Positions 1-64,000 of a stretch of DNA of 64,000 nt are shown here, piece after piece. Source of the stretch: Closterium sp. NIES-65. Its lineage: Eukaryota; Streptophyta; Zygnematophyceae; Desmidiales; Closteriaceae. Location of the stretch: positions 333,501 through 397,500 of the forward strand of contig CANXME010002057.1 of NCBI GenBank assembly GCA_948144175.1, given 5' to 3'. Within the stretch, counting starts at the first letter, position 1; the number at the start of each line of letters is the position of its first letter. The translations under genes were made by a program, and so were the position numbers. Below the pieces are notes generated by a model. The model searched no databases and was not told the origin of the DNA. It saw only the letters and a list, made by a program, of their open reading frames with translations.

Positions 1-1
1 T

Positions 2-126
2 AGGCCCTGGCCCGTCGCCCTACCCTAGGCTCTGGCCCGTTGCCCTCCCTAAGCCCTGGCCCGTCGCCCTACCCTAGGCCCTGGCCCGTTGCCCTACCCT
101 ACGTCCTGGCCCGTCGCCCTAGCCCG
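2..126 (+). repeat. About 25-bp tandem array in the leader of Copia A
   Basis: Five units of about 25 bp built on CCTGGCCCGTCGCCCTACCC, with units differing at one or two bases. The array lies between the presumed primer-binding site (outside the window) and the gag start, the same place where element C carries a different GC-rich array. Confidence 0.8.
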
Positions 127-2122
127 CTCTTCCGCTGCAACTGAGTCCTCTTCCCCCCCGGTTGTTACTCGCCTGTTCGTTCGCTTTAGTTCTCACTATG
201 GCGACTCCGCGAGTTCTTCGTTTCGACGCTGACGGTAGACCCCTTGACTTTTCCGTCTGGCTTCTTCGCGCTCGCCGTCTGTTAGAGAGTCAGGTCCAGG
301 GGGGCGAGACCCTCTGGTCACACGCTATTGGTGACCTCCCCGAGCCCCCCGAGCCTACAGCTTTAGGCCCTGCTCCTGACGACGCTGCTACGGCTCGCTT
401 TGCCCGTCAGCGCGCTGACCGGACGGCTTGGACGTCGCGTGACGCTGCGGCCTGCATCGCACTCAGCAGCCTCCTCCCTGAGTCCGAGGAGGTCCACTTT
501 ACTCAGGTTCGCACCGCTGCTGCGTACCTCACTGCGATTAAGGCCCGCTACTCTACTCCCGCTACTGTCTCTCTTGGCCGTCTTTTCCTCCCGTTCCTGT
601 TTCCTGATCTTGCCTCGTTTGAGCGCTCTGCTGACTTGATCGCTCACCTCCGCTCGCTCGACGCTAGTTACCGCGCTGCTTGCACTGAGGCACAGCTTGC
701 ACTGCTTCCTCCCCCCATGGCGATCACTGTCTATTTCATCGCCACTAGCCTCCCTGACCGCCTTGCCTCCGTTCGTGACGCGCTTCTGCTGAAGCACCCT
801 AGTGAGCTGACTATCGAGGTCCTTGAGTCTGCACTCAAGGACGTCGAGAGCAACCTTCGTTCGGTAGCTGCCGCCTCTGGTACTGTGTCCCCCCCACTCT
901 TCCACGGGTGCACAGTCCCGCAGTTACCCACCTTCACTGCCTCTCTTGCCACTGCCGCTACTGACGCGACTGCGGCTGCTGTTACGACTGCGTCGCGGTC
1001 CCGCGGCAGGGGGGGCAAGAAAGGTGGTTCTGGTGGAGGTGGAGGCGGAGGTAGCGGAGGTAGTGGGGGTGCTGTTGCGACTGGGGGTGGTGGGAGTGCA
1101 GCGTCTGGAGAGACCCCTGGTGCAGCGGCTGGTGACTCCACTGCACCTGCTGGTGGCGGCGACCCCCAAGCTCGTCAGTCGCCTCCTGTACTGCCGGCCC
1201 CGCTAGGTGGAGCAGCGGCGTGGTACCAGGCTCAGCGTCAGCAGCACCTTCAGCAGCAGCAGCAGCCCCTTTCCTCCCAGCAGCCTCAGCAGCAGCAGCG
1301 TCAGCAGCTGGCTCCGGGGTCGGGGCTGCGTCAGCCCCAGCGCGGTGCGGCTTACCCTCCCTGCCCCTACCAGGTTCAGACAGGTCCTCGTCGGGGCCAC
1401 CCTTGTGGCCGCTTTCACCCCTCTGGTCAGTGCTTTGCTCAGCTCACTGACACGGTCCGGTTGACCTACGGGGTTGGCGGTCCTGCTCCTGACTGGCTTC
1501 CTCTGGTTCAGCGCTACGGCTCCGCTGTGTGGGGCATGTCTGCTGAGCAGTTAGTTGATCTGATTAGTGCTCCTCATGCTATGTATGCTGTTGTTGACTC
1601 TAGTGTTTCTGACTCTGTTTACTCTGGTGTTGTTAGCTTAGGTGCTAGTCTTGCTCAGTTGCGTGTTGCTAGTGTAGGTACTTGTGTAGACTCTAGACCA
1701 GCGACTACCTCAGAGGACGCTTCGCTGTCGTTCACACTGGACTCTGGAGCCTCCCACTGCTTCTTCCGGGACAGCACGACACTTACACCACTTCCTGCGC
1801 GTGTTTCTGTAGCGTTGGCTGATCCCACTACGGGACCAGTCACTGCACGTCACACTACCACTTTACCGTGTCCTGCTGCTCCCTCCGGGTCTCTCACTGG
1901 GTTTCACGTCCCCTCGTTCTCCCGGAACTTGGTGGGCGTGCGACCCCTCGTGAGTCAGCACGTGGGTGTGTGGTTTGAGCCTTCTGGAGAGACTGCGGTG
2001 TGTGTTGACGGAGACTCTTACCAGCCTCTTGCTACCTTTACTGCTGAGCCGGGCTCGGGTCTCTACACTCTTCACACTGGCCCGCGTGCGCCGCAGCAGC
2101 AGCCGCAGCAGCAGCAGCAGCC

Positions 2123-2209
<87 letters not shown>

Positions 2210-5200
2210 CCAGCGGCCGCACCAGCAGCCCTACCTACTGCCACTGCCCCCGGTTCCCCCCCCCGTTCGGGTCCCCGCGTCTCACCAGGTTGCTTCGTCC
2301 CCCCAGGTGTCTGTGTCATGTCAGGTTCCTACGTCTATTCCAGTCGCTGCGTCGTGCTCCTGCCGGTCGCTTGCCCACCCCACCATTCTGTGGCACCACC
2401 GGATGGGGCACCCGTCCCTTCCTCGTCTGCGCGCTATGTCTAGTCAGCGTCTTGTCCTAGGCCTCCCACGTGTCTTGCCGTCGCTGCCGCCTTCGCTTGC
2501 GCCGCCGTGTCGTCCCTGCGTCGAGGGTAGGCTGCGCGCCACCCCTCACTCCTCCTCCCTTCGTCCGGCCACCGAGCCTTTTGAGACGCTTCACTTGGAC
2601 GTCTGGGGCCCCGCCCCTCGTCTAGGCCCTGAGCGTGAGCGTTACTTTCTGGTGGTCGTTGACGACTTCTCCCGCTACACCACAGTGTTCCCTCTGGCGA
2701 AGAAGTCTGAGGTGACTTCTACGCTGATCAGGTGGTTGCTCACCACCGAGGACACTCGTGGTCGTCGTGTCAGCTGTCTCCACTCCAACCGTGGGGGTGA
2801 GTTTCGCTCCGGCATTCTCGCTGGATTCTGTCGCGAGCAGGGCATTCGTCAGTCCTGGACGCTTCCAGAGTCCCCACAGCAGAATGGGGTTGCTGAGCGC
2901 CGCATAGGCCTGGTCATGGAGATCGCCCGCACCTCCCTGACTCACGCCTGTGCCCCCCATTTTCTGTGGCCCTACGCGGTCAGGTACGCCGCGCACCAGC
3001 TGAACCTCTGGCCACGTGTCTCTCGACCAGAGGTTTCACCGACCAATCTTTGGACAGGGTCCCGTGGTGTTGCGTCGCGGTTTCGTGTCTGGGGGTGCTT
3101 GGCTCTTGTCCGCGACACCTCCGCGGACAAGCTCTCGCCTCGTGCCGTCCCCTGTGTCTTCCTTGGTTTCCCTGAGGACTCCTCTGACTTCACCTTTTAC
3201 CACCCTCCCTCTCACCGGTTCTTTGACTCCCGTGACGTCCGTTCCGAGGAGTCCACTCTGTACTACGTCAGGTACCCCAGTCGAGGTCTCCTGTTTCCTC
3301 CTCCCCCCCTCTTCTTGACTGCCGCTCCCCCTCCTGCTCCCCCGGTACAGCCTCCCCCCCCTGGCCCAGCCCCGTCAGGTGTGTCCCAGGCTACCCCTCC
3401 TCCTTCGGTAGCCCCTCCGGTACAGCCTCCCTCCCCACAGTCCTCCTCGCAGCGTGCCGCTGGTGCTAGCTCTCGAGAGGTTGGTGATGCGCCTGTTCCA
3501 GTACCGGTTTCTGGTTCTGGGGGTGCTGGAGTTGGAGCTGGTGTTGGAGCTGGAGGTGGAGCTGGAGTAGGCACTGGAGTCTCTGGTTCTGGGGGTGCTG
3601 GAGTTGGAGCTGGAGTTTCTGGCTCTGGAGTTGGAGCTGACCCGGTGGGTGCAGAGGACTCTTGTCGTCCGGGAGCTGGTGCTGGCCGCGCGGACACTGG
3701 GGGTGCTCCCTCTGGGGGTGAGGGTGCGCCTCCTTCGGGTTCTTGTGAGCCTGGGTCTGGAGCTGGTGTTAGTGCTGCCTCTGGGGGTGGTGCGCCTGGT
3801 TCTTCGGGGGTTGACTCTGGAGCTGCCGCTGCTTCGGACACTACTCCGCCCCCCCACCCCTACCCGACTAGGCACCAGGCTCGTGTTCGCCGTGCCCGTG
3901 AGGAGCAGCTAGCGTTGGAGAGAGAGGAGAGGGAGTTACAGCGGCTGGCGGAGCAGCAGCAGCAGCTGGACCCGCAAGAGCAGCAGTCCCAGCAGCAGCC
4001 GCGTCCGCAGCAGCAGCAGCAGTCCGCAGCAGCAGCAGCAGCAGCCACTTCCTCCTCCTGTCTCGGGACTTCGGGCCCTTGGTCTCCCCTCCCCTTCTCC
4101 TCCCTCCTCCGCCTCTCCTCCTGTCTACGGTCCCACGTTTCCTCCGCCTGACTCCTCCCCCGCTGTTTTCTCCAGTTCTCCGCCTTTGTCCTCTCCTCCT
4201 CCGTCTCGTTCTTGGGCTACTCGTCACTCCCCTCGTGCTCGTCCCTCGTCTCCTGTTCCCTTCACTGACCTTCGTACTGCCTTACTTTGTTCTAGTCCAC
4301 CTCGTCCGTCTTGATTTGTGCTTCCGTCTCCTCCTGAGTCGGCCCTCACCGTGTCGCTCCCTGCTCCTGTCACTGACTACTACCGCACGTACCGTCCTGT
4401 TCTCTCTCGTGTTCTCGCCTCTCTTGTTACTCACCCTCGTGCCTCTGTGTCCTCTCTGTCCGCTCTTACTGCCGCAGTTACTGACTTTGCCTCTACCCGT
4501 CGCCTTGACTACGCCACCACGCTTGTGGCTGCTCCTCCTACCAGTCCTCTGGCCGTCGGGGGTGTGTCTGCCCTTGGCTATGACGCCCTAGAGGACAGGC
4601 AGTTTGAGCTAGAGTTCCTGGCGGCCGCTTCCCCTCATCTCTGTGCCATGCTCCTCGCCCCTGATGGTGACCCCGACGCCCTTGACATTCCGACTCCTCG
4701 CACTTACGCTGAGGCAGTGTCAGGGCCTTGGGCCTCTCAGTGGAGAGCTGCCATGGACGCAGAGATGGCCTCCTACAGATCCACAGGCACCTACGTCGAT
4801 GAGGTTCCCCCCCCTGGGGCGAACGTAGTCGACGGCATGTGGATCTACAGGGTGAAGCGGCCACCGGGATCTCCCCCGGTCTTCAAGGCGCGCTACGTGG
4901 CTAGAGGTTTCAGTCAGCGCGAGGGAGTTGACTTCTTTCAGACCTTCGCACCTACCCCGAAGATGACCACTCTTCGGGTGTTACTACACGTAGCAGCACA
5001 GAGAGACTACGAGTTACACTCTCTCGACTTCTCCACTGCTTTCCTTCAGGGAAGCCTACACGAGGAGGTGTGGTTACGTCGTCCCTCGGCCTTCACTGGC
5101 ACTTTCCCTCCTGGGACCCAGTGGAGGCTGAGGCGACCTGTTTACGGTCTTCGCCAGGCCCCTCGTGAGTGGCACGACACTCTGCGTTCTACCCTCTCTG

Positions 5201-6458
5201 ACCTTGGGTTCCAGCCGTCTTCTGCCGACCCGTCGCTGTTCGTTCGTCGTGGCTCCACACCGTTCTTTGTTCTGGTCTACGTCGACGACCTCGTTTTCGC
5301 CACTCCGGACAGGGTTGCTTTGGCAGACGTGAAGTCCGAACTGCAGAAGAGACACACGTGCACTGATCTTGGTGAGCTGCGCCACTACCTTGGCCTGCAG
5401 ATCACCAGGGACAGAGCCGCTCGCACCATTACACTCTCACAGTCACACATGGTGCAGCAAGTCCTTTAGCGGTTCGGGCTTCAGCACTCCACCGTACAGC
5501 GCACACCTCTCGCTGTTGACCACAGACTCACTGGTCCCTTTCCTGACGAGCCGTTTGAGCCTAGTGGTCCCTACGCAGAGCTTGTGGGTTGCCTCATGTA
5601 CCTGATGACTTGTACTCGCCCGGACCTCGCCTTCCCTCTCAGCATCCTTGCGCGCTTTGTTGCGCCAGGGAGACACCGTCCTGTTCACTGGACGGCAGCT
5701 GTGAGGGTGGCGAAGTACCTAGCGACTACATCAGGCGTGGGGCTAGTTCTTGGAGGGCAGCAGTCTGTCGTACTCACTGGTCACTGTGACTCCTCTTACG
5801 CTGACGACGCTGAGACTCACAGGTCTACTCAGGGGTACTGTTTCAGTCTGGGTTCTGGAGCTGTTTCCTGGCGTTCCACGCGCTCCTCTTCTGTCTCGAC
5901 CTCTACAGCTGAGGCTGAGATTTACGATGGTGCCATGGCGGCACAGGAGTTGCGGTGGTTGACCTTCTTGCTCGCCGACCTTGGTGAGCGGCCGAGCTCT
6001 GCACCGACCTTGTTTACTGACAACAAGGCGTCGATCCTCCTCTGTCGTGAGCCGCGACTGGAGAGCAGAGTGAAGCACATTCACGTCAGGTACTTTCTTC
6101 TGCGAGAGTTGCAGAGACGTGGACAGGCTCGCTTCGAGTTCGTGGAGTCCGAGGCCAACACTGCAGACATCTTCACCAAGGCGCTTCCGCCTTGTGACCA
6201 CCAGAGGTGTTGTGTGCAGTTAGGCCTTGTTGACACAGGTTCTAGTCATGTGTAGACTTGAGTTTATTGCCTGCTTCGTCTGTACACTTGCTATATATAC
6301 TTGTGATCTCTTGGACTGGCCTTGTGGCCACTGTTGCTTGTGCTCAGAGTGTGTGGTGACGTTGTGATCCACCCTGAGCTTTGTTTTCTTTTGGACTGGT
6401 CTTGTGACCGTACTCTTTTTGATTTTGCTAGACACCCCTCACTTAGGCTATGGGGGTG

Positions 6459-6560
6459 TGTCAAATGTTGTAGCCTGTAGTGAGGTTTGTCTTAGGGGGT
6501 ACAGAAGTTAGGGTTTGTTATATGTACCCCAACCAACATCAATGGAACATTCATTCCTCA
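6459..6560 (+). repeat. 3' LTR of Copia A (102 bp)
   Basis: Begins TGTCAAATG directly after a purine-rich tract and ends TTCCTCA. It shares with the LTRs of element C the start TGTCA, an internal GGGGGTACA and TAGGGTTT, so the two belong to one Copia lineage with very short LTRs. Confidence 0.75.
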
Positions 6561-6565
6561 TTCTG

Positions 6566-6620
6566 ACATCGGCCTCCACCCACGACTTCATTTCATAACT
6601 TTGCAGTTTCACTCCAATTC
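6566..6620 (+). repeat. Fragment of interspersed hairpin repeat family
   Basis: The stretch CGGCCTCCACCCACGACTTC and what follows is nearly identical to 8863-8905 inside the larger hairpin repeat at 8674-9022. A related form, in the opposite orientation, is found at 17093-17276 and 22541-22724. Confidence 0.55.
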
Positions 6621-6804
6621 TCGTCCAACCACCTCGACCGTTTCCTTGTCGCTAGAAACTACCTTCTAAGCTAATACTCACTTGCACGTTCAACCCAGGC
6701 GCTTGATTTTCCATGAAGGGCAAACTATCACGAGTGCGACTGTAACTAGCGGGCGCTCAACTGAGATCGAAGTGCGTCGGACAAAACGCCAACAAGCGCG
6801 CGAG

Positions 6805-7110
6805 AGACGAAATTGCCAGTGGCGCGCGCTAGGGACAAAATTGCCAATGGCGCCAGTGGCGCACGATTGGGACGAAATCGCCATTGGCGCCAATGGCGCG
6901 CACCAAGGACGAAATCGACACTGGCGCCAGTGGCGCGCGCCAGGGACGAAATCGCCACTGGCGCAATTGCCGCGCGCCAGGGACGAAATCGCCACATGCG
7001 CGCATGTGGCGAAATTACCACATGCGCCAGTGGAAAAATTGCCACCAGCGCTCGAGGGACGAAATGGCCGCTGGAGTGGCAGTTACGAAATTGCTACTGC
7101 AGCGCCTAAA
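6805..7110 (+). repeat. 37-bp minisatellite whose units carry palindromes
   Basis: About seven units, each opening with GGACGAAATCGCC and then a palindromic centre. Two centres are perfect palindromes: 20 bp at 6879-6898 and 24 bp at 6989-7012. The palindrome sequence differs between units (centres GGCGCC or GCGCGC, different arms), but self-complementarity is mostly kept. No gene is evident; open frames across it are a by-product of the repeat. Confidence 0.85.
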
Positions 7111-7366
7111 GTCGTTCGAGTGGGCGTCATTTGTTGCCTACGTGCTGCAAGCCTTTTAAGTTTAAGTTTTTCTTCTGTTATGACCTCTTCGATTATTTTC
7201 CATTAATCTCTATGCTCCTATTGTTACTTGGTGGCAGAAAAATAGGCTCAACACCACGGGTGCGGAAAAACACTTTTAAAGACTCTACTGGTCGCGCGGG
7301 AGAACTACATTTACGACAGGATCAACTCAACACGCACCCAAGGACGTCTCCCAATAAAAAGAAGGG

Positions 7367-7880
7367 ACCAAGGGTCTTCGTGTGGCCTGAGAGCCGTCCC
7401 CTAGGGGAGGAAGGGGACCGAGGGTCCCCGTGTGGCCTGAGAGCCGTCCCCCAGGGGGGGAAGGAGACCGAGGGTCCCCGTGTGGCCTGAGAGCCGTCCC
7501 CCAAGGGGGGAAGAGGACCGAGGGTCCCCGTGTGGCCTGAGAGCCGTCCCCCAGGGGGCGAAGGGGACCGAGGGTCCCCGCGTGGCCTGAGAGCCGTCCC
7601 CTAGGGGGGGAAGGGGACCGAGGGTCCCCGTGTGGCCTGAGAGCCGTCCCCCAGGGGGGGATGGGGACCGAGGGCCCCGTGTGGCCTGAGAGCCGTCCCC
7701 CAGGGGGGCAAGGGGACCGAGGGCCCCGTGTGGCCTGAGAGCCGTCCCCCAGGGGGGGAAGGGGACCGAGGGTCCCTGTGTGGCCTGAGAGCCGTCCCCC
7801 AGGGGAGGGAAGGGGACCGAGGGTCCTAGCGTGGCCTGAGAGCCGTCCCCCAGGGGGGAAGAGACTCGAAGGTCCACACG
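7367..7880 (+). repeat. About 50-bp minisatellite, ten units
   Basis: Ten units of 48-50 bp built around GTGTGGCCTGAGAGCCGTCC followed by a C-run, a G-run and GGGACCGAGGGTCCC. Units differ mainly in the length of the C and G runs and contain short inverted repeats (GGGACC...GGTCCC). Long minus-strand open frames here only reflect the near-multiple-of-three period. Confidence 0.9.
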
Positions 7881-8673
7881 TTGGCCTTACCGTAAAATGG
7901 GCAAAAATCTCGAACAATGTGCTCGCTTGTATGACTGGATCATCCTTGGTTTTTGATGTACCCCATTTACTTTTTAATGTGACCAATAAAGGCTGGTTGG
8001 AGCCCCACTGAAATCTCGGGAAGCAACTGTTCAAGTGCACCTCAAGTTGGTTTTAAAATCTTGACTTGACTCCAGTTGGTGTTCACACACTTTTAAACCA
8101 CATTCCGTGTTCTTCCAAATAAGGGCAATGACAATGGGATAGGTTTTCGCCATCATTCTCATCCCACTTTGTTCGATAACACCCGACAAGGAAGCAAAAG
8201 CACACGTTGAAACGACTTGCATGCTGTCACCTGAATGGGCGTTTGGGAGTAAAAGGCGGCAATTGTGTGACCGTTCCTACCCAACCAACATGACGAATAC
8301 CACACTCACCCGAGTACCACTTCAAACCCTTACATCCACCCACGTTGTAGTTATTCCGGCCGGAACATCAAACGACTGGAAGTGTAGGGTAAAGCAGAGC
8401 ACATGGAAGCTAAATCCCAAGATAAAAGTTGTACCGTACATTGGGCGTGTAGAGTACGGGAACCACCAGTTTCAACCACTATCCTGGTGCACTAACAACC
8501 AGGGACATCCACATCAACAGCACGAGCAACCTTCGCGCACAGCACCTCGGACGCCATCGACATGGAGCCCACGACTCACCAACGCCGCCCCTCCCGGCAT
8601 TTCGTCAATGTCATCAACCGCAACTACACTCACCACGTTTCCAACGCTCCAGCTGCACATGTCTCAGAAGACC
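7881..8673. other. Stretch without recognisable gene
   Basis: Lower-GC sequence between the 50-bp minisatellite and the hairpin repeat. Only short open frames are present, none with recognisable protein features. It could be old transposon sequence or host intergenic DNA. Confidence 0.5.
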
Positions 8674-9022
8674 CAATTGTAATGAAGCCAGTTGCCTTTG
8701 CAAGAACAGAAAGCAGGCTTTCTCAATATGAATTTTTTCGAAAGTGTGTAACACTTTCTAAAAATGTGTATTGTGAAAGCGCAGCTGCCTGTAACGAAGC
8801 AATGCAACGGCGAATTACAATTCGCCGAGTACATAACGAGAGTTGGAGGCCATTCGGCCTCCACCCACGACTTCATTTCAGAACTTTGCAGTTTCACTCC
8901 CCACCCATCCGCCCTAGTTGTACCAATATTTGTATGATCCATAGTTGGACGAGAATGTTGTATTACTGCAATTGTAATGAAGCCAGTTGCCTTCGCAAGA
9001 ACAGAAAGCAAGCTTTCTCAAT
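8674..9022 (+). repeat. Hairpin-rich interspersed repeat with 55-bp direct repeat ends
   Basis: The segment at 8674-8734 (CAATTGTAATGAAGCC onward, ending in an AGAAAGCAGGCTTTCT hairpin) recurs at 8969-9022 with few changes. Between them lie further hairpins: GAAAGTGTGTAACACTTTC, CGGCGAATTACAATTCGCCG and GGAGGCCATTCGGCCTCC. The order of blocks matches the reverse complement of the 184-bp repeats at 17093 and 22541, although the stems differ in sequence. It is non-coding and resembles a MITE or SINE cluster. Confidence 0.6.
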
Positions 9023-9028
9023 AGCACA

Positions 9029-9221
9029 GACTAATGTAGGACTACTCTTGCTAGGAGGAAACCTCGGTCGAGCGAGGTTGGGTGCAGGTTTGGCGATGGA
9101 AATGCCGAAGGCGACGCGAGGAGCCTCAGCAGCGTTGAAATCGGCCGAACGTGCGAACTCCGAAAATCGGGTTGTACGCGAAGCAGTCAACCCCGATAAG
9201 GAATTCGGGAAAAATCGTTAC
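9029..9221 (-). repeat. Partial LTR of a Ty3/gypsy-type element
   Basis: About 190 bp, nearly identical (about 97% by eye) to 34350-34544. On the minus strand it starts TGTAACG directly after a G-rich polypurine tract, as a 3' LTR would. The matching copy at 34275-34544 lies beside a tRNA-Met-type primer-binding site and a gypsy gag. This copy lacks the inner end seen there. Confidence 0.6.
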
Positions 9222-9282
9222 ACCACCCCCCCCCCTCAAGAAAGGCAGTCAATATCCGAAACACGCCGTCGCGCCAGATAAT

Positions 9283-9710
9283 TGTTGGGCTGAAACGCCC
9301 TAGGATCTTTGTAGAGTTAAAGTCTGAGTAGGTGTTGTAATAGCGGAAGCGTTGAATAAAATCCTTGAACCACCTTGCGCTAGTATGTGAGGGCAAAGTA
9401 TGTTGATTAAAGCAAAGAGATACAAGAATATAAATAGATGAGTACAGAGAATATGAAGAGACATTATAACTACTTTTACTGTTGCGGTTCGATACAGTGC
9501 GACTCGGGCAACTGCTCAATGTCGAGTCAGTTGTTTGTCCTTGCTGTCGCGCTGCGTTAGGTCAAAGGTCGCTGACCTTTGACTTTCACGTAACCTCCAG
9601 CGGTTACGTTAACTTCCGAGGGTTGACTCGCGATGCTTCGACTTGAGCTGCTTCGCTTTGTGTCTTAAGTTCTGACACGACAGAGGCGCTTAACTTATTT
9701 GTTCCCAACA
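9283..9710 (-). repeat. 3' LTR of Copia B (428 bp)
   Basis: Ends in TGTTGGG and CCCAACA, an inverted terminal repeat. Same length as the partner at 16344-16771 and about 97% identical by eye. Confidence 0.95.
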
Positions 9711-9819
9711 CTCCCCTTCGCTTCTGGAGTGTCGCTGATGATGACGTGGCTTTGTCCAGTCAGCAGCATGCAATACTCGAACTTCTGTTTTCCAAGTTTC
9801 TTGGTCAAGTAGTCAGCAG

Positions 9820-10910
9820 CAGGGCCCGTGCTAGGATTTGGGGCATCTTGAGCCCTGAGGGCACTTTTCTGGAATCTTAAAAAATGCCCTGATTTGTCAG
9901 GGCAAATTTTCCAAGCCTTCTTGTTTGTTCAGGGCTTGTGCAAAAACTAATCCTGACCTGTCAGGGCAAAAACTATAGTGTTCAGGGTTCAGATTTTAGC
10001 ACAGACAAAGACCAGACTCTGTGATGCAGAGCAGAGCAGAGCAGAGTAGCCGCATCACACATATAGTAGGTGTTTTACTACCCAATTAACCCCTTCGCCA
10101 GCAGCACCGTAGTTTGTGCCGTGTCCTGCGTGCTTGATACACAAATTGCACCTCACAGATGGGAAACCGAAGGAAGTTTGACAAAGCACGAGCCACGGGA
10201 AATCAGTTGACCATTCCCGTTTGTACTTCATAAGCGCCTCCTGGTATTTATCCTCTGCCTCATCGCGCAGTTCCTCCGTCGATGAAGATGCAGCAGGAAC
10301 GGCCGATGGTCCTGGTACAGCTGGCTCTAAGCGGATACGTACGGTGGGTTCTGTAGGACTCTCGCGAGAGAACGACAAGCGCGACTGTTTGTGCTTGGTA
10401 GCTCTTAATTTAGCGGTAGGGGCAGGGCCGATGCGTGTCGCACCAGGTGGCACAACGTTTGTGCTGTTCGTACTAGCACGGGCGGGTGTGACTGTGGGAG
10501 TTCGAGATGAACCAGCTGCAGGTGAGGCCGTTGGTAACGTGGACACCGCTCGAACAGGACGCAAGAAATCTAAGCCGGTAAGACCTCGTGATATTAGCGT
10601 CGCGCCATCGTTCTCGTTGGCCATGACTAGTACGACTGAGCCAGCCGAGCTTCACTTGTGCTACTCAAACAGCAACACTGGAAGAGTGTTGGTTGGGTTG
10701 GATGGAGGAGTGCTCAGAGAGACCCCCAGCTAGTGCATGCATGGCAAACGACGAGTTGCCTTGCCCAACCTGTTCCCCCTAGTCTGATGGGTTTGTCTTG
10801 GCTGGTGCGTTGCGGGGGATCGGAACAGAGCTCTCAAAGATCGTGCGAAGGCGGGAAACACACATGAGGGAAAAAATCACCGGAGACGAAAGTCCCTGGG
10901 GACGAAACCC

Positions 10911-10941
<31 letters not shown>

Positions 10942-11147
10942 AACGCGTCAGGGCTGGCCTTGATATTCATCGTGACGCTACAGGGGGGAACACTACGGCC
11001 ATCCTGAGATTTCAGGGCTTTGCATATAAAAACATCCTGGGACCTCAGGGTGAAAATTGGCACTATTATGAAATGACAGGGTAAATTCAAAAATGCATCC
11101 TGAATTCAGAGTAATCAGGATGTTTTGCCCTGATAACATGGGCCCTG
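9820..11147 (-). mobile_element. hAT-superfamily DNA transposon, non-autonomous
   Basis: A 1,328-bp element inside the 3' part of Copia B. Its ends are short inverted repeats (CAGGGCCCGTG on the left; the right end is CAGGGCCCATG read inward), and the flanking 8 bp are identical (GTCAGCAG at 9812-9819 and 11148-11155). CAGGG termini and an 8-bp duplication are hAT hallmarks. Many CAGGG/CCCTG motifs crowd both subterminal regions, as expected for transposase binding sites. It holds one open frame (10055-10624) but no transposase catalytic domain, so it depended on a partner in trans. A C-run joined to an A-run at about 10911-10942 may be unstable. Confidence 0.9.
10055..10624 (-). CDS. N-terminal zinc-finger fragment of a hAT-type transposase-like protein
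   Basis: A 189-residue open frame starting at an ATG (10624) inside the hAT element. The first 120 residues are rich in Pro, Ser, Thr and Ala and look disordered. From about residue 130 comes a segment with WSTDFPWLVL followed by a CxxC (RCNLC) and histidines, which resembles the N-terminal BED/TTF-type zinc finger of hAT proteins and their domesticated relatives. The frame ends right after the finger; no DDE or dimerisation domain follows. Most likely it is the remnant left by an internal deletion of a longer transposase, though a captured host exon is possible. Confidence 0.5.
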   Translation of the reverse strand: MANENDGATLISRGLTGLDFLRPVRAVSTLPTASPAAGSSRTPTVTPARASTNSTNVVPPGATRIGPAPTAKLRATKHKQSRLSFSRESPTEPTVRIRLEPAVPGPSAVPAASSSTEELRDEAEDKYQEALMKYKREWSTDFPWLVLCQTSFGFPSVRCNLCIKHAGHGTNYGAAGEGVNWVVKHLLYV

Positions 11148-14099
11148 GTCAGCAGCCATCTCGGACGTGGGACAGTAGGATAGATCGAGTTTCCCTTTCT
11201 CGATTTCGTCTTTCACGAAGAAGTATCGCAGGGCGATATGCTTCGTTCTGTTCGCGAATCCGCTCTTGTTGGCGATGCGAATTGCAGATTGGTTGTCGCA
11301 GAACAAAGTGAAGTTGGGTAACTCGGCTTAACTTCGCTTCTTCCAGTAGCTCGCGAAGGTAGAGTCCTTCCTTGGTGGCTGAGCAGAGGGCGATATATTG
11401 TGCTTCAGCTGAAGAGAGCGCAATTAGTTCCTGCTTGCTCAATCGCCAGGAGATAGGTCCGATAGGTTCTAGGCGGTAGATGTAGCCAGTGCGGGAGCGC
11501 CTGTTATCTGAGTCGCCGGCGTGATCAGCATCGACGTAGCCGATTAGTTTCGTCGTCGTAGTTATGTTTTTGTAGTACGTCAGGCCGATCGTTGCGGTGC
11601 TCACGAAGTAGTGAAGAGCGCGGTCGAGTTCCGCCATGTGTTCTGTTTCGGGCCTCTTGAGATAGGTAGCAAGTTGACTTGCGGAGTAGGACATGTCTGG
11701 GCGGCAGGTGACGGTTGTGAAGAGGAGGTAGCCCAGTTTTCGCTGGTAGTCGCGTATTTCGGCGGTTTTGAGTAAGACGGAGCTTGCCTTGCCGTTCCCT
11801 GCCGTGTAGCGGTATGGCGTGGAGATAGTAGCAGGTGTGAGCGTGAAGCGTTTGGCGATGGTGTCGGCATAGTTTCCGGCGCTGAGGTATATTGCACTTT
11901 CTTCTTCGCGGATGTTGAGTCCGAGATATTGAGTGACGGTAGTGGAGACCGTGAGTGTGAGATCCTTCTTCAGCTCCCCTTCGAACCAGGTAGTTATGTC
12001 GTCGGTAGAACCGATGTAGAGTAGATCGTCGACGTAGACGATAAACAGGATGTAGTTGGCGTCTTTGGTGAGTCGGTACATGCCTTGGTCGTGAGGCAGT
12101 TGGCGGAATCTGATGCGAGTGAGGCGGGTGTGTAGGTGCTGTTGCCACAGGCGTGGGGCCTGTTTGATTCCGTAGAGCGATTTCAATAGCTGGCAAACCT
12201 GATTAGGTTCCCCGTGGGTACCATGTGGGAGTTCAACGAAGATTTCGGCGTCAACGTGTGCGTAGAGGAAGGCGTTAGCGACGTCGATTTGCCGTAGTTT
12301 CCTATTCTTCCTGGCGGCGGACGCGAGGAGGATTCGGAGTGAGGTGTGTCGGCTAACTGGGGCGAATGTCTCGGTGAAGTCCCGTCCGTGTTCCTAATCG
12401 AATCCTCGCACGACTCAGCGTGCTTTGAACTTCTCAATTGTGTCGTCTGCCTTCGTTTTGATGCGGAAGACCCATTTCCCGGTAAGGATGGTCTTGTTTC
12501 TTGCCACGCTAATTGGAACGACCTTCCAGGTGTTGCGTTCCTCCAAGGCCTTTAATTCTCTTTCCATGGCTTCACGCCATTTCTCCCTTAGTTCCCCCCC
12601 CAGAGCCTGTTGAACTGTCGCAGGCTCTTTAGGAAAAGGAGGGCCGTGGACTGCGGTGACGAGGCCGAGAATCTGCAGTCCGGTCTGTGAGTAGCGGAGG
12701 AGTGTTGTGTCCTCGGGATAAGCTGCTTCATCTCCCGCTTCTGGGCCGGGTATGAAATTCGGTCCTATTCTTTCTGCTTCGTTGGTGTTGGCTGTTGCAG
12801 GTGTTGCGTAACCATTGTCGGCGAAGTGATAGAAGACTTCGGCGTTGGCGCTTTCGCGAGGATTTTCTTCGTCCATGGGGACGTTGACGGAGCAGAACGG
12901 GAGAGGTCCGGCTTCTTCTGATGCGTTGTCGACGTTCTGCTCGTCCCAATCTGCTTCGTCCGCTGCTGAGGCGAAGGCTCGGTCAGCATGAAAGCCACCT
13001 GTGGGGTCCTGATTTTCGTGCAAGTTGGCGTGGTACGTCTGAAGCGTGAGTCTTTCGTAGAAGATCACATCACGTGCTGCTATTGTTTCCTTTGAGTGGA
13101 CGTCGAAGATTTTCCACGCGTTGTAATTCTTTTTTATGCCGAGGTGTAGTCCCCACTGTGCGCGTTGTGAAAATCTTCCCGCTCGTGCCTCTAGGGGTCG
13201 GTACTGTACCATGCACCCAAAAACTCGTAACATTTTTGTGCTGCCATGTTTCCCTGTCCACAGCAGATGCGGTGATGCGTTGTTCGGGAGTGAGGACGAC
13301 GACATCAAGTTGTGCAGCATGACAGCATGGTCCATTGCTGCAGGCCACTGGTGGTTGGGTAGCCGCATGCCACGTAATAGTTTGCGCATGCTGTTCTGCA
13401 GAGTCCTGTTCATTCGTTCTGCGACACCTTGCTGCTGATGGGCGTAGGGAAGGGAGAGGAGTTGCTTGATTCCTCTTTCCGCCAGGTACTGCTTGAATCG
13501 CTGAGAGGTGTATTCTCCTCCTCCGTCTGACTGGAAGCTTTTCAGCTGTGCTCCCGACTCTCGTTCTGCTACTGGTAGCCAGGCGGCGAACGCTGCGAGT
13601 GCCATGTCACGGCTGGGTAGATTGAGATGCCAGACGTATCGAGTGGCGGCGTCGATGAAGGTAATCGTGTAGTTGTAGGTAACTTGTTCTGGTTCTCAAT
13701 TGAAGAGAATATTGCTGTACACCTTCTCGAGTGGTGCGTACGCGGGTGCACTCGGGTTGTGATGAGGAGTGAACGGTCGATGTGGTAAGTCGGCTTCGGG
13801 ACAGGTAAGACAAGCTACTCGTGCCCGTTGAAGTTCTCTGCCGTCGGGTAGTAGTAAGGAGTCTTTGTCTAGGACTCCCGCTCTTATCGTGTTATTTAAC
13901 ACTGTGTTGCTCGGGTGTCCCATTCGTGCGTGCCAGATTTCTTCGGAGGCGCGATGTCCGGGTGAGCGTCGATACGCGTCGGAGTTGGAGTAGAAGTTGG
14001 CGACGAAGTTTGCGCTTCTGTGGACTTCTCGTTGAGTTGGTTTCAACTGCTGTGTGGGTGTTGGTGGTGCTTCGTTGACGAGGACTGGTGTCGTTGGTC

Positions 14100-14144
<45 letters not shown>

Positions 14145-14290
14145 ATGTTGTCTCTGTTGCTGCCGATGATGTCTCTGCTGCTGCCGATGATGTTTCTGCT
14201 GCTGCCGATGATGTTTCTGCTGCTGCCGATGATGTTTCTGCTGCTGCCGATGATGTTTCTGCTGCTGCCAATGTTGTCTCTACTGCTGCC
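14100..14290 (-). repeat. Triplet and 21-bp repeats in the protease-integrase linker of Copia B
   Basis: On the plus strand a CTG triplet run (14100-14142) is followed by about six units of 21 bp built on TGCTGCTGCCGATGATGTTTC. In the element's reading direction this gives an alanine run and repeats of AAAETSS. The position, just before the pre-integrase zinc-binding region, matches that of the glutamine tract in element A. Confidence 0.85.
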
Positions 14291-16343
14291 GAATGTTGAA
14301 TTGTTGCTAACGCGCGTGTTCTTTCTGCTTCAGGGATGGTATGTGAGTACCAAAAACCTTCCGGGCTGCAGTCTGGATCAAGATCTGGAAGGTGCGTCCA
14401 GTCGGCGAAGTTCACGATGGCGTCGCTGTCTGCGGTGCCCAGGTCTGGGACGAAGTCGAGGACGAAGACGTTGTTCTTCAAGACTGCCTTCCCGATGTAG
14501 AGGACGCCTTTCCCGTGGTATAACTTGAATTCCTGAGTGGTGGTGTCGGCTTCCATGTGGATACCCTTCGCCATCAACTGGCTGACGCTCAGTAAGTTGT
14601 AGCCGAGTCCCTCCGCGATTAGTACTTTTGACATATACAGTATAACGTTTGTCTCTCTGGACTGAAGCTGTACTACTCCTTGTCGTCGTGTGCGCAGGTT
14701 CTGGTTGTTGGCGACCGTGATGACGACCTCTCGTTGAAGTCGATGTTCACGTTGGACGAAGCGTTCCGAAGAGCACATGTGCTGTCCGCACCAACTGTCC
14801 AAGAACCATGTGTCTTTCGCGGACGGTTCGCTTTGAGCGATGGCGGCATACGTCGGGTTCGGTTGAAGAGACTCGCGGCGAGGCGTGCTGTTGTCGAGTT
14901 GTTCTTCGGGTGAGTAGTATGGTGGTGACTCAGTTGTGCAGGAGTCTGTTATCTTTACCATGCAGTTGACGATGTTTCTTGTCTTTTGTGCAGGTGGTCC
15001 TGTTGGAGTCGTTGAAGCTTGGACTGAAGTTGTTGGGGTTGCTTGCGTCGAAGCGACTTGGCTGCTCGAAGGTCGAAGTTGTCGCTGTGGTGTTGCCGTT
15101 TGATGGCGATACGGGCAGTGCGTACGAGGATGCCCTGAAGTCTTGCAGATATGACAAAACGGAGGTACTGGCTTCGGTTGTTGTTGTTGTCGATTGTTGT
15201 TGTTGTTGTAGCGTCGCTGGGTGTGAAAGGCGAACTCTGGTACTAACGCTTTCTTCTTATGTCGTTCTTCTTGCATGTCCATGTCCTGCTGGTCGGCATG
15301 GATTTTGGCGCAGAGTGCTGCTTCGGAGATTCTCCCGTGTGCTCGTAGTATGGCGCGAGTGGAGCGCCAGTGAGGGCCGAGACCGCCGATGACAACCGTG
15401 ACGAAGGCGTCTTCTGAAATTGATCCTCCACATCGAAGAAGCCTGTCGCGCAGCTCGCGACAACGACTGATATACGCCATGCCCTTCTCGCCTGGTTTCA
15501 TTTCTATTGTTGTCAGCTGCGCCATTAACCGGCTTTGGTTTATACTGTCTGTTGCTTGATACGGGTTCTTCAAGTGGTTGTACACGAGCTGCGCGGAGTT
15601 GCCGTAACCCCGGTAAGGCCGTATGTTCTGCTGCTGAGTCGGGGTGATGTTCCTCAGTAGTATTGTGTACGCCATCATCGATTGATAAGTGTACTGCTGC
15701 TTCTCATACTGTGTGCCACTTGTTGGATATGGCAGGGACCCGTCAAAGAAGCCAAGGATCTGCGCTCCTTCCATCATCAGCTCGAATTCGAACGACCAGT
15801 TAAAGAAGTCTTTTCCGTCAAAAGGCTTTGTCGTTTGCAGTTTTAGAACATGCGCGAATTGCGACTGAACTTGTAATGCGTCCAGTGCTCTCTCTTGTCC
15901 CGGTGCAGGTTGTGGTTGCAGCATAAAGCTGACGGAGCCGCGCTGGGGCTCGTACGGAGCGAAGGTAGGTTGTTGATGTTGATTCCCGCGTGCGTAGGAT
16001 GAGCCATCGAGACTCATAGGCGTCACGTTGTTGTTGTTGTTGCTGTTGTTTGATTGCGCAGGTACTCCTTGCCGGTGCTGCTCGTAGAAGGACATGAAGG
16101 AGAAAAATTTCTCCATCATGCTTGGATTGAACCCCGCGCCTTGGTTTGCGGGTGTTTCCGTAGACCCAGCTGCTGGTCTCGTCGTTGTCCCCTCCTCTGT
16201 CTGTAAGCCAGGGGCAGGAGGTGGAGTAGGGGTAGTACCGGGAGAGCCGTTGGAGGAGCTCCTCTCCTTTCTAGCGGACATGTCTTCTTGATGTACTGAG
16301 TGTTGAAAAATGATAACTTTTAACTCTAACTGCTCTCACACCA

Positions 16344-16771
16344 TGTTGGGCTGAAACACCCTAGGATCTTTGTAGAGTTAAAGTCTGAGTAGGTGTTGTA
16401 ATAGCGGAAGCGTTGAATAAAATCCTTGAACCACCTTGCGCTAGTATGTGAGGGCAAAGTAAGTTGATTAAATCAAAGAGATACAAGAATATAAATAGAT
16501 GTGTGCAGAGAATATGAAGAGACATTATAACTATTTTTACTGTTGCGGTTCAATACACTGCGACTCGGGCAACTGCTCAATGTCGAGTCAGTTGTTTGTC
16601 CTTGCTGTCGCGCTGCGTCAGGTCAAAGGTCGCTGACCTTTGACTTTCACGTAACCTCCAGCGGTTACGTTAACTTCCGAGGGTTGACTCGCGATGCTTC
16701 GACTTGAGCTGCTTTGCTTTGTGTCTTGAGTTCTGACACGACAGAGGCGCTTAACTTATTTGTTCCCAACA
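16344..16771 (-). repeat. 5' LTR of Copia B (428 bp)
   Basis: Partner of 9283-9710. On the minus strand it is followed by TGGTGTGAGAGC, a slightly altered initiator-tRNA-Met primer-binding site. It is flanked on its outer side by the ATAAT target duplication. Confidence 0.95.
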
Positions 16772-16776
16772 ATAAT

Positions 16777-17092
16777 CACCAACAAGTAACGAGACGTCAA
16801 GTGAAGCGGATGGCACCCACGTGTCGTCCTCACTGGTGCGGTCGGTCCAGCGATTCAGAAAGCTTGCTTTCTTATACTGATCATTTGGCATCGTTCTCTT
16901 TGCAACTGGCAAATTACAACATGCACCTCGAGCTAGACAATAAAGTTGCTAGTACATGACCTGATTCCACCTACCATAGTATTGTACTAGCTATCCTGCA
17001 TTATGCGTGCGTACTACCAATCATATGACTAACTGTCTGTCCTCCTGTTCCAGCGGCGTCGCAAATGTCCTCGGTGTCGGGGTGGGGGGTGG
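16777..17092 (-). other. Spacer between Copia B and hairpin repeat
   Basis: About 315 bp without a gene. It includes 16854-16905, an AGAAAGCTTGCTTTCT hairpin plus tail that recurs at 17277-17335, on the far side of the 184-bp hairpin repeat. The part next to Copia B may be the 3' end of the split gypsy element, since the pre-insertion site joins it to 9222-9282. Confidence 0.4.
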
Positions 17093-17276
17093 GAGAGTTG
17101 CATGAGCCGTTGGAAAATGAGAGACGTGGGTGGAGGGAAATGAGCTCCAACCCACGTTTTGTAGTTGGAGAAGGGCGTTTAGCACGCTTCGATGATGCCA
17201 AATCTGCGTTACAGGCACCTGCGCTTTCAAAATACGTAATTTTGAAAAACACTTCGTGTTTTTAAAAATTATCATA
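17093..17276 (-). repeat. 184-bp hairpin interspersed repeat, copy 1
   Basis: Same length as 22541-22724 and about 95% identical by eye. It starts GAGAGTTGCATGAGCC and contains an AACACTTCGTGTTT hairpin near its end. It is non-coding. Two copies in the same orientation bracket the DIRS element. Confidence 0.8.
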
Positions 17277-17299
17277 TTTAGAAAGCTTGCTTTCTTATA

Positions 17300-20200
17300 C
17301 TGATCATTTGGCATCGTTCTCATTGCAACTGGGGTCTCTCAGACATGGGCAGCGGGGGCTTTTGATGGCGGACGAGTGCCTCGGCATGCTGCGCTGAAGA
17401 AGGGGCGTATGCCAGATCTTGCAACTGACGGGAGGCGTTGACGAGGTGTTCGGCGTTGGGCGTGACGTACATCTCCTTCGCTGTGTCGCTGCGCCATCTT
17501 CCCAGTCGTTTGAAGAATCTATCTGGCACACTGGTGTTTGCCGCGGCAGTGGCTGCTCCTTTGCAAAAGGAGTGCGTGCCCAGCTGCTGTTCTTCTAATC
17601 CGATCCTCCCGAACGCTTCTTTACACCAGTTTCGGATCGTCGGGTATGATGGCGGCCTTGCCTGGCCACTTTGGGGTGAACCGCGTCCAAAGACTTGAAT
17701 AAGTGGCCCCGCAGACTGCTGGTTGTACCCCGCAAGTTGGATGAGTCGTCGGGTGCAGCGGACGGGGCAAAAGGGGTCATGAGTTGCGGCGATGGGTATC
17801 TATGTGCCCCTTCCAGCTTGGTCCGTCTTGGAGTACGCAATTAGAATCCACATGACCTTGTTCTCGATCTGGATGTCTTGCCACTCGATGACGATGAGGT
17901 CCGAGTATCTTAAAAATCCGGTGTACATGAGGATGGGGATTAGCCCCTTTTGGAACTCTCCTGGGTTGTCGGATTGCAGGTAGCTGGCAGACATGTCGTG
18001 GACTTGTTGCAGCGAGACAGGCTCCTTCACTCGCATGGGGCGAGGGCAGTGCCTTTTTGCGAAATTGCGTACTTGAGTGGTGAATGGTCCGATCGTTGGG
18101 CAGATGCTCCCGGTCATGCGGTGTGCAAAGCTCACGGCTGAGCATGTGAATTGTACCATGGACAAGGTGGCTTTGTGTTGGATCGCGTACACCAGGTACA
18201 GCGCGAGGGTCATGTCCGCCGTGGGGAGGAATGGGAGGTTCACCTTTGCACAAAAGGCTCGAAACTTGACCCAGTATGGCTCATATGTTCGGATTGTTGA
18301 ATCGACCCGAGACTGGGAGAGCATCTTCAGAAGCTGGACTTGTAGCTTCGGCAACATGTCTGCGCACAGGCGTGTAGGCGGGTTAGTTGAAGACCACTCG
18401 TAGTGCAATGATTGTGCTATGAGGCAGTCCTGTGCCTGAGAATGCAGTGCGGTGCGTTCCTACTGCTAGACATTGGCTGCCGTGCGTCAGGGGAATGTGC
18501 GCTCTGATGTGCGAGGCCCAGTTTGGTGGGGAGGGTTGTAAGAGTGGCTACCGGTTTGCCCCCGTCTAGTGTGGGGCAATTAGGGTGAGTGATGCGTGGG
18601 TGCGTTGTGCGTGGTGGATGACTGCTAGGATCAGCTGGGGCGGTGGGAACGCGAAGCCATTCTCGACTGTCCATGAGCATGAGAATGCATCAACCGCTGT
18701 AGCCTCTGGGTGAGGGACCTTTGAGCAGAATCGTGGCAGATGCGAGTTGCGATGGTTCGCGAAGAGATCGATGGAGTGGGGTCCCCAGCGGCGATCAAGG
18801 ATTCGGAACCATGGTTGCTTCAGTGAGTAATCGTCATGGTCGATCAGTTTTGACAGCTCGTCGGCATGGGAGTTAAGCTCACGCGGGATCCATTCGACAA
18901 TTAGTCGAGTGCCGAGCTCCATGCAGGTGCGAATGATGTCCTTGTAAGCGATGGTCAGGTTGGGGGTGCGGGAACCGCCTTTGCGAAGGATGAAGAAGAC
19001 CCCTTGGTTGTCCACCCTCACGAGCACGTGTTTCCGTCGGACCTTGTTCGCGTACGTTCGGAGGGCCCATAGGACACCTTCGATTTCCCGTCGGGTGCTG
19101 GACGTTGCGTGCAATGATTCTGGCATGGCTGCACTGGCTTCTTCGAGTTCGCCAGGGAAGGTGAGCAGAGTGGCACCCCAGCTGTGGGAACTGGCGTCCA
19201 CGTAGATTACTGCGTCGTAACTGTTCCGGACGTGGAATGGTGTGCCGTTGAATCTGTCGAATTCCTCAAGCCAGAATTGCAGCTCCTCGGCCAGAGACGG
19301 GGAAATGCTCACACTGCTACCCCAGGATGGCGCGTCGTGGATCGCTTGTAACATGGCATGGCTGAATGCGCGCATCGTGGCACCTAGCGCGATAGCCATT
19401 GACGCGAGCGTGCAAGTGATTCTAGCCAGGTGGCGGACTGGGACCTGTCGACTTGCTTTGCTTGCGCCCAGGAGATTGAGAATGTGTGCATGAAGTGATG
19501 CTCGTCGATCGGTGCCAATGGAGAATTGTACGGAGTTGGTATCCAGCTCGACGCCCAAGAATCGCAGCTGTTGTGACGGTGACAGCTGCGACTTTTTCGC
19601 GTTGATTACCAGGCCCGCCATCTTGAGGTCCGAGATTATCATCTGGCACGTTGCTTGTGCATCTGCCTTGGACTTGCATAAAAACAGGATGTCGTCCACA
19701 TAGGGTACAACTCGGATGCCTTGTTCACGCCAGCGCTTGGCTAGTTGTTTGATGAGTTGTGTGAAGATAAATGGTGCTGTCGCGAGGCCGAAGGGCAATG
19801 AGCGGAAAGAGTACGTGCTCCCCTCAAATTCGAAGCTGAGGAATGTCCAGCATGAGTGGTGTATCTCGATGTGATGGTATCCGGATTTGAGGTCGATGGA
19901 GAACATCCAATCGCCTGTGCGTGCCAGGTCGGCAACGCGGCCTAGCCTTTCATATTTGAATTTGGGGATGATTAGTTGTGCGTTCACTTTCCGGAGATCG
20001 AGAATAAGCCTGCATTTGTCACGTTGCTCAACCACGTTGAGTGGGCTGATGCATGTTAGTTCCGCCGCTGGGGTAGCTACTGCCGCTCCGGTATTTGTCA
20101 GCTCGCGAATGGAAGTGCGTGTCAATGCCGCGTGTGTGTGCGCGCCGAGATGGTTGCGCTCGTGAAACGGTTGTGGGGGGTTGTGGCTCCATGGTAGCCA

Positions 20201-20521
20201 GTAGCCGTTGGCGATGACCGAGAGGATGAGGCTACTTGGGCACCATGAGCCCCACCATGCGAGGGTTGCGCGCAGCCGCCCGCGCATTTGCGTGACGGTC
20301 TTGTCTGTGACGGCAAATTCGTACGGATCGTCGTCGTCGAACACCTCATGGCATATTGCCATTGCATGTTTGCGGAATGACAATGGAGCGGGAATGCGAA
20401 ATGAGGTTCCCATGGATATGATTTCCAGCCTTCGTGCGTGAAATGGCGGTGCATGTGATGAATGCGTGCTTGTTGACCCATTCGAATACCATTTGTGACC
20501 CCTAGTATCCGCATTGTACGG

Positions 20522-20556
<35 letters not shown>

Positions 20557-22540
20557 CAATCCACCAACCAAGGTGCGGGTGTGAGTCTTTCCACGTGGTC
20601 ACGTGGCCACAACAAGAGGAGAGGGAAGGAACTCTCTCGTGTCCTCTCTCTCTCCCTCTCTCTCTCTCTCTGCCTCTCCTCATTCTCGCATACACACACG
20701 CACCCTCTCTTTTGTTCTCACTCTTGCTCACCCAAGGCAATGGCTGCCCGTCCGATGAGTGCAAGGGCCATTGATTGGGGTCGTGCGGTACATATCTTCG
20801 CCCTTTTTTTTTTTTTTTTTTTTTTTTTTGGCCTCCCTCTCCCTTTCTCTCCTTCTCTCTTCTTCTTATACTTTGTCTTCTTCTCGTTCGCACTCTCTCT
20901 CTCCCCCCCTTTTTTGTTTTTTTTTTTTTTTCATCATGAGCCAAAATCAGAAATCGCTCCTTTAATAAGTCCGCCCTTATATGAAACGGGCCATACATTG
21001 CCATGCTCCTAGCATGCCTTTGCCCCTACCGCATGGGCTAATACTAAGGGCCAAGAGGTTTGTAATTCCCGTCCCCGCATCCTAGGCCTCTAGCCTATAA
21101 ATCACCCTTAACTAGGGCTGGCCAACCGCCATCGCTAACCCCTTTGGGTTGCCCACGGATTTTGCACATGACGTGCACCGTGCCACGCGCACAAGGCGCA
21201 ACCGCTCAAGGCCCGCCCCTACACCACGGGTGCGGGACCTTGGCCACCGTTCCCGTTCCTCGGGCAGCCGCTTGCCACGTGACCCGGCTGGCCACAACGG
21301 AAGCACGCCCCACGGAAGCCATGGAAGCCACCCGTGGGCGGCGGTCCACGCTTTGGGGTGTATGCCGTCGGCCCATGCCCTCCAACGCGGTGGGAACGAG
21401 CGTACGCGCCCTCCGCGCGATCCATAGCCGCCACATCAACTACCACCTGCTTGAACGGGCGGGAAGTCAGGAGACTCTTCTGTTGGTAGAGCTTGAATCG
21501 CTTTGCCACGCGGTCGTCGGTGTGGTCCTCAACTTGAAACATCACAAAACGCTCCGAAATGTAGTCGAGGGCGTTCATGACCATTTCGAGTCCGCCCGCC
21601 GTGTCGTCGTGCTGCAGCTTGTACTCTGCGTGTTTCAGGTAGGCCCTTACGTCCTCCAGGGGTTCCGCCTTCGCGCGCACGAACGCCTTCATGAAGTTTG
21701 CCGCCGAAAAGGTGGGGGTGGTGGAAAGAAGGGGGGGGGAGATTTTCCATGGATGTGACATTTGCTGCGTTGATCGGAGCCTCACCAGCGTCGTCGTCAG
21801 AGTCGTCGGAGTCGTGGTCGTCGGCTGTGGCTTCGGGAACGCTGGCAGCTACCTCCTTGTTGTGGCGGCGTATTGATGCTCCTTTTGCTGCCTTCTCCTT
21901 TTTCGAAGTTTCGTTTTTAGCCGAAATCGATGCCGCCGGTTGTGTAGTTTCGGCTTCAATTGCGCTGGCGGGTCGATGCTGTAACAGGGATAGGAGCGCC
22001 TTGACCTGGTCCGGGGTCAACTCCTGGGTCAAGTCCGGGTCAACGGTCGCGTCAGACGAGGCAGCCGTACGGCGCCTCTGGCGCTGATGCGACTGCCTAT
22101 GGGGCGCATGTGCCTCTAGCGCGTGCTCCGCGTCAGTCGCGTGTGGCGCCACGTTCGCCACTGGTGCCACGGGTGCCACTGGCGCAACAGGCGCCACAGG
22201 CGCCACGGGCGCCGAAGGGTGCTGCTCGTGCCGCTCGGCGTTTTTGTTGACCTCGAGCCCGCCCAGCAGCACGTCGACAGCTGTTGGGGCGGACGTTTCG
22301 CCGTCTGCCCGGCGCTTGTTGCCGCGCTTGCTCGACATTTCCAGGGCGTTACGACCGGTGTCGGAAATATTCAAGTCGTTGACAACGGTGTTGTTCGCGC
22401 GGTTAAGAGTCGGCGTAGCAGCCATAGTCGAGCGGTTGTGGTTGAGAATGTCGGCTAATAAAGTTGAAGGTGAAACGCCTCTCGGTAGAGAGCAAGTTCT
22501 AGCCAGCTTGAACGGAAAACTGGAATGAGCTCGAGGAACT
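17300..22540 (-). mobile_element. DIRS-like tyrosine-recombinase retrotransposon
   Basis: A minus-strand element with the gene order of DIRS/PAT elements: gag from about 22425 with an acidic linker and a zinc knuckle (CFRCGQPGHVASGC) near 21275; reverse transcriptase with YVDD near 19700 and RNase H about 19200-18570; and a tyrosine recombinase about 18410-17330, recognised by HSF-x-KGAAT and a following GRW segment. There is no DDE integrase and no LTR pair, which fits this order. Exact ends are uncertain; the limits given are those of the last element-like sequence beside the two 184-bp repeats. It is broken, with a few breaks. Relatives occur in other green algae. Confidence 0.8.
20524..20940 (+). 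repeat. T-runs and CT-rich simple repeats inside the DIRS RT region
   Basis: Runs of 33 T (20524-20556) and 26 T (20804-20829), a CT/TC microsatellite at about 20645-20680 and a further T-run near 20918-20931. On the coding strand these give lysine runs and Arg/Glu-rich stretches in the N-terminal part of the RT frame. Confidence 0.85.
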
Positions 22541-22724
22541 GAGAGTTGCATGAGCCGTTGGAAAATGAGAGACGTGGGTGGAGGGAAATGAGCTCCAACC
22601 CACGTTTTGTAGTTGGAGAAGGGCGTTTAGCGCGCTTCGACGATGCCGGATCTGCGTTACAGGAAGCTGCGCTTTTGAAATACGTAATTTTGAAAAACAC
22701 TTCGTGTATTTAAAAATTATCATA
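22541..22724 (-). repeat. 184-bp hairpin interspersed repeat, copy 2
   Basis: Partner of 17093-17276. Its right edge abuts the C-terminal end of the gypsy pol region, where a chromodomain would begin in chromoviruses, so the repeat or its carrier seems to have landed there. Confidence 0.8.
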
Positions 22725-25677
22725 ATTAAGAAATCCACATGGCGTCCAGCTGCGTCAAGACGGACCCGATGAGCGAGAATCTTAGAAGGTTCAAGGGTTG
22801 GCTCAGGGACAGGTCGGGCTGTCGGGGCCGCTTGCTGACGTGGGATGTCGGTCGTTGCAGGCACGAACTTCCGAAGAAGGCTGATGTGGAACGCGTCATG
22901 GATATGCCAATCGTCGGGTAGCAACAGCTTCGCGGTGACAGGTGTCACCATCTTGAGAATCTTGAACGATCCGCAAAATCGTGGCCGTAGTTTCGCTGGG
23001 CCGGGCAGGTTAAGGTTCTTCGTGTCGAGAAGCACTAGTTGCCCAGTTGTCAAGACGAGTTCCCGTCGTAGAAGGTTGGTGTATTTTCGGGAAGTGATAT
23101 TCGCCTTGCGAATTGCGTTGGCGGCTTTTTGGCGGACTTCCTGGAGTTCCGTCACGAAAGTCTGGGAACGCGGAACCGGATCGGCGAGTGTAGTTGTCGT
23201 TGGAATTGCCAGGTCCATCCCATAATTCAGGAAAAATGGGGAGTGATTAGTCGTGCTGGATGGTGCGTTGTTGAAAGCGAATTCCAGCATTGCGAGCGAG
23301 GCTTCCCAGCGGGCAGGATCGGAGCAGTTTGTCCTGATTAACTGCTCTATGGTCTGGTTGGTCCGCTCGATTTGACCGTCGGTCTGCGGGTGGTAAGCCG
23401 ATGAGAACTATAGCTTCGTGCCGTACTGTGCCCATGTCTCCTTCCAGAACTTGGATGCGAATTTTGGGTCGCGGTCGCTGATGATCGCCGAAGGGATGCC
23501 GTGCAGTCGCACGACCGTCGATATGAAAAGTCGCGCAGTTTTTTCGGCTGTGATTGTCGTTCGGCATGGTGCGAAGTGCGCCATTTTCGTGAAGCAGTCG
23601 ACGACGACGAGAACAACGTCGTTGCCTGTCGGCCCAGCTGGCATCCCCGTGACAAAATCCATCGTCACTTGTTGCCACGGTCGTTCGGGCGGCTCGAGGG
23701 GTTGCAGCAGTCCGGCTGGTCGCTGACGTGTCGACTTCATTGCTAGGCACACCCTGCATGAGGACACATAGCTCTGCACGTCGTTAGAGGAATCAGGCCA
23801 GTAATAGTGACGGTGCAGTAGTTTTTGGGTTTTATCAGCCCCGAAGTGTCCGGAGAGGTTCGAATCGTGGTTCTCCTGGATGAGGAGTTCACGCAGCAGT
23901 CGGTAAGCGGGAACCCAAATCCGGTCGGTTCCGGCTTTTAGGTAATAGTCCCCTTTCTGCGTCGTAGCCCGCTGATGATTTCCCGTTGTGAAGAATGGGT
24001 CTGTCGTGTAGCCGTGGGTAAATAGTCCGGTAAGTAGTGGGTTCGAGTGGGTGATGAGTACTGCAGCGGATTGTACTGTCGGTCGGGTCAGGGCGTCGGC
24101 AATGTTATTAGCCCCTTTTTTGTACGTGATGCGGTAGGTGAAGTGGCTCTCCATGTAGTCAAGCCAACGAATCTGTCGTGGGTTGAGGTTGGGTTGGGCT
24201 CGCAGGTACTGTAGGGATTTGTGGTCCGTGCGAACAGTGACGTCGGCGCCCACCAGGTAGCATCGCCATAATTTAAATGCGTGTATGATGGCGAGCATCT
24301 CCTTGTCGTGGATCGGGTAGTTGCGTTTGGCTGCCTGCAGCTTGCGTGATTCGTAGGCTATCGGCTGCAATCCGTTCCCAAAATCTTGGAGAAGCACAGC
24401 TCCGATGGCGAAATCTGAGGCGTCGGTTACCACTTCAAATGGCTTCGATGGGTCGGCGATGCGCAGCACAGGAGGGGAAACGAGAAAATTCTTGAGTTCC
24501 TGGAAAGCCGCTTCTGCCTCCTCCCCCCACACAAAATTCTTGTCCTTGTGCAGCAGGTCGGTCAGCGGGCCGGTTATCCCCGCCATATTCGGGATAAACC
24601 TCCTGACGTAATTTACGAATCCGAGGAAACTCTGGAGCTCCGTGACGTTCGTCGGGGACTTCCACTCCTAAATGGTCTTGATTTTCGCCGGGTCGATTTT
24701 AATGCCGTCGCGCGAGATGACGTGCCCCAAAAACTCCAACTCCTGCTTAAAAAACTCGCACTTCGAGCCGCTTAAACACTGCGTCCAGGTCACGGAGGTG
24801 CTGCTCCCTTGTCTTGCTAAAAATGAGGATATCGTCCAAGTAGACGATGACACACCGGTCTAGAAGATCCCGGAAAACCCTGTTCATGGTCAGCTGAAAA
24901 ATTGATGGCGCGTTCGTGAGGCCGAAAGGCATCACCGTAAATTCGTAACTCCCGTAGCGTGTACGAAACGCAGTCCTGTGACAATCGTCGGCGAAGACTC
25001 GAATTTGGTGGTAACCGCCACGTAAGTCAATTTTCGAGAAATATGGAGCGCCACGAAGTTGGTCGAGGAGGGCGTCGGTGCGTGGGATTGGGTAGCGAGA
25101 CTTGATGGTGACCCTGTTCAGCGCGCGATAGTCGATACACATGCGAAGCCCGCCGTCTTTTTTCGGAGTGAACAGAATCGGTGCTGCGAAGGGAGATGTG
25201 CTGGCCCGAATGAACCCTTTCTCCAACAGTGCGTCGATTTGTCGTCGCAGCTCCTCGAGTTCCGGCTGGGTCAGCCGCCACTATGTCCGAACGGTTGGTT
25301 GCGCTCCAAGTTCCAGCTGGATTTTGTGATCCTCAGGTCTCTCTAGTGGCAGTCCAGGTGGCAGATCGTCGGGGAAGATGTCCGGGTACCTCCGAATCAG
25401 CTCCGCTAAATCCGGTGGTACAGCTGTACACAGCTTCTCGATGTCTTTTCCTTCGGTGTCGACTGCCAACTCGCGTAAGCAAACAGCGAACAGCTCCGCG
25501 CCCCTGTTGAAGTGGTGAGCTATAGTGATGGCTTTGACGCACGGGGCTTGGATGTAGTCAGGCGTCCATGCAGGGAGCTTAATTAGCCCCTCGTGCTTGT
25601 TGATGCTGCACGTTCTCGTTGTCCAGTCGATGACGGGGTTGTGCCGTCGTAGCCAATCACGTCCCAGCAGCACGTCG
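22725..25677 (-). mobile_element. Ty3/gypsy retrotransposon, pol part
   Basis: Minus-strand pol of a Ty3/gypsy element. In reading direction: end of protease (LLGRDWLRRHNPVIDW near 25670), reverse transcriptase with YLDD near 24855, RNase H about 24400-24080, the HHCC zinc domain near 23850-23750, integrase core about 23720-23400 and a C-terminal region ending with ILAHRV, where chromoviruses begin their chromodomain. Bounded by Copia C on the right and a hairpin repeat on the left. Broken, with several breaks. It probably belongs to the same insertion as the gag part at 33210-34544. Confidence 0.85.
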
Positions 25678-25809
25678 TGTCAGAACATTATAGCTAACTT
25701 ATTTGTGTAGGCTATAGTGGGGTATCTCATAGGGGGTACAACCCAATTAGGGTTTCCTATTTGTACTCACTTCGTTCATAGTCATTTCATTCTCGTTCAC
25801 TTATTCTCA
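25678..25809 (+). repeat. 5' LTR of Copia C (132 bp)
   Basis: Starts TGTCAGAACATTATAGC and ends TTATTCTCA. It is followed directly by the primer-binding site. Confidence 0.93.
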
Positions 25810-25847
25810 TGGTATCAAGCAAGTTCCCCTGTGGGAACTGTGCTTAG
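25810..25847 (+). other. Primer-binding site and leader hairpin of Copia C
   Basis: TGGTATCAAGC matches the initiator tRNA-Met 3' end used by many Copia elements. Right after it is the hairpin AGTTCCCCTGTGGGAACT. The inverted relative at 33043-33081 carries TGGTATCAGAGC and the same stem with a different loop. Confidence 0.8.
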
Positions 25848-25949
25848 GGCCCACCACCACTACCTCGTAACTTTTTTTTTCTGCCCGGAGCGTCCTCCGG
25901 GCCTTTTCTCTTCCTTTTTTTTTTTCGATCTGCCCTAACGGCCCCTCGA

Positions 25950-26640
25950 GCCTTAGCGCCGCCCGCCCTAGCGCCCGCGCGCAGCCCGCTCTAGAGCCTG
26001 ACGGCCGCCCGCCCTATAGCCTGAGCGCCGCCCGTCGCCGCCCTAGCGCCCGCGCGCCCGACGCCCGACGCGCCGCCCGTCGCCGCCCTAGCGCCCGCGC
26101 GCCCGCTAGCCGCCCGACGCGCCGCCCGTGCGCAGCCCGTGCGCCGCCCGTGCGTCGCCCTCAGCAGCTCGCACGCCGCCCGTGCAGCCGCCCGCGCACC
26201 CGCCCGTGCAGCCGCCCGCGCACCCGCCCGTGCAGCCGCCCGCGCACCCGCCCGTGCAGCTGCCTGTGCAACCGCCCGTGCAACCGCCCAGCGTGCAGCC
26301 GCCCTCAGCCGCCCGTTCAGCCGCCCGTGCAGCCGCCCTCAGCCGCCCGTTCAGCCGCCCGTGCAGCCGCCCGTTCAGCCGCCCGTGCAGCCGCCAGTGC
26401 CGCCCGTGCAGCCGCTAGTGCCGCCCGTGCAGCCGCCCGTGAAGCCGCCCGTGAGCCGCCCGTGGGCAGCCCGTCACGACGCCCGCGCCGCCCGTGTCAC
26501 CCGAGCCGCGAGCGCCGCCCGAGAAGAGGGCCGCCCGAGTTGCCCGTGCTGCTGAACGCCCGAGCCGCCCGAGCCGCCCGAGCCGCCCGAGCCGCCCGAG
26601 CCGCCCGAGCCGCCTGAGTCGCCCGAGCCGCCCGAGCCGC
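25950..26640 (+). repeat. GC-rich tandem repeats in the leader of Copia C
   Basis: About 700 bp of degenerate GC-rich repeats such as GCCCGTGCAGCCGCCCGCGC, with tighter runs of GAGCCGCCC near 26560-26640. It lies between the primer-binding site and gag. All frames are open over long stretches only because of composition; I do not read it as coding. Confidence 0.8.
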
Positions 26641-29600
26641 CTACGGTGCCGAGCGCCGGGTCCTGTGGGGCTGCTGCTACTCCTAGGCCGGCGGGGTTGC
26701 TGAGCTGCCGTGTTGCTGTCCTACTGAGCTGCTCGACCCTTCCTCTCTGGTGAGACTGTCGGCTGCTATCATGGCCACCCCAAGTGTCCTGGCCTTTGAC
26801 GCTCAGGGTCGTGCCATTGACTTTGCGGTCTGGGTCGAGGACCTGCAGCTGTACTTGCAGTGCGATTCAGTAGATGACATCTCTCTCTTTGACTTTGCCT
26901 CTGCCGCTGTCCCTGCCCCTCCTGCTGATGCTGACCCCACTGTTCACTCCAAGTGGGCCACACGCGATGCTGTTGCACGTCTTGCTGTGCGTCGCCACCT
27001 CCCTTCCTCTGAGCGTGCACACTTTAGTCAGTGCAAGACCGCTCAGGCCTTGTACGACGCTGTAGTTGCGCGCTACTCCTCCCCTTCCACTGCTACACTG
27101 AGCCGCCTCATGCTACCTTACCTCTTCCCTGACCTTGCTGCCTTTCCTACAGTCGCTGACCTCTTTACCCACCTTCGCGCTAGTGACACTCGCTACCGAG
27201 CTGCGCTTCCTGCTGCCTTCTGCGCCGAAAACCCCCCTCCCATGTACATCACCCTCTACTTTCTAGTCACCCGTCTCCCTGAGTCCCTTCGTGCTGTTAG
27301 GGACCAGTTTCTCTCTGTCTGTCCCACCACTCTCACTGTCGACCTCCTCGAGAAGTCCCTGTTAGCGGCCGAGAAGAGCATAGTTGCTGTAGGAGCCTCT
27401 CGTGGTGACCCCCGCACCCCCATCTTTGAGGGGTGTTCTCCTTCCCCCCTGTTAACCTCTGTCGCCTCTGCTGCTGCGGCCGACCTCGTTGGTCTAGAGT
27501 CGGTCGGTGCAGCGTCTGCCCCCAGCGGTAGGCGCCGCTCTGGCAAGGGCAAGGGGGGCAAGGGAGCGGGTGGAGCTAACGGGGGCGGTGGCGGAGGAGG
27601 TGGGGGCGGCGGGGGGGGTGGGGGTGGCGGTGGAGGTGGGGGCCGGGGTGGAGGTACTAGTGGCGGCAGTGGAGGCGGAGGTGGCAGCGGAGGTGGCGGT
27701 GGAGGTGGCGGTGGGAGCGGCGGGGGCGAGGGTGGTGGTGGCGGCGGTGGCGGCGGAGGCGGGGGTGGCGGTGGTGGGGGTGGTCGGAGTGGCTCGTCCC
27801 AGCGGAGCAGCACTGGGGGTGGTCAGCGCCAGCAGCAGCAGCAGTAGCAGCAGCAGCGCTCTCGCGACGTCCCCGCCCCTCAGCAGCTCCGTGAGTGGTA
27901 CTTGCAGCGTCAGCGTGGTGGGGCGTTCGGTCCCTGCACCTACGTCCTTCGCACCGGCGACCGTGCGGGTGAGCAGTGTGGGGGCACCCACACCGCCCGC
28001 CGCTGCTTTGCTCGCCTGACCGACGCTTGGCGCCAACAGTTTCCGGAGGCCTCTGAGATCCCCCGCTGTGGAGAGCTGTCTAGGGCTGGTGTAGCTATCT
28101 TTGATCTTGATGTTGATGCTATCCTTGCTGCCATGTATACTGTGACTGTTAGTGATGAGGGTGACTGTTACCGGTGTTTCGCGCCCGACACGGGCATTGG
28201 TACTACTGCGTCAAGTGCCGGTGAGGCTGCTGCTCTAGGTGCCAGTGCGTCTGTGCTCTCAGGTACTGGTGAGTCTGCACTCTCAGGTACTGTGTCGGCT
28301 TCGGCCTCTCACACCTTCACCCTTGACTCTGGGGCGTCTCGCTCCTTCTTTCGAGACTGCATCACTCTCACGCCGCTTAGTCGGCCTGTAGCGGTGTCCC
28401 TGGCTGACCCCTCTGGGGTTCCTGTCCTGTCTCGTTTCTCCACAGTCCTCCCGTGTCCGGCAGCTCCCTCTGGCACCCTGTCTGGTCTCTACCTCCCCTC
28501 GTTCTCTACGAACCTAGTGAGTGGTGCTGACCTACAAGATGCGGGTGTCCACCAGTTCACTCCTGCTCGTCAGCGGGTGACACACTGCACAGAGGCTAGC
28601 ACAGGTCGCCACCTGGCTATGTTTACACGTCAGCCAGGGTCGAGCCTGTACACACTGACCACTGCTTCTCCTCCAGGTGCTGAGTCTGGTAGGGTCTCTT
28701 TGTCTGGTCAGGTGTTTGTTGCAGCGTCCATGTCTGGTCCTGAGTCTGCCCCCTGTTCGTGTCGCCGTCTGTCTCACGAGACCCTCCTCTGGCACCACCG
28801 CCTTGGCCACCCCTCACTGCTTCGGCTCTGAGGCATGGCCTCCCGTCTTCTTGTGTCTGGTCTCCCCCGGTCCCTCCCTCCCCTTCCTCAGGGCCCTGGC
28901 CCTGCCTGTGTCCCCTGTGTCGAGGGGCGCCAGCGTGCTGCCCCTCACTCCTCCCAGTTTCCTCCGACAGAGGCTCCGTTGCAGACGCTTCACATGGACG
29001 TGTGGGGCCCTGCCCGCGTCCGTGGACTCGGTCACGAGCGCTATTTCCTGTTGGTGGTTGACGACTACTCGCGTTACACCACAGTCTTCCCCTTGCGCAG
29101 CAAGGGTGATGTCACTGAGGTGCTGATCGACTGGATCCGCGCAGCTCGTCTCCAGCTCAGGCAGAGCTTTGGCTCGGACTTTCCTGTGTTGCGTCTGCAC
29201 TCGGACAGAGGCGGAGAGATCTCCTCTGGCCTTCTGCGTGCCTACTATCGTGCGCGAGGCATCCGCCAGACCTTTACGCTTCCGGACTCACCGCAGCAAA
29301 ATGGGATTGCAGAGCACCGCATTGGCATGGTCATGGACGTCGCTCGTACGTCTATGATGCATGCGGCTGCCCCCCATTTTCTGTGGCCGTTTGCAGTCAG
29401 GTACGCGGCGCATCAGATCAACCTCCACCCCGGGGTCTCTAGGCCGGAGACCTCCCCAGCCCTGCTTTGGACGGGGAAGGTTGGCGATGCGTCGGCGTTT
29501 CGGGTCTGGGGATCTCGGGCGTTTGTCCGCGACTTGTCTGCGGACAAGCTGTCCCCTCGCGCTGCTCCCTGCGTCTTCCTGGGGTTCCCACCCGACTCCC

Positions 29601-32600
29601 CTGGGTGGCAGTTCTACCACCCCACCTCTCGACGTGTTCTGTCCTCCCAGGATGTCACGTTCGACGAGTCGGTACCCTACTACCGCCTCTTCCCCTACCG
29701 CACTCCGTCCCTCCCCCCGCCCCCGCTCTTCTTGGTACCAGGTCCCCCCCCGGTCGACCCCCTCCCCCCTCAGGGTCCTGCCCCTTCAGGTGTGTCCCAG
29801 GTAGACGCGGTTGAGCTTGTCGAGGTCACTGGTGACTCTGGTGCTACTGCGGGAGCTGAGTCTGGGGGTGCAGGGACTGGAGGTGCTACGCCTGGGGGTG
29901 CGGCGACTGGGGGTGCGGAGTCTGAGGGTACTGAGCCTGGGAGTGCTGAGCCTGGGGGTACTAAGTCTGGAGGTGCTGAGCCTGGGGGTGCTGGGCCTGG
30001 GGGTGCTGAGCCTGGGGGTGCTGTGCCTGGGGGTGCTCTGCCTAGAGGTGCTTTGCCTGAGGGTGCTGAGCTTGGAGGTTCTTCGCCTGGAGGTTTTCCG
30101 CTTGGAGGTGCTTCATCTCGCCGAGAGCCACTCTCCCCACAGGAGCTGCGTGAGTAGTTTGCCCAGCGCTGGAGGCGTACTGCTGGTGCTGGAGGTTCTT
30201 TGGCTGCAAAGGGTACTGCTGCCGCGCGTCCCGGAGGTGCTCGTACTGGGGGTAGTGGAGCTGCAGGGCCTGCAGGTTCGACTGGAGCTGGTGCTGCTGA
30301 GGGTGTTGGCGCTGAGACTACCATTGGCGGTCCTGCTGGGAGTGCTCCTGGTGCTGCTGGAGGTTCTGGAGCTGCTGGAGGTGCTACTGGGGGTCCTGGT
30401 GCTGTCCCTGCTGTTTCTGGCGTCGCCACGCGGCCTCGACCGTACTTCGTTCCACTCTTGCAGCAGGTTCTTGGTCTTACACCTTCTTCAGGTCCTTCTC
30501 CTCCTCCCTTAGAGGGTCCACAGCCTGTCCAGTCACAGTCACAGCTACAGCCTGCCTCCCCTTTGCCTGCTCCTTCTCCCTACGCTGGTCCTACTGGAGG
30601 TCTTACTGAGCGTCGTGAGCCTGCGTCTCGTCCTGCGTCGCCTGTTCGTGCTGCGCGCACTAGTGGTCGCGGTTCGCGTCAGCGTCCTCCTCCTGTCCCT
30701 GGCACGCACCGGATGTCTCTGCGTCCGTCCACTGCTCCTCTGCGTGCCCCTTTGCCTTCTCCTCCTTCTTCCTCTCTACCTGCTCTTGCCGACCCGGAGT
30801 CGGACTCTCTTCGTGCTGCCAGTCCTACTGTAACGCGTCTCCTTGCTACTGCTGTCACTGACCCTTCTTTCGAGTCTTCTGCTGCGTCTGCCCTTGTCAC
30901 TGAGCTCGTCGACTTTGCTGCGCGCTGTCGTCTAGACTACGCTGCTAGTCTTGTCGCTGAGTCTCAGTCTGTCTGTCCTCCGTCCGTCGGGGGTGAGTGT
31001 GCCCTTGGCACGGACGTACTTGAGGACAGGCAGGAGGAGTTCCAGTGTCTGGTCGCCGCTTCACCTCATCTCGCGTCTGTACTGCTAGCCCCTGAGGGAG
31101 ACCCGGATGCACTTGACATCCCGACTCCGCGCTCTTACGCGGAGGCGATAGAGGGTCCCTACTCCTCTCAGTGGCAGGCAGCTATGGATGCAGAGATGGC
31201 TTCCTGGAAGTCCACAGGCACCTACGTTGACGCTGTTCCCCCTCCTGGGGCGAACATAGTCAGTGGCATGTGGATCTTCAGGGTGAAGCGGCTGCCGGGT
31301 TCTCCGCCTGTCTTCAAGGCGCGTTACGTGGCTCGTGGCTTCAGTCAGCGGCAGGGAGTTGACTACTTTCAGACCTTCTCCCCCACCCTGAAGATGACCA
31401 CTCTTCGGGTACTGCTGCACGTTGCTGCTCACCATGACTACGAGCTGCACTCTCTCGACTCCAGCACTGCTTTCTTGCAGGGCAGCCTGCACGAGGAGAT
31501 CTGGCTGTGTCGCCCACCTGGCTTCACTGGGTGTTTCCCTCCTGGTACCCAGTGGAGTCTCCGGCGTCCAGTCTACAGTCTCCGCCAGGCGCCACGTGAG
31601 CGGCACGACACACTGAGGACTACGCTAGCGGCACTTGGGTTAGCTCCTTCTACTGCCGATCAGTCGCTGTTTCTGCGCACCGACACCTCTCTGCCGCCGT
31701 TCTACATCCTCGTGTACGTCGACGACTTGGTCTTTGCCACAGCTGACACTGCTGGACTCGCCTACGTGAAGTCCGAGCTGCAGAAGAGACACACATGCAC
31801 TGACCTGGGTGAACTGCGCAGCTACCTTGGCTTGCAGATCACCCGAGACAGAGCACGCCGCACCATTACCCTGACTCAGTCACACATGGTGCAGCAGGTC
31901 CTTCAGCGCTTCGGCTTCACGTACTCCTCGCCTCAGGCCACTCCTCTGCCTACTCGCCACTCGCTCTCAGCTCTGCCTTCGGATGAGTCCGTAGAGTCGA
32001 GTGGCCCGTATGCAGAGCTTGTTGGCTGCCTCATGTACCTGATGACCTGCACACGACCTGACCTTGCATACCCTCTTAACATTCTCGCACGCTATGTTGC
32101 TCCTGGGAGACACCGACCAGAGCACATGGCTGCAGCGAAGAGGGTGTTGCGCTACTTGTGCAGCACGTCGGGCATGGGGCTAGTGCTTGGAGGGCGCAGT
32201 CCAGTGGTCCTCACTGGGCACGCGGACGCTTCTTGGGCTGACGACCAGGCTACGCTGCGGTCGTCACAGGGTTACACCTTCAGCCTTGGTTCCGGCTCTG
32301 TTTCGTGGCGGGCTACCCGCTCGTCTTCTGTTCTCGGCTCTAGTTGTGAGGCTGAGATCTACGCGGGGGCTATGGCTGCCCAGGAGCTTCGCTGGCTCAC
32401 CTACCTGCTGACCGACCTTGGAGAGCCGCCGCGTTCTCCTCCAGTCCTGTTCGTAGACAACAAGGCCATGCTGGCCTTGTGTTGAGAGCAGCGACTGGAG
32501 CACAGGACAAAGCACATTGCTCTCCGCTACTTTCTTGCTCGTGAGCTGCAGCAGCATGGACAGTTGCGACTTGCGTACGTGGCCTCTGAGGCCAACACTG

Positions 32601-32910
32601 CTGATGTCTTCACCAAGGCACTTGCGCCTTGTGTTCATCAGCGTTGCTGCACGCAGCTGGGTCTTGTGCCTGTCTTGCCTCACTTGCTCACTTCTTGACC
32701 TTGCTTGTACCTTCACCTATATATACTCTTGCCCTTGCTTGCTTGACTGTTGTATATCTCTGTATATGATCTTGCATATGAACTGGCCTTCTGGCCTTTG
32801 AACTTGTGCTCGGAATGTGTGGTGACTTTGTGATCCACCCTGAGCTTTGCTTTGCTTTGCTTGACTGGTCTTGTGACCCCTTGTTCTCCCCCACTTTGCC
32901 TATGGGGGTG

Positions 32911-33042
32911 TGTCAGAACATTATAGCTTACTTATTTGTGTAGGCTATAGTGGGGTATCTCATAGGGGGTACAACCCAATTAAGGTTTCCTATTTGTACT
33001 CACTTCGTTCATAGTCATTTCATTCTCATTCACTTCTTCTCA
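32911..33042 (+). repeat. 3' LTR of Copia C (132 bp)
   Basis: Partner of 25678-25809, preceded by the polypurine tract TATGGGGGTG. Confidence 0.93.
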
Positions 33043-33209
33043 CTAGGCACAGTTCCCACGAGGGAACCTGCTCTGATACCATGAGGAAATTAGAACGAGA
33101 ATGAGAATGACTAAGTGAAAGTTGAGTACAAATACAAACCCTAGAAAACTGTACCCCATATGTGCTACCCTACTATAGCCTACAATAGCTATGTCATATA
33201 TATCTGACA
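33043..33209 (-). mobile_element. Inverted Copia LTR with primer-binding site and short leader
   Basis: On the minus strand, 33209-33082 is a 128-bp LTR-like sequence (TGTCAGATATA to TTTCCTCA), followed by TGGTATCAGAGC and a leader hairpin, stopping at 33043 exactly where the plus-strand LTR of Copia C ends. It is only about three-quarters identical to the LTRs of C, so it comes from a different, older relative rather than from C itself. Confidence 0.8.
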
Positions 33210-34274
33210 TCCCTCCCGGGAAGCTGCTCTCGCGTACTGCATCAGCGCATATGTGGACTCCGCCAATTGTACTGCTGCAAGGAATGACGTCGAACGGCCC
33301 CTGCGAACCTCGTACTGTATCTCGTATTTGAGGCCGCGGATGTATTTATCCCGCTGTTCAGCTTCCGACATGTCATCGACTTGGTCGGCGAGGCTCATAA
33401 ATGACGCCGTGTAGTCTTGGACAGAAGCCATCTGCGACCATGCACGCAGCTTCATGCGAGCTTGCTCCGAGGCGGATACGTGCTCGAAGCGACCTCGTAA
33501 GGCTGCGCCCCACTCCTTCCACGTGCGTATCGTGGTCACTCCGAAGATCGATGTTGCCACTTGATTAGTCACTGTTGAGGTCCCGTCTGCCGCATGTGTC
33601 ACACCTGTCGGCGTCCCTGTTTCCAAGGTTCGGCGCCACCACTCAAGCGCTGCACCTCGAAGAAGCGAAACTGCATAATTAATGCGCATGGCATCGTCAT
33701 TAACTCCGGTTGCAGTAAAAAAGACTTCGACTCCGAACAACCACCCTTTTACCGTAACCGTCTTGTCCGTAGGATTAAACGGGGGTGGGTTGACGGGCTT
33801 GATCTTGATCGTTGTCACTGCAACTGGTGCTGCTGCCGCTCGTTGCCTATCCTCCTCTTCGAAGTCACGTGTGAGCGCATCCAGTGGATTGCTCATCGCC
33901 CGACTGTTGCCCTCGCCTTCGTCCACAGGCTACTCCTGACACGCTTCACCTCACGTTTGGCTTAGCTCGGCGTTTTCCTCTCGCAGCGTTGTCACTTCCG
34001 CCATTAACGTCTTCATGCTCTCCTGCATTTCTGCCACTTGCGCCATCATCTTGTTGACCGCCTCCTGATCCATATGCCTAACGCTACGTCTGGTGGGCAA
34101 TCGGGTCTCCGTGGCCTTCAGGCAAATGAAAACACGAGCTATCGGAGTCGTGGAGGATTGAATTAACAATCCATGCAGCCAACCGTCGTGTAGTCACTAA
34201 ACCAGCCACACCCTATGCCACCAAACTACCCTCGGAAAAGCGGGGTGAACCAGGAAAATAGCTCTGATACCAGG
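33210..34274 (-). mobile_element. Ty3/gypsy retrotransposon, gag part and leader
   Basis: Minus-strand gag of a gypsy element, about 33926-33210, with the typical capsid sequence around ALEWWRR and the YTASF-F-L pattern. Upstream are a short coiled-coil-like leader region (34080-33950) and a primer-binding site TGGTATCAGAGC at 34261-34272. Broken. Orientation and position fit the 5' part of the element whose pol lies at 22725-25677. Confidence 0.75.
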
Positions 34275-34544
34275 TGTTATGAGTTGTAAAAGAGAGTGCG
34301 CAGGTAAACGAATAACGAGGCTGTGACTAAATCAACTGCGAATACAATGGAAGCACTAACTAATGTAGGACTACTCTAGCTAGGAGGAAACCTAGGTCGA
34401 GCGAGGTTGGGTGCAGGTTTGGCGATGGAAACGCCGAAGGCGACGCGAGGAGCCTCGGCAGCGTTGAAATCGGCCGAACGTGCGAACTCCGAAAATCGGG
34501 TTGTACGCGAAGCAGTCAACCCCGATAAGGAATTCGGGAAAATT
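34275..34544 (-). repeat. Partial 5' LTR of the gypsy element
   Basis: Starts two bases from the primer-binding site with TGTTATGAG (plus strand). From about 34350 it matches 9029-9215 at about 97%. Its outer edge differs from the TGTAACG edge of the other copy, so that end is incomplete here. Confidence 0.6.
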
Positions 34545-35785
34545 CCTAGACTCTTTGTGGGTCCGAGTCAAGGGTGGCGTGTGTTTCGTAGCCCAGGTGT
34601 GGGTGGAAGTCAGCCACACCTCCGCTGACGCTTTGCTGCTCATGGCTAGCAAGGGACACACCACACCACACCACGTTACCACCGACCAATCACAACGTGG
34701 TGGAACCTCGATCAGAATTGCGAACCTGTTCCCGAAAGTAACATCTTCCCCTTCCCCTCGTTACAGTCAACAGCTCATGAGGACCATCTCTGGGATTACC
34801 GATGGCGCAATCTCTTGCAAGCGAAACGCGTTCCTATTCTGCCACCCAGCCTGCCCGTACCGCTTTGTGTGAACTGTCTGATCAGCCGCGAGACCTTGCT
34901 GAAGGTGTGACCGCAGCAAACTCCGAGCCTCCACTACAGCCTCACCAAGCCGCTTTTCCACCCTCGTGGGATGACTGCTTGCGCAAACCTGTCACCTCAG
35001 GGCTCAAAACAAGCAGTTCGACAAAGTCTGCTGCGCGTCCTAAGTTCCGAGCCAAGATGGTTACCATTTCCCTAAACCTTTGCCCTGCGTCCCGAGCAGC
35101 CCGCATTCCGTGTCGCCCCAACGGTTTGGAGGAACTGTGGCGTAACCATGGATGCCCGTGCGGGCAGCCCAACGAAAAGCAGCAGGCAGTGTGTGCGGGT
35201 GTGGCCCAGCTTGACTCTGCCTGCCTGCCCCAGTAAAAAACTCGTGTCATGGAGCCCATGAAACCCCGCAATCCGCCAAACGCGCATAGACCAGTGGTGG
35301 AACAGCAGCAGTTGGTCAGAAACACGGACGGATGGACCGGATGAAACAGGCTCGAGCCCATGGTCTGCGGAGCTCGTGTTTTAATCTGATGTCCTTTTGC
35401 CTGGGGTGGCGGCTGGTTCTAGACTTCAGGTTAGGCCCTAGAACCAGCTTTACTGGATTGCAGTATAAGCGATGCGATAGGCTGAAGAAGGCTCCGTCAG
35501 CTAGTGAATGACGTGGAACGATAGCAAGTGGGTTTGCTTCCTCCCTCACCAGCTGCTGCAATTAGTAAGAACTGGTGACGTCACAGCCTTAGGGTTACAG
35601 ACAGCAGCGTCCAGTCAGGGATGTGACGATCTAGTGAATTACTAGTTAGATACCACGAGGTTTCTCTGGACTTAGTTCCATGGTTCAAGTCGTAGATGCT
35701 GACGAATACATGTGTCGATAGCACCTGTTTTTGTTGGTCAACTGAGAGACTCATGGGATGATAAGTTAGGGTTACGAGCATTTCA
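34545..35785. other. Intergenic stretch upstream of the protease gene
   Basis: About 1.2 kb without recognisable repeats or protein-coding features. Short open frames on both strands show no family resemblance. It should hold the promoter of the protease gene, but I see no clear TATA-type element. Confidence 0.5.
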
Positions 35786-38700
35786 ATGACAAAACTTCCA
35801 GCCATGACTTCTGACTATCTAAGAAGGAAATTCATTTTAGCACTATTGTTCCACGAGAGACGTCCGAAGACATTCGTACTTAGTTCATTTCTTATTCTTC
35901 TATTACTGCCCACCCTCTTACCGGGCGGAGAATCATTCTCCTTCCACATCTCGCACCATACTCGTCGATCGACCTCTGTAAAATACGTCCGAGCCTCGTC
36001 CCGAGCCTCGTCCCAATCTTCGACACGACCGTTGCAATCCTCCTGGGCGGAGTGGCCGCGACACGACAATGACACCAGATGGCCTCCGCCGGTCGTATCC
36101 GTTTTGCATTTCTCAGGCGCCGTTGCTCTCGAGTCCAATTTAACGGATCAGATGTCGCCACGTGGACTGTCAGAGATGCAGTCGCGGCTTCATGGAAGCA
36201 TCCGCACGGACGGGTGCGTTCTTATCGGATGTCACACTGCGATACGCCTGAATTCTATTAGAGTACTTGCAGAGTGAGAATGCTTTAGGATGCAGTTAAT
36301 CGTGGGTTTGCTCGATGATTTCCTTCTCTTATGCGAAACCCTACCGTTGCAACACCGTTGCTTTCATTCTCCTTCGGTTGCTTCATTTATCTCACCAGCA
36401 CCTGTGTCTCTCTCGTTACATTCCCCTCCCTTGTATAGCACCTCCCTGCGTGATATTTTTCCTATCTGAAGTCTCTCCCCTTCTCCCCCCCATCACCCCA
36501 CGTTCCCCCCCTCCTCCAACTCCTCCTCCTCCAAACCCCCCCTCCCTTCCACCGTGCTTCTAGCTTTTCCCCGCCCTCCCGATCTCTCCCCACTACCCGC
36601 TCCCCCCCCCCCCCCTCCCGCCTCCTTTCCCGTGCGCAGTTATTACTCCGTGGACGTGTGGTCCAGGTCACTTTTCTTACTCACCTCAAAAACCATTCCC
36701 CCTCCTCCGTCATCCCACCCCCCTCCTCCCCCCCACCCCTCCCCCTTTTCCGCGAGCAGCTATTACTCGGTAGACGTGTGGATCGGGTCGCCGCCGCGCA
36801 AGTTTTCGCTGATGGTGGATACCGGTAGCGCGCTCACCATCGTGCCCTGCTCCTCCTGCTCGCCGTGCGGCGCTCATATGGTAAGACGATCGGGTTATCA
36901 CGTAACACATGCATCTCTAATTCTCTCTGATGGTGGACACGGGAAGCGCGCTCACCATCGTGCCCTGCTCCTCCTGCTCGCCGTGCGGCGCTCACATGGT
37001 ACGGCGATCGATCGGGTTACCACGTAACATGTGCGTGTCGTCGTGTCTTTGTCTTGCAAGTTTTCTCTCATGGCGGAATCAGTGCAGCCATTGCACGGAT
37101 GACCGGTGAGACATAATTCCAAGTGGTGACTTGCGCTGATTCTGTTTTCTGATTCCACTCCCCCCTCCCCCTATCCGCCGTCCGCCTTCTGCAGAACCCC
37201 CCCTATTCCCCCTCCGCCTCCTCCTCCTACCTCCCCGTGACCTGTCGCGGGGGGGCCTGCGCGGGGAACCGCTGCGACCGCCAGCAGCGCTGCGCGTACT
37301 CGCGGAGATACGCGGAGGAGAGCACCAGCGACGGCTTTCTCTCCTCCGACCTCGTCTCCTTCTCCCCCCCGCCTCCCCCTCCCGCGCCCGCCGCTTCCGC
37401 CGCCGTTGTTCCCAAGGAGGAGCGCGCTTCCGCACGCAAAGACTTTCGGCCTTCCGCTTCCTCCTCCTTTTCGTTTTTCTCCTGGTGGTGGTGGCCGTTT
37501 TCCCCTTCCCCTTCCGCCGTCGTTTCCACTTCTTCCGCCTCTTCCTCGTCGTCTTCCCCTTCCTCCTCCGCCCCCGCGGAAGCTTCCTCCGCTTCCCCCT
37601 CCACTTCCTCCTCGACTTCCGCGCAAGCCCAGTCTTCAGCCCCGGGCCCCGTTCCGCCCCTTCCGCGCGTCCTGTTCGGGTGCGCGGAGGCGGAAACGGG
37701 CGCGCTTTCCCGCCAAGCGGCGGACGGCGTGCTAGGGCTCGGGCGGGGGGCGTACAGCCTGCTGGCGCAACTAGTGAGCGCGCGCGCAGTCGCCGCGGAG
37801 GTCTTCTCCATCTGCTACGGCGGAGGGGGAGGCGCTGCGGAATCCGCGGAACTGGCAAAAGGCGCGGGGAACGGGGGGAGTGGCTGGGGATTGTGGCGGC
37901 GGAAGGGGGGGATGGGGAGTGGAGGAGGGAAAGTCGGGGGAGGGGCGAGAGAGCAGGGGGAAATGGGGAGGTTGGGGGGGGAGCGGGGGGCGATGATCAT
38001 GGGGCCTGTGGGGCTGCGCGCGCCTGCGGTGATGCAATACACGGCGTTCGACCGCATGCGCGTGTGAGTAGCATTTAGCGTATGTGAGTGGTGATTAGTG
38101 CATGCGAGGGGGTGTTTTCTCCGGTTGAGCGGGTGCTTACGCATGTGAGGGGGTGATTTGCGCGCGCCTGCGATGATGCAGTACACGGGCTTCGACCGCG
38201 CATGTGAGGAGGCGCAGCTTGTGCGCATGTGAGGGGGTGTTTGCGCGCATTTGAGTGGGTGATTTGTGCGCATGTGAGTGGGTGTTTGCGCGCATTTGGG
38301 TGGGTGTTTGCGCGCATTTGGGTGGGTTGATTTGCACGCATGTGAGGGGGTGATTTGCGCGCATGTGAGGGGTTGATTTGCGCGCATGTGAGGGGGTGAT
38401 TTGCGCGCATGTGAGGGGGTGATTTGCGCGCATGTGAGGGGGTGATTTGCGCGCATGTGAGGGGGTGATTTGCGCGCATGTGAGGGGGTGATTTGCGCGC
38501 ATGTGAGGGGGTGATTTGCGCGCATGTGAGGGGGTGATTTGCGCGCATGTGAGGGGGTGATTTGCGCGCGCCTGCGGTGGTGCAGTACACGGGCTTCGAC
38601 CGCGCATGTGAGGGGGTGATTTGTGTGCATGCGAATGGGTGTTTGCGCGCATTTGAGTGGGTGTTTGCGCGTTTGAGCGGGTGTTTTGTGCGTTTATGAG

Positions 38701-41700
38701 TGAATGCCTGCGGTGATGCAGTAGTGATGCAGTGCAGTACACGGGCTTCGACCGCATGCGCATGTGAGCGGCTTTTGGGACGTCTCAAAAGTCGTTTGTG
38801 AGTGAATGCCTGCGGTGATGCAGTAGTGATGCAATAGTGATGCAGTGCATTACACGTGCTTCGACCGCGCATGCGCTTGTGAGCGGGCGGGCGCAGTTGA
38901 TTTGTGCTGTGCGCATGTGAGGTAACCTGCGCGAGCTAGTGGGTGATTTGCGCACCAGTCAATGGCGGTTTTGATCGCCTCCCCCTCCCTCTCCATTTCC
39001 CCGCTCCCACTCCCTCTCCCAGGGTCACGCCGCTCTATCAGGACAACCTCTCATCCCCCCTGTTCCCGCCCCCTTCCTCTCACACTTTCTCTCTCTCCCC
39101 CTCCCTCTCCCCCTCCTCTCCCTCTCCCTCTCCCTCTCCACCCCCAGCGGCACGCCCTTCTATCAGGTGGTGGTGAGTCAAATTCTTATCGGGGGAGAAC
39201 CGCTCCCAGTGGAGGACGCCCCGCTGCTCTTCTCCTCGGGCTATGGCGTCGTCGTTGACAGCGGCACCTCCTTCTCCTACCTACCCGCGCCGCTCTTTGA
39301 GGCGTTCAAGCACAGCGTCATGGCGCGCGTGGCGAGGGGAGTCAAGATGCTGACGGACACAGAGCCGCAGTACCAGAGCATGTGCTTCCGGTCCACCTCC
39401 TGGACTTCTCTGTGAGTGCGGCCTCTGCTGCTGCTGCTTTGTGGGTAACTTCTCTTTTGCCACTAGTGGCCCATGGTCTAAAGATGCTGACGGACACAGA
39501 GCCGCAGTACCAGAGCATGTGCTTCCGGTCCACCACCTGGACTTCTCTGTGTGCGCACAGATGGGCTGTGTTTGAGTTCTGCTGCTGCTGCTCCTGCTGT
39601 CCGTTCTGCTGCTGCTGTTGTCCTAAGCTCCTGCTACCTCCCTCACCCCCCCTCTGCTGCCCCTTATGCATTGCACCACACGTACCCCTCGTCTCCCTGC
39701 AGGCAAGCCTCCACGCTGGCGTCCTTCTTCCCGTCAGTGGAGCTGGTATTTGGGGAAGGCGCCATCTACCGCCTGGACCCCGAGAACTTCCTCTTCCAGC
39801 ACCGCAAGCGCAGCGGCGTGTTCTGCATCGGGGTGTTCCCCAACCCCGACCAGGGGACCATTCTTGGCGGTGAGTGGCTGCACTGGTACTACTCACACCT
39901 ACCCACTCTTCCATTCCACCACCGCAAGCGCAGTGGCGTGCTCTGCATCGGGGTATTCCCCAACTCGGGCCAGGGCACCATCGTCGGCGGTGAGTGGCGT
40001 GACTTAGTTGCTTTGAGTGACTTGATCTCACACATGGGTTGCACCCTCCTCTTCCCGCACCGCAAGCGGAGATTCAGTGGGTCAATTTGTCAGTGCCTTG
40101 CCCATCCTCTCCCCTCTCTTTGCCCTCACCGACCCACCCGTCCAGGTCTCATGTTCCGTAACACCATGTTGACCTTTGACCGGGTCAACGATCGCCTGGG
40201 CTTCTGGAAGACCCCCTGCGACCAGCTCATGACCCACATTGTGTCGCCTGGCGCGCCTGGTTCGGAACCAGGTCCGGAGCCAGGTTTTGGTGCAGGTTCG
40301 GAATCTGGGTCTGGATTAGAGGAGGAATTAGGCTCGGATATACGGCCTGCAGCAAGGACAATGAATCCGTTAGGGAGGGGCAGGGATCCTCGGGACCCGT
40401 ACACAGAGGAGCAGGCTCGGTCAGGCGGAGGTTCGGCAGCAGGCTTGGGTGCAGGCACAGGTGGACCCAAACCTGACGAGGGCACCCACCCAAGCAGCAT
40501 GACCACACAGGATGCCACTACAAGGGGTGTGCCTGCAAGGGATGTGACTGTAAGAGGCGACAGCAGCAGCAGCAGTGCGAGCAGCAGAAGCAAGCGGGCG
40601 CCGGATGCAGGGCCAGCAGGCAGCGACGACGACATGGCGATGGTGTGGGCTGTGGCGGACGCCATGCCGTCGTACCGCCCGGTGGACTCCACGGGGTGTG
40701 CGGGGTGCGCCAGCCACGTGGACATGGAGCTGCGGTTTCCGTTGCTCTCGTCCGCACAGCTGGACGCGCTGGAGGGGCAGCTGACTGATGAGCTGATCCG
40801 AGAATTATTGCTGGAGCCGGGACAGGTGAGGGCACAGGGGGGCAAGGGCAGGTATGGGCAGGGGGGAGCAAGGGGTGGAAAGGAATGGGCTGGTGAAGGG
40901 CAGGTGAGATGGTGTGGGCTGTAGCGGATGCCATGCCGTCGTACCGCCCGGTGGACTCCACGGGGTGTGCGGGGTGCGCCAGCCACGTTGACATGGAGCT
41001 GCGGTTCCCCCTGCTCTCGTCCGGCTCAGGAACAAGCTGATCTGAGTGCTCATGTGCGAGCCAAACGTCCTCCTCCCCACCGACCCCCCAACAACCTCCT
41101 TCCACCCCCGGTTCTACCCCCCCCCTCGGTTCTGCCCCCGTCCCCACTCGAGCAGGTGGTGATTCAGAGTGTGTGGGGCACGAGTCCCAGCGGGGCAGCA
41201 GCAGAGGTGTGGCTGGTGCCGTATGCGGGCACCACCTTCCTGCCTGCCATCACCGTGCAGCGCGTCAACTCCACCATCAGCCAGCACGCCATGCACCTCT
41301 CGCCTGCGTTTGGGCCCTACAATCTCAGCTCATTCAACGCGCCGCCTCCGGACTTCTCTGGGTGGGTGTTGGGGTGATGTCAATGTGACGTGAACGTGGG
41401 TGCTTGCTGCTTCTCATGCCATTCGCCAGCACGCCATGCACCTCTCGCCTGCGTTTGGCCCTTACAACCTCAGCTCATTCAATGCGCCGCCTCCTGACTT
41501 CTCCGGGTGGGTGTCAATGTCAAGTGATGTGAAGGGGATGTCAAGGTGGGTGCTTCCTGCTTCTGGTCGTGCCATCCGCAATCCACCATCCGCCACCACG
41601 CATGCACCTCTCGCCCGCGTTCGGGCCCTACAACCTCAGCTCATTTAACGCGCTGCTGCCTGACTTCTCCGGGTGGGTGTCAGGGTGGGTGTCAGGGTGG

Positions 41701-43079
41701 GTGTCAGGGTGGGTGTCAGGGGGTGGATGTCTAGCTGATGTGAGGGTCATGTGAAGGGGTGCTTCCTGCTTTTCAATCCATCCCCCACGCTGCCATGCAC
41801 CTGTCACCCGCGTTTGGGCCCTACAACCTCAGCTCATTCAACGCTTAGTGGGAATATACGCTTATAGCGTATATACGCGTATCGTATATACGCTAACGTA
41901 TATACGCTAAACGCTTAAGGGTCGATTTGGTAATACGCTTTTTCGGGCAGGTAAAAACTATCTCGGGCAGGGTGAAAAAGACGTCGTGCTCAAGATTAAG
42001 AAGGTGATCCCTATTCTCATTAATACTTTCGTAGCATTTCCCTAAGTCTGAACGGCGATTGGGGTGGGACGTGGAGTAGACACTAAAAGGAGTAGGTAGG
42101 AATCGGAAGGAGCTCTGCTGTTAGAAAGTGGGAATGCCAACTAGAAAAGACGACTGGAATTTTGCTGGCTGGTAAGTAGCGTGAGTGGGGTTTGGTGGGG
42201 CACGTTTTTGACAGGTTGGAATTCGTAGATAATATGGGTTCCAATGCGGTACCAATCTAATGTTCAAATTTGAACTGCCTGCAACTTCGAAGGCCCACTC
42301 CCGCTTCCCTATACCGTCAAATTGCATTTCGACTTCGGCGAAATGCTCAGCAGAAGATTCCGCATCTTTCTGTACACAAGCGATTTTTTTCCCTGGGCAG
42401 CCCGAAAATTTTTCTGATAGCGTATAGCGTATTAGCTAGCGTATTGCGTTTTGCGTACACATGCTAGCGTGTATACGCTATACGCTTTAGGGTTTGAGCG
42501 TATATTCCCACTAAGATTCAACGCGCCGCCTCCTGACTTCTCCGGGTGGGTGCGAAGGTGATGTGAAGCTGATGCCATGCCATGATGAGTGCTTGCTGCT
42601 TCTCGTGCCATCTGCCACCATGCCATGCACCCCCCCCCTTCCCCCTCTTCTCGCCTCAGTCACCCCTCGTTCGTATTCCCTTCCCACTCGCCTCTTCCCA
42701 CCCTCATCCATCCTCCATTCCCCCCCTTCCCGCTCCCCCCTCCAGCAGCGTGGCTCAATCCCATTCCAAGCCGCAGCTGCGGTGGCTGTGGTTCCTCGTG
42801 GCAATCCCCCTCTTCCTCCTCTGCATCGCTGCTGCCGTCTGGTTCCGAGTGGGGCGAAAGGAGGGGGAAACTGAGGCTGGGAGGAAGAGATTTGTGACGG
42901 TGGGAAGGCGATTGCAGCAGGAGGCAATGGAGAGTGAGAGAAGTGAGAGGATGGAGAGGCATGATAGAATAGAGCGGTTTGAGCGGCATAATAAGATGAT
43001 AGCGCTGACTGCCCAAGGGTCGGGCTCATCGCCGAAGCAGGTTCCTGGGTTTGGGTTGATGAGCGGGAGTGTACATTGA
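35786..43079 (+). CDS. Membrane-anchored aspartic protease (pepsin family A1, plant A1B type)
   Basis: Eight exons give about 1,022 residues: 35786-36213, 36760-36880, 37195-38063, 39148-39411, 39703-39869, 40146-40825, 41156-41361, 42746-43079. All introns are GT-AG and the phases agree. A hydrophobic signal (SSFLILLLLPTLL) comes near residue 32; an in-frame ATG at 35804 is an alternative start. Catalytic motifs are DTGS (Asp about 163) and DSGT (Asp about 510); other family marks are YYSVDVWIGSPP, FGCAEAETG, DGVLGLGRG, FCIGVF and LGFWKTPC. A transmembrane helix (about 925-944) near the C-terminus is followed by a charged tail, as in the plant subfamily anchored in secretory membranes or plasma membrane. 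Oddities are a Ser/Pro-rich insert in exon 3, a Gly-rich insert and a low-complexity block in exon 6, which make it longer than usual. Its substrate is unknown. Confidence 0.88.
36639..36700 (+). repeat. Acceptor-edge echo of protease exon 2
   Basis: A copy of the acceptor and first 22 bases of exon 2 (GCAG, then TATTACTCCGTGGACGTGTGG) lies 120 bp upstream of the real exon with two substitutions. Using it would lead out of the family sequence after YYSVDVW. Confidence 0.8.
36917..37110 (+). repeat. Donor-edge echoes of protease exon 2
   Basis: 36917-37025 repeats the 3' half of exon 2, from the DTGS codons to the end, with its donor changed to GTACGG, plus intron sequence. A much shorter piece near 37056-37075 (GCAAGTTTTCTCTCATGG) copies the segment just before it. 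Confidence 0.85.
38064..38890 (+). repeat. Minisatellite grown from the exon 3 donor site, with exon-end echoes
   Basis: Intron 3 begins with the donor CGTGTGAGTAG. About 25 tandem units of roughly 21-23 bp follow (GCGCATGTGAGGGGGTGATTT), each holding a GTGAGG donor-like hexamer. Longer echoes of the exon 3 end (CCTGCGGTGATGCAGTACAC plus TTCGACCGC) recur at about 38165, 38573, 38708 and 38810. The last two long units (38693-38771 and 38795-38885) are separated by the palindrome CTTTTGGGACGTCTCAAAAG. Confidence 0.9.
39010..39050 (+). repeat. Acceptor-edge echo of protease exon 4
   Basis: CCCAGGGTCACGCCGCTCTATCAGG about 130 bp before the real acceptor copies the start of exon 4 (CCCAGCGGCACGCCCTTCTATCAGG). 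Confidence 0.7.
39478..39560 (+). repeat. Donor-edge echo of protease exon 4
   Basis: A nearly exact copy of the last 70 bp of exon 4 (AAGATGCTGACGGACACAGA onward) lies 66 bp into intron 4, with the donor changed from GTGAGT to GTGTGC. Confidence 0.9.
39919..40080 (+). repeat. Donor-edge echoes of protease exon 5
   Basis: 39919-39995 copies the last 70 bp of exon 5 with its GTGAGTGG donor. A third, short piece (CACCGCAAGCGGAGATTCAG) sits at 40058-40077. Confidence 0.88.
40911..41035 (+). repeat. Internal echo of protease exon 6
   Basis: About 112 bp of exon 6 (original about 40641-40757) are repeated in intron 6 with about 5% change and then decay. Confidence 0.88.
41425..41843 (+). repeat. 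Three donor-edge echoes of protease exon 7
   Basis: The end of exon 7 (CACGCCATGCACCTCTCGCC to the GGTGGGT donor) is repeated at about 41425-41512, 41590-41680 and 41790-41843. After the second echo the donor region itself is tandemly repeated four times (GGGTGGGTGTCA, 41672-41722). The third echo is split by the MITE at 41844-42515 and resumes at 42524-42560. Confidence 0.9.
41844..42515. mobile_element. hAT-like MITE in intron 7 of the protease gene
   Basis: A 672-bp non-coding element with inverted ends CTTAGTGGGAATATACGC and an exact 8-bp target duplication ATTCAACG (41836-41843 and 42516-42523). Both subterminal regions hold clusters of the small palindrome GCGTATATACGC. The 8-bp duplication points to hAT, but the TAGTGGG-type ends are not a canonical hAT signature. 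It interrupts the last echo of exon 7, so the echo existed before the insertion. Confidence 0.88.
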
Positions 43080-43759
43080 CTACTGATTATGTGCCGACGA
43101 TTTATACGCTTTGTTGTAAAGAAATGATGGTACAACAAGTGCAATTTTGGGCAATGGCCCTATGTTGTGCACGCTCGCAAAAATGTTTGGAATAATGGGT
43201 GTGTGTATTAGTGTACTGTCTGGGCTCTGGGCAAAGTCCAGTTGTAGACATCAGTTATTCTGTTTTTACTGTGAGTAAATGTAACTGTAGTTCTGAGTAT
43301 ATTCTTCATGAAGCCAGCAACAGCAAGGAGCGCCATAAGTCATTTTTAGTAAACATGGCGATCGGCAAGTATTCCATTCCATGATACATAAACTAGTACT
43401 CAGGCTCTTTCAACAACCATCTTTCAGACAGATGGACCGAAAATGTTTTAATGACTAACAACAGACTCACATTCTCCTACCTACAACCCCTGTCCCACCG
43501 TCAATAGTCTCGAATACGGAGGAGAGAAATGACAAACACATAAGCAAGCTTCGCCTCATCTGTAACATCGCACGGTTGCCATTCCCTCAACACGTCCCTT
43601 GAAACACAATGACAGTGCTCCTTCAACACATCTCTCCCGATCCTTCGATGCGTCCATCTCATGCCTGCCACACATCCGATCCGCAAGAAGTGCTTCGATT
43701 TGAAGCTGTTGACAGGTGGTCCTTCCACAGCCGTGTCAGGCATCATATCTGCCAGCGTG
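43080..43759. other. Convergent 3' intergenic region
   Basis: 680 bp between the stop codons of the plus-strand protease and minus-strand HCF173 genes. It should contain both 3' untranslated regions. It is AT-richer than the genes and shows no other gene. Confidence 0.6.
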
Positions 43760-44478
43760 TCAAGTGTTCTTTTCCAGCTGGGCGAGGGCAGGTGTGAGGT
43801 AGTTGTTGGCTCGATCAGGTAAATGTGCCACCTGTTAGAGGGAGATAGAGTGTGATGGAGATGGTATGGGAGAGACACCGAGACAGGGAGGAAAGTGAGC
43901 AGTTGTAAGAGGAATAAGCTTTTTTTTTAACACAAACAACAATGCAGAAGAAACAGAAGTGCAGGAATTGAAGCAATGGAGTGAGATCAGGTGTGTTGCA
44001 CTCACCAGTTCATATAGACCCGCATTGTCTGTATACTCATAGCAGATCTGCAGAGAAGAGCAAATCAGCACACATGAACAGATAAGACTAATCCATGATA
44101 GCCCAGTTTAGTGCAAACAAGCACAGAGGAATTAGAGAACAGGAGGGTTTCTATGCAGAGAAACAGAGAGTGAATATTGAATAACAACCCATATGAACAG
44201 CACAGAAGCAATCAGTGCAGAGAATGGTGAGCATGGTTACCACATTCACATGGTTACCGCATTCACATGGTTACTGCATTCACATGGTTACTGCACTCAC
44301 ATGGTTACTGCATTCACATGGTTATCACATTCACATGGTCATCACATTCACATGGTCACCACATTCACATGGTTACCACATTCACTCACATCGAAGCTCT
44401 TGTTACGGGCTGTCGGGTCATGAAGAGACTTCACACACACGTCTGCCACGTCAGCACAGCTGATACCCTGATGTGTGA

Positions 44479-44511
<33 letters not shown>

Positions 44512-46326
44512 TGTGTGTGTGTGTTTGGGGGACGATGGGAGGGGGCAAAGAGGGGTGATGGGGTTTCACAGGTAAGGCAGGGATGGGGGTTGGAAGAAGA
44601 CCATCATGTCTCACAGTTGTGCGCACAGATGCGCACAGATGCGCACAGATGCGCACAGATGCGCACACCACACCCTCCCACCCACTCCTTCCCCCACACA
44701 AACCCAAGCTCACCTGCTTGATTTGATTCTGTTTTCCTGGTCGAACACCAGAGCCTTCCTCCCCATTGCGCCTCTCGTTTCACAAACACACCACACCCCA
44801 CCACCACACACCCATCCCATGCACCCACACACCCACTCCCCCACACCCAAACCCACACCCACGCTCTGCCCACATCCTCACCTGCGTGATTCTGTTTCCC
44901 TGGTCCAACACCAGCGCCTTCCTCCCAGGTGACTTTTGAGTCGACTCTTGAGTGACTTTTGAGTCGACTAAAAAATCCTCACCTGCGTGATTCTGTTCCC
45001 CTGGTCGAACACCAGCGCCTTCCTCCCTCCCGGCTCCTCCAGCAGCGGCCCTGGGCTGAGCGCACAACACAATGGTGTATCCCCCGCCAACACCCCACCT
45101 CACGCGTCCACTCGCTACACCCATGAACAATCACACCACACACACCCACCTGCGTGATTCTGTTCCCCTGGTCGAACACCAGAGCCTTCCTCCCCCCCGG
45201 CTCCTCCAGCAGCGGCCCTGGGCGCACAATGGTGTAGCCCAGCCCGCTGTTGCGCAGATGCGTCTCTGCTGCCTGCAATGCACACAAATAGAGGAGAGAT
45301 AGCGGAGCAAGTCAGAGACGGAAGGCAAATAGAGGGGGTTCTGGGCGCACTATGGTGTAGCCCAGCCCGCTGTTGCGCAGATGCGTCTCTGCTGCCTGCG
45401 CGTGGCAAGGAAAATGCAGTAGGAAGGGAAAATAATCTGTGATTCCAGCACCATTCATTTGGCCCAGCTCTCCCCCCATAAGTGTGAGGCCCTGGGCGCA
45501 CTATGGTGTATCCCAGCCCGCTGTTGCGCAGATACGTCTCTGCTGCCTGCACGTTTTAGGGGGGGTAAAGACAAAGAAGGGGGGGGGGTCCCTACCCAGC
45601 TCGCTCAACAGAGGCCCTGGTTGCTTGAAAGGCCTTGGGCGCGCACTGGCAGATGTTGCGCAGTGACTTTTGAGTCGACTCAAAAGCCCTATGTTGCGCA
45701 GATGGGTCTCTGCTTCCTGTATGGCATGTGGCGGGGTCAAATAGGGAGGTCAGCATGCAGATGGGTCTGACTGCTAGATCAACAGAAGCCCTGACTGCTT
45801 GAGAAGAGGCCCTGGGTTGCGCGCACTGGCTGGGGTAACCCAGCCGACTGCTCGAGCTGGCATGGATTGCAGAGAACTCACCATCTTGGCTTCTGCGACT
45901 CTCTCCCGACTCTCCTCCAGCACTCCTGCTTGTTACTAGTGCGCAAGTGATGCAGAGTGATGCAGAGTGATGCAGAGTGATGCAGAGTGATGCAGAGTGA
46001 TGCAGAGTGATGCAGAGTGATGCAGAGTGATGCAGAGTGTGCATAACTGCACTGCCAGCAGCACTCGTGCCATCAGCACAGGCGGAAAGCACTCAACATC
46101 TTGGCCTTGACAACTGTCTCTCTCCTCTCCTCCGGCACTCCTGCTTGTTACTAGTGTGCAAGTGATGCACAGGGGGAAAGCACAGGGGGAAAGCACAGGG
46201 GGAAAGCACTCACCATCTTGGCCTTGACAACGGTCTCTCTCCTCTCCTCCGGCACTCCTGCTCCTGAACATGACACCAACACAAAGTCCGTCTCCTCTCC
46301 TCCCTGCGCTCCCACATCCATGCATC

Positions 46327-46357
<31 letters not shown>

Positions 46358-49300
46358 GGGATATGCAGATACAGGGACAGAGACAGAGACAACGAGTGGA
46401 GGGGAGGAAACGAATGTTGCAACGAGTTAATCTCCCAAGCAAGACACCAACACAAAGTCCGTCTGCTCTCCCTTTCCCTCACCTTCCTCCCCACCTTCCT
46501 CCCCCCCTTCCTTTTTCCCAACCCTCTGGAAAGGCCTTGACGAATTGCAGATCGAGATTGAAGCTGTTTGGACTTTTGAGGCGTCTTAAAAGTCGTATTG
46601 CAGGTCGAGATTGAAGCTGTTTGGGCTAGCGGGTGCGGCAGCTTGAGTTGACGCTAGCACATCAGAACCCACCTCCCCCCTCACCCTCTCCCCTCCCCCT
46701 TCCCCTTTAGTATCTGTCCCCCCTCCTCCACACACTCACAGGGAAGCCCTTGACGTATTGCAGAGCGAGCTTGAAGCTGTCCGGGCTAACAGACGCAGCA
46801 GCTTGAGTTGACACTAGCACATCAGAACCCAACCCCCTCAATTCACACCACCTCCCTCCCCTTCCCCGTCCCCCACGCCCTTCATTATCTTTCCTTCCCT
46901 TACACAGACACTCACAGGAAAGGCCTTGACGTATTGCAGAGCGAGCTTGAAGCTGTTTGGGTCGGCAGGGGCGGCGGCGTTGTCCCCTTCTGCGCCGGCC
47001 TTGGATGCCGCCCGGCCCGGTGGCAGGGGCGCTGCCACGGATGGTTTCTGGTGAAGTTGAAGGGAGAAAGGAGAGAAGAGAGCGGTGAAGAGGGGTAGAG
47101 TGGGGTGAAGAGAGGGAGAGTGGGGTGAAGAGAGGGAGAGCTTGGTGAAGAGTGGTAGAATCTGGCAGTTAAAGGATACCTTGTGATTTGTCAAACCCCT
47201 TATGCACTTCAACGCTTGTTAATCCCGTTCTATTCCTCAAGGCTCATCTACCCTCTCCATTGAGTGTAATTCACCATGCAAGGTTGCTTGTATCGCAGGG
47301 CAAGTGAGGGGCAAGTGAGGAGATGAGACTGTAATCAATAGATCTGCAACATCATTTCTAGCCCTCAATGTCTGAGAACCCCATTCCCCCGTCTGTGACT
47401 CACCGTGCATCGCTGCTCAACTTTTGAGTCGACTCAACTTTTGACTTTTGAGTCGACTCAACTTTTGACTTTTGAGTCGACTCAAAAGTCAATGTCTGAG
47501 AACCCCATTCCCCTGTCTGTGACTCGCCGTGCGTCGCTGCTCGTATCGCAGAGCGAGGGAAGAGATGAGGGTGGGACCAAGCGGTTTGATACCCCATTCC
47601 TGATTTGTTAACCGCGTTTCACGTCCCAAGGTCTGTAATCCCCATTCTACTGAATGTAACTCACTGCGCGACGCCACTCGTAGCGCAGAGCGAGGGAGGA
47701 GATGAGAGCGGGATCAAGCAGTTTGGTTACTCCATTCTACCCCCCAAGAAATGTTAGCACCGTTCCACAACATCATGCAGCTTACCGCGCGACGCTGCTC
47801 GTATCGCAGAGCGAGGGAAGAGATGAGAGTGGGATCAAGCGGCGGGTCAGACGGGGATGATGCGCGGAAGGCAGAGAAGGGGACGCGGATCTGAGGAAAA
47901 ACAGGGAGGGGGGGAGATGGGGGGAAGGTGGGGGAGGGGGGTGCGCGGGGGTGTGGGAGGGTGGAGCGGGGTTAGAGGGTGGGAAGGCGTGGGTTGGACG
48001 GGGATGATGGGCGGAAGGGGGAGCAGGCGATGATGGGCGGAAGGGGGAGCAGGGGATGATGGGCGGAAGGGGGAGCAAGGGATGATGGGCGGAAGGGGGA
48101 GGAGGAAATGCGAATCTGGAGAAAGAGCGAATGGGGAGGAGGAGGCCCCGAAAATGGAGGGGACAGGAGGTGAAGGGTGGGTTTGATAAAAACGGGGGAG
48201 AATGGGGAAGAAGAGCGGAAAGGGAAGTTAGAAGTCAGAAGGGGAGGGAGGGGAGGGAGGGTGTGTGAGAAAGGGAAGCGACGGGGACTAGTGGTGGTTG
48301 TTGAGTCGACTCAAAAGGACTAGTGTTGATTGTGAAAATGAGGCGAGAACTGGACATGAGATGCTCTACGTGCCAGCCAAGAGCAGGGAATGCAAATCTA
48401 CTTTTTCCACCTTCATCTCTCACACATTCTGCTCTCCCCTCTCCGTGTCTTCACAACAGCCACACACTCATGCTCCTCCTCCCTCCTCCTCCACCTCTTG
48501 AGACTCAACTCAAACGTCACATCCTCCTCTCTCACTCACCGTGTTCTGCCCTTTCCTTGTCTTAACAACAGCCACATACTCATACTCCTCCTCCTCCACC
48601 TCCTCCTCTTCTTCCACCAAAATCTCCCCATCCTCCCCCATTCTCTCCACGCGCGTCCCATCCCTCGCCACACGCAGCACCAGCGAGTATGGCTTGCCGT
48701 CCGACACGAACCGGAACACCAGACCCTCGAAGCTGAGGGGACAGGGAAGGGGAGGGAGTTGGGGAGTTGGGTCAAGTAGGGGCAGAGCGGGAATATCAGC
48801 CCACCCACAGCACCAGCGAGAAAGGCTTGCCGTCCGACACGAACCGGAACACCAGACCCTCGAGGCTGAGAGGATGGGAGAACGAAGGGGGAGAGAGCAG
48901 AGGAGTTGGGATGGGTGGGGATAGACGGGAAGGCCAGCCCACCCGCAGCACCAGCGAGTAGGGCTTGCCGTCCGATACGAATCGGAACACCAGACCCTCG
49001 AAGCTGAGGGGACAAGGGAAGTAGATGAGGAATTGGGGTGAGTCGGGACAGACGGACAAGCGAGCGAATAGAGGAGTTGGGATGAGTGATGACCCAGGAC
49101 GAGGTCAGCCCTCCCGGGGCACAAGCGGGTAGGGCTTGCCGTCCGACACCACACGAACAGGAAGCGAGGAGGGGATGGGGGGAAAAGGGGGGAGGAGGGG
49201 AGGGAGGGAGGAGGGGAGGGGCAGAGGTGGGAAGGGGGAAGGACATAGGGGGATGGCGGAAGGGGAAACGGAATCACTTAGAAACCAACCCGACCATCAC

Positions 49301-50515
49301 TCACCGTCCAAACGACAATCCCTCTGGAAGCGCGATCCGTCTCTTCGCCTCCACATACCCCCCGCGCGTGAACACGTATCCGGAAAACACGCCTCTCCCG
49401 TCCTCCGTGATACTAAACTCCGCGTCCATCCCCGCGCCGTACCGCAGGTCTATATCGTCCTTAATAGTCCGCCCCTCTCCTAACTCCCACCCTTCCTGGA
49501 ATCGCTCTTTGCTGAGTCTAAGAACCAGGGCTTTGCTCTTGCTGCTGCGGCCGGCGCGGCGCTGCGCTAAGTGGTGATTATAGTCTAGGAACGCCTTGGA
49601 GAGATTAACTACGCCCATGTGGTCGACCCGTTGGAGGTCAGCGGCCATTGCGGAGCGAGCCGAGGCGCAGAAGACGACCTTATTGCACCCCTCCACCGCC
49701 TTTTGTAGTGCCGCCTCGTCAGCCAAATCAGCAACTGCCACCTGGCACGCACGTGGCAGCTGCTCGAGGGTCTCCGGATCCGCGCTTCTTACAAGGGCTT
49801 TAACAGTGTACCCACGCAAGAGCAACTTTCTTACAAGCACTTTCCCGACGCGGCCCGTCGCTCCCGCTACAAGCACAGTCGTGAACTGAGCGCTAGGGAC
49901 ACCAAAATCGGCGTCCAAACCGCCTCGCACCAGCTCGGTATAATCCTCCGCATCCACCGGCGCCGGACGCGCTATCTGGCCCAGCTGGATCAATCTCCGC
50001 CACACATCGTCGAGAAACTGCCGGGATCGACGGCCGAGATCCACAGGGTTCACGTCTTCAAGCGACAGCTGCTGCTGCTGCTGCTGCTGCGAAGCTTCGC
50101 CCAATTGCTCCTGCTGCTGCTGCTGCTTCACGGCCTGAAGTTGCTGCGCAGTTTCGTCGGCAGCGACGGGGTCAGCCAGTGGAACGTCGGCCTTGATTGG
50201 GCGGCTGCCCGACGGTGCTGCTGCGGAATCTGCGAATTCGGGATTCGCAGAATTCGAAGTTAAATTAGAACTCTCGTCATTGCCTCCGGCTGCTCGTGTG
50301 CGCACTACGTGGAAACGCTGCGAATGGAATAACGGATGCCTCTTGTCGAGAGAACTGGCGCGCCTAGTGCACACGGGAGACGAAATGAGCGGAGACTTGC
50401 GGAGGAAGGGGACTGGAAAACCGCTGCGTTGCGCAGATGCGGAATGCGCGGCAGCAGTTACACCCCCCGCGGTGCTCAGGCGCACGGGAACGGCGGGCGA
50501 CGCGACGATAGCCAT
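43760..50515 (-). CDS. HCF173: HCF173-like chloroplast psbA translation factor
   Basis: Nine exons give about 681 residues: 50515-49305, 48732-48540, 47890-47786, 47047-46916, 46303-46214, 45272-45150, 44467-44390, 44047-44006, 43831-43760. All are GT-AG and phase-consistent. The N-terminus looks like a chloroplast transit peptide, then two glutamine-rich patches; the conserved core starts at DVNPVDLGRRSRQ (about 155). VLVAGATGRVGK (about 214-225) is the NAD(P)-binding turn of the NmrA/SDR fold; a CIA30 domain is inserted from about 330 (GMDAEFS, GYVFTRGGYVE, RVPFSAFR), then the fold resumes (LGYTIVRPGPL, ALVFDQGNRI, ISCADVADVCVKSLHD, HLPDRANNYLTPAL). Arabidopsis HCF173 binds the psbA 5' region and is needed for D1 synthesis in photosystem II. 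This copy is longer, partly from Gln and Glu runs. Almost every intron carries exon echoes. Confidence 0.95.
44232..44389 (-). repeat. 18-bp minisatellite grown from the exon 7 donor of HCF173
   Basis: On the minus strand, exon 7 ends GAT and the intron opens GTGAGTGAATGTGGTAAC. About nine tandem units of CATGTGAATGTGGTAACC follow, that is, the first intron bases repeated. The array fills the start of the intron. Confidence 0.9.
44470..44530. repeat. GT and GA dinucleotide runs
   Basis: Simple repeat (GT)n(GA)n(GT)n inside an HCF173 intron, three bases past the exon 7 acceptor. Confidence 0.9.
44700..45035 (-). repeat. Donor-edge echoes of HCF173 exon 6, with palindromes
   Basis: Three copies of the exon 6 end (GCTCTGGTGTTCGACCAGG and on to the donor) at about 44704-44765, 44873-44928 and 44976-45055. 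Two keep a GTGAGG donor. Between the second and third lie two copies of GACTTTTGAGTCGACT (44931-44970). Confidence 0.92.
45340..45760 (-). repeat. Acceptor-edge echoes of HCF173 exon 6, with palindrome
   Basis: Upstream copies of the exon 6 start (GCAGCAGAGACGCATCTGCG, acceptor included) at about 45345-45400 and 45488-45552, and a decayed one at 45630-45720. The decayed copy contains CTTTTGAGTCGACTCAAAAG (45667-45686) between two copies of ATGTTGCGCAG. Confidence 0.9.
45880..46140 (-). repeat. Donor-edge echoes of HCF173 exon 5 and a 10-bp satellite
   Basis: Two copies of the exon 5 end (CGGCACTCCTGCT on the plus strand, with CATCTTGG) at about 45882-45940 and 46092-46165. Between them are nine units of TGATGCAGAG (45948-46040). 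Confidence 0.85.
46440..46490 (-). repeat. Acceptor-edge echo of HCF173 exon 5
   Basis: On the minus strand GACGGACTTTGTGTTGGTGT repeats the first half of exon 5, about 140 bp upstream of it. Confidence 0.8.
46525..46800 (-). repeat. Donor-edge echoes of HCF173 exon 4, with palindrome
   Basis: Copies of the exon 4 end at 46543-46570, 46596-46624 and 46741-46800. The first two are separated by GACTTTTGAGGCGTCTTAAA plus AGTC (46571-46594). Confidence 0.9.
47366..47740 (-). repeat. Donor-edge echoes of HCF173 exon 3, with palindrome cluster
   Basis: The exon 3 end with intron (minus strand ending CTGCGATACGAGCAGCG) is repeated at about 47655-47725 and 47530-47590. Next, a 53-bp unit is present at 47366-47418 and again at 47491-47542. 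Between these two copies lie three palindromes in a row, including a perfect 28-bp one at 47465-47492. Confidence 0.9.
47990..48150 (-). repeat. Minisatellite from the acceptor edge of HCF173 exon 3
   Basis: Four units of about 26 bp (GATGATGGGCGGAAGGGGGA on the plus strand) follow a decayed acceptor copy (minus strand CTCCAGATTCGCATTTCC). Exon 3 itself contains CCTTCCGCGCATCATCCCCG, the likely seed. Confidence 0.8.
48285..48332. repeat. 16-bp direct repeat split by palindrome
   Basis: GGACTAGTGGTGGTTG and GGACTAGTGTTGATTG (two differences) flank TTGAGTCGACTCAAAA. This is the tidiest of the palindrome sites. Confidence 0.9.
48423..48530 (-). repeat. Donor-edge echo of HCF173 exon 2, with decayed palindrome
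   Basis: About 74 bp of the exon 2 end are repeated downstream (48423-48496). Between echo and exon is a decayed palindrome, CTTGAGACTCAACTCAAACG (about 48497-48516). Confidence 0.8.
48808..49160 (-). repeat. Acceptor-edge echoes of HCF173 exon 2
   Basis: Three upstream copies of the exon 2 start (TTCGAGGGTCTGGTGTTCCG...) at about 48808-48872, 48952-49007 and 49125-49165. Two have intact acceptors and a following GTGGGC donor-like site, so they could act as mini-exons; they would duplicate about 21 residues of the CIA30 domain. Confidence 0.9.
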
Positions 50516-51641
50516 GACAAGTGCGGCCCAGCAATGAACCACCAAATTAGGCGAACACGAATGACTCAAAAGGCCTGAATAAAAATATGTTCAACCACCA
50601 GTCGCTCACTTCTCTCGTTCTCCTTGGAAGCCAGGCTTGGAGAATGTCAGAATGCCACATGGGAGGCAGAGTTTGGAGCTGGGGAATTTGCTCTGGCAGG
50701 CATTGAGATTTCCTCGGTTTGGCGTTGGGTTTGGCTCGGTTCTACCTTGGGATTGGTTCGTTCAGGCTGGGACGCGTCGAAGGGTGACGTGGAATTGCGC
50801 GCCAGGCTGGGCTCCCAAAAGTGTGGTCGCAAGGCAGCCATTGGGACCTTCGGTGGGTCCAGATTGGATCGCATTGACGTGGAATCGAAGGCTTCCACGA
50901 CACCTGGGCCACGATCGACAATGCTACGTGGTCAGAGCAGATGCCAGAAATTTCGCACGACGATGTAGGTTCACTTTACGAAGTTTACCTAACTGCCAGC
51001 AGTAAGTACACCGAACAGAGGCAAGAGTGTTAATGCATCTAATTAAACCAGAATAGCCTACGAGAATGCTAACGTAGCTGGAAGCCCCATTATTGTAAAG
51101 TCATCATAGAATGACAACTTATGCCTCACTAAGCATTGCACAGCATTATCTCATAAGATCTGGTTCACCAGTACAAAAGCATAAACAAAAGCCTACTAAA
51201 AGCAACTTTCTAAGCATAAACATAAGCCTACAAAAAGCAACTTTCTGGTTCACCAGTACCAGCCATTTGGAACTGTTGCAGACCTAACTAACAAACCTAC
51301 AACAATCACTCGAAATTACACTGCAGAACAGGCTTTCAAACACCCCTATTTCACAAGCTTAGTGATGAAGACATCCCAATTCCTGCCCCACAGTTGATTC
51401 TTGCAACTGGAACCCACCACACCATGCCGAGCCATTTTGCAGCCAGGCATGAAGCTGCTCCAAGCGATTCCTGCTCCTGACCAAGAATGGTGCAGCCACC
51501 AACTTTGGAAGGGCACAAATAACGAACGATCCGCTTAGACACTCAAAAGTTTCAGCTGTCCAGCCGGCACAAGCATTACCCGTTTCATCCAGAGAAAACG
51601 ATGGAGGTCGAGATTGCAGAGTTCGGTAAATTCACTGAGGG
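50516..51641. other. HCF173 upstream region and 3' flank of the next gene
   Basis: About 1.1 kb without a recognised gene. It should contain the HCF173 promoter. A local tandem duplication (about 51165-51265, unit AGCATAAACA-AAGCCTAC-AAAAGCAACTTTCT) and the phrase CTGGTTCACCAGTAC repeated on both sides of it are the only structures I see. Confidence 0.5.
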
Positions 51642-51681
51642 TTAGAGTATGACACATCCACACTTGGCGGACTCGGGCTGC

Positions 51682-51718
<37 letters not shown>

Positions 51719-52596
51719 AGACAAGATGAAAATACCAAATCGGTCAAGGCAGATGTATGGTCTGAAACAAAAGACGAACGGAAAGAACAAGATAGAGAGG
51801 ACGTGATAACGTTAATGACAAATGAAGGGGAAAAAAAAAGAACCATAATAAACCTCGTTCGGAAAATAGAGTCTGACAACTTATGTAGGTTGAACGAGCT
51901 GGATTCGACGAAACTTATAACTGTTTCGTATCAACTCATGGGAGTCTGATATCTATGTCCGAATTGCGTCACTAGAGTAGCACATAGGGAACTTTTCGCA
52001 GAATGTTAGTTGATTAAAGCTTACCTCAGGAGGAGTATCTTTGTTGACCTTCGTCTTGTGGGGCTCCGGGAATGCTGGAACCCCCCCACCCGAGCTGACG
52101 TCTCTAAATTGCGCAGTGAACCCGCCACCGCCCTTCTTGCCACCACCCCCTGTTGGCGGCATCCCGCCCTCCGACTGCACCGGGAAATGTGAGAACAAGG
52201 GGGAAAGGATATTAGGGAGGATATGGGAGGATGGGGAGGAGGAAATACGCGAGGGATTGGTACGAATGGTGGAGGGAGAGTTGAAATAAAGGACTCGAAG
52301 GCGAGACTTGTGTGGCACTTCAAAGATATCATGCGGAGATGGAAGCGCGCGAAGGAGAGATGGTTCCCAAGGGAAGAGCTTGGGGTCGAGAGTAAAGTGG
52401 TACAAGTTGAGGTACGAAAGGTTCAGATCGTAAAAACAAAGGGAAAAAGAACTGGATAATGATGAAGACAACAACACCACATGACAGGGAGAACAGACTT
52501 CTGGCGAACTTGGAAGGACCAGCTGTCCAGCTAACATGAGGGTATGGTAACTGTGGTTGTTGAACAGGTTTTAGTTTGAATCAAACGTACCGCCAT
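51642..52596 (-). CDS. Small protein with C-terminal CaaX prenylation box
   Basis: Three exons: 52596-52591 (ATG GCG only), 52174-52025 and 51677-51642, giving 63 residues. The start has a strong context (GGCCATGGCG), the introns are GT-AG (donors GTACGT and GTAAGC) and the phases fit. The protein is Gly-rich at first (GGGGKKGGGG), has FTAQFRDVSSGGG and FPEPHKTKVNKD, and ends KCGCVIL, a CaaX box of the leucine type expected to be geranylgeranylated; the extra cysteine could be acylated. That predicts a small membrane-tethered protein. I do not recognise the family. Ubiquitin-fold (MUB) proteins and G-protein gamma subunits have similar tails but different bodies. The last intron ends in a 31-T tract before its acceptor. 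Confidence 0.55.
51686..51716 (+). repeat. Homopolymer A-run (31 A)
   Basis: On the coding strand of the small CaaX-protein gene it is a T-run that forms the polypyrimidine tract of the last acceptor (TTTGCTGGCAG). Confidence 0.95.
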
Positions 52597-52854
52597 GGCC
52601 TGGATGGGTCTTCAAAGTCAAAGCGAAAGGGAAGGTGTACGTAACCCTAAAAAACGTAGAAACACTTCTATACTACTTCGCAGCAGCCCCTCGAAATGAC
52701 GTAAACTACAACCTTCTGCCACCGAACGTGATGAGCATCGGCAGATAAGATCACTGCACCCAATTGATATGAGAAGTTGGAGCAAAAGGTTCCACCAGAG
52801 CGTATCCTAATGGTTCCTCGAGCAGAGCTGAAACAGGAAAACACGCAAATGCAT

Positions 52855-53190
52855 GATTCAGATGCGGAAGAGGTAGTCGTTGGAGCGTGACTGCGGAAGG
52901 TTGGTGAAGGCGGAGAAGTGGAGGGAGTATGGGGGGAAAATGGGGGGAGAAGTGTGGGGAGAATACGGGAAACAGAAGAGGAAGCCCCTGGGTGTATTCC
53001 CCCGAACAAGCACAACGAATCTTTCCGCCCGCCCTGCCTGCCGCTGCATCCTGTCAAACCCGCGGAACCGCCATCAGGCACATGCAGAACGGCGGAGAAC
53101 GCAGGCATGGGGGTCACCCGGAGGAGAGGTGATGATGGGGGGTTGCGGAAGGCCCAGAGCGTGTTGCGGTTGGTGAGGTGAACGGACTTC
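52855..53190 (-). pseudogene. Possible kelch-like gene fragment
   Basis: A minus-strand open stretch reads LTNRNTLWAF, then GGRKDSLCLFGG, and after a possible short pyrimidine-rich intron SNDYLFRI with a stop. Small hydrophobics-GG followed by ND-x-hydrophobic is the kelch-repeat pattern. There is no room upstream for the rest of a kelch protein, because the coiled-coil gene ends at 53478, and no ATG opens the stretch. It may be a remnant or chance. A different frame over the same DNA is also open to about 52727, so the reading is uncertain. Confidence 0.2.
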
Positions 53191-53477
53191 TGGAGAAAGA
53201 GTACACTACTTTTCCACGTGTCGCGCGGTTACTGCATGGATGTTGCCAGGCTTTCCCGCTCTCTGCGACGTGCGTGACTACGACTTGGAAGTGCTGCTAC
53301 GATTCGCTCCCCACCTCCACTTCACTTGCAGCCTCTGTGCTCAAGTGATTCGTGAGTGTGCAGGCCGTTTTAGTAATAGTGATAATGATAAAACACATGG
53401 ATGGCCACTTATGTTACATGTCAATCAATAAAACAAAAACATTTCTCTTACCCAACCAGGCACAAGCAAACAACCTT

Positions 53478-56400
53478 CTAAAAAACGGCACTCTGGGGAC
53501 CGTCCGTTCCACGTGGGGTGTTCGCCTCACTCTTCACCGCTTTCTTCCCTAAAAACCCCCCCATCACAGACTTCCTCCACCCAGTCTTGCTACCAGACGT
53601 TCCACGCCTACCCTTCCCTTCTCCCTCCGGTCTCTTCATGCGCAACGGAGCAGGGACCCCCATAGACGCCCTGAGCGAGGGAGGCGGAGTCCCGGCCGCT
53701 GAAGCAGGACCGTTGATCGGCGTTGCAACCGCAGAGGACGGCCCTGATTGACCGGCACTCATGAAATGCCTTATAGCACGAAGCTGCCCAGGATGGAACT
53801 CCGCACTCTTGGCAAATATCCCACTGTCTTCCCCTGCTGCAGTTGACAGGAGCCCAGAGGTGGGAATGGACGGCATACTCGCACGATTGCTGGCTGTATT
53901 GTAAGACGAGCTCCTTCCTGGAAACATCCTTGCAGCGGACGGACCAGCATCACTGCCAGCTGCACCAGCAGCACCACCAGCACCAGCAGCACCACCAGCA
54001 CCCGCAACAGCAGCAGCAGCTGCTGCAGCTGCAACAATCTCCCCCTCTTGGCTCCTCCCTACCAGAGACGCCTCCCTCCACTTCCTCAGAGTGTCCGCTG
54101 CTTCCTCTTCAACCCGCTTCTTCCGGATCCGAGCCTCCTCCCTCCACTTCCGAACCTCGCCTTCCAGAGCATCCAAGGTTCGGCGAAGTGCCCTAACCTG
54201 CAGCCGAAGCTCCCCTTCCGCATCCTTAGCTGTCTTCAACTCTCCCTCAACCGCAGCCAGCTTAAAAGACATCTCAGCCTCCATCTTCCCCTTCTCCACC
54301 ACCACTCTATCCTTCTCCGCTTCTGCAGCAGCAGCAGCCACTGCTGCCGCTGCCGCAGCCTCGGCCGCAGCAGCGGCAGCGGCAGCATCCTTGGCTCTCC
54401 GTTTCTCCTCGCCCTCCTTCCATTTGCGTTCCAAGCTTCCTTGATTCACCCTAGCTCGCCACAGACTAGCCGCAAGCCGCACTGACCCCCCAGTCTTGGC
54501 CTCTTCAGCTGCTGACCTCGCTGCTGCTTCTGACACTCTCAACCCCTCCATCTCCATCCGCACCGTTTCCAACTCCCCCTCCGCTGTGCCCGCACGTTCC
54601 CGAGCCTCAGCAGCTTCGGCCAGAGCTGTTTCCGCTGCTAGTCTAGCCTCGGCAGCCTCGGCCTGGGCCGCCTCTGCCGCCTGCTTAGCTTCTGCGGCTT
54701 CAGCTTGAGCCAATTCTTCACCCTCCTTCGCCCTTCCAGCTTCCAACTGTGCGTTAACTGCTGCCACTCGAGCCTCTTCCTCCCTCCCCTTCGCCTCTCC
54801 TTCTCGGCTCCTTGCTTCCTCTGCTGCTGCCTCTGCTGCCACAACCGCTGCTGCTGCTGCCGCTGCCGCTGCCTCTGCTGCTCTCTGCGCTCTTTCCGCT
54901 GCTGCTTTCCCTGCCAGAGCTGCTTCTTTCTCTGCCAAAGCCTGCCGCATCTGCTTCTCCCCTCCCGCTGCCACTGCAGCAGACGACGCCAGTGCTGCTG
55001 TCACCCTTGTTTCTGCCTCCTCCTCCAGTTCTTTCACTCTCTCCCTCTCCTTCCTCAACTCCTCATCAAGCTCTTTCACTCTCTCCCCCTCCTTCCTCAA
55101 CTCCTCCTCCATTTCCCCCCTCTCCTCCTCAAGCTTATCCTTCTCTCCCTGTACTCTATCTCTCTCCCCCTCTAACCGATCCCTCTCCTCCTCTAGCTCC
55201 TGTATCCTCCCAGCCAGTTTCACCCCCGTTGCTTCCAATCCACTCCTTCCTTCCTCCAGATCACCCATCCTCTCTGTAAGCTGCTTCACCTGCTCCTCTA
55301 GAACGCCCTTCTCCTCCTCCATCTTACTCCGCAACTCCTCCTTCTCCTTCTCAGCCTCCCCAACAGCCTCCTCCTTCTCTCTCCCCAACCGCTCTACCTC
55401 AGCTGCCCACTCCCCTCTCACCTTCTCCAACTCCTCCTTACCCTTCTCCACCTCCTCCTCTCGCTCCTTCAACCTCCCTCTCAACCCCTCCATCTCCCCT
55501 TCCATCGCCACCACCATCTCACTCCCTCTACTCGCTGCCATCCTCGCAGCCTCCCTCGCCTCCTCCTCTGCTTCCTTAGCCCCCGCCAACTCCTCCCTCA
55601 ACCCTGCCTCCCTCTCCTCCCCCTCCCTCCTCTCCCTCTCCAGACCCTCCAGTTTTTCCAGCAGCTCTTGCACCTTCCTCTGCGCCTCTCCTTCAGACAT
55701 TTTCGCCGATTCTTTCACAGCAGCAGCAGTAGCCGCGGCAGCGGCAGCAGAAGCAGCAGCCGCAGCCGCAGCAGCCTCCTTAGCCTCGGCACTGGCCCGA
55801 GCCTCTTTCAACTCTTCCTCAAGCCCTGCTATCCTCTCCTCTTTCTCCCGAACCTCCCCAGTCAACCGTTCCACATCACCCTTCACCTGCCCGAGCTCAT
55901 CTTTCACCTGCCCCATCTCCCGCTCTTTCTCTCCCAGCTCGCCATCCTTAGCCGCTGCCGTCGCCACTGCTGCCGCCGATGCAGCAGCAGCCTCCGCTCT
56001 AGCAGCAGCCTCAGCCGCAAGCGCCGCCTCCAAATCCTCCTCAGCCTCCTTCTTCCCCTCCTCACTCTCCTCCAACGCCATCCTCACTTCCTCCAACTCT
56101 CCTCTCACTTCCTCAAGAGTCTTTTTTGTCTCATGCAGCTCCTCCCTTGTCTTTTCATGGGCATCCACCTCAGCAGCCAGCCCATGCTTGGTCCCATCCA
56201 TCCCCTCTAAAAGCGTCTCCACTTTCTCTCGGAGCCGCTCGTTCTCTGCACTCAGTTCTTCCTTCTCGCCCCTCTCCTTTGCCAAAGCCTCCTCTAGCTC
56301 CTTCCTCTCCCCCTCCTTCTTCTCCAGCTCCCCCTTTATAGTCACAATCTCCTCATTAGCAGCATCCAGAGCTGCCTGGGTCTCCCCAACCACAGCCGCA

Positions 56401-59400
56401 GCCTCGTCCCGAGCCTGCTCCAGCTCACCCGCCCGCACCTCAGCAGCTACGGCCCGAGCCAACAGCTCCTTCTCCTTCCCCTCCGCCTCCCTCCTCCTCT
56501 CCTCCGCCTCCTCCCTCACTCCTTCCAACTCCTTAACCGTCTGCTCCTGCTTCTCCTGCCATCTCTTCACCTCTTCTTCCACACCCTCCTTCGCAGTTAC
56601 CACCTCAGCCAGAGCAGCAGCATGGCTCACAATAAGAGCCTCTTTCTCATGAGTCAATCGCTCAATGTCTCCCTTCAAGCCCTCCCTTTCCTTCTCCAGT
56701 GCCTCAATCTCCCCCCTCGCCTTCCCCACTTCCTCCTCCCGCTCGCTCCTCTCTTTCGCCACTCCTTCCAGCTCGGCCCGAACCTCCGCCAGCTCCGCTT
56801 CCCGAGCCTCTGTTGCAGCTTCGGCAGCTCCAAGGTCGGCAACCGCAGCGGCAAGCTTTCCTATAAGCTCTCCATTCTCTTTCTTAAAAGCTTCCAGCTC
56901 CCCTTTCAACCCTTCAGCGGTCCCTTGTGCCTGCTCAAGTTCAGCAGTCAAAGCCTCTTCTCTCTTCTTTCCCTCCTCCTCTCTCTTCCTCCCCTCCTCC
57001 TCTCTCTTCTTCCCCTCGTCCCTCTCCTCCCTCACCTTGTTTATTTCCTCCACCAGCCCCCCCGCCTCTCCAGACTTACTCTCTAAATCGCTCTTCATCG
57101 CATTGTACCGCTCGTTCAGTGCCTCGTGATCTTTCTTCAGGGAATCATGCGTGGCAGTCAGCGCTTCCAGCTCAGCATGGATGCCAGCCAGATCAGAATA
57201 CGATTCCGCCAGCTCAGCAGCTACAGCTACCCGCCCCTCCTTCTCCTCCTCAAGCTCACTCATCAACCCTTCCTTCGCTATAGTCACCTCCTCAATCTTA
57301 ACCGCCAGCGCTGCCTGTGCTGCCGCCAGCGCAGCACATTCTGACGTCAGCTTCTCGTTTGCTGACTTCAGCTCCGCGTGCTCTGACATCAGCGCTTGGT
57401 GCTCTGACGTCAGCACCTCATGCTTCCCCTTCAGCTCTCCCAATTCCTCCTCCCTCCCCCCCAACTCCCCCCTCACCTGCTTCACCTCCTCTTCCAACAA
57501 ACCCTTCGCTTTAGTCACCTCCTCTACCTCCTTTACTCTCTGCTCCAGCTCTCCCTGTGCTGCTGCCAACTGACCCTCAACCGCCTCCCTGGCTGCAATC
57601 TCCTCCTTCCGCAGTCTCTCTGTTTCCGCCTTTTCGAATTCCGCCGCCTCCCTCCCCATCCCCATCTCCTCCATCCTCCCTTCCATCTCTTCTATCCTCT
57701 CATGCAATTCCTCCCTCTCCCCTTTCACCCCTTCTAACTCCTTCCTCACCTCATCTCTCTCCTTCACCAATTCATCCCTCTCCCTCCTCACACTCTCAAG
57801 CTCCTTCTCACTCTCCTCCCTCCCTCCTCTCTCCCTCTCCACCTCCTCTTCTAACCCCCTCACCTTCTCCTCCAAACCCCTAACCTTCTCCCCCAAAACA
57901 CCCGCCTCCCCAGTCGCAACCGCAAGCGCCCCTTCCGCCACACTCTTCCCCGTCCTCTCCTCCCCCACCTCCTTCTCCAGCCCCTCAACTCTCTCCCTCA
58001 GTTCCCCCACCTCCCCAGTAGCCGCTGCCAAAGCCGCCTCTACCTCCCTCCTCCCCTTCCTCTCCTCCTCCACCGCTCCCTTCAAACATTCAATCTCCTT
58101 CCCCTGCTCGTCTACCCTCTGCTGTAATTCTCCCACTCTCTGCTCCAGCTCCCCCACCTGCCCGTCTCTCTCCGCCACTTTCTCCCTCAAATTCTCTGCT
58201 TCCTTCAACGCTTCTCTAACAGCTGCCTCCTTCGCCTGTATTACTTCCTCCTTCTCCCGAATATCCTTCTCCTTCGCCCGTATTTCCTCGTCCTTCTCTC
58301 GCATCTCCTCCTCCTTCGCCCTTCTAACCTCCTCCAACTCCTTCCCCAACTCCTCATGCTTCCCCTTCCACTCCTCCGCCTCCTTCCTCGCCTCCTCATT
58401 CCTCCCTTCCAACGCCACCATCTCCCTCTCCCTCTCCTCTCCCCTCTCTCTCAACTTCCCCAACTCCCCCTCCGCATCCTCAACCCGCGCTTTCAGCTGC
58501 CCTATCTCCTCCTCAGCTTCCCCTTTCTCTCCTCTCAACCCTTCCAGTTCACCCTTCAACCCCTCCACTTCCCTCTGCAGCTTCTCGTTCCCATCCTCCA
58601 TATCATGCAACTCGTTATTCGTTTTATCATGCAGCTGCTGCAGTTGCTCCAGCTCCCGCCCTTGCTCCTCGCACTTGCCTCTCATACCCTCCATCTCCTC
58701 TTCCATTTCCCCCTTCTCTTTCGCCATCACCTCTAATTCCTTCCCCCTTGCCTCCCACTCCCCCTTAACCGTTCCCAACTCCTCCGTTATCTCTTTGTTC
58801 TCACTCCTAAGGGACTCCATCTCCTCTTTAAGCTTTTCTAGCTCCTCACAAGTCCCTTTATGCTTCCCTTGCAGCCCCTCCAACTCGTTAGAAGACTCCT
58901 CGTGTTTCGCTTTAAGCTCATCCAGTTCCTTTTCCGCATCTGCAGCCTCTTTCCGTAACCTTTCCACCTCTTCCCTCGCCTCCTCCAGCTCGCCACGTGT
59001 CACCTTGTGATTCGCCTCTTCTTCACTCAGCTGCCCGCTAACCTTCTCATTCTCCGACTCAGCAACCAACAGCTCTGCCTCTTTCGCCGCCAGGGCAGCC
59101 CGGGCAGCTGCCAGCTCAGCCGTCAAAACTTCCGAGGCTGCCCTGAGAGACTCGACTTCAGCCTTCAACGGAGCCACCTGCCCGTCTTCAATATCTTTCA
59201 AGGCTGCCCGGATTGCTTCTTCTGTCTTGGCCGCCTGTTCCTCCTCCATCTTCTTCCTCATCTTAACTTTGGCAGACTCAAAGGAAGCCATTTCCTTCTC
59301 CATAGCAGCCAGTGCAAGCTGACAGGTGCAGACGAAAGGGAGGCGTGGGGCGGAAGGGAGGGGGGGAAGGGAGTGGGGAGAAAGGGACAGACGAAAGGGA

Positions 59401-61737
59401 AGTGGGAAGAGAAGGAGGGGTTGGTTGGGGAGCATAAGGGACAGATGAGGCTGCGGCAGAGCGCCAGCCTCCAGCGGTTTCAAACTTGCACTCGCACATC
59501 CCCCAGTGCACTGCGTGCTACTCTTGATATTTAAGGCGCCTCAAAAATCGTCCAGCGGTTTCAAAGCGGCACTTGCACATCCCCCAGTGCACTGCGTGCT
59601 ACAATTGAGGCGTCTCACTCGCCTTCGTTCCCAATCTCCTATTCAGGTGCCTCAAACACGCATCTTAATATGTGCCTTATGCACACGTCAACGCGTGACT
59701 TTACGCGCACCTCAACCGTACCTGACACGTGCCTCCACACGCGGACCCATGCGTTCTCCTCACGTCATTCACACAATCTACCACCCCCATCCACCGCCTT
59801 ACGTGAAGCCTGACGAATCTCAGCACACTCGTTCTTCTGTTCCAACCCGTATGCCACCCTTTTTTAAAACGCTCAAAAGATCATGAAGTCTTACGCACCT
59901 CAACAAGCCACTCTTTATCCAATCCCTAGACCACCCTTTATCACCCCGAACCCTGGTCCACCCTCTCCCACCCCTAATTCCACCCCGCGCACCTGCAGGC
60001 TCTTTTTGCGCTACTCGCTGATGACCATCTCCTCCTCCTCTTCCACCACCTCCACCACCTTGAGCTGACAGACCTTCCCCATGTGCCGCGCCTTCAGCAC
60101 CCCTCACTCACCCCTCATCCGAGCCTAAACCACCCCTATTCCGAGCCTAGTCCGAACCTAATCTGAGCCTTCTCACCTGCAGGCTCTTGTTGCGCTGCTA
60201 GCTGATGACGATCTCCTCCTCCACCACCTTCAGCCGGCTAACCTTCTCCATGTGCCGCGCTTTCAGCGCCCATCAACCACCCTTATTCCGAGCCTGATCC
60301 GAGCCTAATCCGGACCTAACCCGAGCCTGATTCGAGCTTAGCACCCGGCGCACCTGCAGGCTCTTGTTGCGCTGCTCGCTGATGACGATCTCCTCCTCCA
60401 CGACCTTGAGCCGGCTGACCTTCTCCATGTGCCGCGCCTTCAGCGCCGCCAGCTCGAAGTTACTCAGCTCCAGGTCCTCCTCGAACTTGTGCAGCATCGT
60501 CTCCATCTGTTTGAGCCGTTTGAGGGAGGGGAGAAAGTGGAACAGGGTGGGGTGGTTTGGGGGAGAGGAACAGTGGGTGGATGTGTTGAACAGCCAACTC
60601 GAAGTTACTCAGCTTCAGGTCCTCCTCGAACTTGCGCAGCATCGTCTCCATCTGGAAAGTGAATGGGGTGGGGTGGTTTTGTGAGAGAGGAAAAGCGGTT
60701 AAGAGGTGTGGAAGAGCCAGCTCGAAGTTACTCAGCTCCAGGTCCTCCTCGAACTTATGAAGCATGGTCTCCATCTGAGAGGAGTCGTTTGAGGGAGGGT
60801 AGTGGGGGAGGAGAGGTTGACTGGTAAGGGTATCAAACGACTGGAAGGACGAGTGGTAGAGGTGCAGAAGGGCCAGCTGAAAATCGCACATCAGGCCCTA
60901 CTAGAATTTGCTACACATATCGAAAGCGCACAATGCTGCATTCTCTAGGTTCTTACTCGCAGAATCCAGCCCGCGTCGTACCTTACGAATTTCTTCCCGC
61001 GTGTAATTCCCGCCCGGCGAAAACGACCGCTGAGTTGGCGACGCCTTCGCAGCAGCAGGCTTGGCCGACGAGCCTGGGGAAGACAACCCTAGCGGCTCAG
61101 GCTCGGCACCCGCGCGGCTTTTCGCCTTGGTTCGGGAATCCCGAGGCGATTCCTTCGTCCCATCCCTGACGGAACCAGCGGAACCTCCCACAGGCGGAGA
61201 ATCCTTCACCCCAGCGGATGCGTCTTTTCTCGCTGCCACAGGATCTTTGTTTCCCCCAGATGATCCGGTCGTCGTGTGACGAAGCTTAACCTGGGGTAAG
61301 AAGGACGAGGAAGACGACGACGAGGAGGATGGACCTTTTGCGCTATCGCCTGACGATGGTCGTGGCCCTTTAGCCGCGCTAGACCCAACCGGCCTGAGCC
61401 CTAAGCGGTTAGGTGCTGGCCCTTTGGCTTCCTGCTTCACATCTCCCTTAATCTCGTCTTTAAAGTCTCTGGGTTCTGACGCGTTTCCGTCGTAAGACTG
61501 CGGACTAGCAAACCCGCCTGACGGATGGCGGATAAGTCCTTCCGTGCTTACAACCGGTCCAGAGGACCGCCGCGTGATTTTCGGAAGGTCGCCGGAGGAG
61601 CCAGCGCTCGCATTGGCTGCGTGGAGTTTCGCCACGTAAGCAGCGGGAGCTCCTTTATTAGCTGTGACTCGTTTACCGAAGAGGCTGCTGAGCTCCTTTA
61701 CAGACTTGTTGCTCGGCTCGTCCGGATCCGACGACAT
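53478..61737 (-). CDS. Very large coiled-coil protein
   Basis: Solid part: exon 60506-60354 (51 residues, METMLHKFEEDLELSNFELA...) and a giant exon 59318-53478 (1,946 residues), joined in phase. The giant exon is nearly one long heptad-rich coiled coil (Glu, Lys, Ala, Leu) with alanine runs, then a Gly/Ala/Ser-rich region and a basic C-terminal tail (GWRKSVMGGFLGKK). A likely first exon runs from the ATG at 61737 to about 60950: a Ser/Pro-rich, disordered stretch ending TREEIRKVRRGLDSAS before a good donor (GTAAGAAC). That donor's phase does not match the 60506 acceptor, so a further small exon or a different junction is needed. Such proteins act as cytoskeletal or membrane tethers; the family is not recognised. 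The 60506-60354 exon is surrounded by echoes on both sides. Confidence 0.7.
59470..59620 (-). repeat. 52-bp direct repeat joined by palindrome
   Basis: TCCAGCGGTTTCAAA to CACTGCGTGCTAC is present at 59470-59521 and 59551-59602. The spacer holds TTTAAGGCGCCTCAAAAATC, and a second half-palindrome (TTGAGGCGTCTCA) follows the right copy. Confidence 0.88.
59990..60275 (-). repeat. Donor-edge echoes of the 51-residue exon
   Basis: Two downstream copies (59993-60090 and 60175-60272) of the last two thirds of exon 60506-60354, each with the donor (CTGCAG then GTG). Confidence 0.92.
60595..60780 (-). repeat. Acceptor-edge echoes of the 51-residue exon
   Basis: Two upstream copies (about 60595-60660 and 60715-60780) of the acceptor and first 60 bp (CAG then ATGGAGACGATGCTGC) of exon 60506-60354. 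Both end within the same LSNFELA codons. Confidence 0.92.
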
Positions 61738-63080
61738 TGTCACGTGATTTGAATAATTAGGTATTTCAAAACGAGAGAGACGATGAAATCAACAAATACA
61801 CAAACAAAAACGCACACAGGAAAGACTACTAGGCCTGCACAGAGAGCTTCATAAGCAGGAGGACAAGCACAGGAGAAGTTTCCGAGAACGAAAGTGTGAT
61901 TCTACCGGAAACCGTCGCGCGCAAACGCTATGATGCTATGACTACTAAGCGTCAGTCCCGGCACACAAAGTCAACGAATCGAACAGTGCCATGAGGACAA
62001 GGTGATCTGAAACACGCACACACGCCTGACAATACCACAGCTGAACCAAGCACTGTCGTGGCACCTACAACTGCACTGCTGCTACTGCAGCAAGCAAGAA
62101 GAAACCTTTCACACCAGCACCATGAGTACTGCAACACCTCCTGGGATTTTGTTCTGTGCTGCTTTACTGGCAGTGGCCGAGTTATGCCGGAACGGTGGTG
62201 ATGTTTGAAGCTAGGGTTCTGTACGTTTTAATGCGGTGGGGTGAGATTTTCACTCGCCTTCCCCTTGACACCACAACTGCGACATTACCGTTACGATTGC
62301 GAGAGCGCCACCGATTAAAACGCAACAAACCGATCTGCACCTGATGGTATGCTGGTTGAAACCAGGGTCATCAGGTTTCTTCTTGCGTGGGGATTGGATG
62401 AGAGCAAGTGGTGAGTCATATTTTCGCGGGAACTGCTGGCAAAAGCTATGCACCAATACCGTGATTCCTCGATTCCCGATATGTGTGACTAGACCGGAAG
62501 GTCCTCTTGTTTGCTTCACTGGGTTGATGGCGCGGAATTTGGGACCAGTCATTTGTCAGCTCGTCGAGGAGGCTAGCGGGCGGGATGTGTTCGAAATTTC
62601 TGCGATTCCTGCTCACGCCAGTGCCGTGCGGGTGATGTGATGACCATGACCACCCCACTCGCATCTCTCGAGACGAGAGGCCGCACCGCACGCACCGCCA
62701 CGTTTCCGACCTGTCAGAGATACTGTTCGGAAAAATGCTTCCAGTCTGGAGGAGACAACCCTGCCGTCCGGTTCCGGTCGTTCGTTACGACTTTACAGTG
62801 ACGTGAAGAAATGCTTTGACACTTCAATGAAAAGGAATATGATGCAAAAATTGAAAATGAAGCATCAACTACGTAAGCTACACAAGGCACACATCGTGCC
62901 TCGAATATATCCCCTTGCCACACCTGGAAGTCAAGTTAACTACCTACAATCTTCCAACTTCATGGTTCGCCAAGATTCGGTAACTCGAAAACTATTTAAC
63001 GTCATGGAGCACCTTTATTCATGCACCATTTCTATTTGTGTGAGGGCCCTCCTCGATTTGTGACAAATGACAATTTAATC
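61738..63080. other. Intergenic stretch
   Basis: 1.3 kb between the coiled-coil gene start and the OSBP-related gene end, both minus strand. A plus-strand open frame (62344-62640, 98 codons from an ATG) shows no family resemblance, and I do not call it a gene. Confidence 0.5.
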
Positions 63081-64000
63081 TTACGCCTTGTCAGCATCGC
63101 CATCGGTCTCCTCCGGTGCAAACATGTCCAGCACACCGGACCAGTCCCGCTTCTCCCGTCGCTCCCAGTAACCCCCAGTGTACCGCCATGTGTTGTTAGG
63201 CCCCGAGGGCTTGAACCACCGTGGGCCCCACCCTGGTTCCCCGTCTTTGAGCGCCTGATTCGACAGAGTTATAAAGGGGAAAGGGCAATATGGTCATAAA
63301 TATTCAAATTAGGCCCGGCTTTCTTCCCCAACCGTGAGGGGTGGCAGAAAGAGTGGAGAAGCATGAGAAAGCGGGCAAGAGAAAGGGGGGTAAGAGCGAT
63401 TGGTGACTGAAATCACGTGTTGGTGCAACAAAGCAGTGTAGTCCTGGGCACGAGATGCACCTTGCGCTGGCGCTGCTCGAGGCGGCACTTCTCCTGGTTG
63501 GCAAAGTCGTACCGCCCCTCCTCCAGAGCCCTCTGATCCTCCCTCAGCCGCGAGTCCGTGGGGGGCAGACATTCCTGTAGGGGACAGAGGAGGAGGGGAT
63601 AGGGGAGGGGTGAGATAATGGGTGAAAGCTGAAGTCGTACTGCCCCTCTCCCCCAGCGCCCTCTGGTCGGCCCTCCCTCAGCCGCGAGTCCGTGGGGGGC
63701 AGACACTCCTGTGATGGGGAGAGGAAACGGGGGAGGAGTGGGTGGGAGGAGAGAGTTGGTGGGAAGAGCTGAAGTGGGCAGTTGGTTTTTGAGGCGCCTC
63801 AGAAATCTCTGTCTGCTGGACGGACGCGGACATGCCTGTGGGGTGCAGAAAGGGATGGAGATAGGGAGTGGGGTATAGGTGCTCTATCTAGGGACCAACC
63901 TACGGGGAGAACGATAGATGAGAGGTCGTCTTCCCATATGAAGCCTCATCCTGACAGACGACTAAATCCCCCCACACACGCATTTTAGGGCCATCCAGAC
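63081..64000 (-). CDS. Oxysterol-binding-protein-related protein (ORP), C-terminal exons
   Basis: Two phase-0 exons are in the window: 63574-63461 (38 residues, [20 protein letters not shown]... RLEQRQRK) and 63254-63081 (57 residues, [34 protein letters not shown], stop TAA). These are the end of the OSBP/ORP lipid-transfer domain, where [14 protein letters not shown] and the W-PRWF, Y-GGYWE and W--I--F motifs are highly conserved. ORPs carry sterols or phosphoinositides between membranes at contact sites. The rest of the gene lies beyond the right edge of the window; I found no further exon up to 64000. Acceptor-edge echoes of the first of these exons lie upstream of it. Confidence 0.9.
63640..63850 (-). 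repeat. Acceptor-edge echoes of the ORP exon, with palindrome
   Basis: 63640-63712 copies the acceptor and most of the exon (CAG then GAGTGTCTGCCCCCCACGGA). A shorter relative is at about 63800-63845 (CAG then GCATGTCCGC). Between these two lies TTTTTGAGGCGCCTCAGAAA (63786-63805). Confidence 0.8.

Follow-up and report, generated by a model that had tools for sequence, protein, structure and literature searches.

Short palindromes and their direct arms in the window

We wanted to find out what the short palindromes are that lie between direct duplications in the genome of Closterium, a streptophyte alga with a genome size of 874 Mb, and from where they come. The window analysed was one whole stretch of 64,000 nucleotides. 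A scan with CTTTTGAGNCGNCTCAAAAG (up to three mismatches) gave 10 matches in it, with a mean of 0.05 in shuffled sequence. The first match starts at 38772, so the palindrome is confined, as the first-pass annotation had claimed, to the host-gene half of the window; approximately 0.2-32.5 kb is taken up by ORFs with LTR-retroelement domains. Eight sites had been named at which a palindrome lies between two direct arms, and at all eight we found arms that abut the palindrome (Table 1).

Table 1. Palindromic inserts and direct arms at the sites of the window.
Feature	Position	Strand	Basis
Site 1, left direct arm	38691..38771	.	alignment
Site 1, hairpin insert, ACGT core, one stem mismatch	38772..38792	.	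motif scan + alignment
Site 1, right direct arm	38793..38886	.	alignment
Site 2, left arm, intronic echo of HCF173-like exon end and splice donor	44875..44926	.	
Site 2, insert of two tandem palindrome copies, TCGA core	44927..44975	.	motif scan + alignment
Site 2, right arm, overlapping the exon that matches P0001 residues 592-618	44976..45027	.	
Site 3, left arm, 11 bp, weak alone	45653..45663	.	read from sequence; score 22
Site 3, insert, perfect palindrome, TCGA	45664..45690	.	motif scan
Site 3, right arm	45691..45701	.	read from sequence
Site 4, left arm	46541..46571	.	alignment
Site 4, insert, GCGT core	46572..46593	.	motif scan + alignment
Site 4, right arm	46594..46624	.	alignment
Site 5, left arm	47365..47418	.	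alignment
Site 5, insert of three tandem palindrome copies, 24-bp period	47419..47488	.	motif scan + alignment
Site 5, right arm	47489..47542	.	alignment
Site 6, left arm, 16 bp, weak alone	48285..48300	.	alignment
Site 6, insert, left side shortened	48301..48316	.	motif scan + alignment
Site 6, right arm	48317..48332	.	alignment
Site 7, left arm	48413..48496	.	alignment
Site 7, insert, decayed palindrome	48497..48524	.	alignment
Site 7, right arm	48525..48607	.	alignment
Site 8, left arm	59470..59521	.	alignment
Site 8, insert, GCGC core, left side decayed	59522..59550	.	alignment
Site 8, right arm	59551..59602	.	alignment
Site 8b, second decayed palindrome adjoining site 8, armless (score 7)	~59603..59621	.	
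Site 9, palindrome, GCGC core, without abutting arms	63786..63805	.	motif scan + alignment

The arm scores for sites 1-8 were 95, 94, 22, 52, 93, 22, 92 and 84, respectively. Among 2,000 random positions of the host half, 4.9% scored at least 52 and 12.55% at least 22. Strong arms were present at six of the nine sites of the first-pass annotation (binomial P ~1e-6), which had been picked by its reader partly for their arms. Sites 3 and 6 are weak when taken singly: at site 3 the best alignment is a different, longer one and the 11-bp arms were read directly from the sequence, and site 6 scored 17 under a looser arm test, which is within background. The ninth palindrome had been placed between two exon echoes, which we could not confirm as arms (abutting score of 4). 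We also considered half-sites CTCAAAAG at 50565, 51542 and 59872 as truncated copies; their arm scores (8, 7 and 28) gave no clear support and they were rejected.

If the palindromes were breakage hot spots within repeats that already existed, the echo arrays would be the older part and the hairpins would have promoted further duplication. Arrays with a palindrome in each unit (periods of 37, 63, 64 and 77 bp, and one array of 15 copies of a 41-bp unit) agree with such an order of events. However, at most window sites the gap between arm and palindrome is a few bases at most and the palindrome lies between the arms only, and uninterrupted copies of site 4 (46741-46829 and 46917-46978) span both junctions without any palindrome. 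We consider hot spots very unlikely as the origin of the arms; hot-spot breakage may be a cause of array growth after insertion.

When the eight sites were tested for copies of their prior state, nearby copies crossed the right junction at sites 2, 3 and 5, no copy crossed either junction at sites 6, 7 and 8, and the junction-spanning copies of site 1 were minisatellite matches. The host half contains many tandem echoes without palindromes, and part of the arms may thus be older than the insert. An empty site, polymorphic for the insert, was not seen in any second haplotype or strain. Among 40 candidates scored, contig C9 was the one further match of nearly full length to 44.7-48.7 kb, and it covers the whole stretch; at locus L066 the insert is shared and there is no empty site.

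Abundance of the palindrome and its arms in the genome

The palindromes between direct duplications are real and genome-wide, with tens of thousands of palindrome places, many of them with flanking arms. We detected exact TTTTGAG-N4-CTCAAAA at 30,327 places, compared with 4 for the reversed control. With up to three mismatches there were 60,314 places and 1,007 for the control. A search of IMG/VR for the motif gave no exact match. Core letters were typed at 43 places, which were the first ones on three contigs with tandem arrays counted in: TCGA (20), GCGC (10), ACGT (7) and AATT (2) made up 39, and the other four were one-base changes.

Further, we compared the flanks of palindromes with those of random positions. 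For 264 kb, with arms permitted up to 45 bases away from the palindrome and a score of at least 50 taken as strong, strong arms were present at 22 of 41 clusters, compared with 123 of 1,200 random positions. Nine of these clusters scored below 24, a value reached by 15.75% of the random positions. Flanks with distant matches within the sequence analysed occurred at seven of the 41, and those that were traced were other hairpins or the same locus in its second copy. In the 200 kb that follow the window, which are independent of the reader's choice, 17 of 32 clusters scored at least 50 (P ~2e-9). The arms vary in length, from 11 to ~110 bp at hairpins, unlike a fixed target-site duplication, which agrees with the first-pass annotation. 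A TIR transposon or MITE was ruled out, since the duplications are not fixed and the source is a reverse transcriptase (RT) element.

Source element of the palindrome

The palindrome comes from a retroelement. At locus L045 this element consists of a palindrome with a pseudo-LTR (pLTR), ORF1, an RT frame (1783-3735, stop to stop) and a second palindrome at 3610-3629 within the RT frame. The pLTR is a 436-bp repeat at either end, which has the palindrome as its 5' border and reaches ~26 nt into ORF1 if ORF1 begins at the first ATG. Its second copy starts at the second palindrome, inside the RT frame, where the palindrome also codes for the C-terminus of the RT ORF (LLSRLK). We sampled 19 further RT loci, some of them near-duplicates of one another. 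The palindrome was present in 14, including one imperfect copy (L054), and absent from the five most distant ones. In 13 RT loci the frame reads through the palindrome as [ILVF]L[SR][RIC]LK. The cores at RT loci were TCGA, GCGC, ACGT and AATT, all of which match dispersed copies, and GTGC in L054. For ORF1 there were five matches, each bearing the name Closterium.

Upstream, the palindrome forms a hard border. For one family we found the 21-base downstream junction at 785+836 places (up to two mismatches; control 1+0) and the upstream junction at 12+4 places (up to two mismatches; control 0+0); the eight exact upstream-junction places coincide by position with RT loci. We compared 52 distinct dispersed copies with their best element family: upstream matches scored 0-2, and downstream matches reached up to 36 nt. 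The snap-back extension score was at least 4 in 18 of the 52 (maximum 17); thus in about one third of distinct copies the upstream extension is the reverse complement of the copy's own downstream side.

Nine distinct palindrome versions had changes on both sides in four of ten pairs, and their covariation score of 0.306 was equalled by none of 500 shuffles. A second measure, with further pair types, was not unusual (158 of 500 shuffles), and the outermost pair is broken in five of the nine versions. The family-specific compensated variants and the first covariation score support a pairing constraint on the palindrome, as had been suggested. The first-pass annotation had also taken the varying but still palindromic core as a sign of selection for the fold or of templating by it. 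This stands in part: the fold is not the sole cause, as the core varies because it is also protein-coding (LLSRLK, LLRRLK, LRILK) in different element families.

The hairpin could instead be an independent tiny mobile element, which once landed in a Penelope-like RT ORF and was then kept. It is able to stand alone and is far commoner in its exact form than RT, for which at least 128 matches were found genome-wide, and the peptide pattern was found in just one of 120 listed RT relatives (several of them partial), a Closterium protein. Against this origin, the palindrome occupies the corresponding codons in 14 of the 19 further RT loci, with compensated variants specific to each family, it coincides with the pLTR border, and downstream extensions of dispersed copies track the element sequence. 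We regard it as very improbable. The resemblance of the palindrome to a linker with a SalI site might also suggest an adaptor-like artefact of assembly or library. Such an artefact is practically negligible in view of the four variants of the core, the divergence of several per cent between arms, the coding copies within RT ORFs and the sites common to a second contig.

The RT alignment consensus (LGLGLKFIPTP, DVxSLYPSIP, GTAMGTP, KRYIDD) fits what we take to be the RT motifs of Penelope-like elements (PLE). The RT ORF matched Pfam RVT_1 below the cut-off. Relatives of the RT occur in Selaginella, Cryptomeria and Closterium among others, and no protein among the 120 listed is named Penelope. 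The PDB sequence search returned no RT relative and one chance match (E 0.25). Several traits of PLE are present: pLTRs that flank the ORFs and take in the first ORF codons (L045), head-to-head pLTRs (L032), regular arrays of RT matches at ~3.6, 6.0 and 8.9 kb, and a palindrome at the pLTR 5' end, as in Adineta Pen2 and Pen3a. We label the Closterium RT element a putative PLE, partly on the basis of these RT motifs. No GIY-YIG endonuclease was detected by Pfam in ORF1 or the RT ORF, in the Pfam labels of the 120 listed RT relatives, or genome-wide (0 matches, three candidates scored; intron-split genes could escape). The motif CTGAAGAAGGC...GCCGAAACC at L045:365 presumably resembles a hammerhead ribozyme core; an Rfam search gave no hammerhead ribozyme match.

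Proposed insertion route and comparison with known elements

Long direct repeats border the full element (72/74 bp), a solo pLTR of 435 bp (a perfect 37-bp repeat) and many hairpin-only inserts. At L043 the best arm alignment is not adjacent to the insert. Full elements have a pLTR 3' end and the short inserts do not, which ordinary 5' truncation cannot account for. Truncation of the LINE type was ruled out, as the fixed end is the pLTR head rather than the 3' end.

Most probably, each palindrome is a minimal insertion flanked by a long duplication and represents the pLTR head of an endonuclease-lacking Penelope-like retroelement. The RT would prime on the 3' end of a staggered break with complementary overhangs of ~11-110 nt, and would copy the element RNA starting at or near the hairpin. 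The 3' end of the new cDNA would fold on itself at the palindrome, by which copying would stop and self-prime back. The host would then fill in both overhangs and join the ends, giving arm, hairpin and arm. Exon ends and splice donors can lie within arms, and exon echoes would arise in this way. The first-pass annotation had suggested either insertion with long staggered duplications or break repair with a palindromic scar as its trace. Each of the two agrees with the data; the repair chemistry is what we infer.

Plain end-joining of staggered breaks might also duplicate the flanks and capture hairpin DNA of the element as filler, with no target-primed reverse transcription. In the sections consulted of PMC8355091, fill-in of complementary 3' overhangs and joining leads to tandem duplication in mouse cells. 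The arm lengths agree with this route, as do hairpin-only inserts without the pLTR 3' end. However, the filler repeats one and the same end, hard border included. The solo pLTR and the full element are flanked by duplications of this kind as well, and this points to copying by the element itself. We find end-joining alone rather unlikely. The small tandem duplications made by fill-in resemble the Closterium sites in tens of bp duplicated at staggered breaks and differ, in those sections, in a junction without a retroelement hairpin.

The annotation had known of no described element of this form. This has to be corrected: the palindrome heads a pseudo-LTR in an element of Penelope-like architecture, and for Adineta vaga there are published palindromes at the 5' ends of pLTRs (PMC3846280). 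According to the parts consulted of that paper, Pen2 and Pen3a likewise have pLTRs that take in the first ORF codons, an 18-bp or 38-bp palindrome at the pLTR 5' end and inverted head-to-head pLTRs, and the palindromes were interpreted as a sign of self-priming. The same parts describe Pen elements with a GIY-YIG nuclease and low copy number, whereas in Closterium we found no nuclease and tens of thousands of short hairpins; the Closterium palindrome is coding, unlike that of Pen2 and Pen3a. Target duplications in A. vaga are 8-10 bp where reported there, and some copies have none, in contrast to ~74 bp for the full Closterium element, 37 bp for the solo pLTR and 11 to ~110 bp for hairpins. 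Duplication length is no fixed defining trait of PLE in the parts consulted of PMC3846280 and PMC11167929. Our literature search, with most subscription journals outside its reach, found no account of the Closterium hairpin element.

Athena (named in PMC3846280) and Coprina are endonuclease-deficient PLE. They are described as mostly confined to chromosome ends, whereas the Closterium inserts are interstitial and partly in genes. Both resemble the Closterium element in an RT without GIY-YIG, for which priming at breaks or 3' ends already present is expected. In Poseidon of Anolis, reverse transcription starts internally at an RNA stem-loop, with cuts in both strands, which makes odd ends easier to understand; it differs in a nuclease that prefers AT-rich DNA (PMC11167929) and in the main text, as far as consulted, has no hairpin-only inserts. 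Interstitial telomeric repeats made by telomerase are similar in that an RT copies a short RNA template into a break and some loci have target duplications; there the template is telomerase RNA and duplications occur at 10 of 155 loci (PMC2246262, Table 1 and other parts consulted).

It is conceivable, and we put it forward tentatively, that the polymerase of an endonuclease-free retroelement is in effect a genome-wide break-repair writer in Closterium. Staggered breaks in the tens of thousands, many of them beside exons, would each have received a hairpin tag and a duplication of 11-110 bp. The hairpin would serve three purposes, as RT codons, as the place of cDNA stop and self-priming, and as pLTR border, and the duplications would be a major source of exon echoes, possibly of new introns. 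Nuclease-free retroelements are thought to use free DNA ends. As the insert would tag the break and the duplication would record its stagger, this idea could be tested on tens of thousands of scored break-repair events from a single genome. LLSRLK and LLRRLK with compensated changes are a clear case of coding sequence under palindrome constraint, and cDNA self-priming is a possible explanation for the origin of pLTR borders. Through hairpin-linked duplications, exons would be duplicated locally in algae that stand close to the land plants.

Palindromes and their arms

The window occupies positions 333501-397500 of contig C1759. Its region at approximately 0.2-32.5 kb is occupied by open reading frames with LTR-retroelement domains (Copia-like and Gypsy-like). 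The second half carries genes whose introns hold many exon echoes, i.e. diverged copies of exons; an HCF173-like gene at 49.3-50.5 kb is a 99% match to a protein of Closterium sp. Naga37s-1. We found 10 matches to the palindrome motif in the window, with 0.05 expected; the first is at 38772 and there are none before it.

The first-pass annotation had placed the palindrome between direct repeats (arms) at eight sites. We compared the arm scores with those of 2,000 random positions of the gene-bearing half, and the description held: the arms abut the palindrome at all eight sites. Six sites are strong (score of at least 52, a level attained by 4.9% of the random positions), and the two with arms of 11 bp (site 3) and 16 bp are weak alone (level attained by 12.55%). 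The ninth palindrome, said to lie between two exon echoes, had no abutting arms in this scoring, nor had one further decayed palindrome.

Just ahead of site 1, at about 38401-38570 and upstream, is a minisatellite (TTGCGCGCATGTGAGGGGGTGAT, about 23 bp). A 671-bp element at 41845-42515 has inverted ends (TTAGTGGGAATATACGC / GCGTATATTCCCACTAA), is flanked on each side by the 9-bp direct repeat ATTCAACGC, and resembles a short Mutator-type transposon.

To be free of the earlier choice of sites, we added the 200 kb that follow the window on its contig (joined length 264 kb) and used a wider motif (TTTTGAG-N4-CTCAAAA, outer base free, up to 2 mismatches), with arms allowed up to 45 bases from a cluster. 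The 70 hits formed 41 clusters. The comparison of flanks with random positions that the first-pass annotation had suggested supported its claim: arm scores were at least 50 in 22 of 41 clusters versus 123 of 1,200 random positions, and at least 24 in 32 of 41 versus 189 of 1,200; nine clusters scored below 24. Among the 32 clusters outside the window alone, 17 scored at least 50 and 26 at least 24. The suggested whole-genome scan (874,075,685 bp, 2,400 contigs; up to 3 mismatches) likewise returned 60,314 places versus 1,007 with the reversed pattern, and the exact bare core TTTTGAG-N4-CTCAAAA occurred at 30,327 places versus 4 for the reversed control.

The central 4 nt of the first 43 listed places (from three contigs, tandem arrays counted in) were TCGA (20), GCGC (10), ACGT (7) or AATT (2), together 39, and the other four were one-base changes of these. 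Exact cores in the 264 kb were TCGA 14, AATT 3, GCGC 3, ACGT 1, TCAA 1 and GCTC 1. In a separate place (contig positions 73942-74535, beginning at L005:9942 and running into the adjoining stretch L006) a 41-bp unit recurs 15 times in tandem, every time with the palindrome in identically decayed form (CTTTTGAGTCGATTCAAAAG); therefore a hairpin plus arm can turn into a satellite.

The source element

A copy at contig position 214686 is extended on one side, and a 61-nt query made from it gave 114 matches. In some of the 20 loci aligned, a 436-bp repeat headed by the palindrome is followed by an open reading frame; in locus L032 a reverse transcriptase (RT) frame adjoins the palindrome. An RT search of the genome gave at least 128 matches, many of them in regular arrays. 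The palindrome derives from this element, which is present end to end at locus L045 (C1541:143301-147400).

Features of the end-to-end element at locus L045
Feature	Position in L045	Remark
First palindrome, head of first 436-bp repeat	78-97	
ORF1	first ATG at 485	486 codons stop to stop
RT frame	1783-3735	
Second palindrome, inside RT frame, start of second repeat	3610-3629	codes KLLSRLKS
End of second repeat	4042	

The RT is probably of Penelope-like (PLE) type, and its motifs fit those of PLEs. Pfam gave RVT_1 only, below threshold. The GIY-YIG domain was found neither in ORF1 or the RT frame nor among the Pfam annotations of the 120 RT relatives listed. A six-frame search of the genome, positive in 12 of 14 control genomes, gave 0 matches with 3 candidates scored, though genes split by introns could escape it. 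The repeat, or pseudo-LTR, also carries CTGAAGAAGGC-N6-GCCGAAACCGGTTACCAC (L045:365-390 and 3897-3922), which resembles a minimal hammerhead ribozyme; Rfam reported no hammerhead in the element, this stretch included. We found no published report of the Closterium element in the literature searched, which covered a minority of subscription journals. Penelope elements of Adineta vaga have a palindrome at the 5' end of the repeat, repeats that include the first ORF codons, and inverted, head-to-head copies (PMC3846280); PLEs in general occur as tandem copies (PMC11167929).

Regular tandem RT arrays with units of approximately 6.0 and 8.9 kb occupy contigs C927, C969, C614, C714, C744 and C2347. 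The palindrome was absent from those sampled (C927, C614, C2347), and these contigs are possibly telomeric or satellite arrays.

The palindrome as coding sequence and as border

Among 19 further RT loci, some of them near-duplicates, 14 had the palindrome at the corresponding place (imperfect in L054) and the five most distant had none. The frame was read through it in 13 loci, and L065 was viewed at the DNA level only. The peptides across it were ILSRLKS, VLRRLKT, LLRRLKS, LLRCLKN, FLRILKK, FLRILKI, VLRRLKS and LLSRLKN; a pattern for the peptide was matched in one of the 120 listed RT relatives, several of them partial, from Closterium Yama58-4. The RT frames show the four cores seen in dispersed copies and, in L054, also GTGC. 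In nine distinct versions 93.3% of cells were paired and 4 of 10 pairs had changed on both sides. The covariation score was reached by 0 of 500 shuffles; for another measure, further pair types, 158 of 500 shuffles reached the observed value, and pairing failed at the outermost position in five of the nine versions. Two contigs of one locus (L066 and contig position 144564) differ at 4 places in 261 bp, 2 of them within the 20-bp palindrome; mutation may be faster in hairpins than in the DNA beside them.

The palindrome also marks a border. In 52 distinct dispersed copies, the element match scored 0-2 upstream of it and reached 36 nt downstream; the family was picked by the downstream match, which makes the upstream test one-sided, and little weight attaches to short downstream matches (about 5 or below). 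A count independent of that choice (21-base junctions of one family, up to 2 mismatches, genome-wide) gave 785 + 836 downstream places versus 12 + 4 upstream, and all eight exact upstream junctions were RT loci by position. Where a dispersed copy carries an upstream extension, this is often a reverse complement of the sequence downstream of the palindrome in that copy (score of at least 4 in 18 of 52, maximum 17), a result that self-priming by a folded-back cDNA end would predict.

Flanking duplications, a proposed mechanism and exons

Flanking duplications belong to the element. A direct repeat of 72/74 bp borders the full element of L045 and a perfect 37-bp repeat borders L037, a solo pseudo-LTR. 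In four of five shorter inserts aligned (L041, L027, L039, L030) the arms adjoin the insert or lie within about 22 bases of it; in L043 the best arm alignment is farther away. Arms of hairpin inserts measure 11 to about 110 bp.

We assembled a proposed mechanism from three published results. One PLE RT studied in vitro starts at a stem-loop within its RNA and works on both strands (PMC11167929). In mouse cells, breaks with complementary 43-bp 3' overhangs are filled in and joined into small tandem duplications (PMC8355091). Telomerase seems to write copies of its RNA into breaks (PMC2246262). An endonuclease-free PLE RT would extend the 3' end of a staggered break with element RNA as template, beginning at or near the hairpin; the cDNA would fold back at the palindrome and copying would stop, and fill-in and joining would leave arm, hairpin and arm. 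Our data show the source element, its border, the duplications and the snap-back extensions; we infer the priming on broken ends, the start point on the RNA and the part of the host. Where the palindrome is repeated in tandem (sites 2 and 5, other arrays), template jumping or subsequent slippage may be the cause.

Among the eight window sites, two uninterrupted copies cross both junctions of site 4 (46741-46829, 46917-46978), copies cross the right junction of sites 2, 3 and 5, and none crosses a junction of sites 6, 7 and 8; site 1 is situated in a minisatellite. The uninterrupted echoes elsewhere are likely the state before insertion. No empty site was seen in any strain or allele: the match of contig C9 covers the whole of 44.7-48.7 kb, and L066 has its insert in common with the other contig of that locus.

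A 71-bp exon echo, 98.6% identical, lies at 39344-39414 and 39481-39551; its 66-bp spacer has another palindrome, of 12 bp (GCCACTAGTGGC), without that of the PLE. The arm of site 2 takes in the end of an exon together with the splice donor, therefore the insertion itself created an exon echo. The extended hairpin GTGACTTTTGAGTCGACTCAAAAG (45664-45690 and others) has GT as its first and AG as its last two bases, and AGGTGA/TCACCT extensions resemble splice donors; for this reason splicing might remove inserts that lie next to exons, or such inserts might move splice sites.
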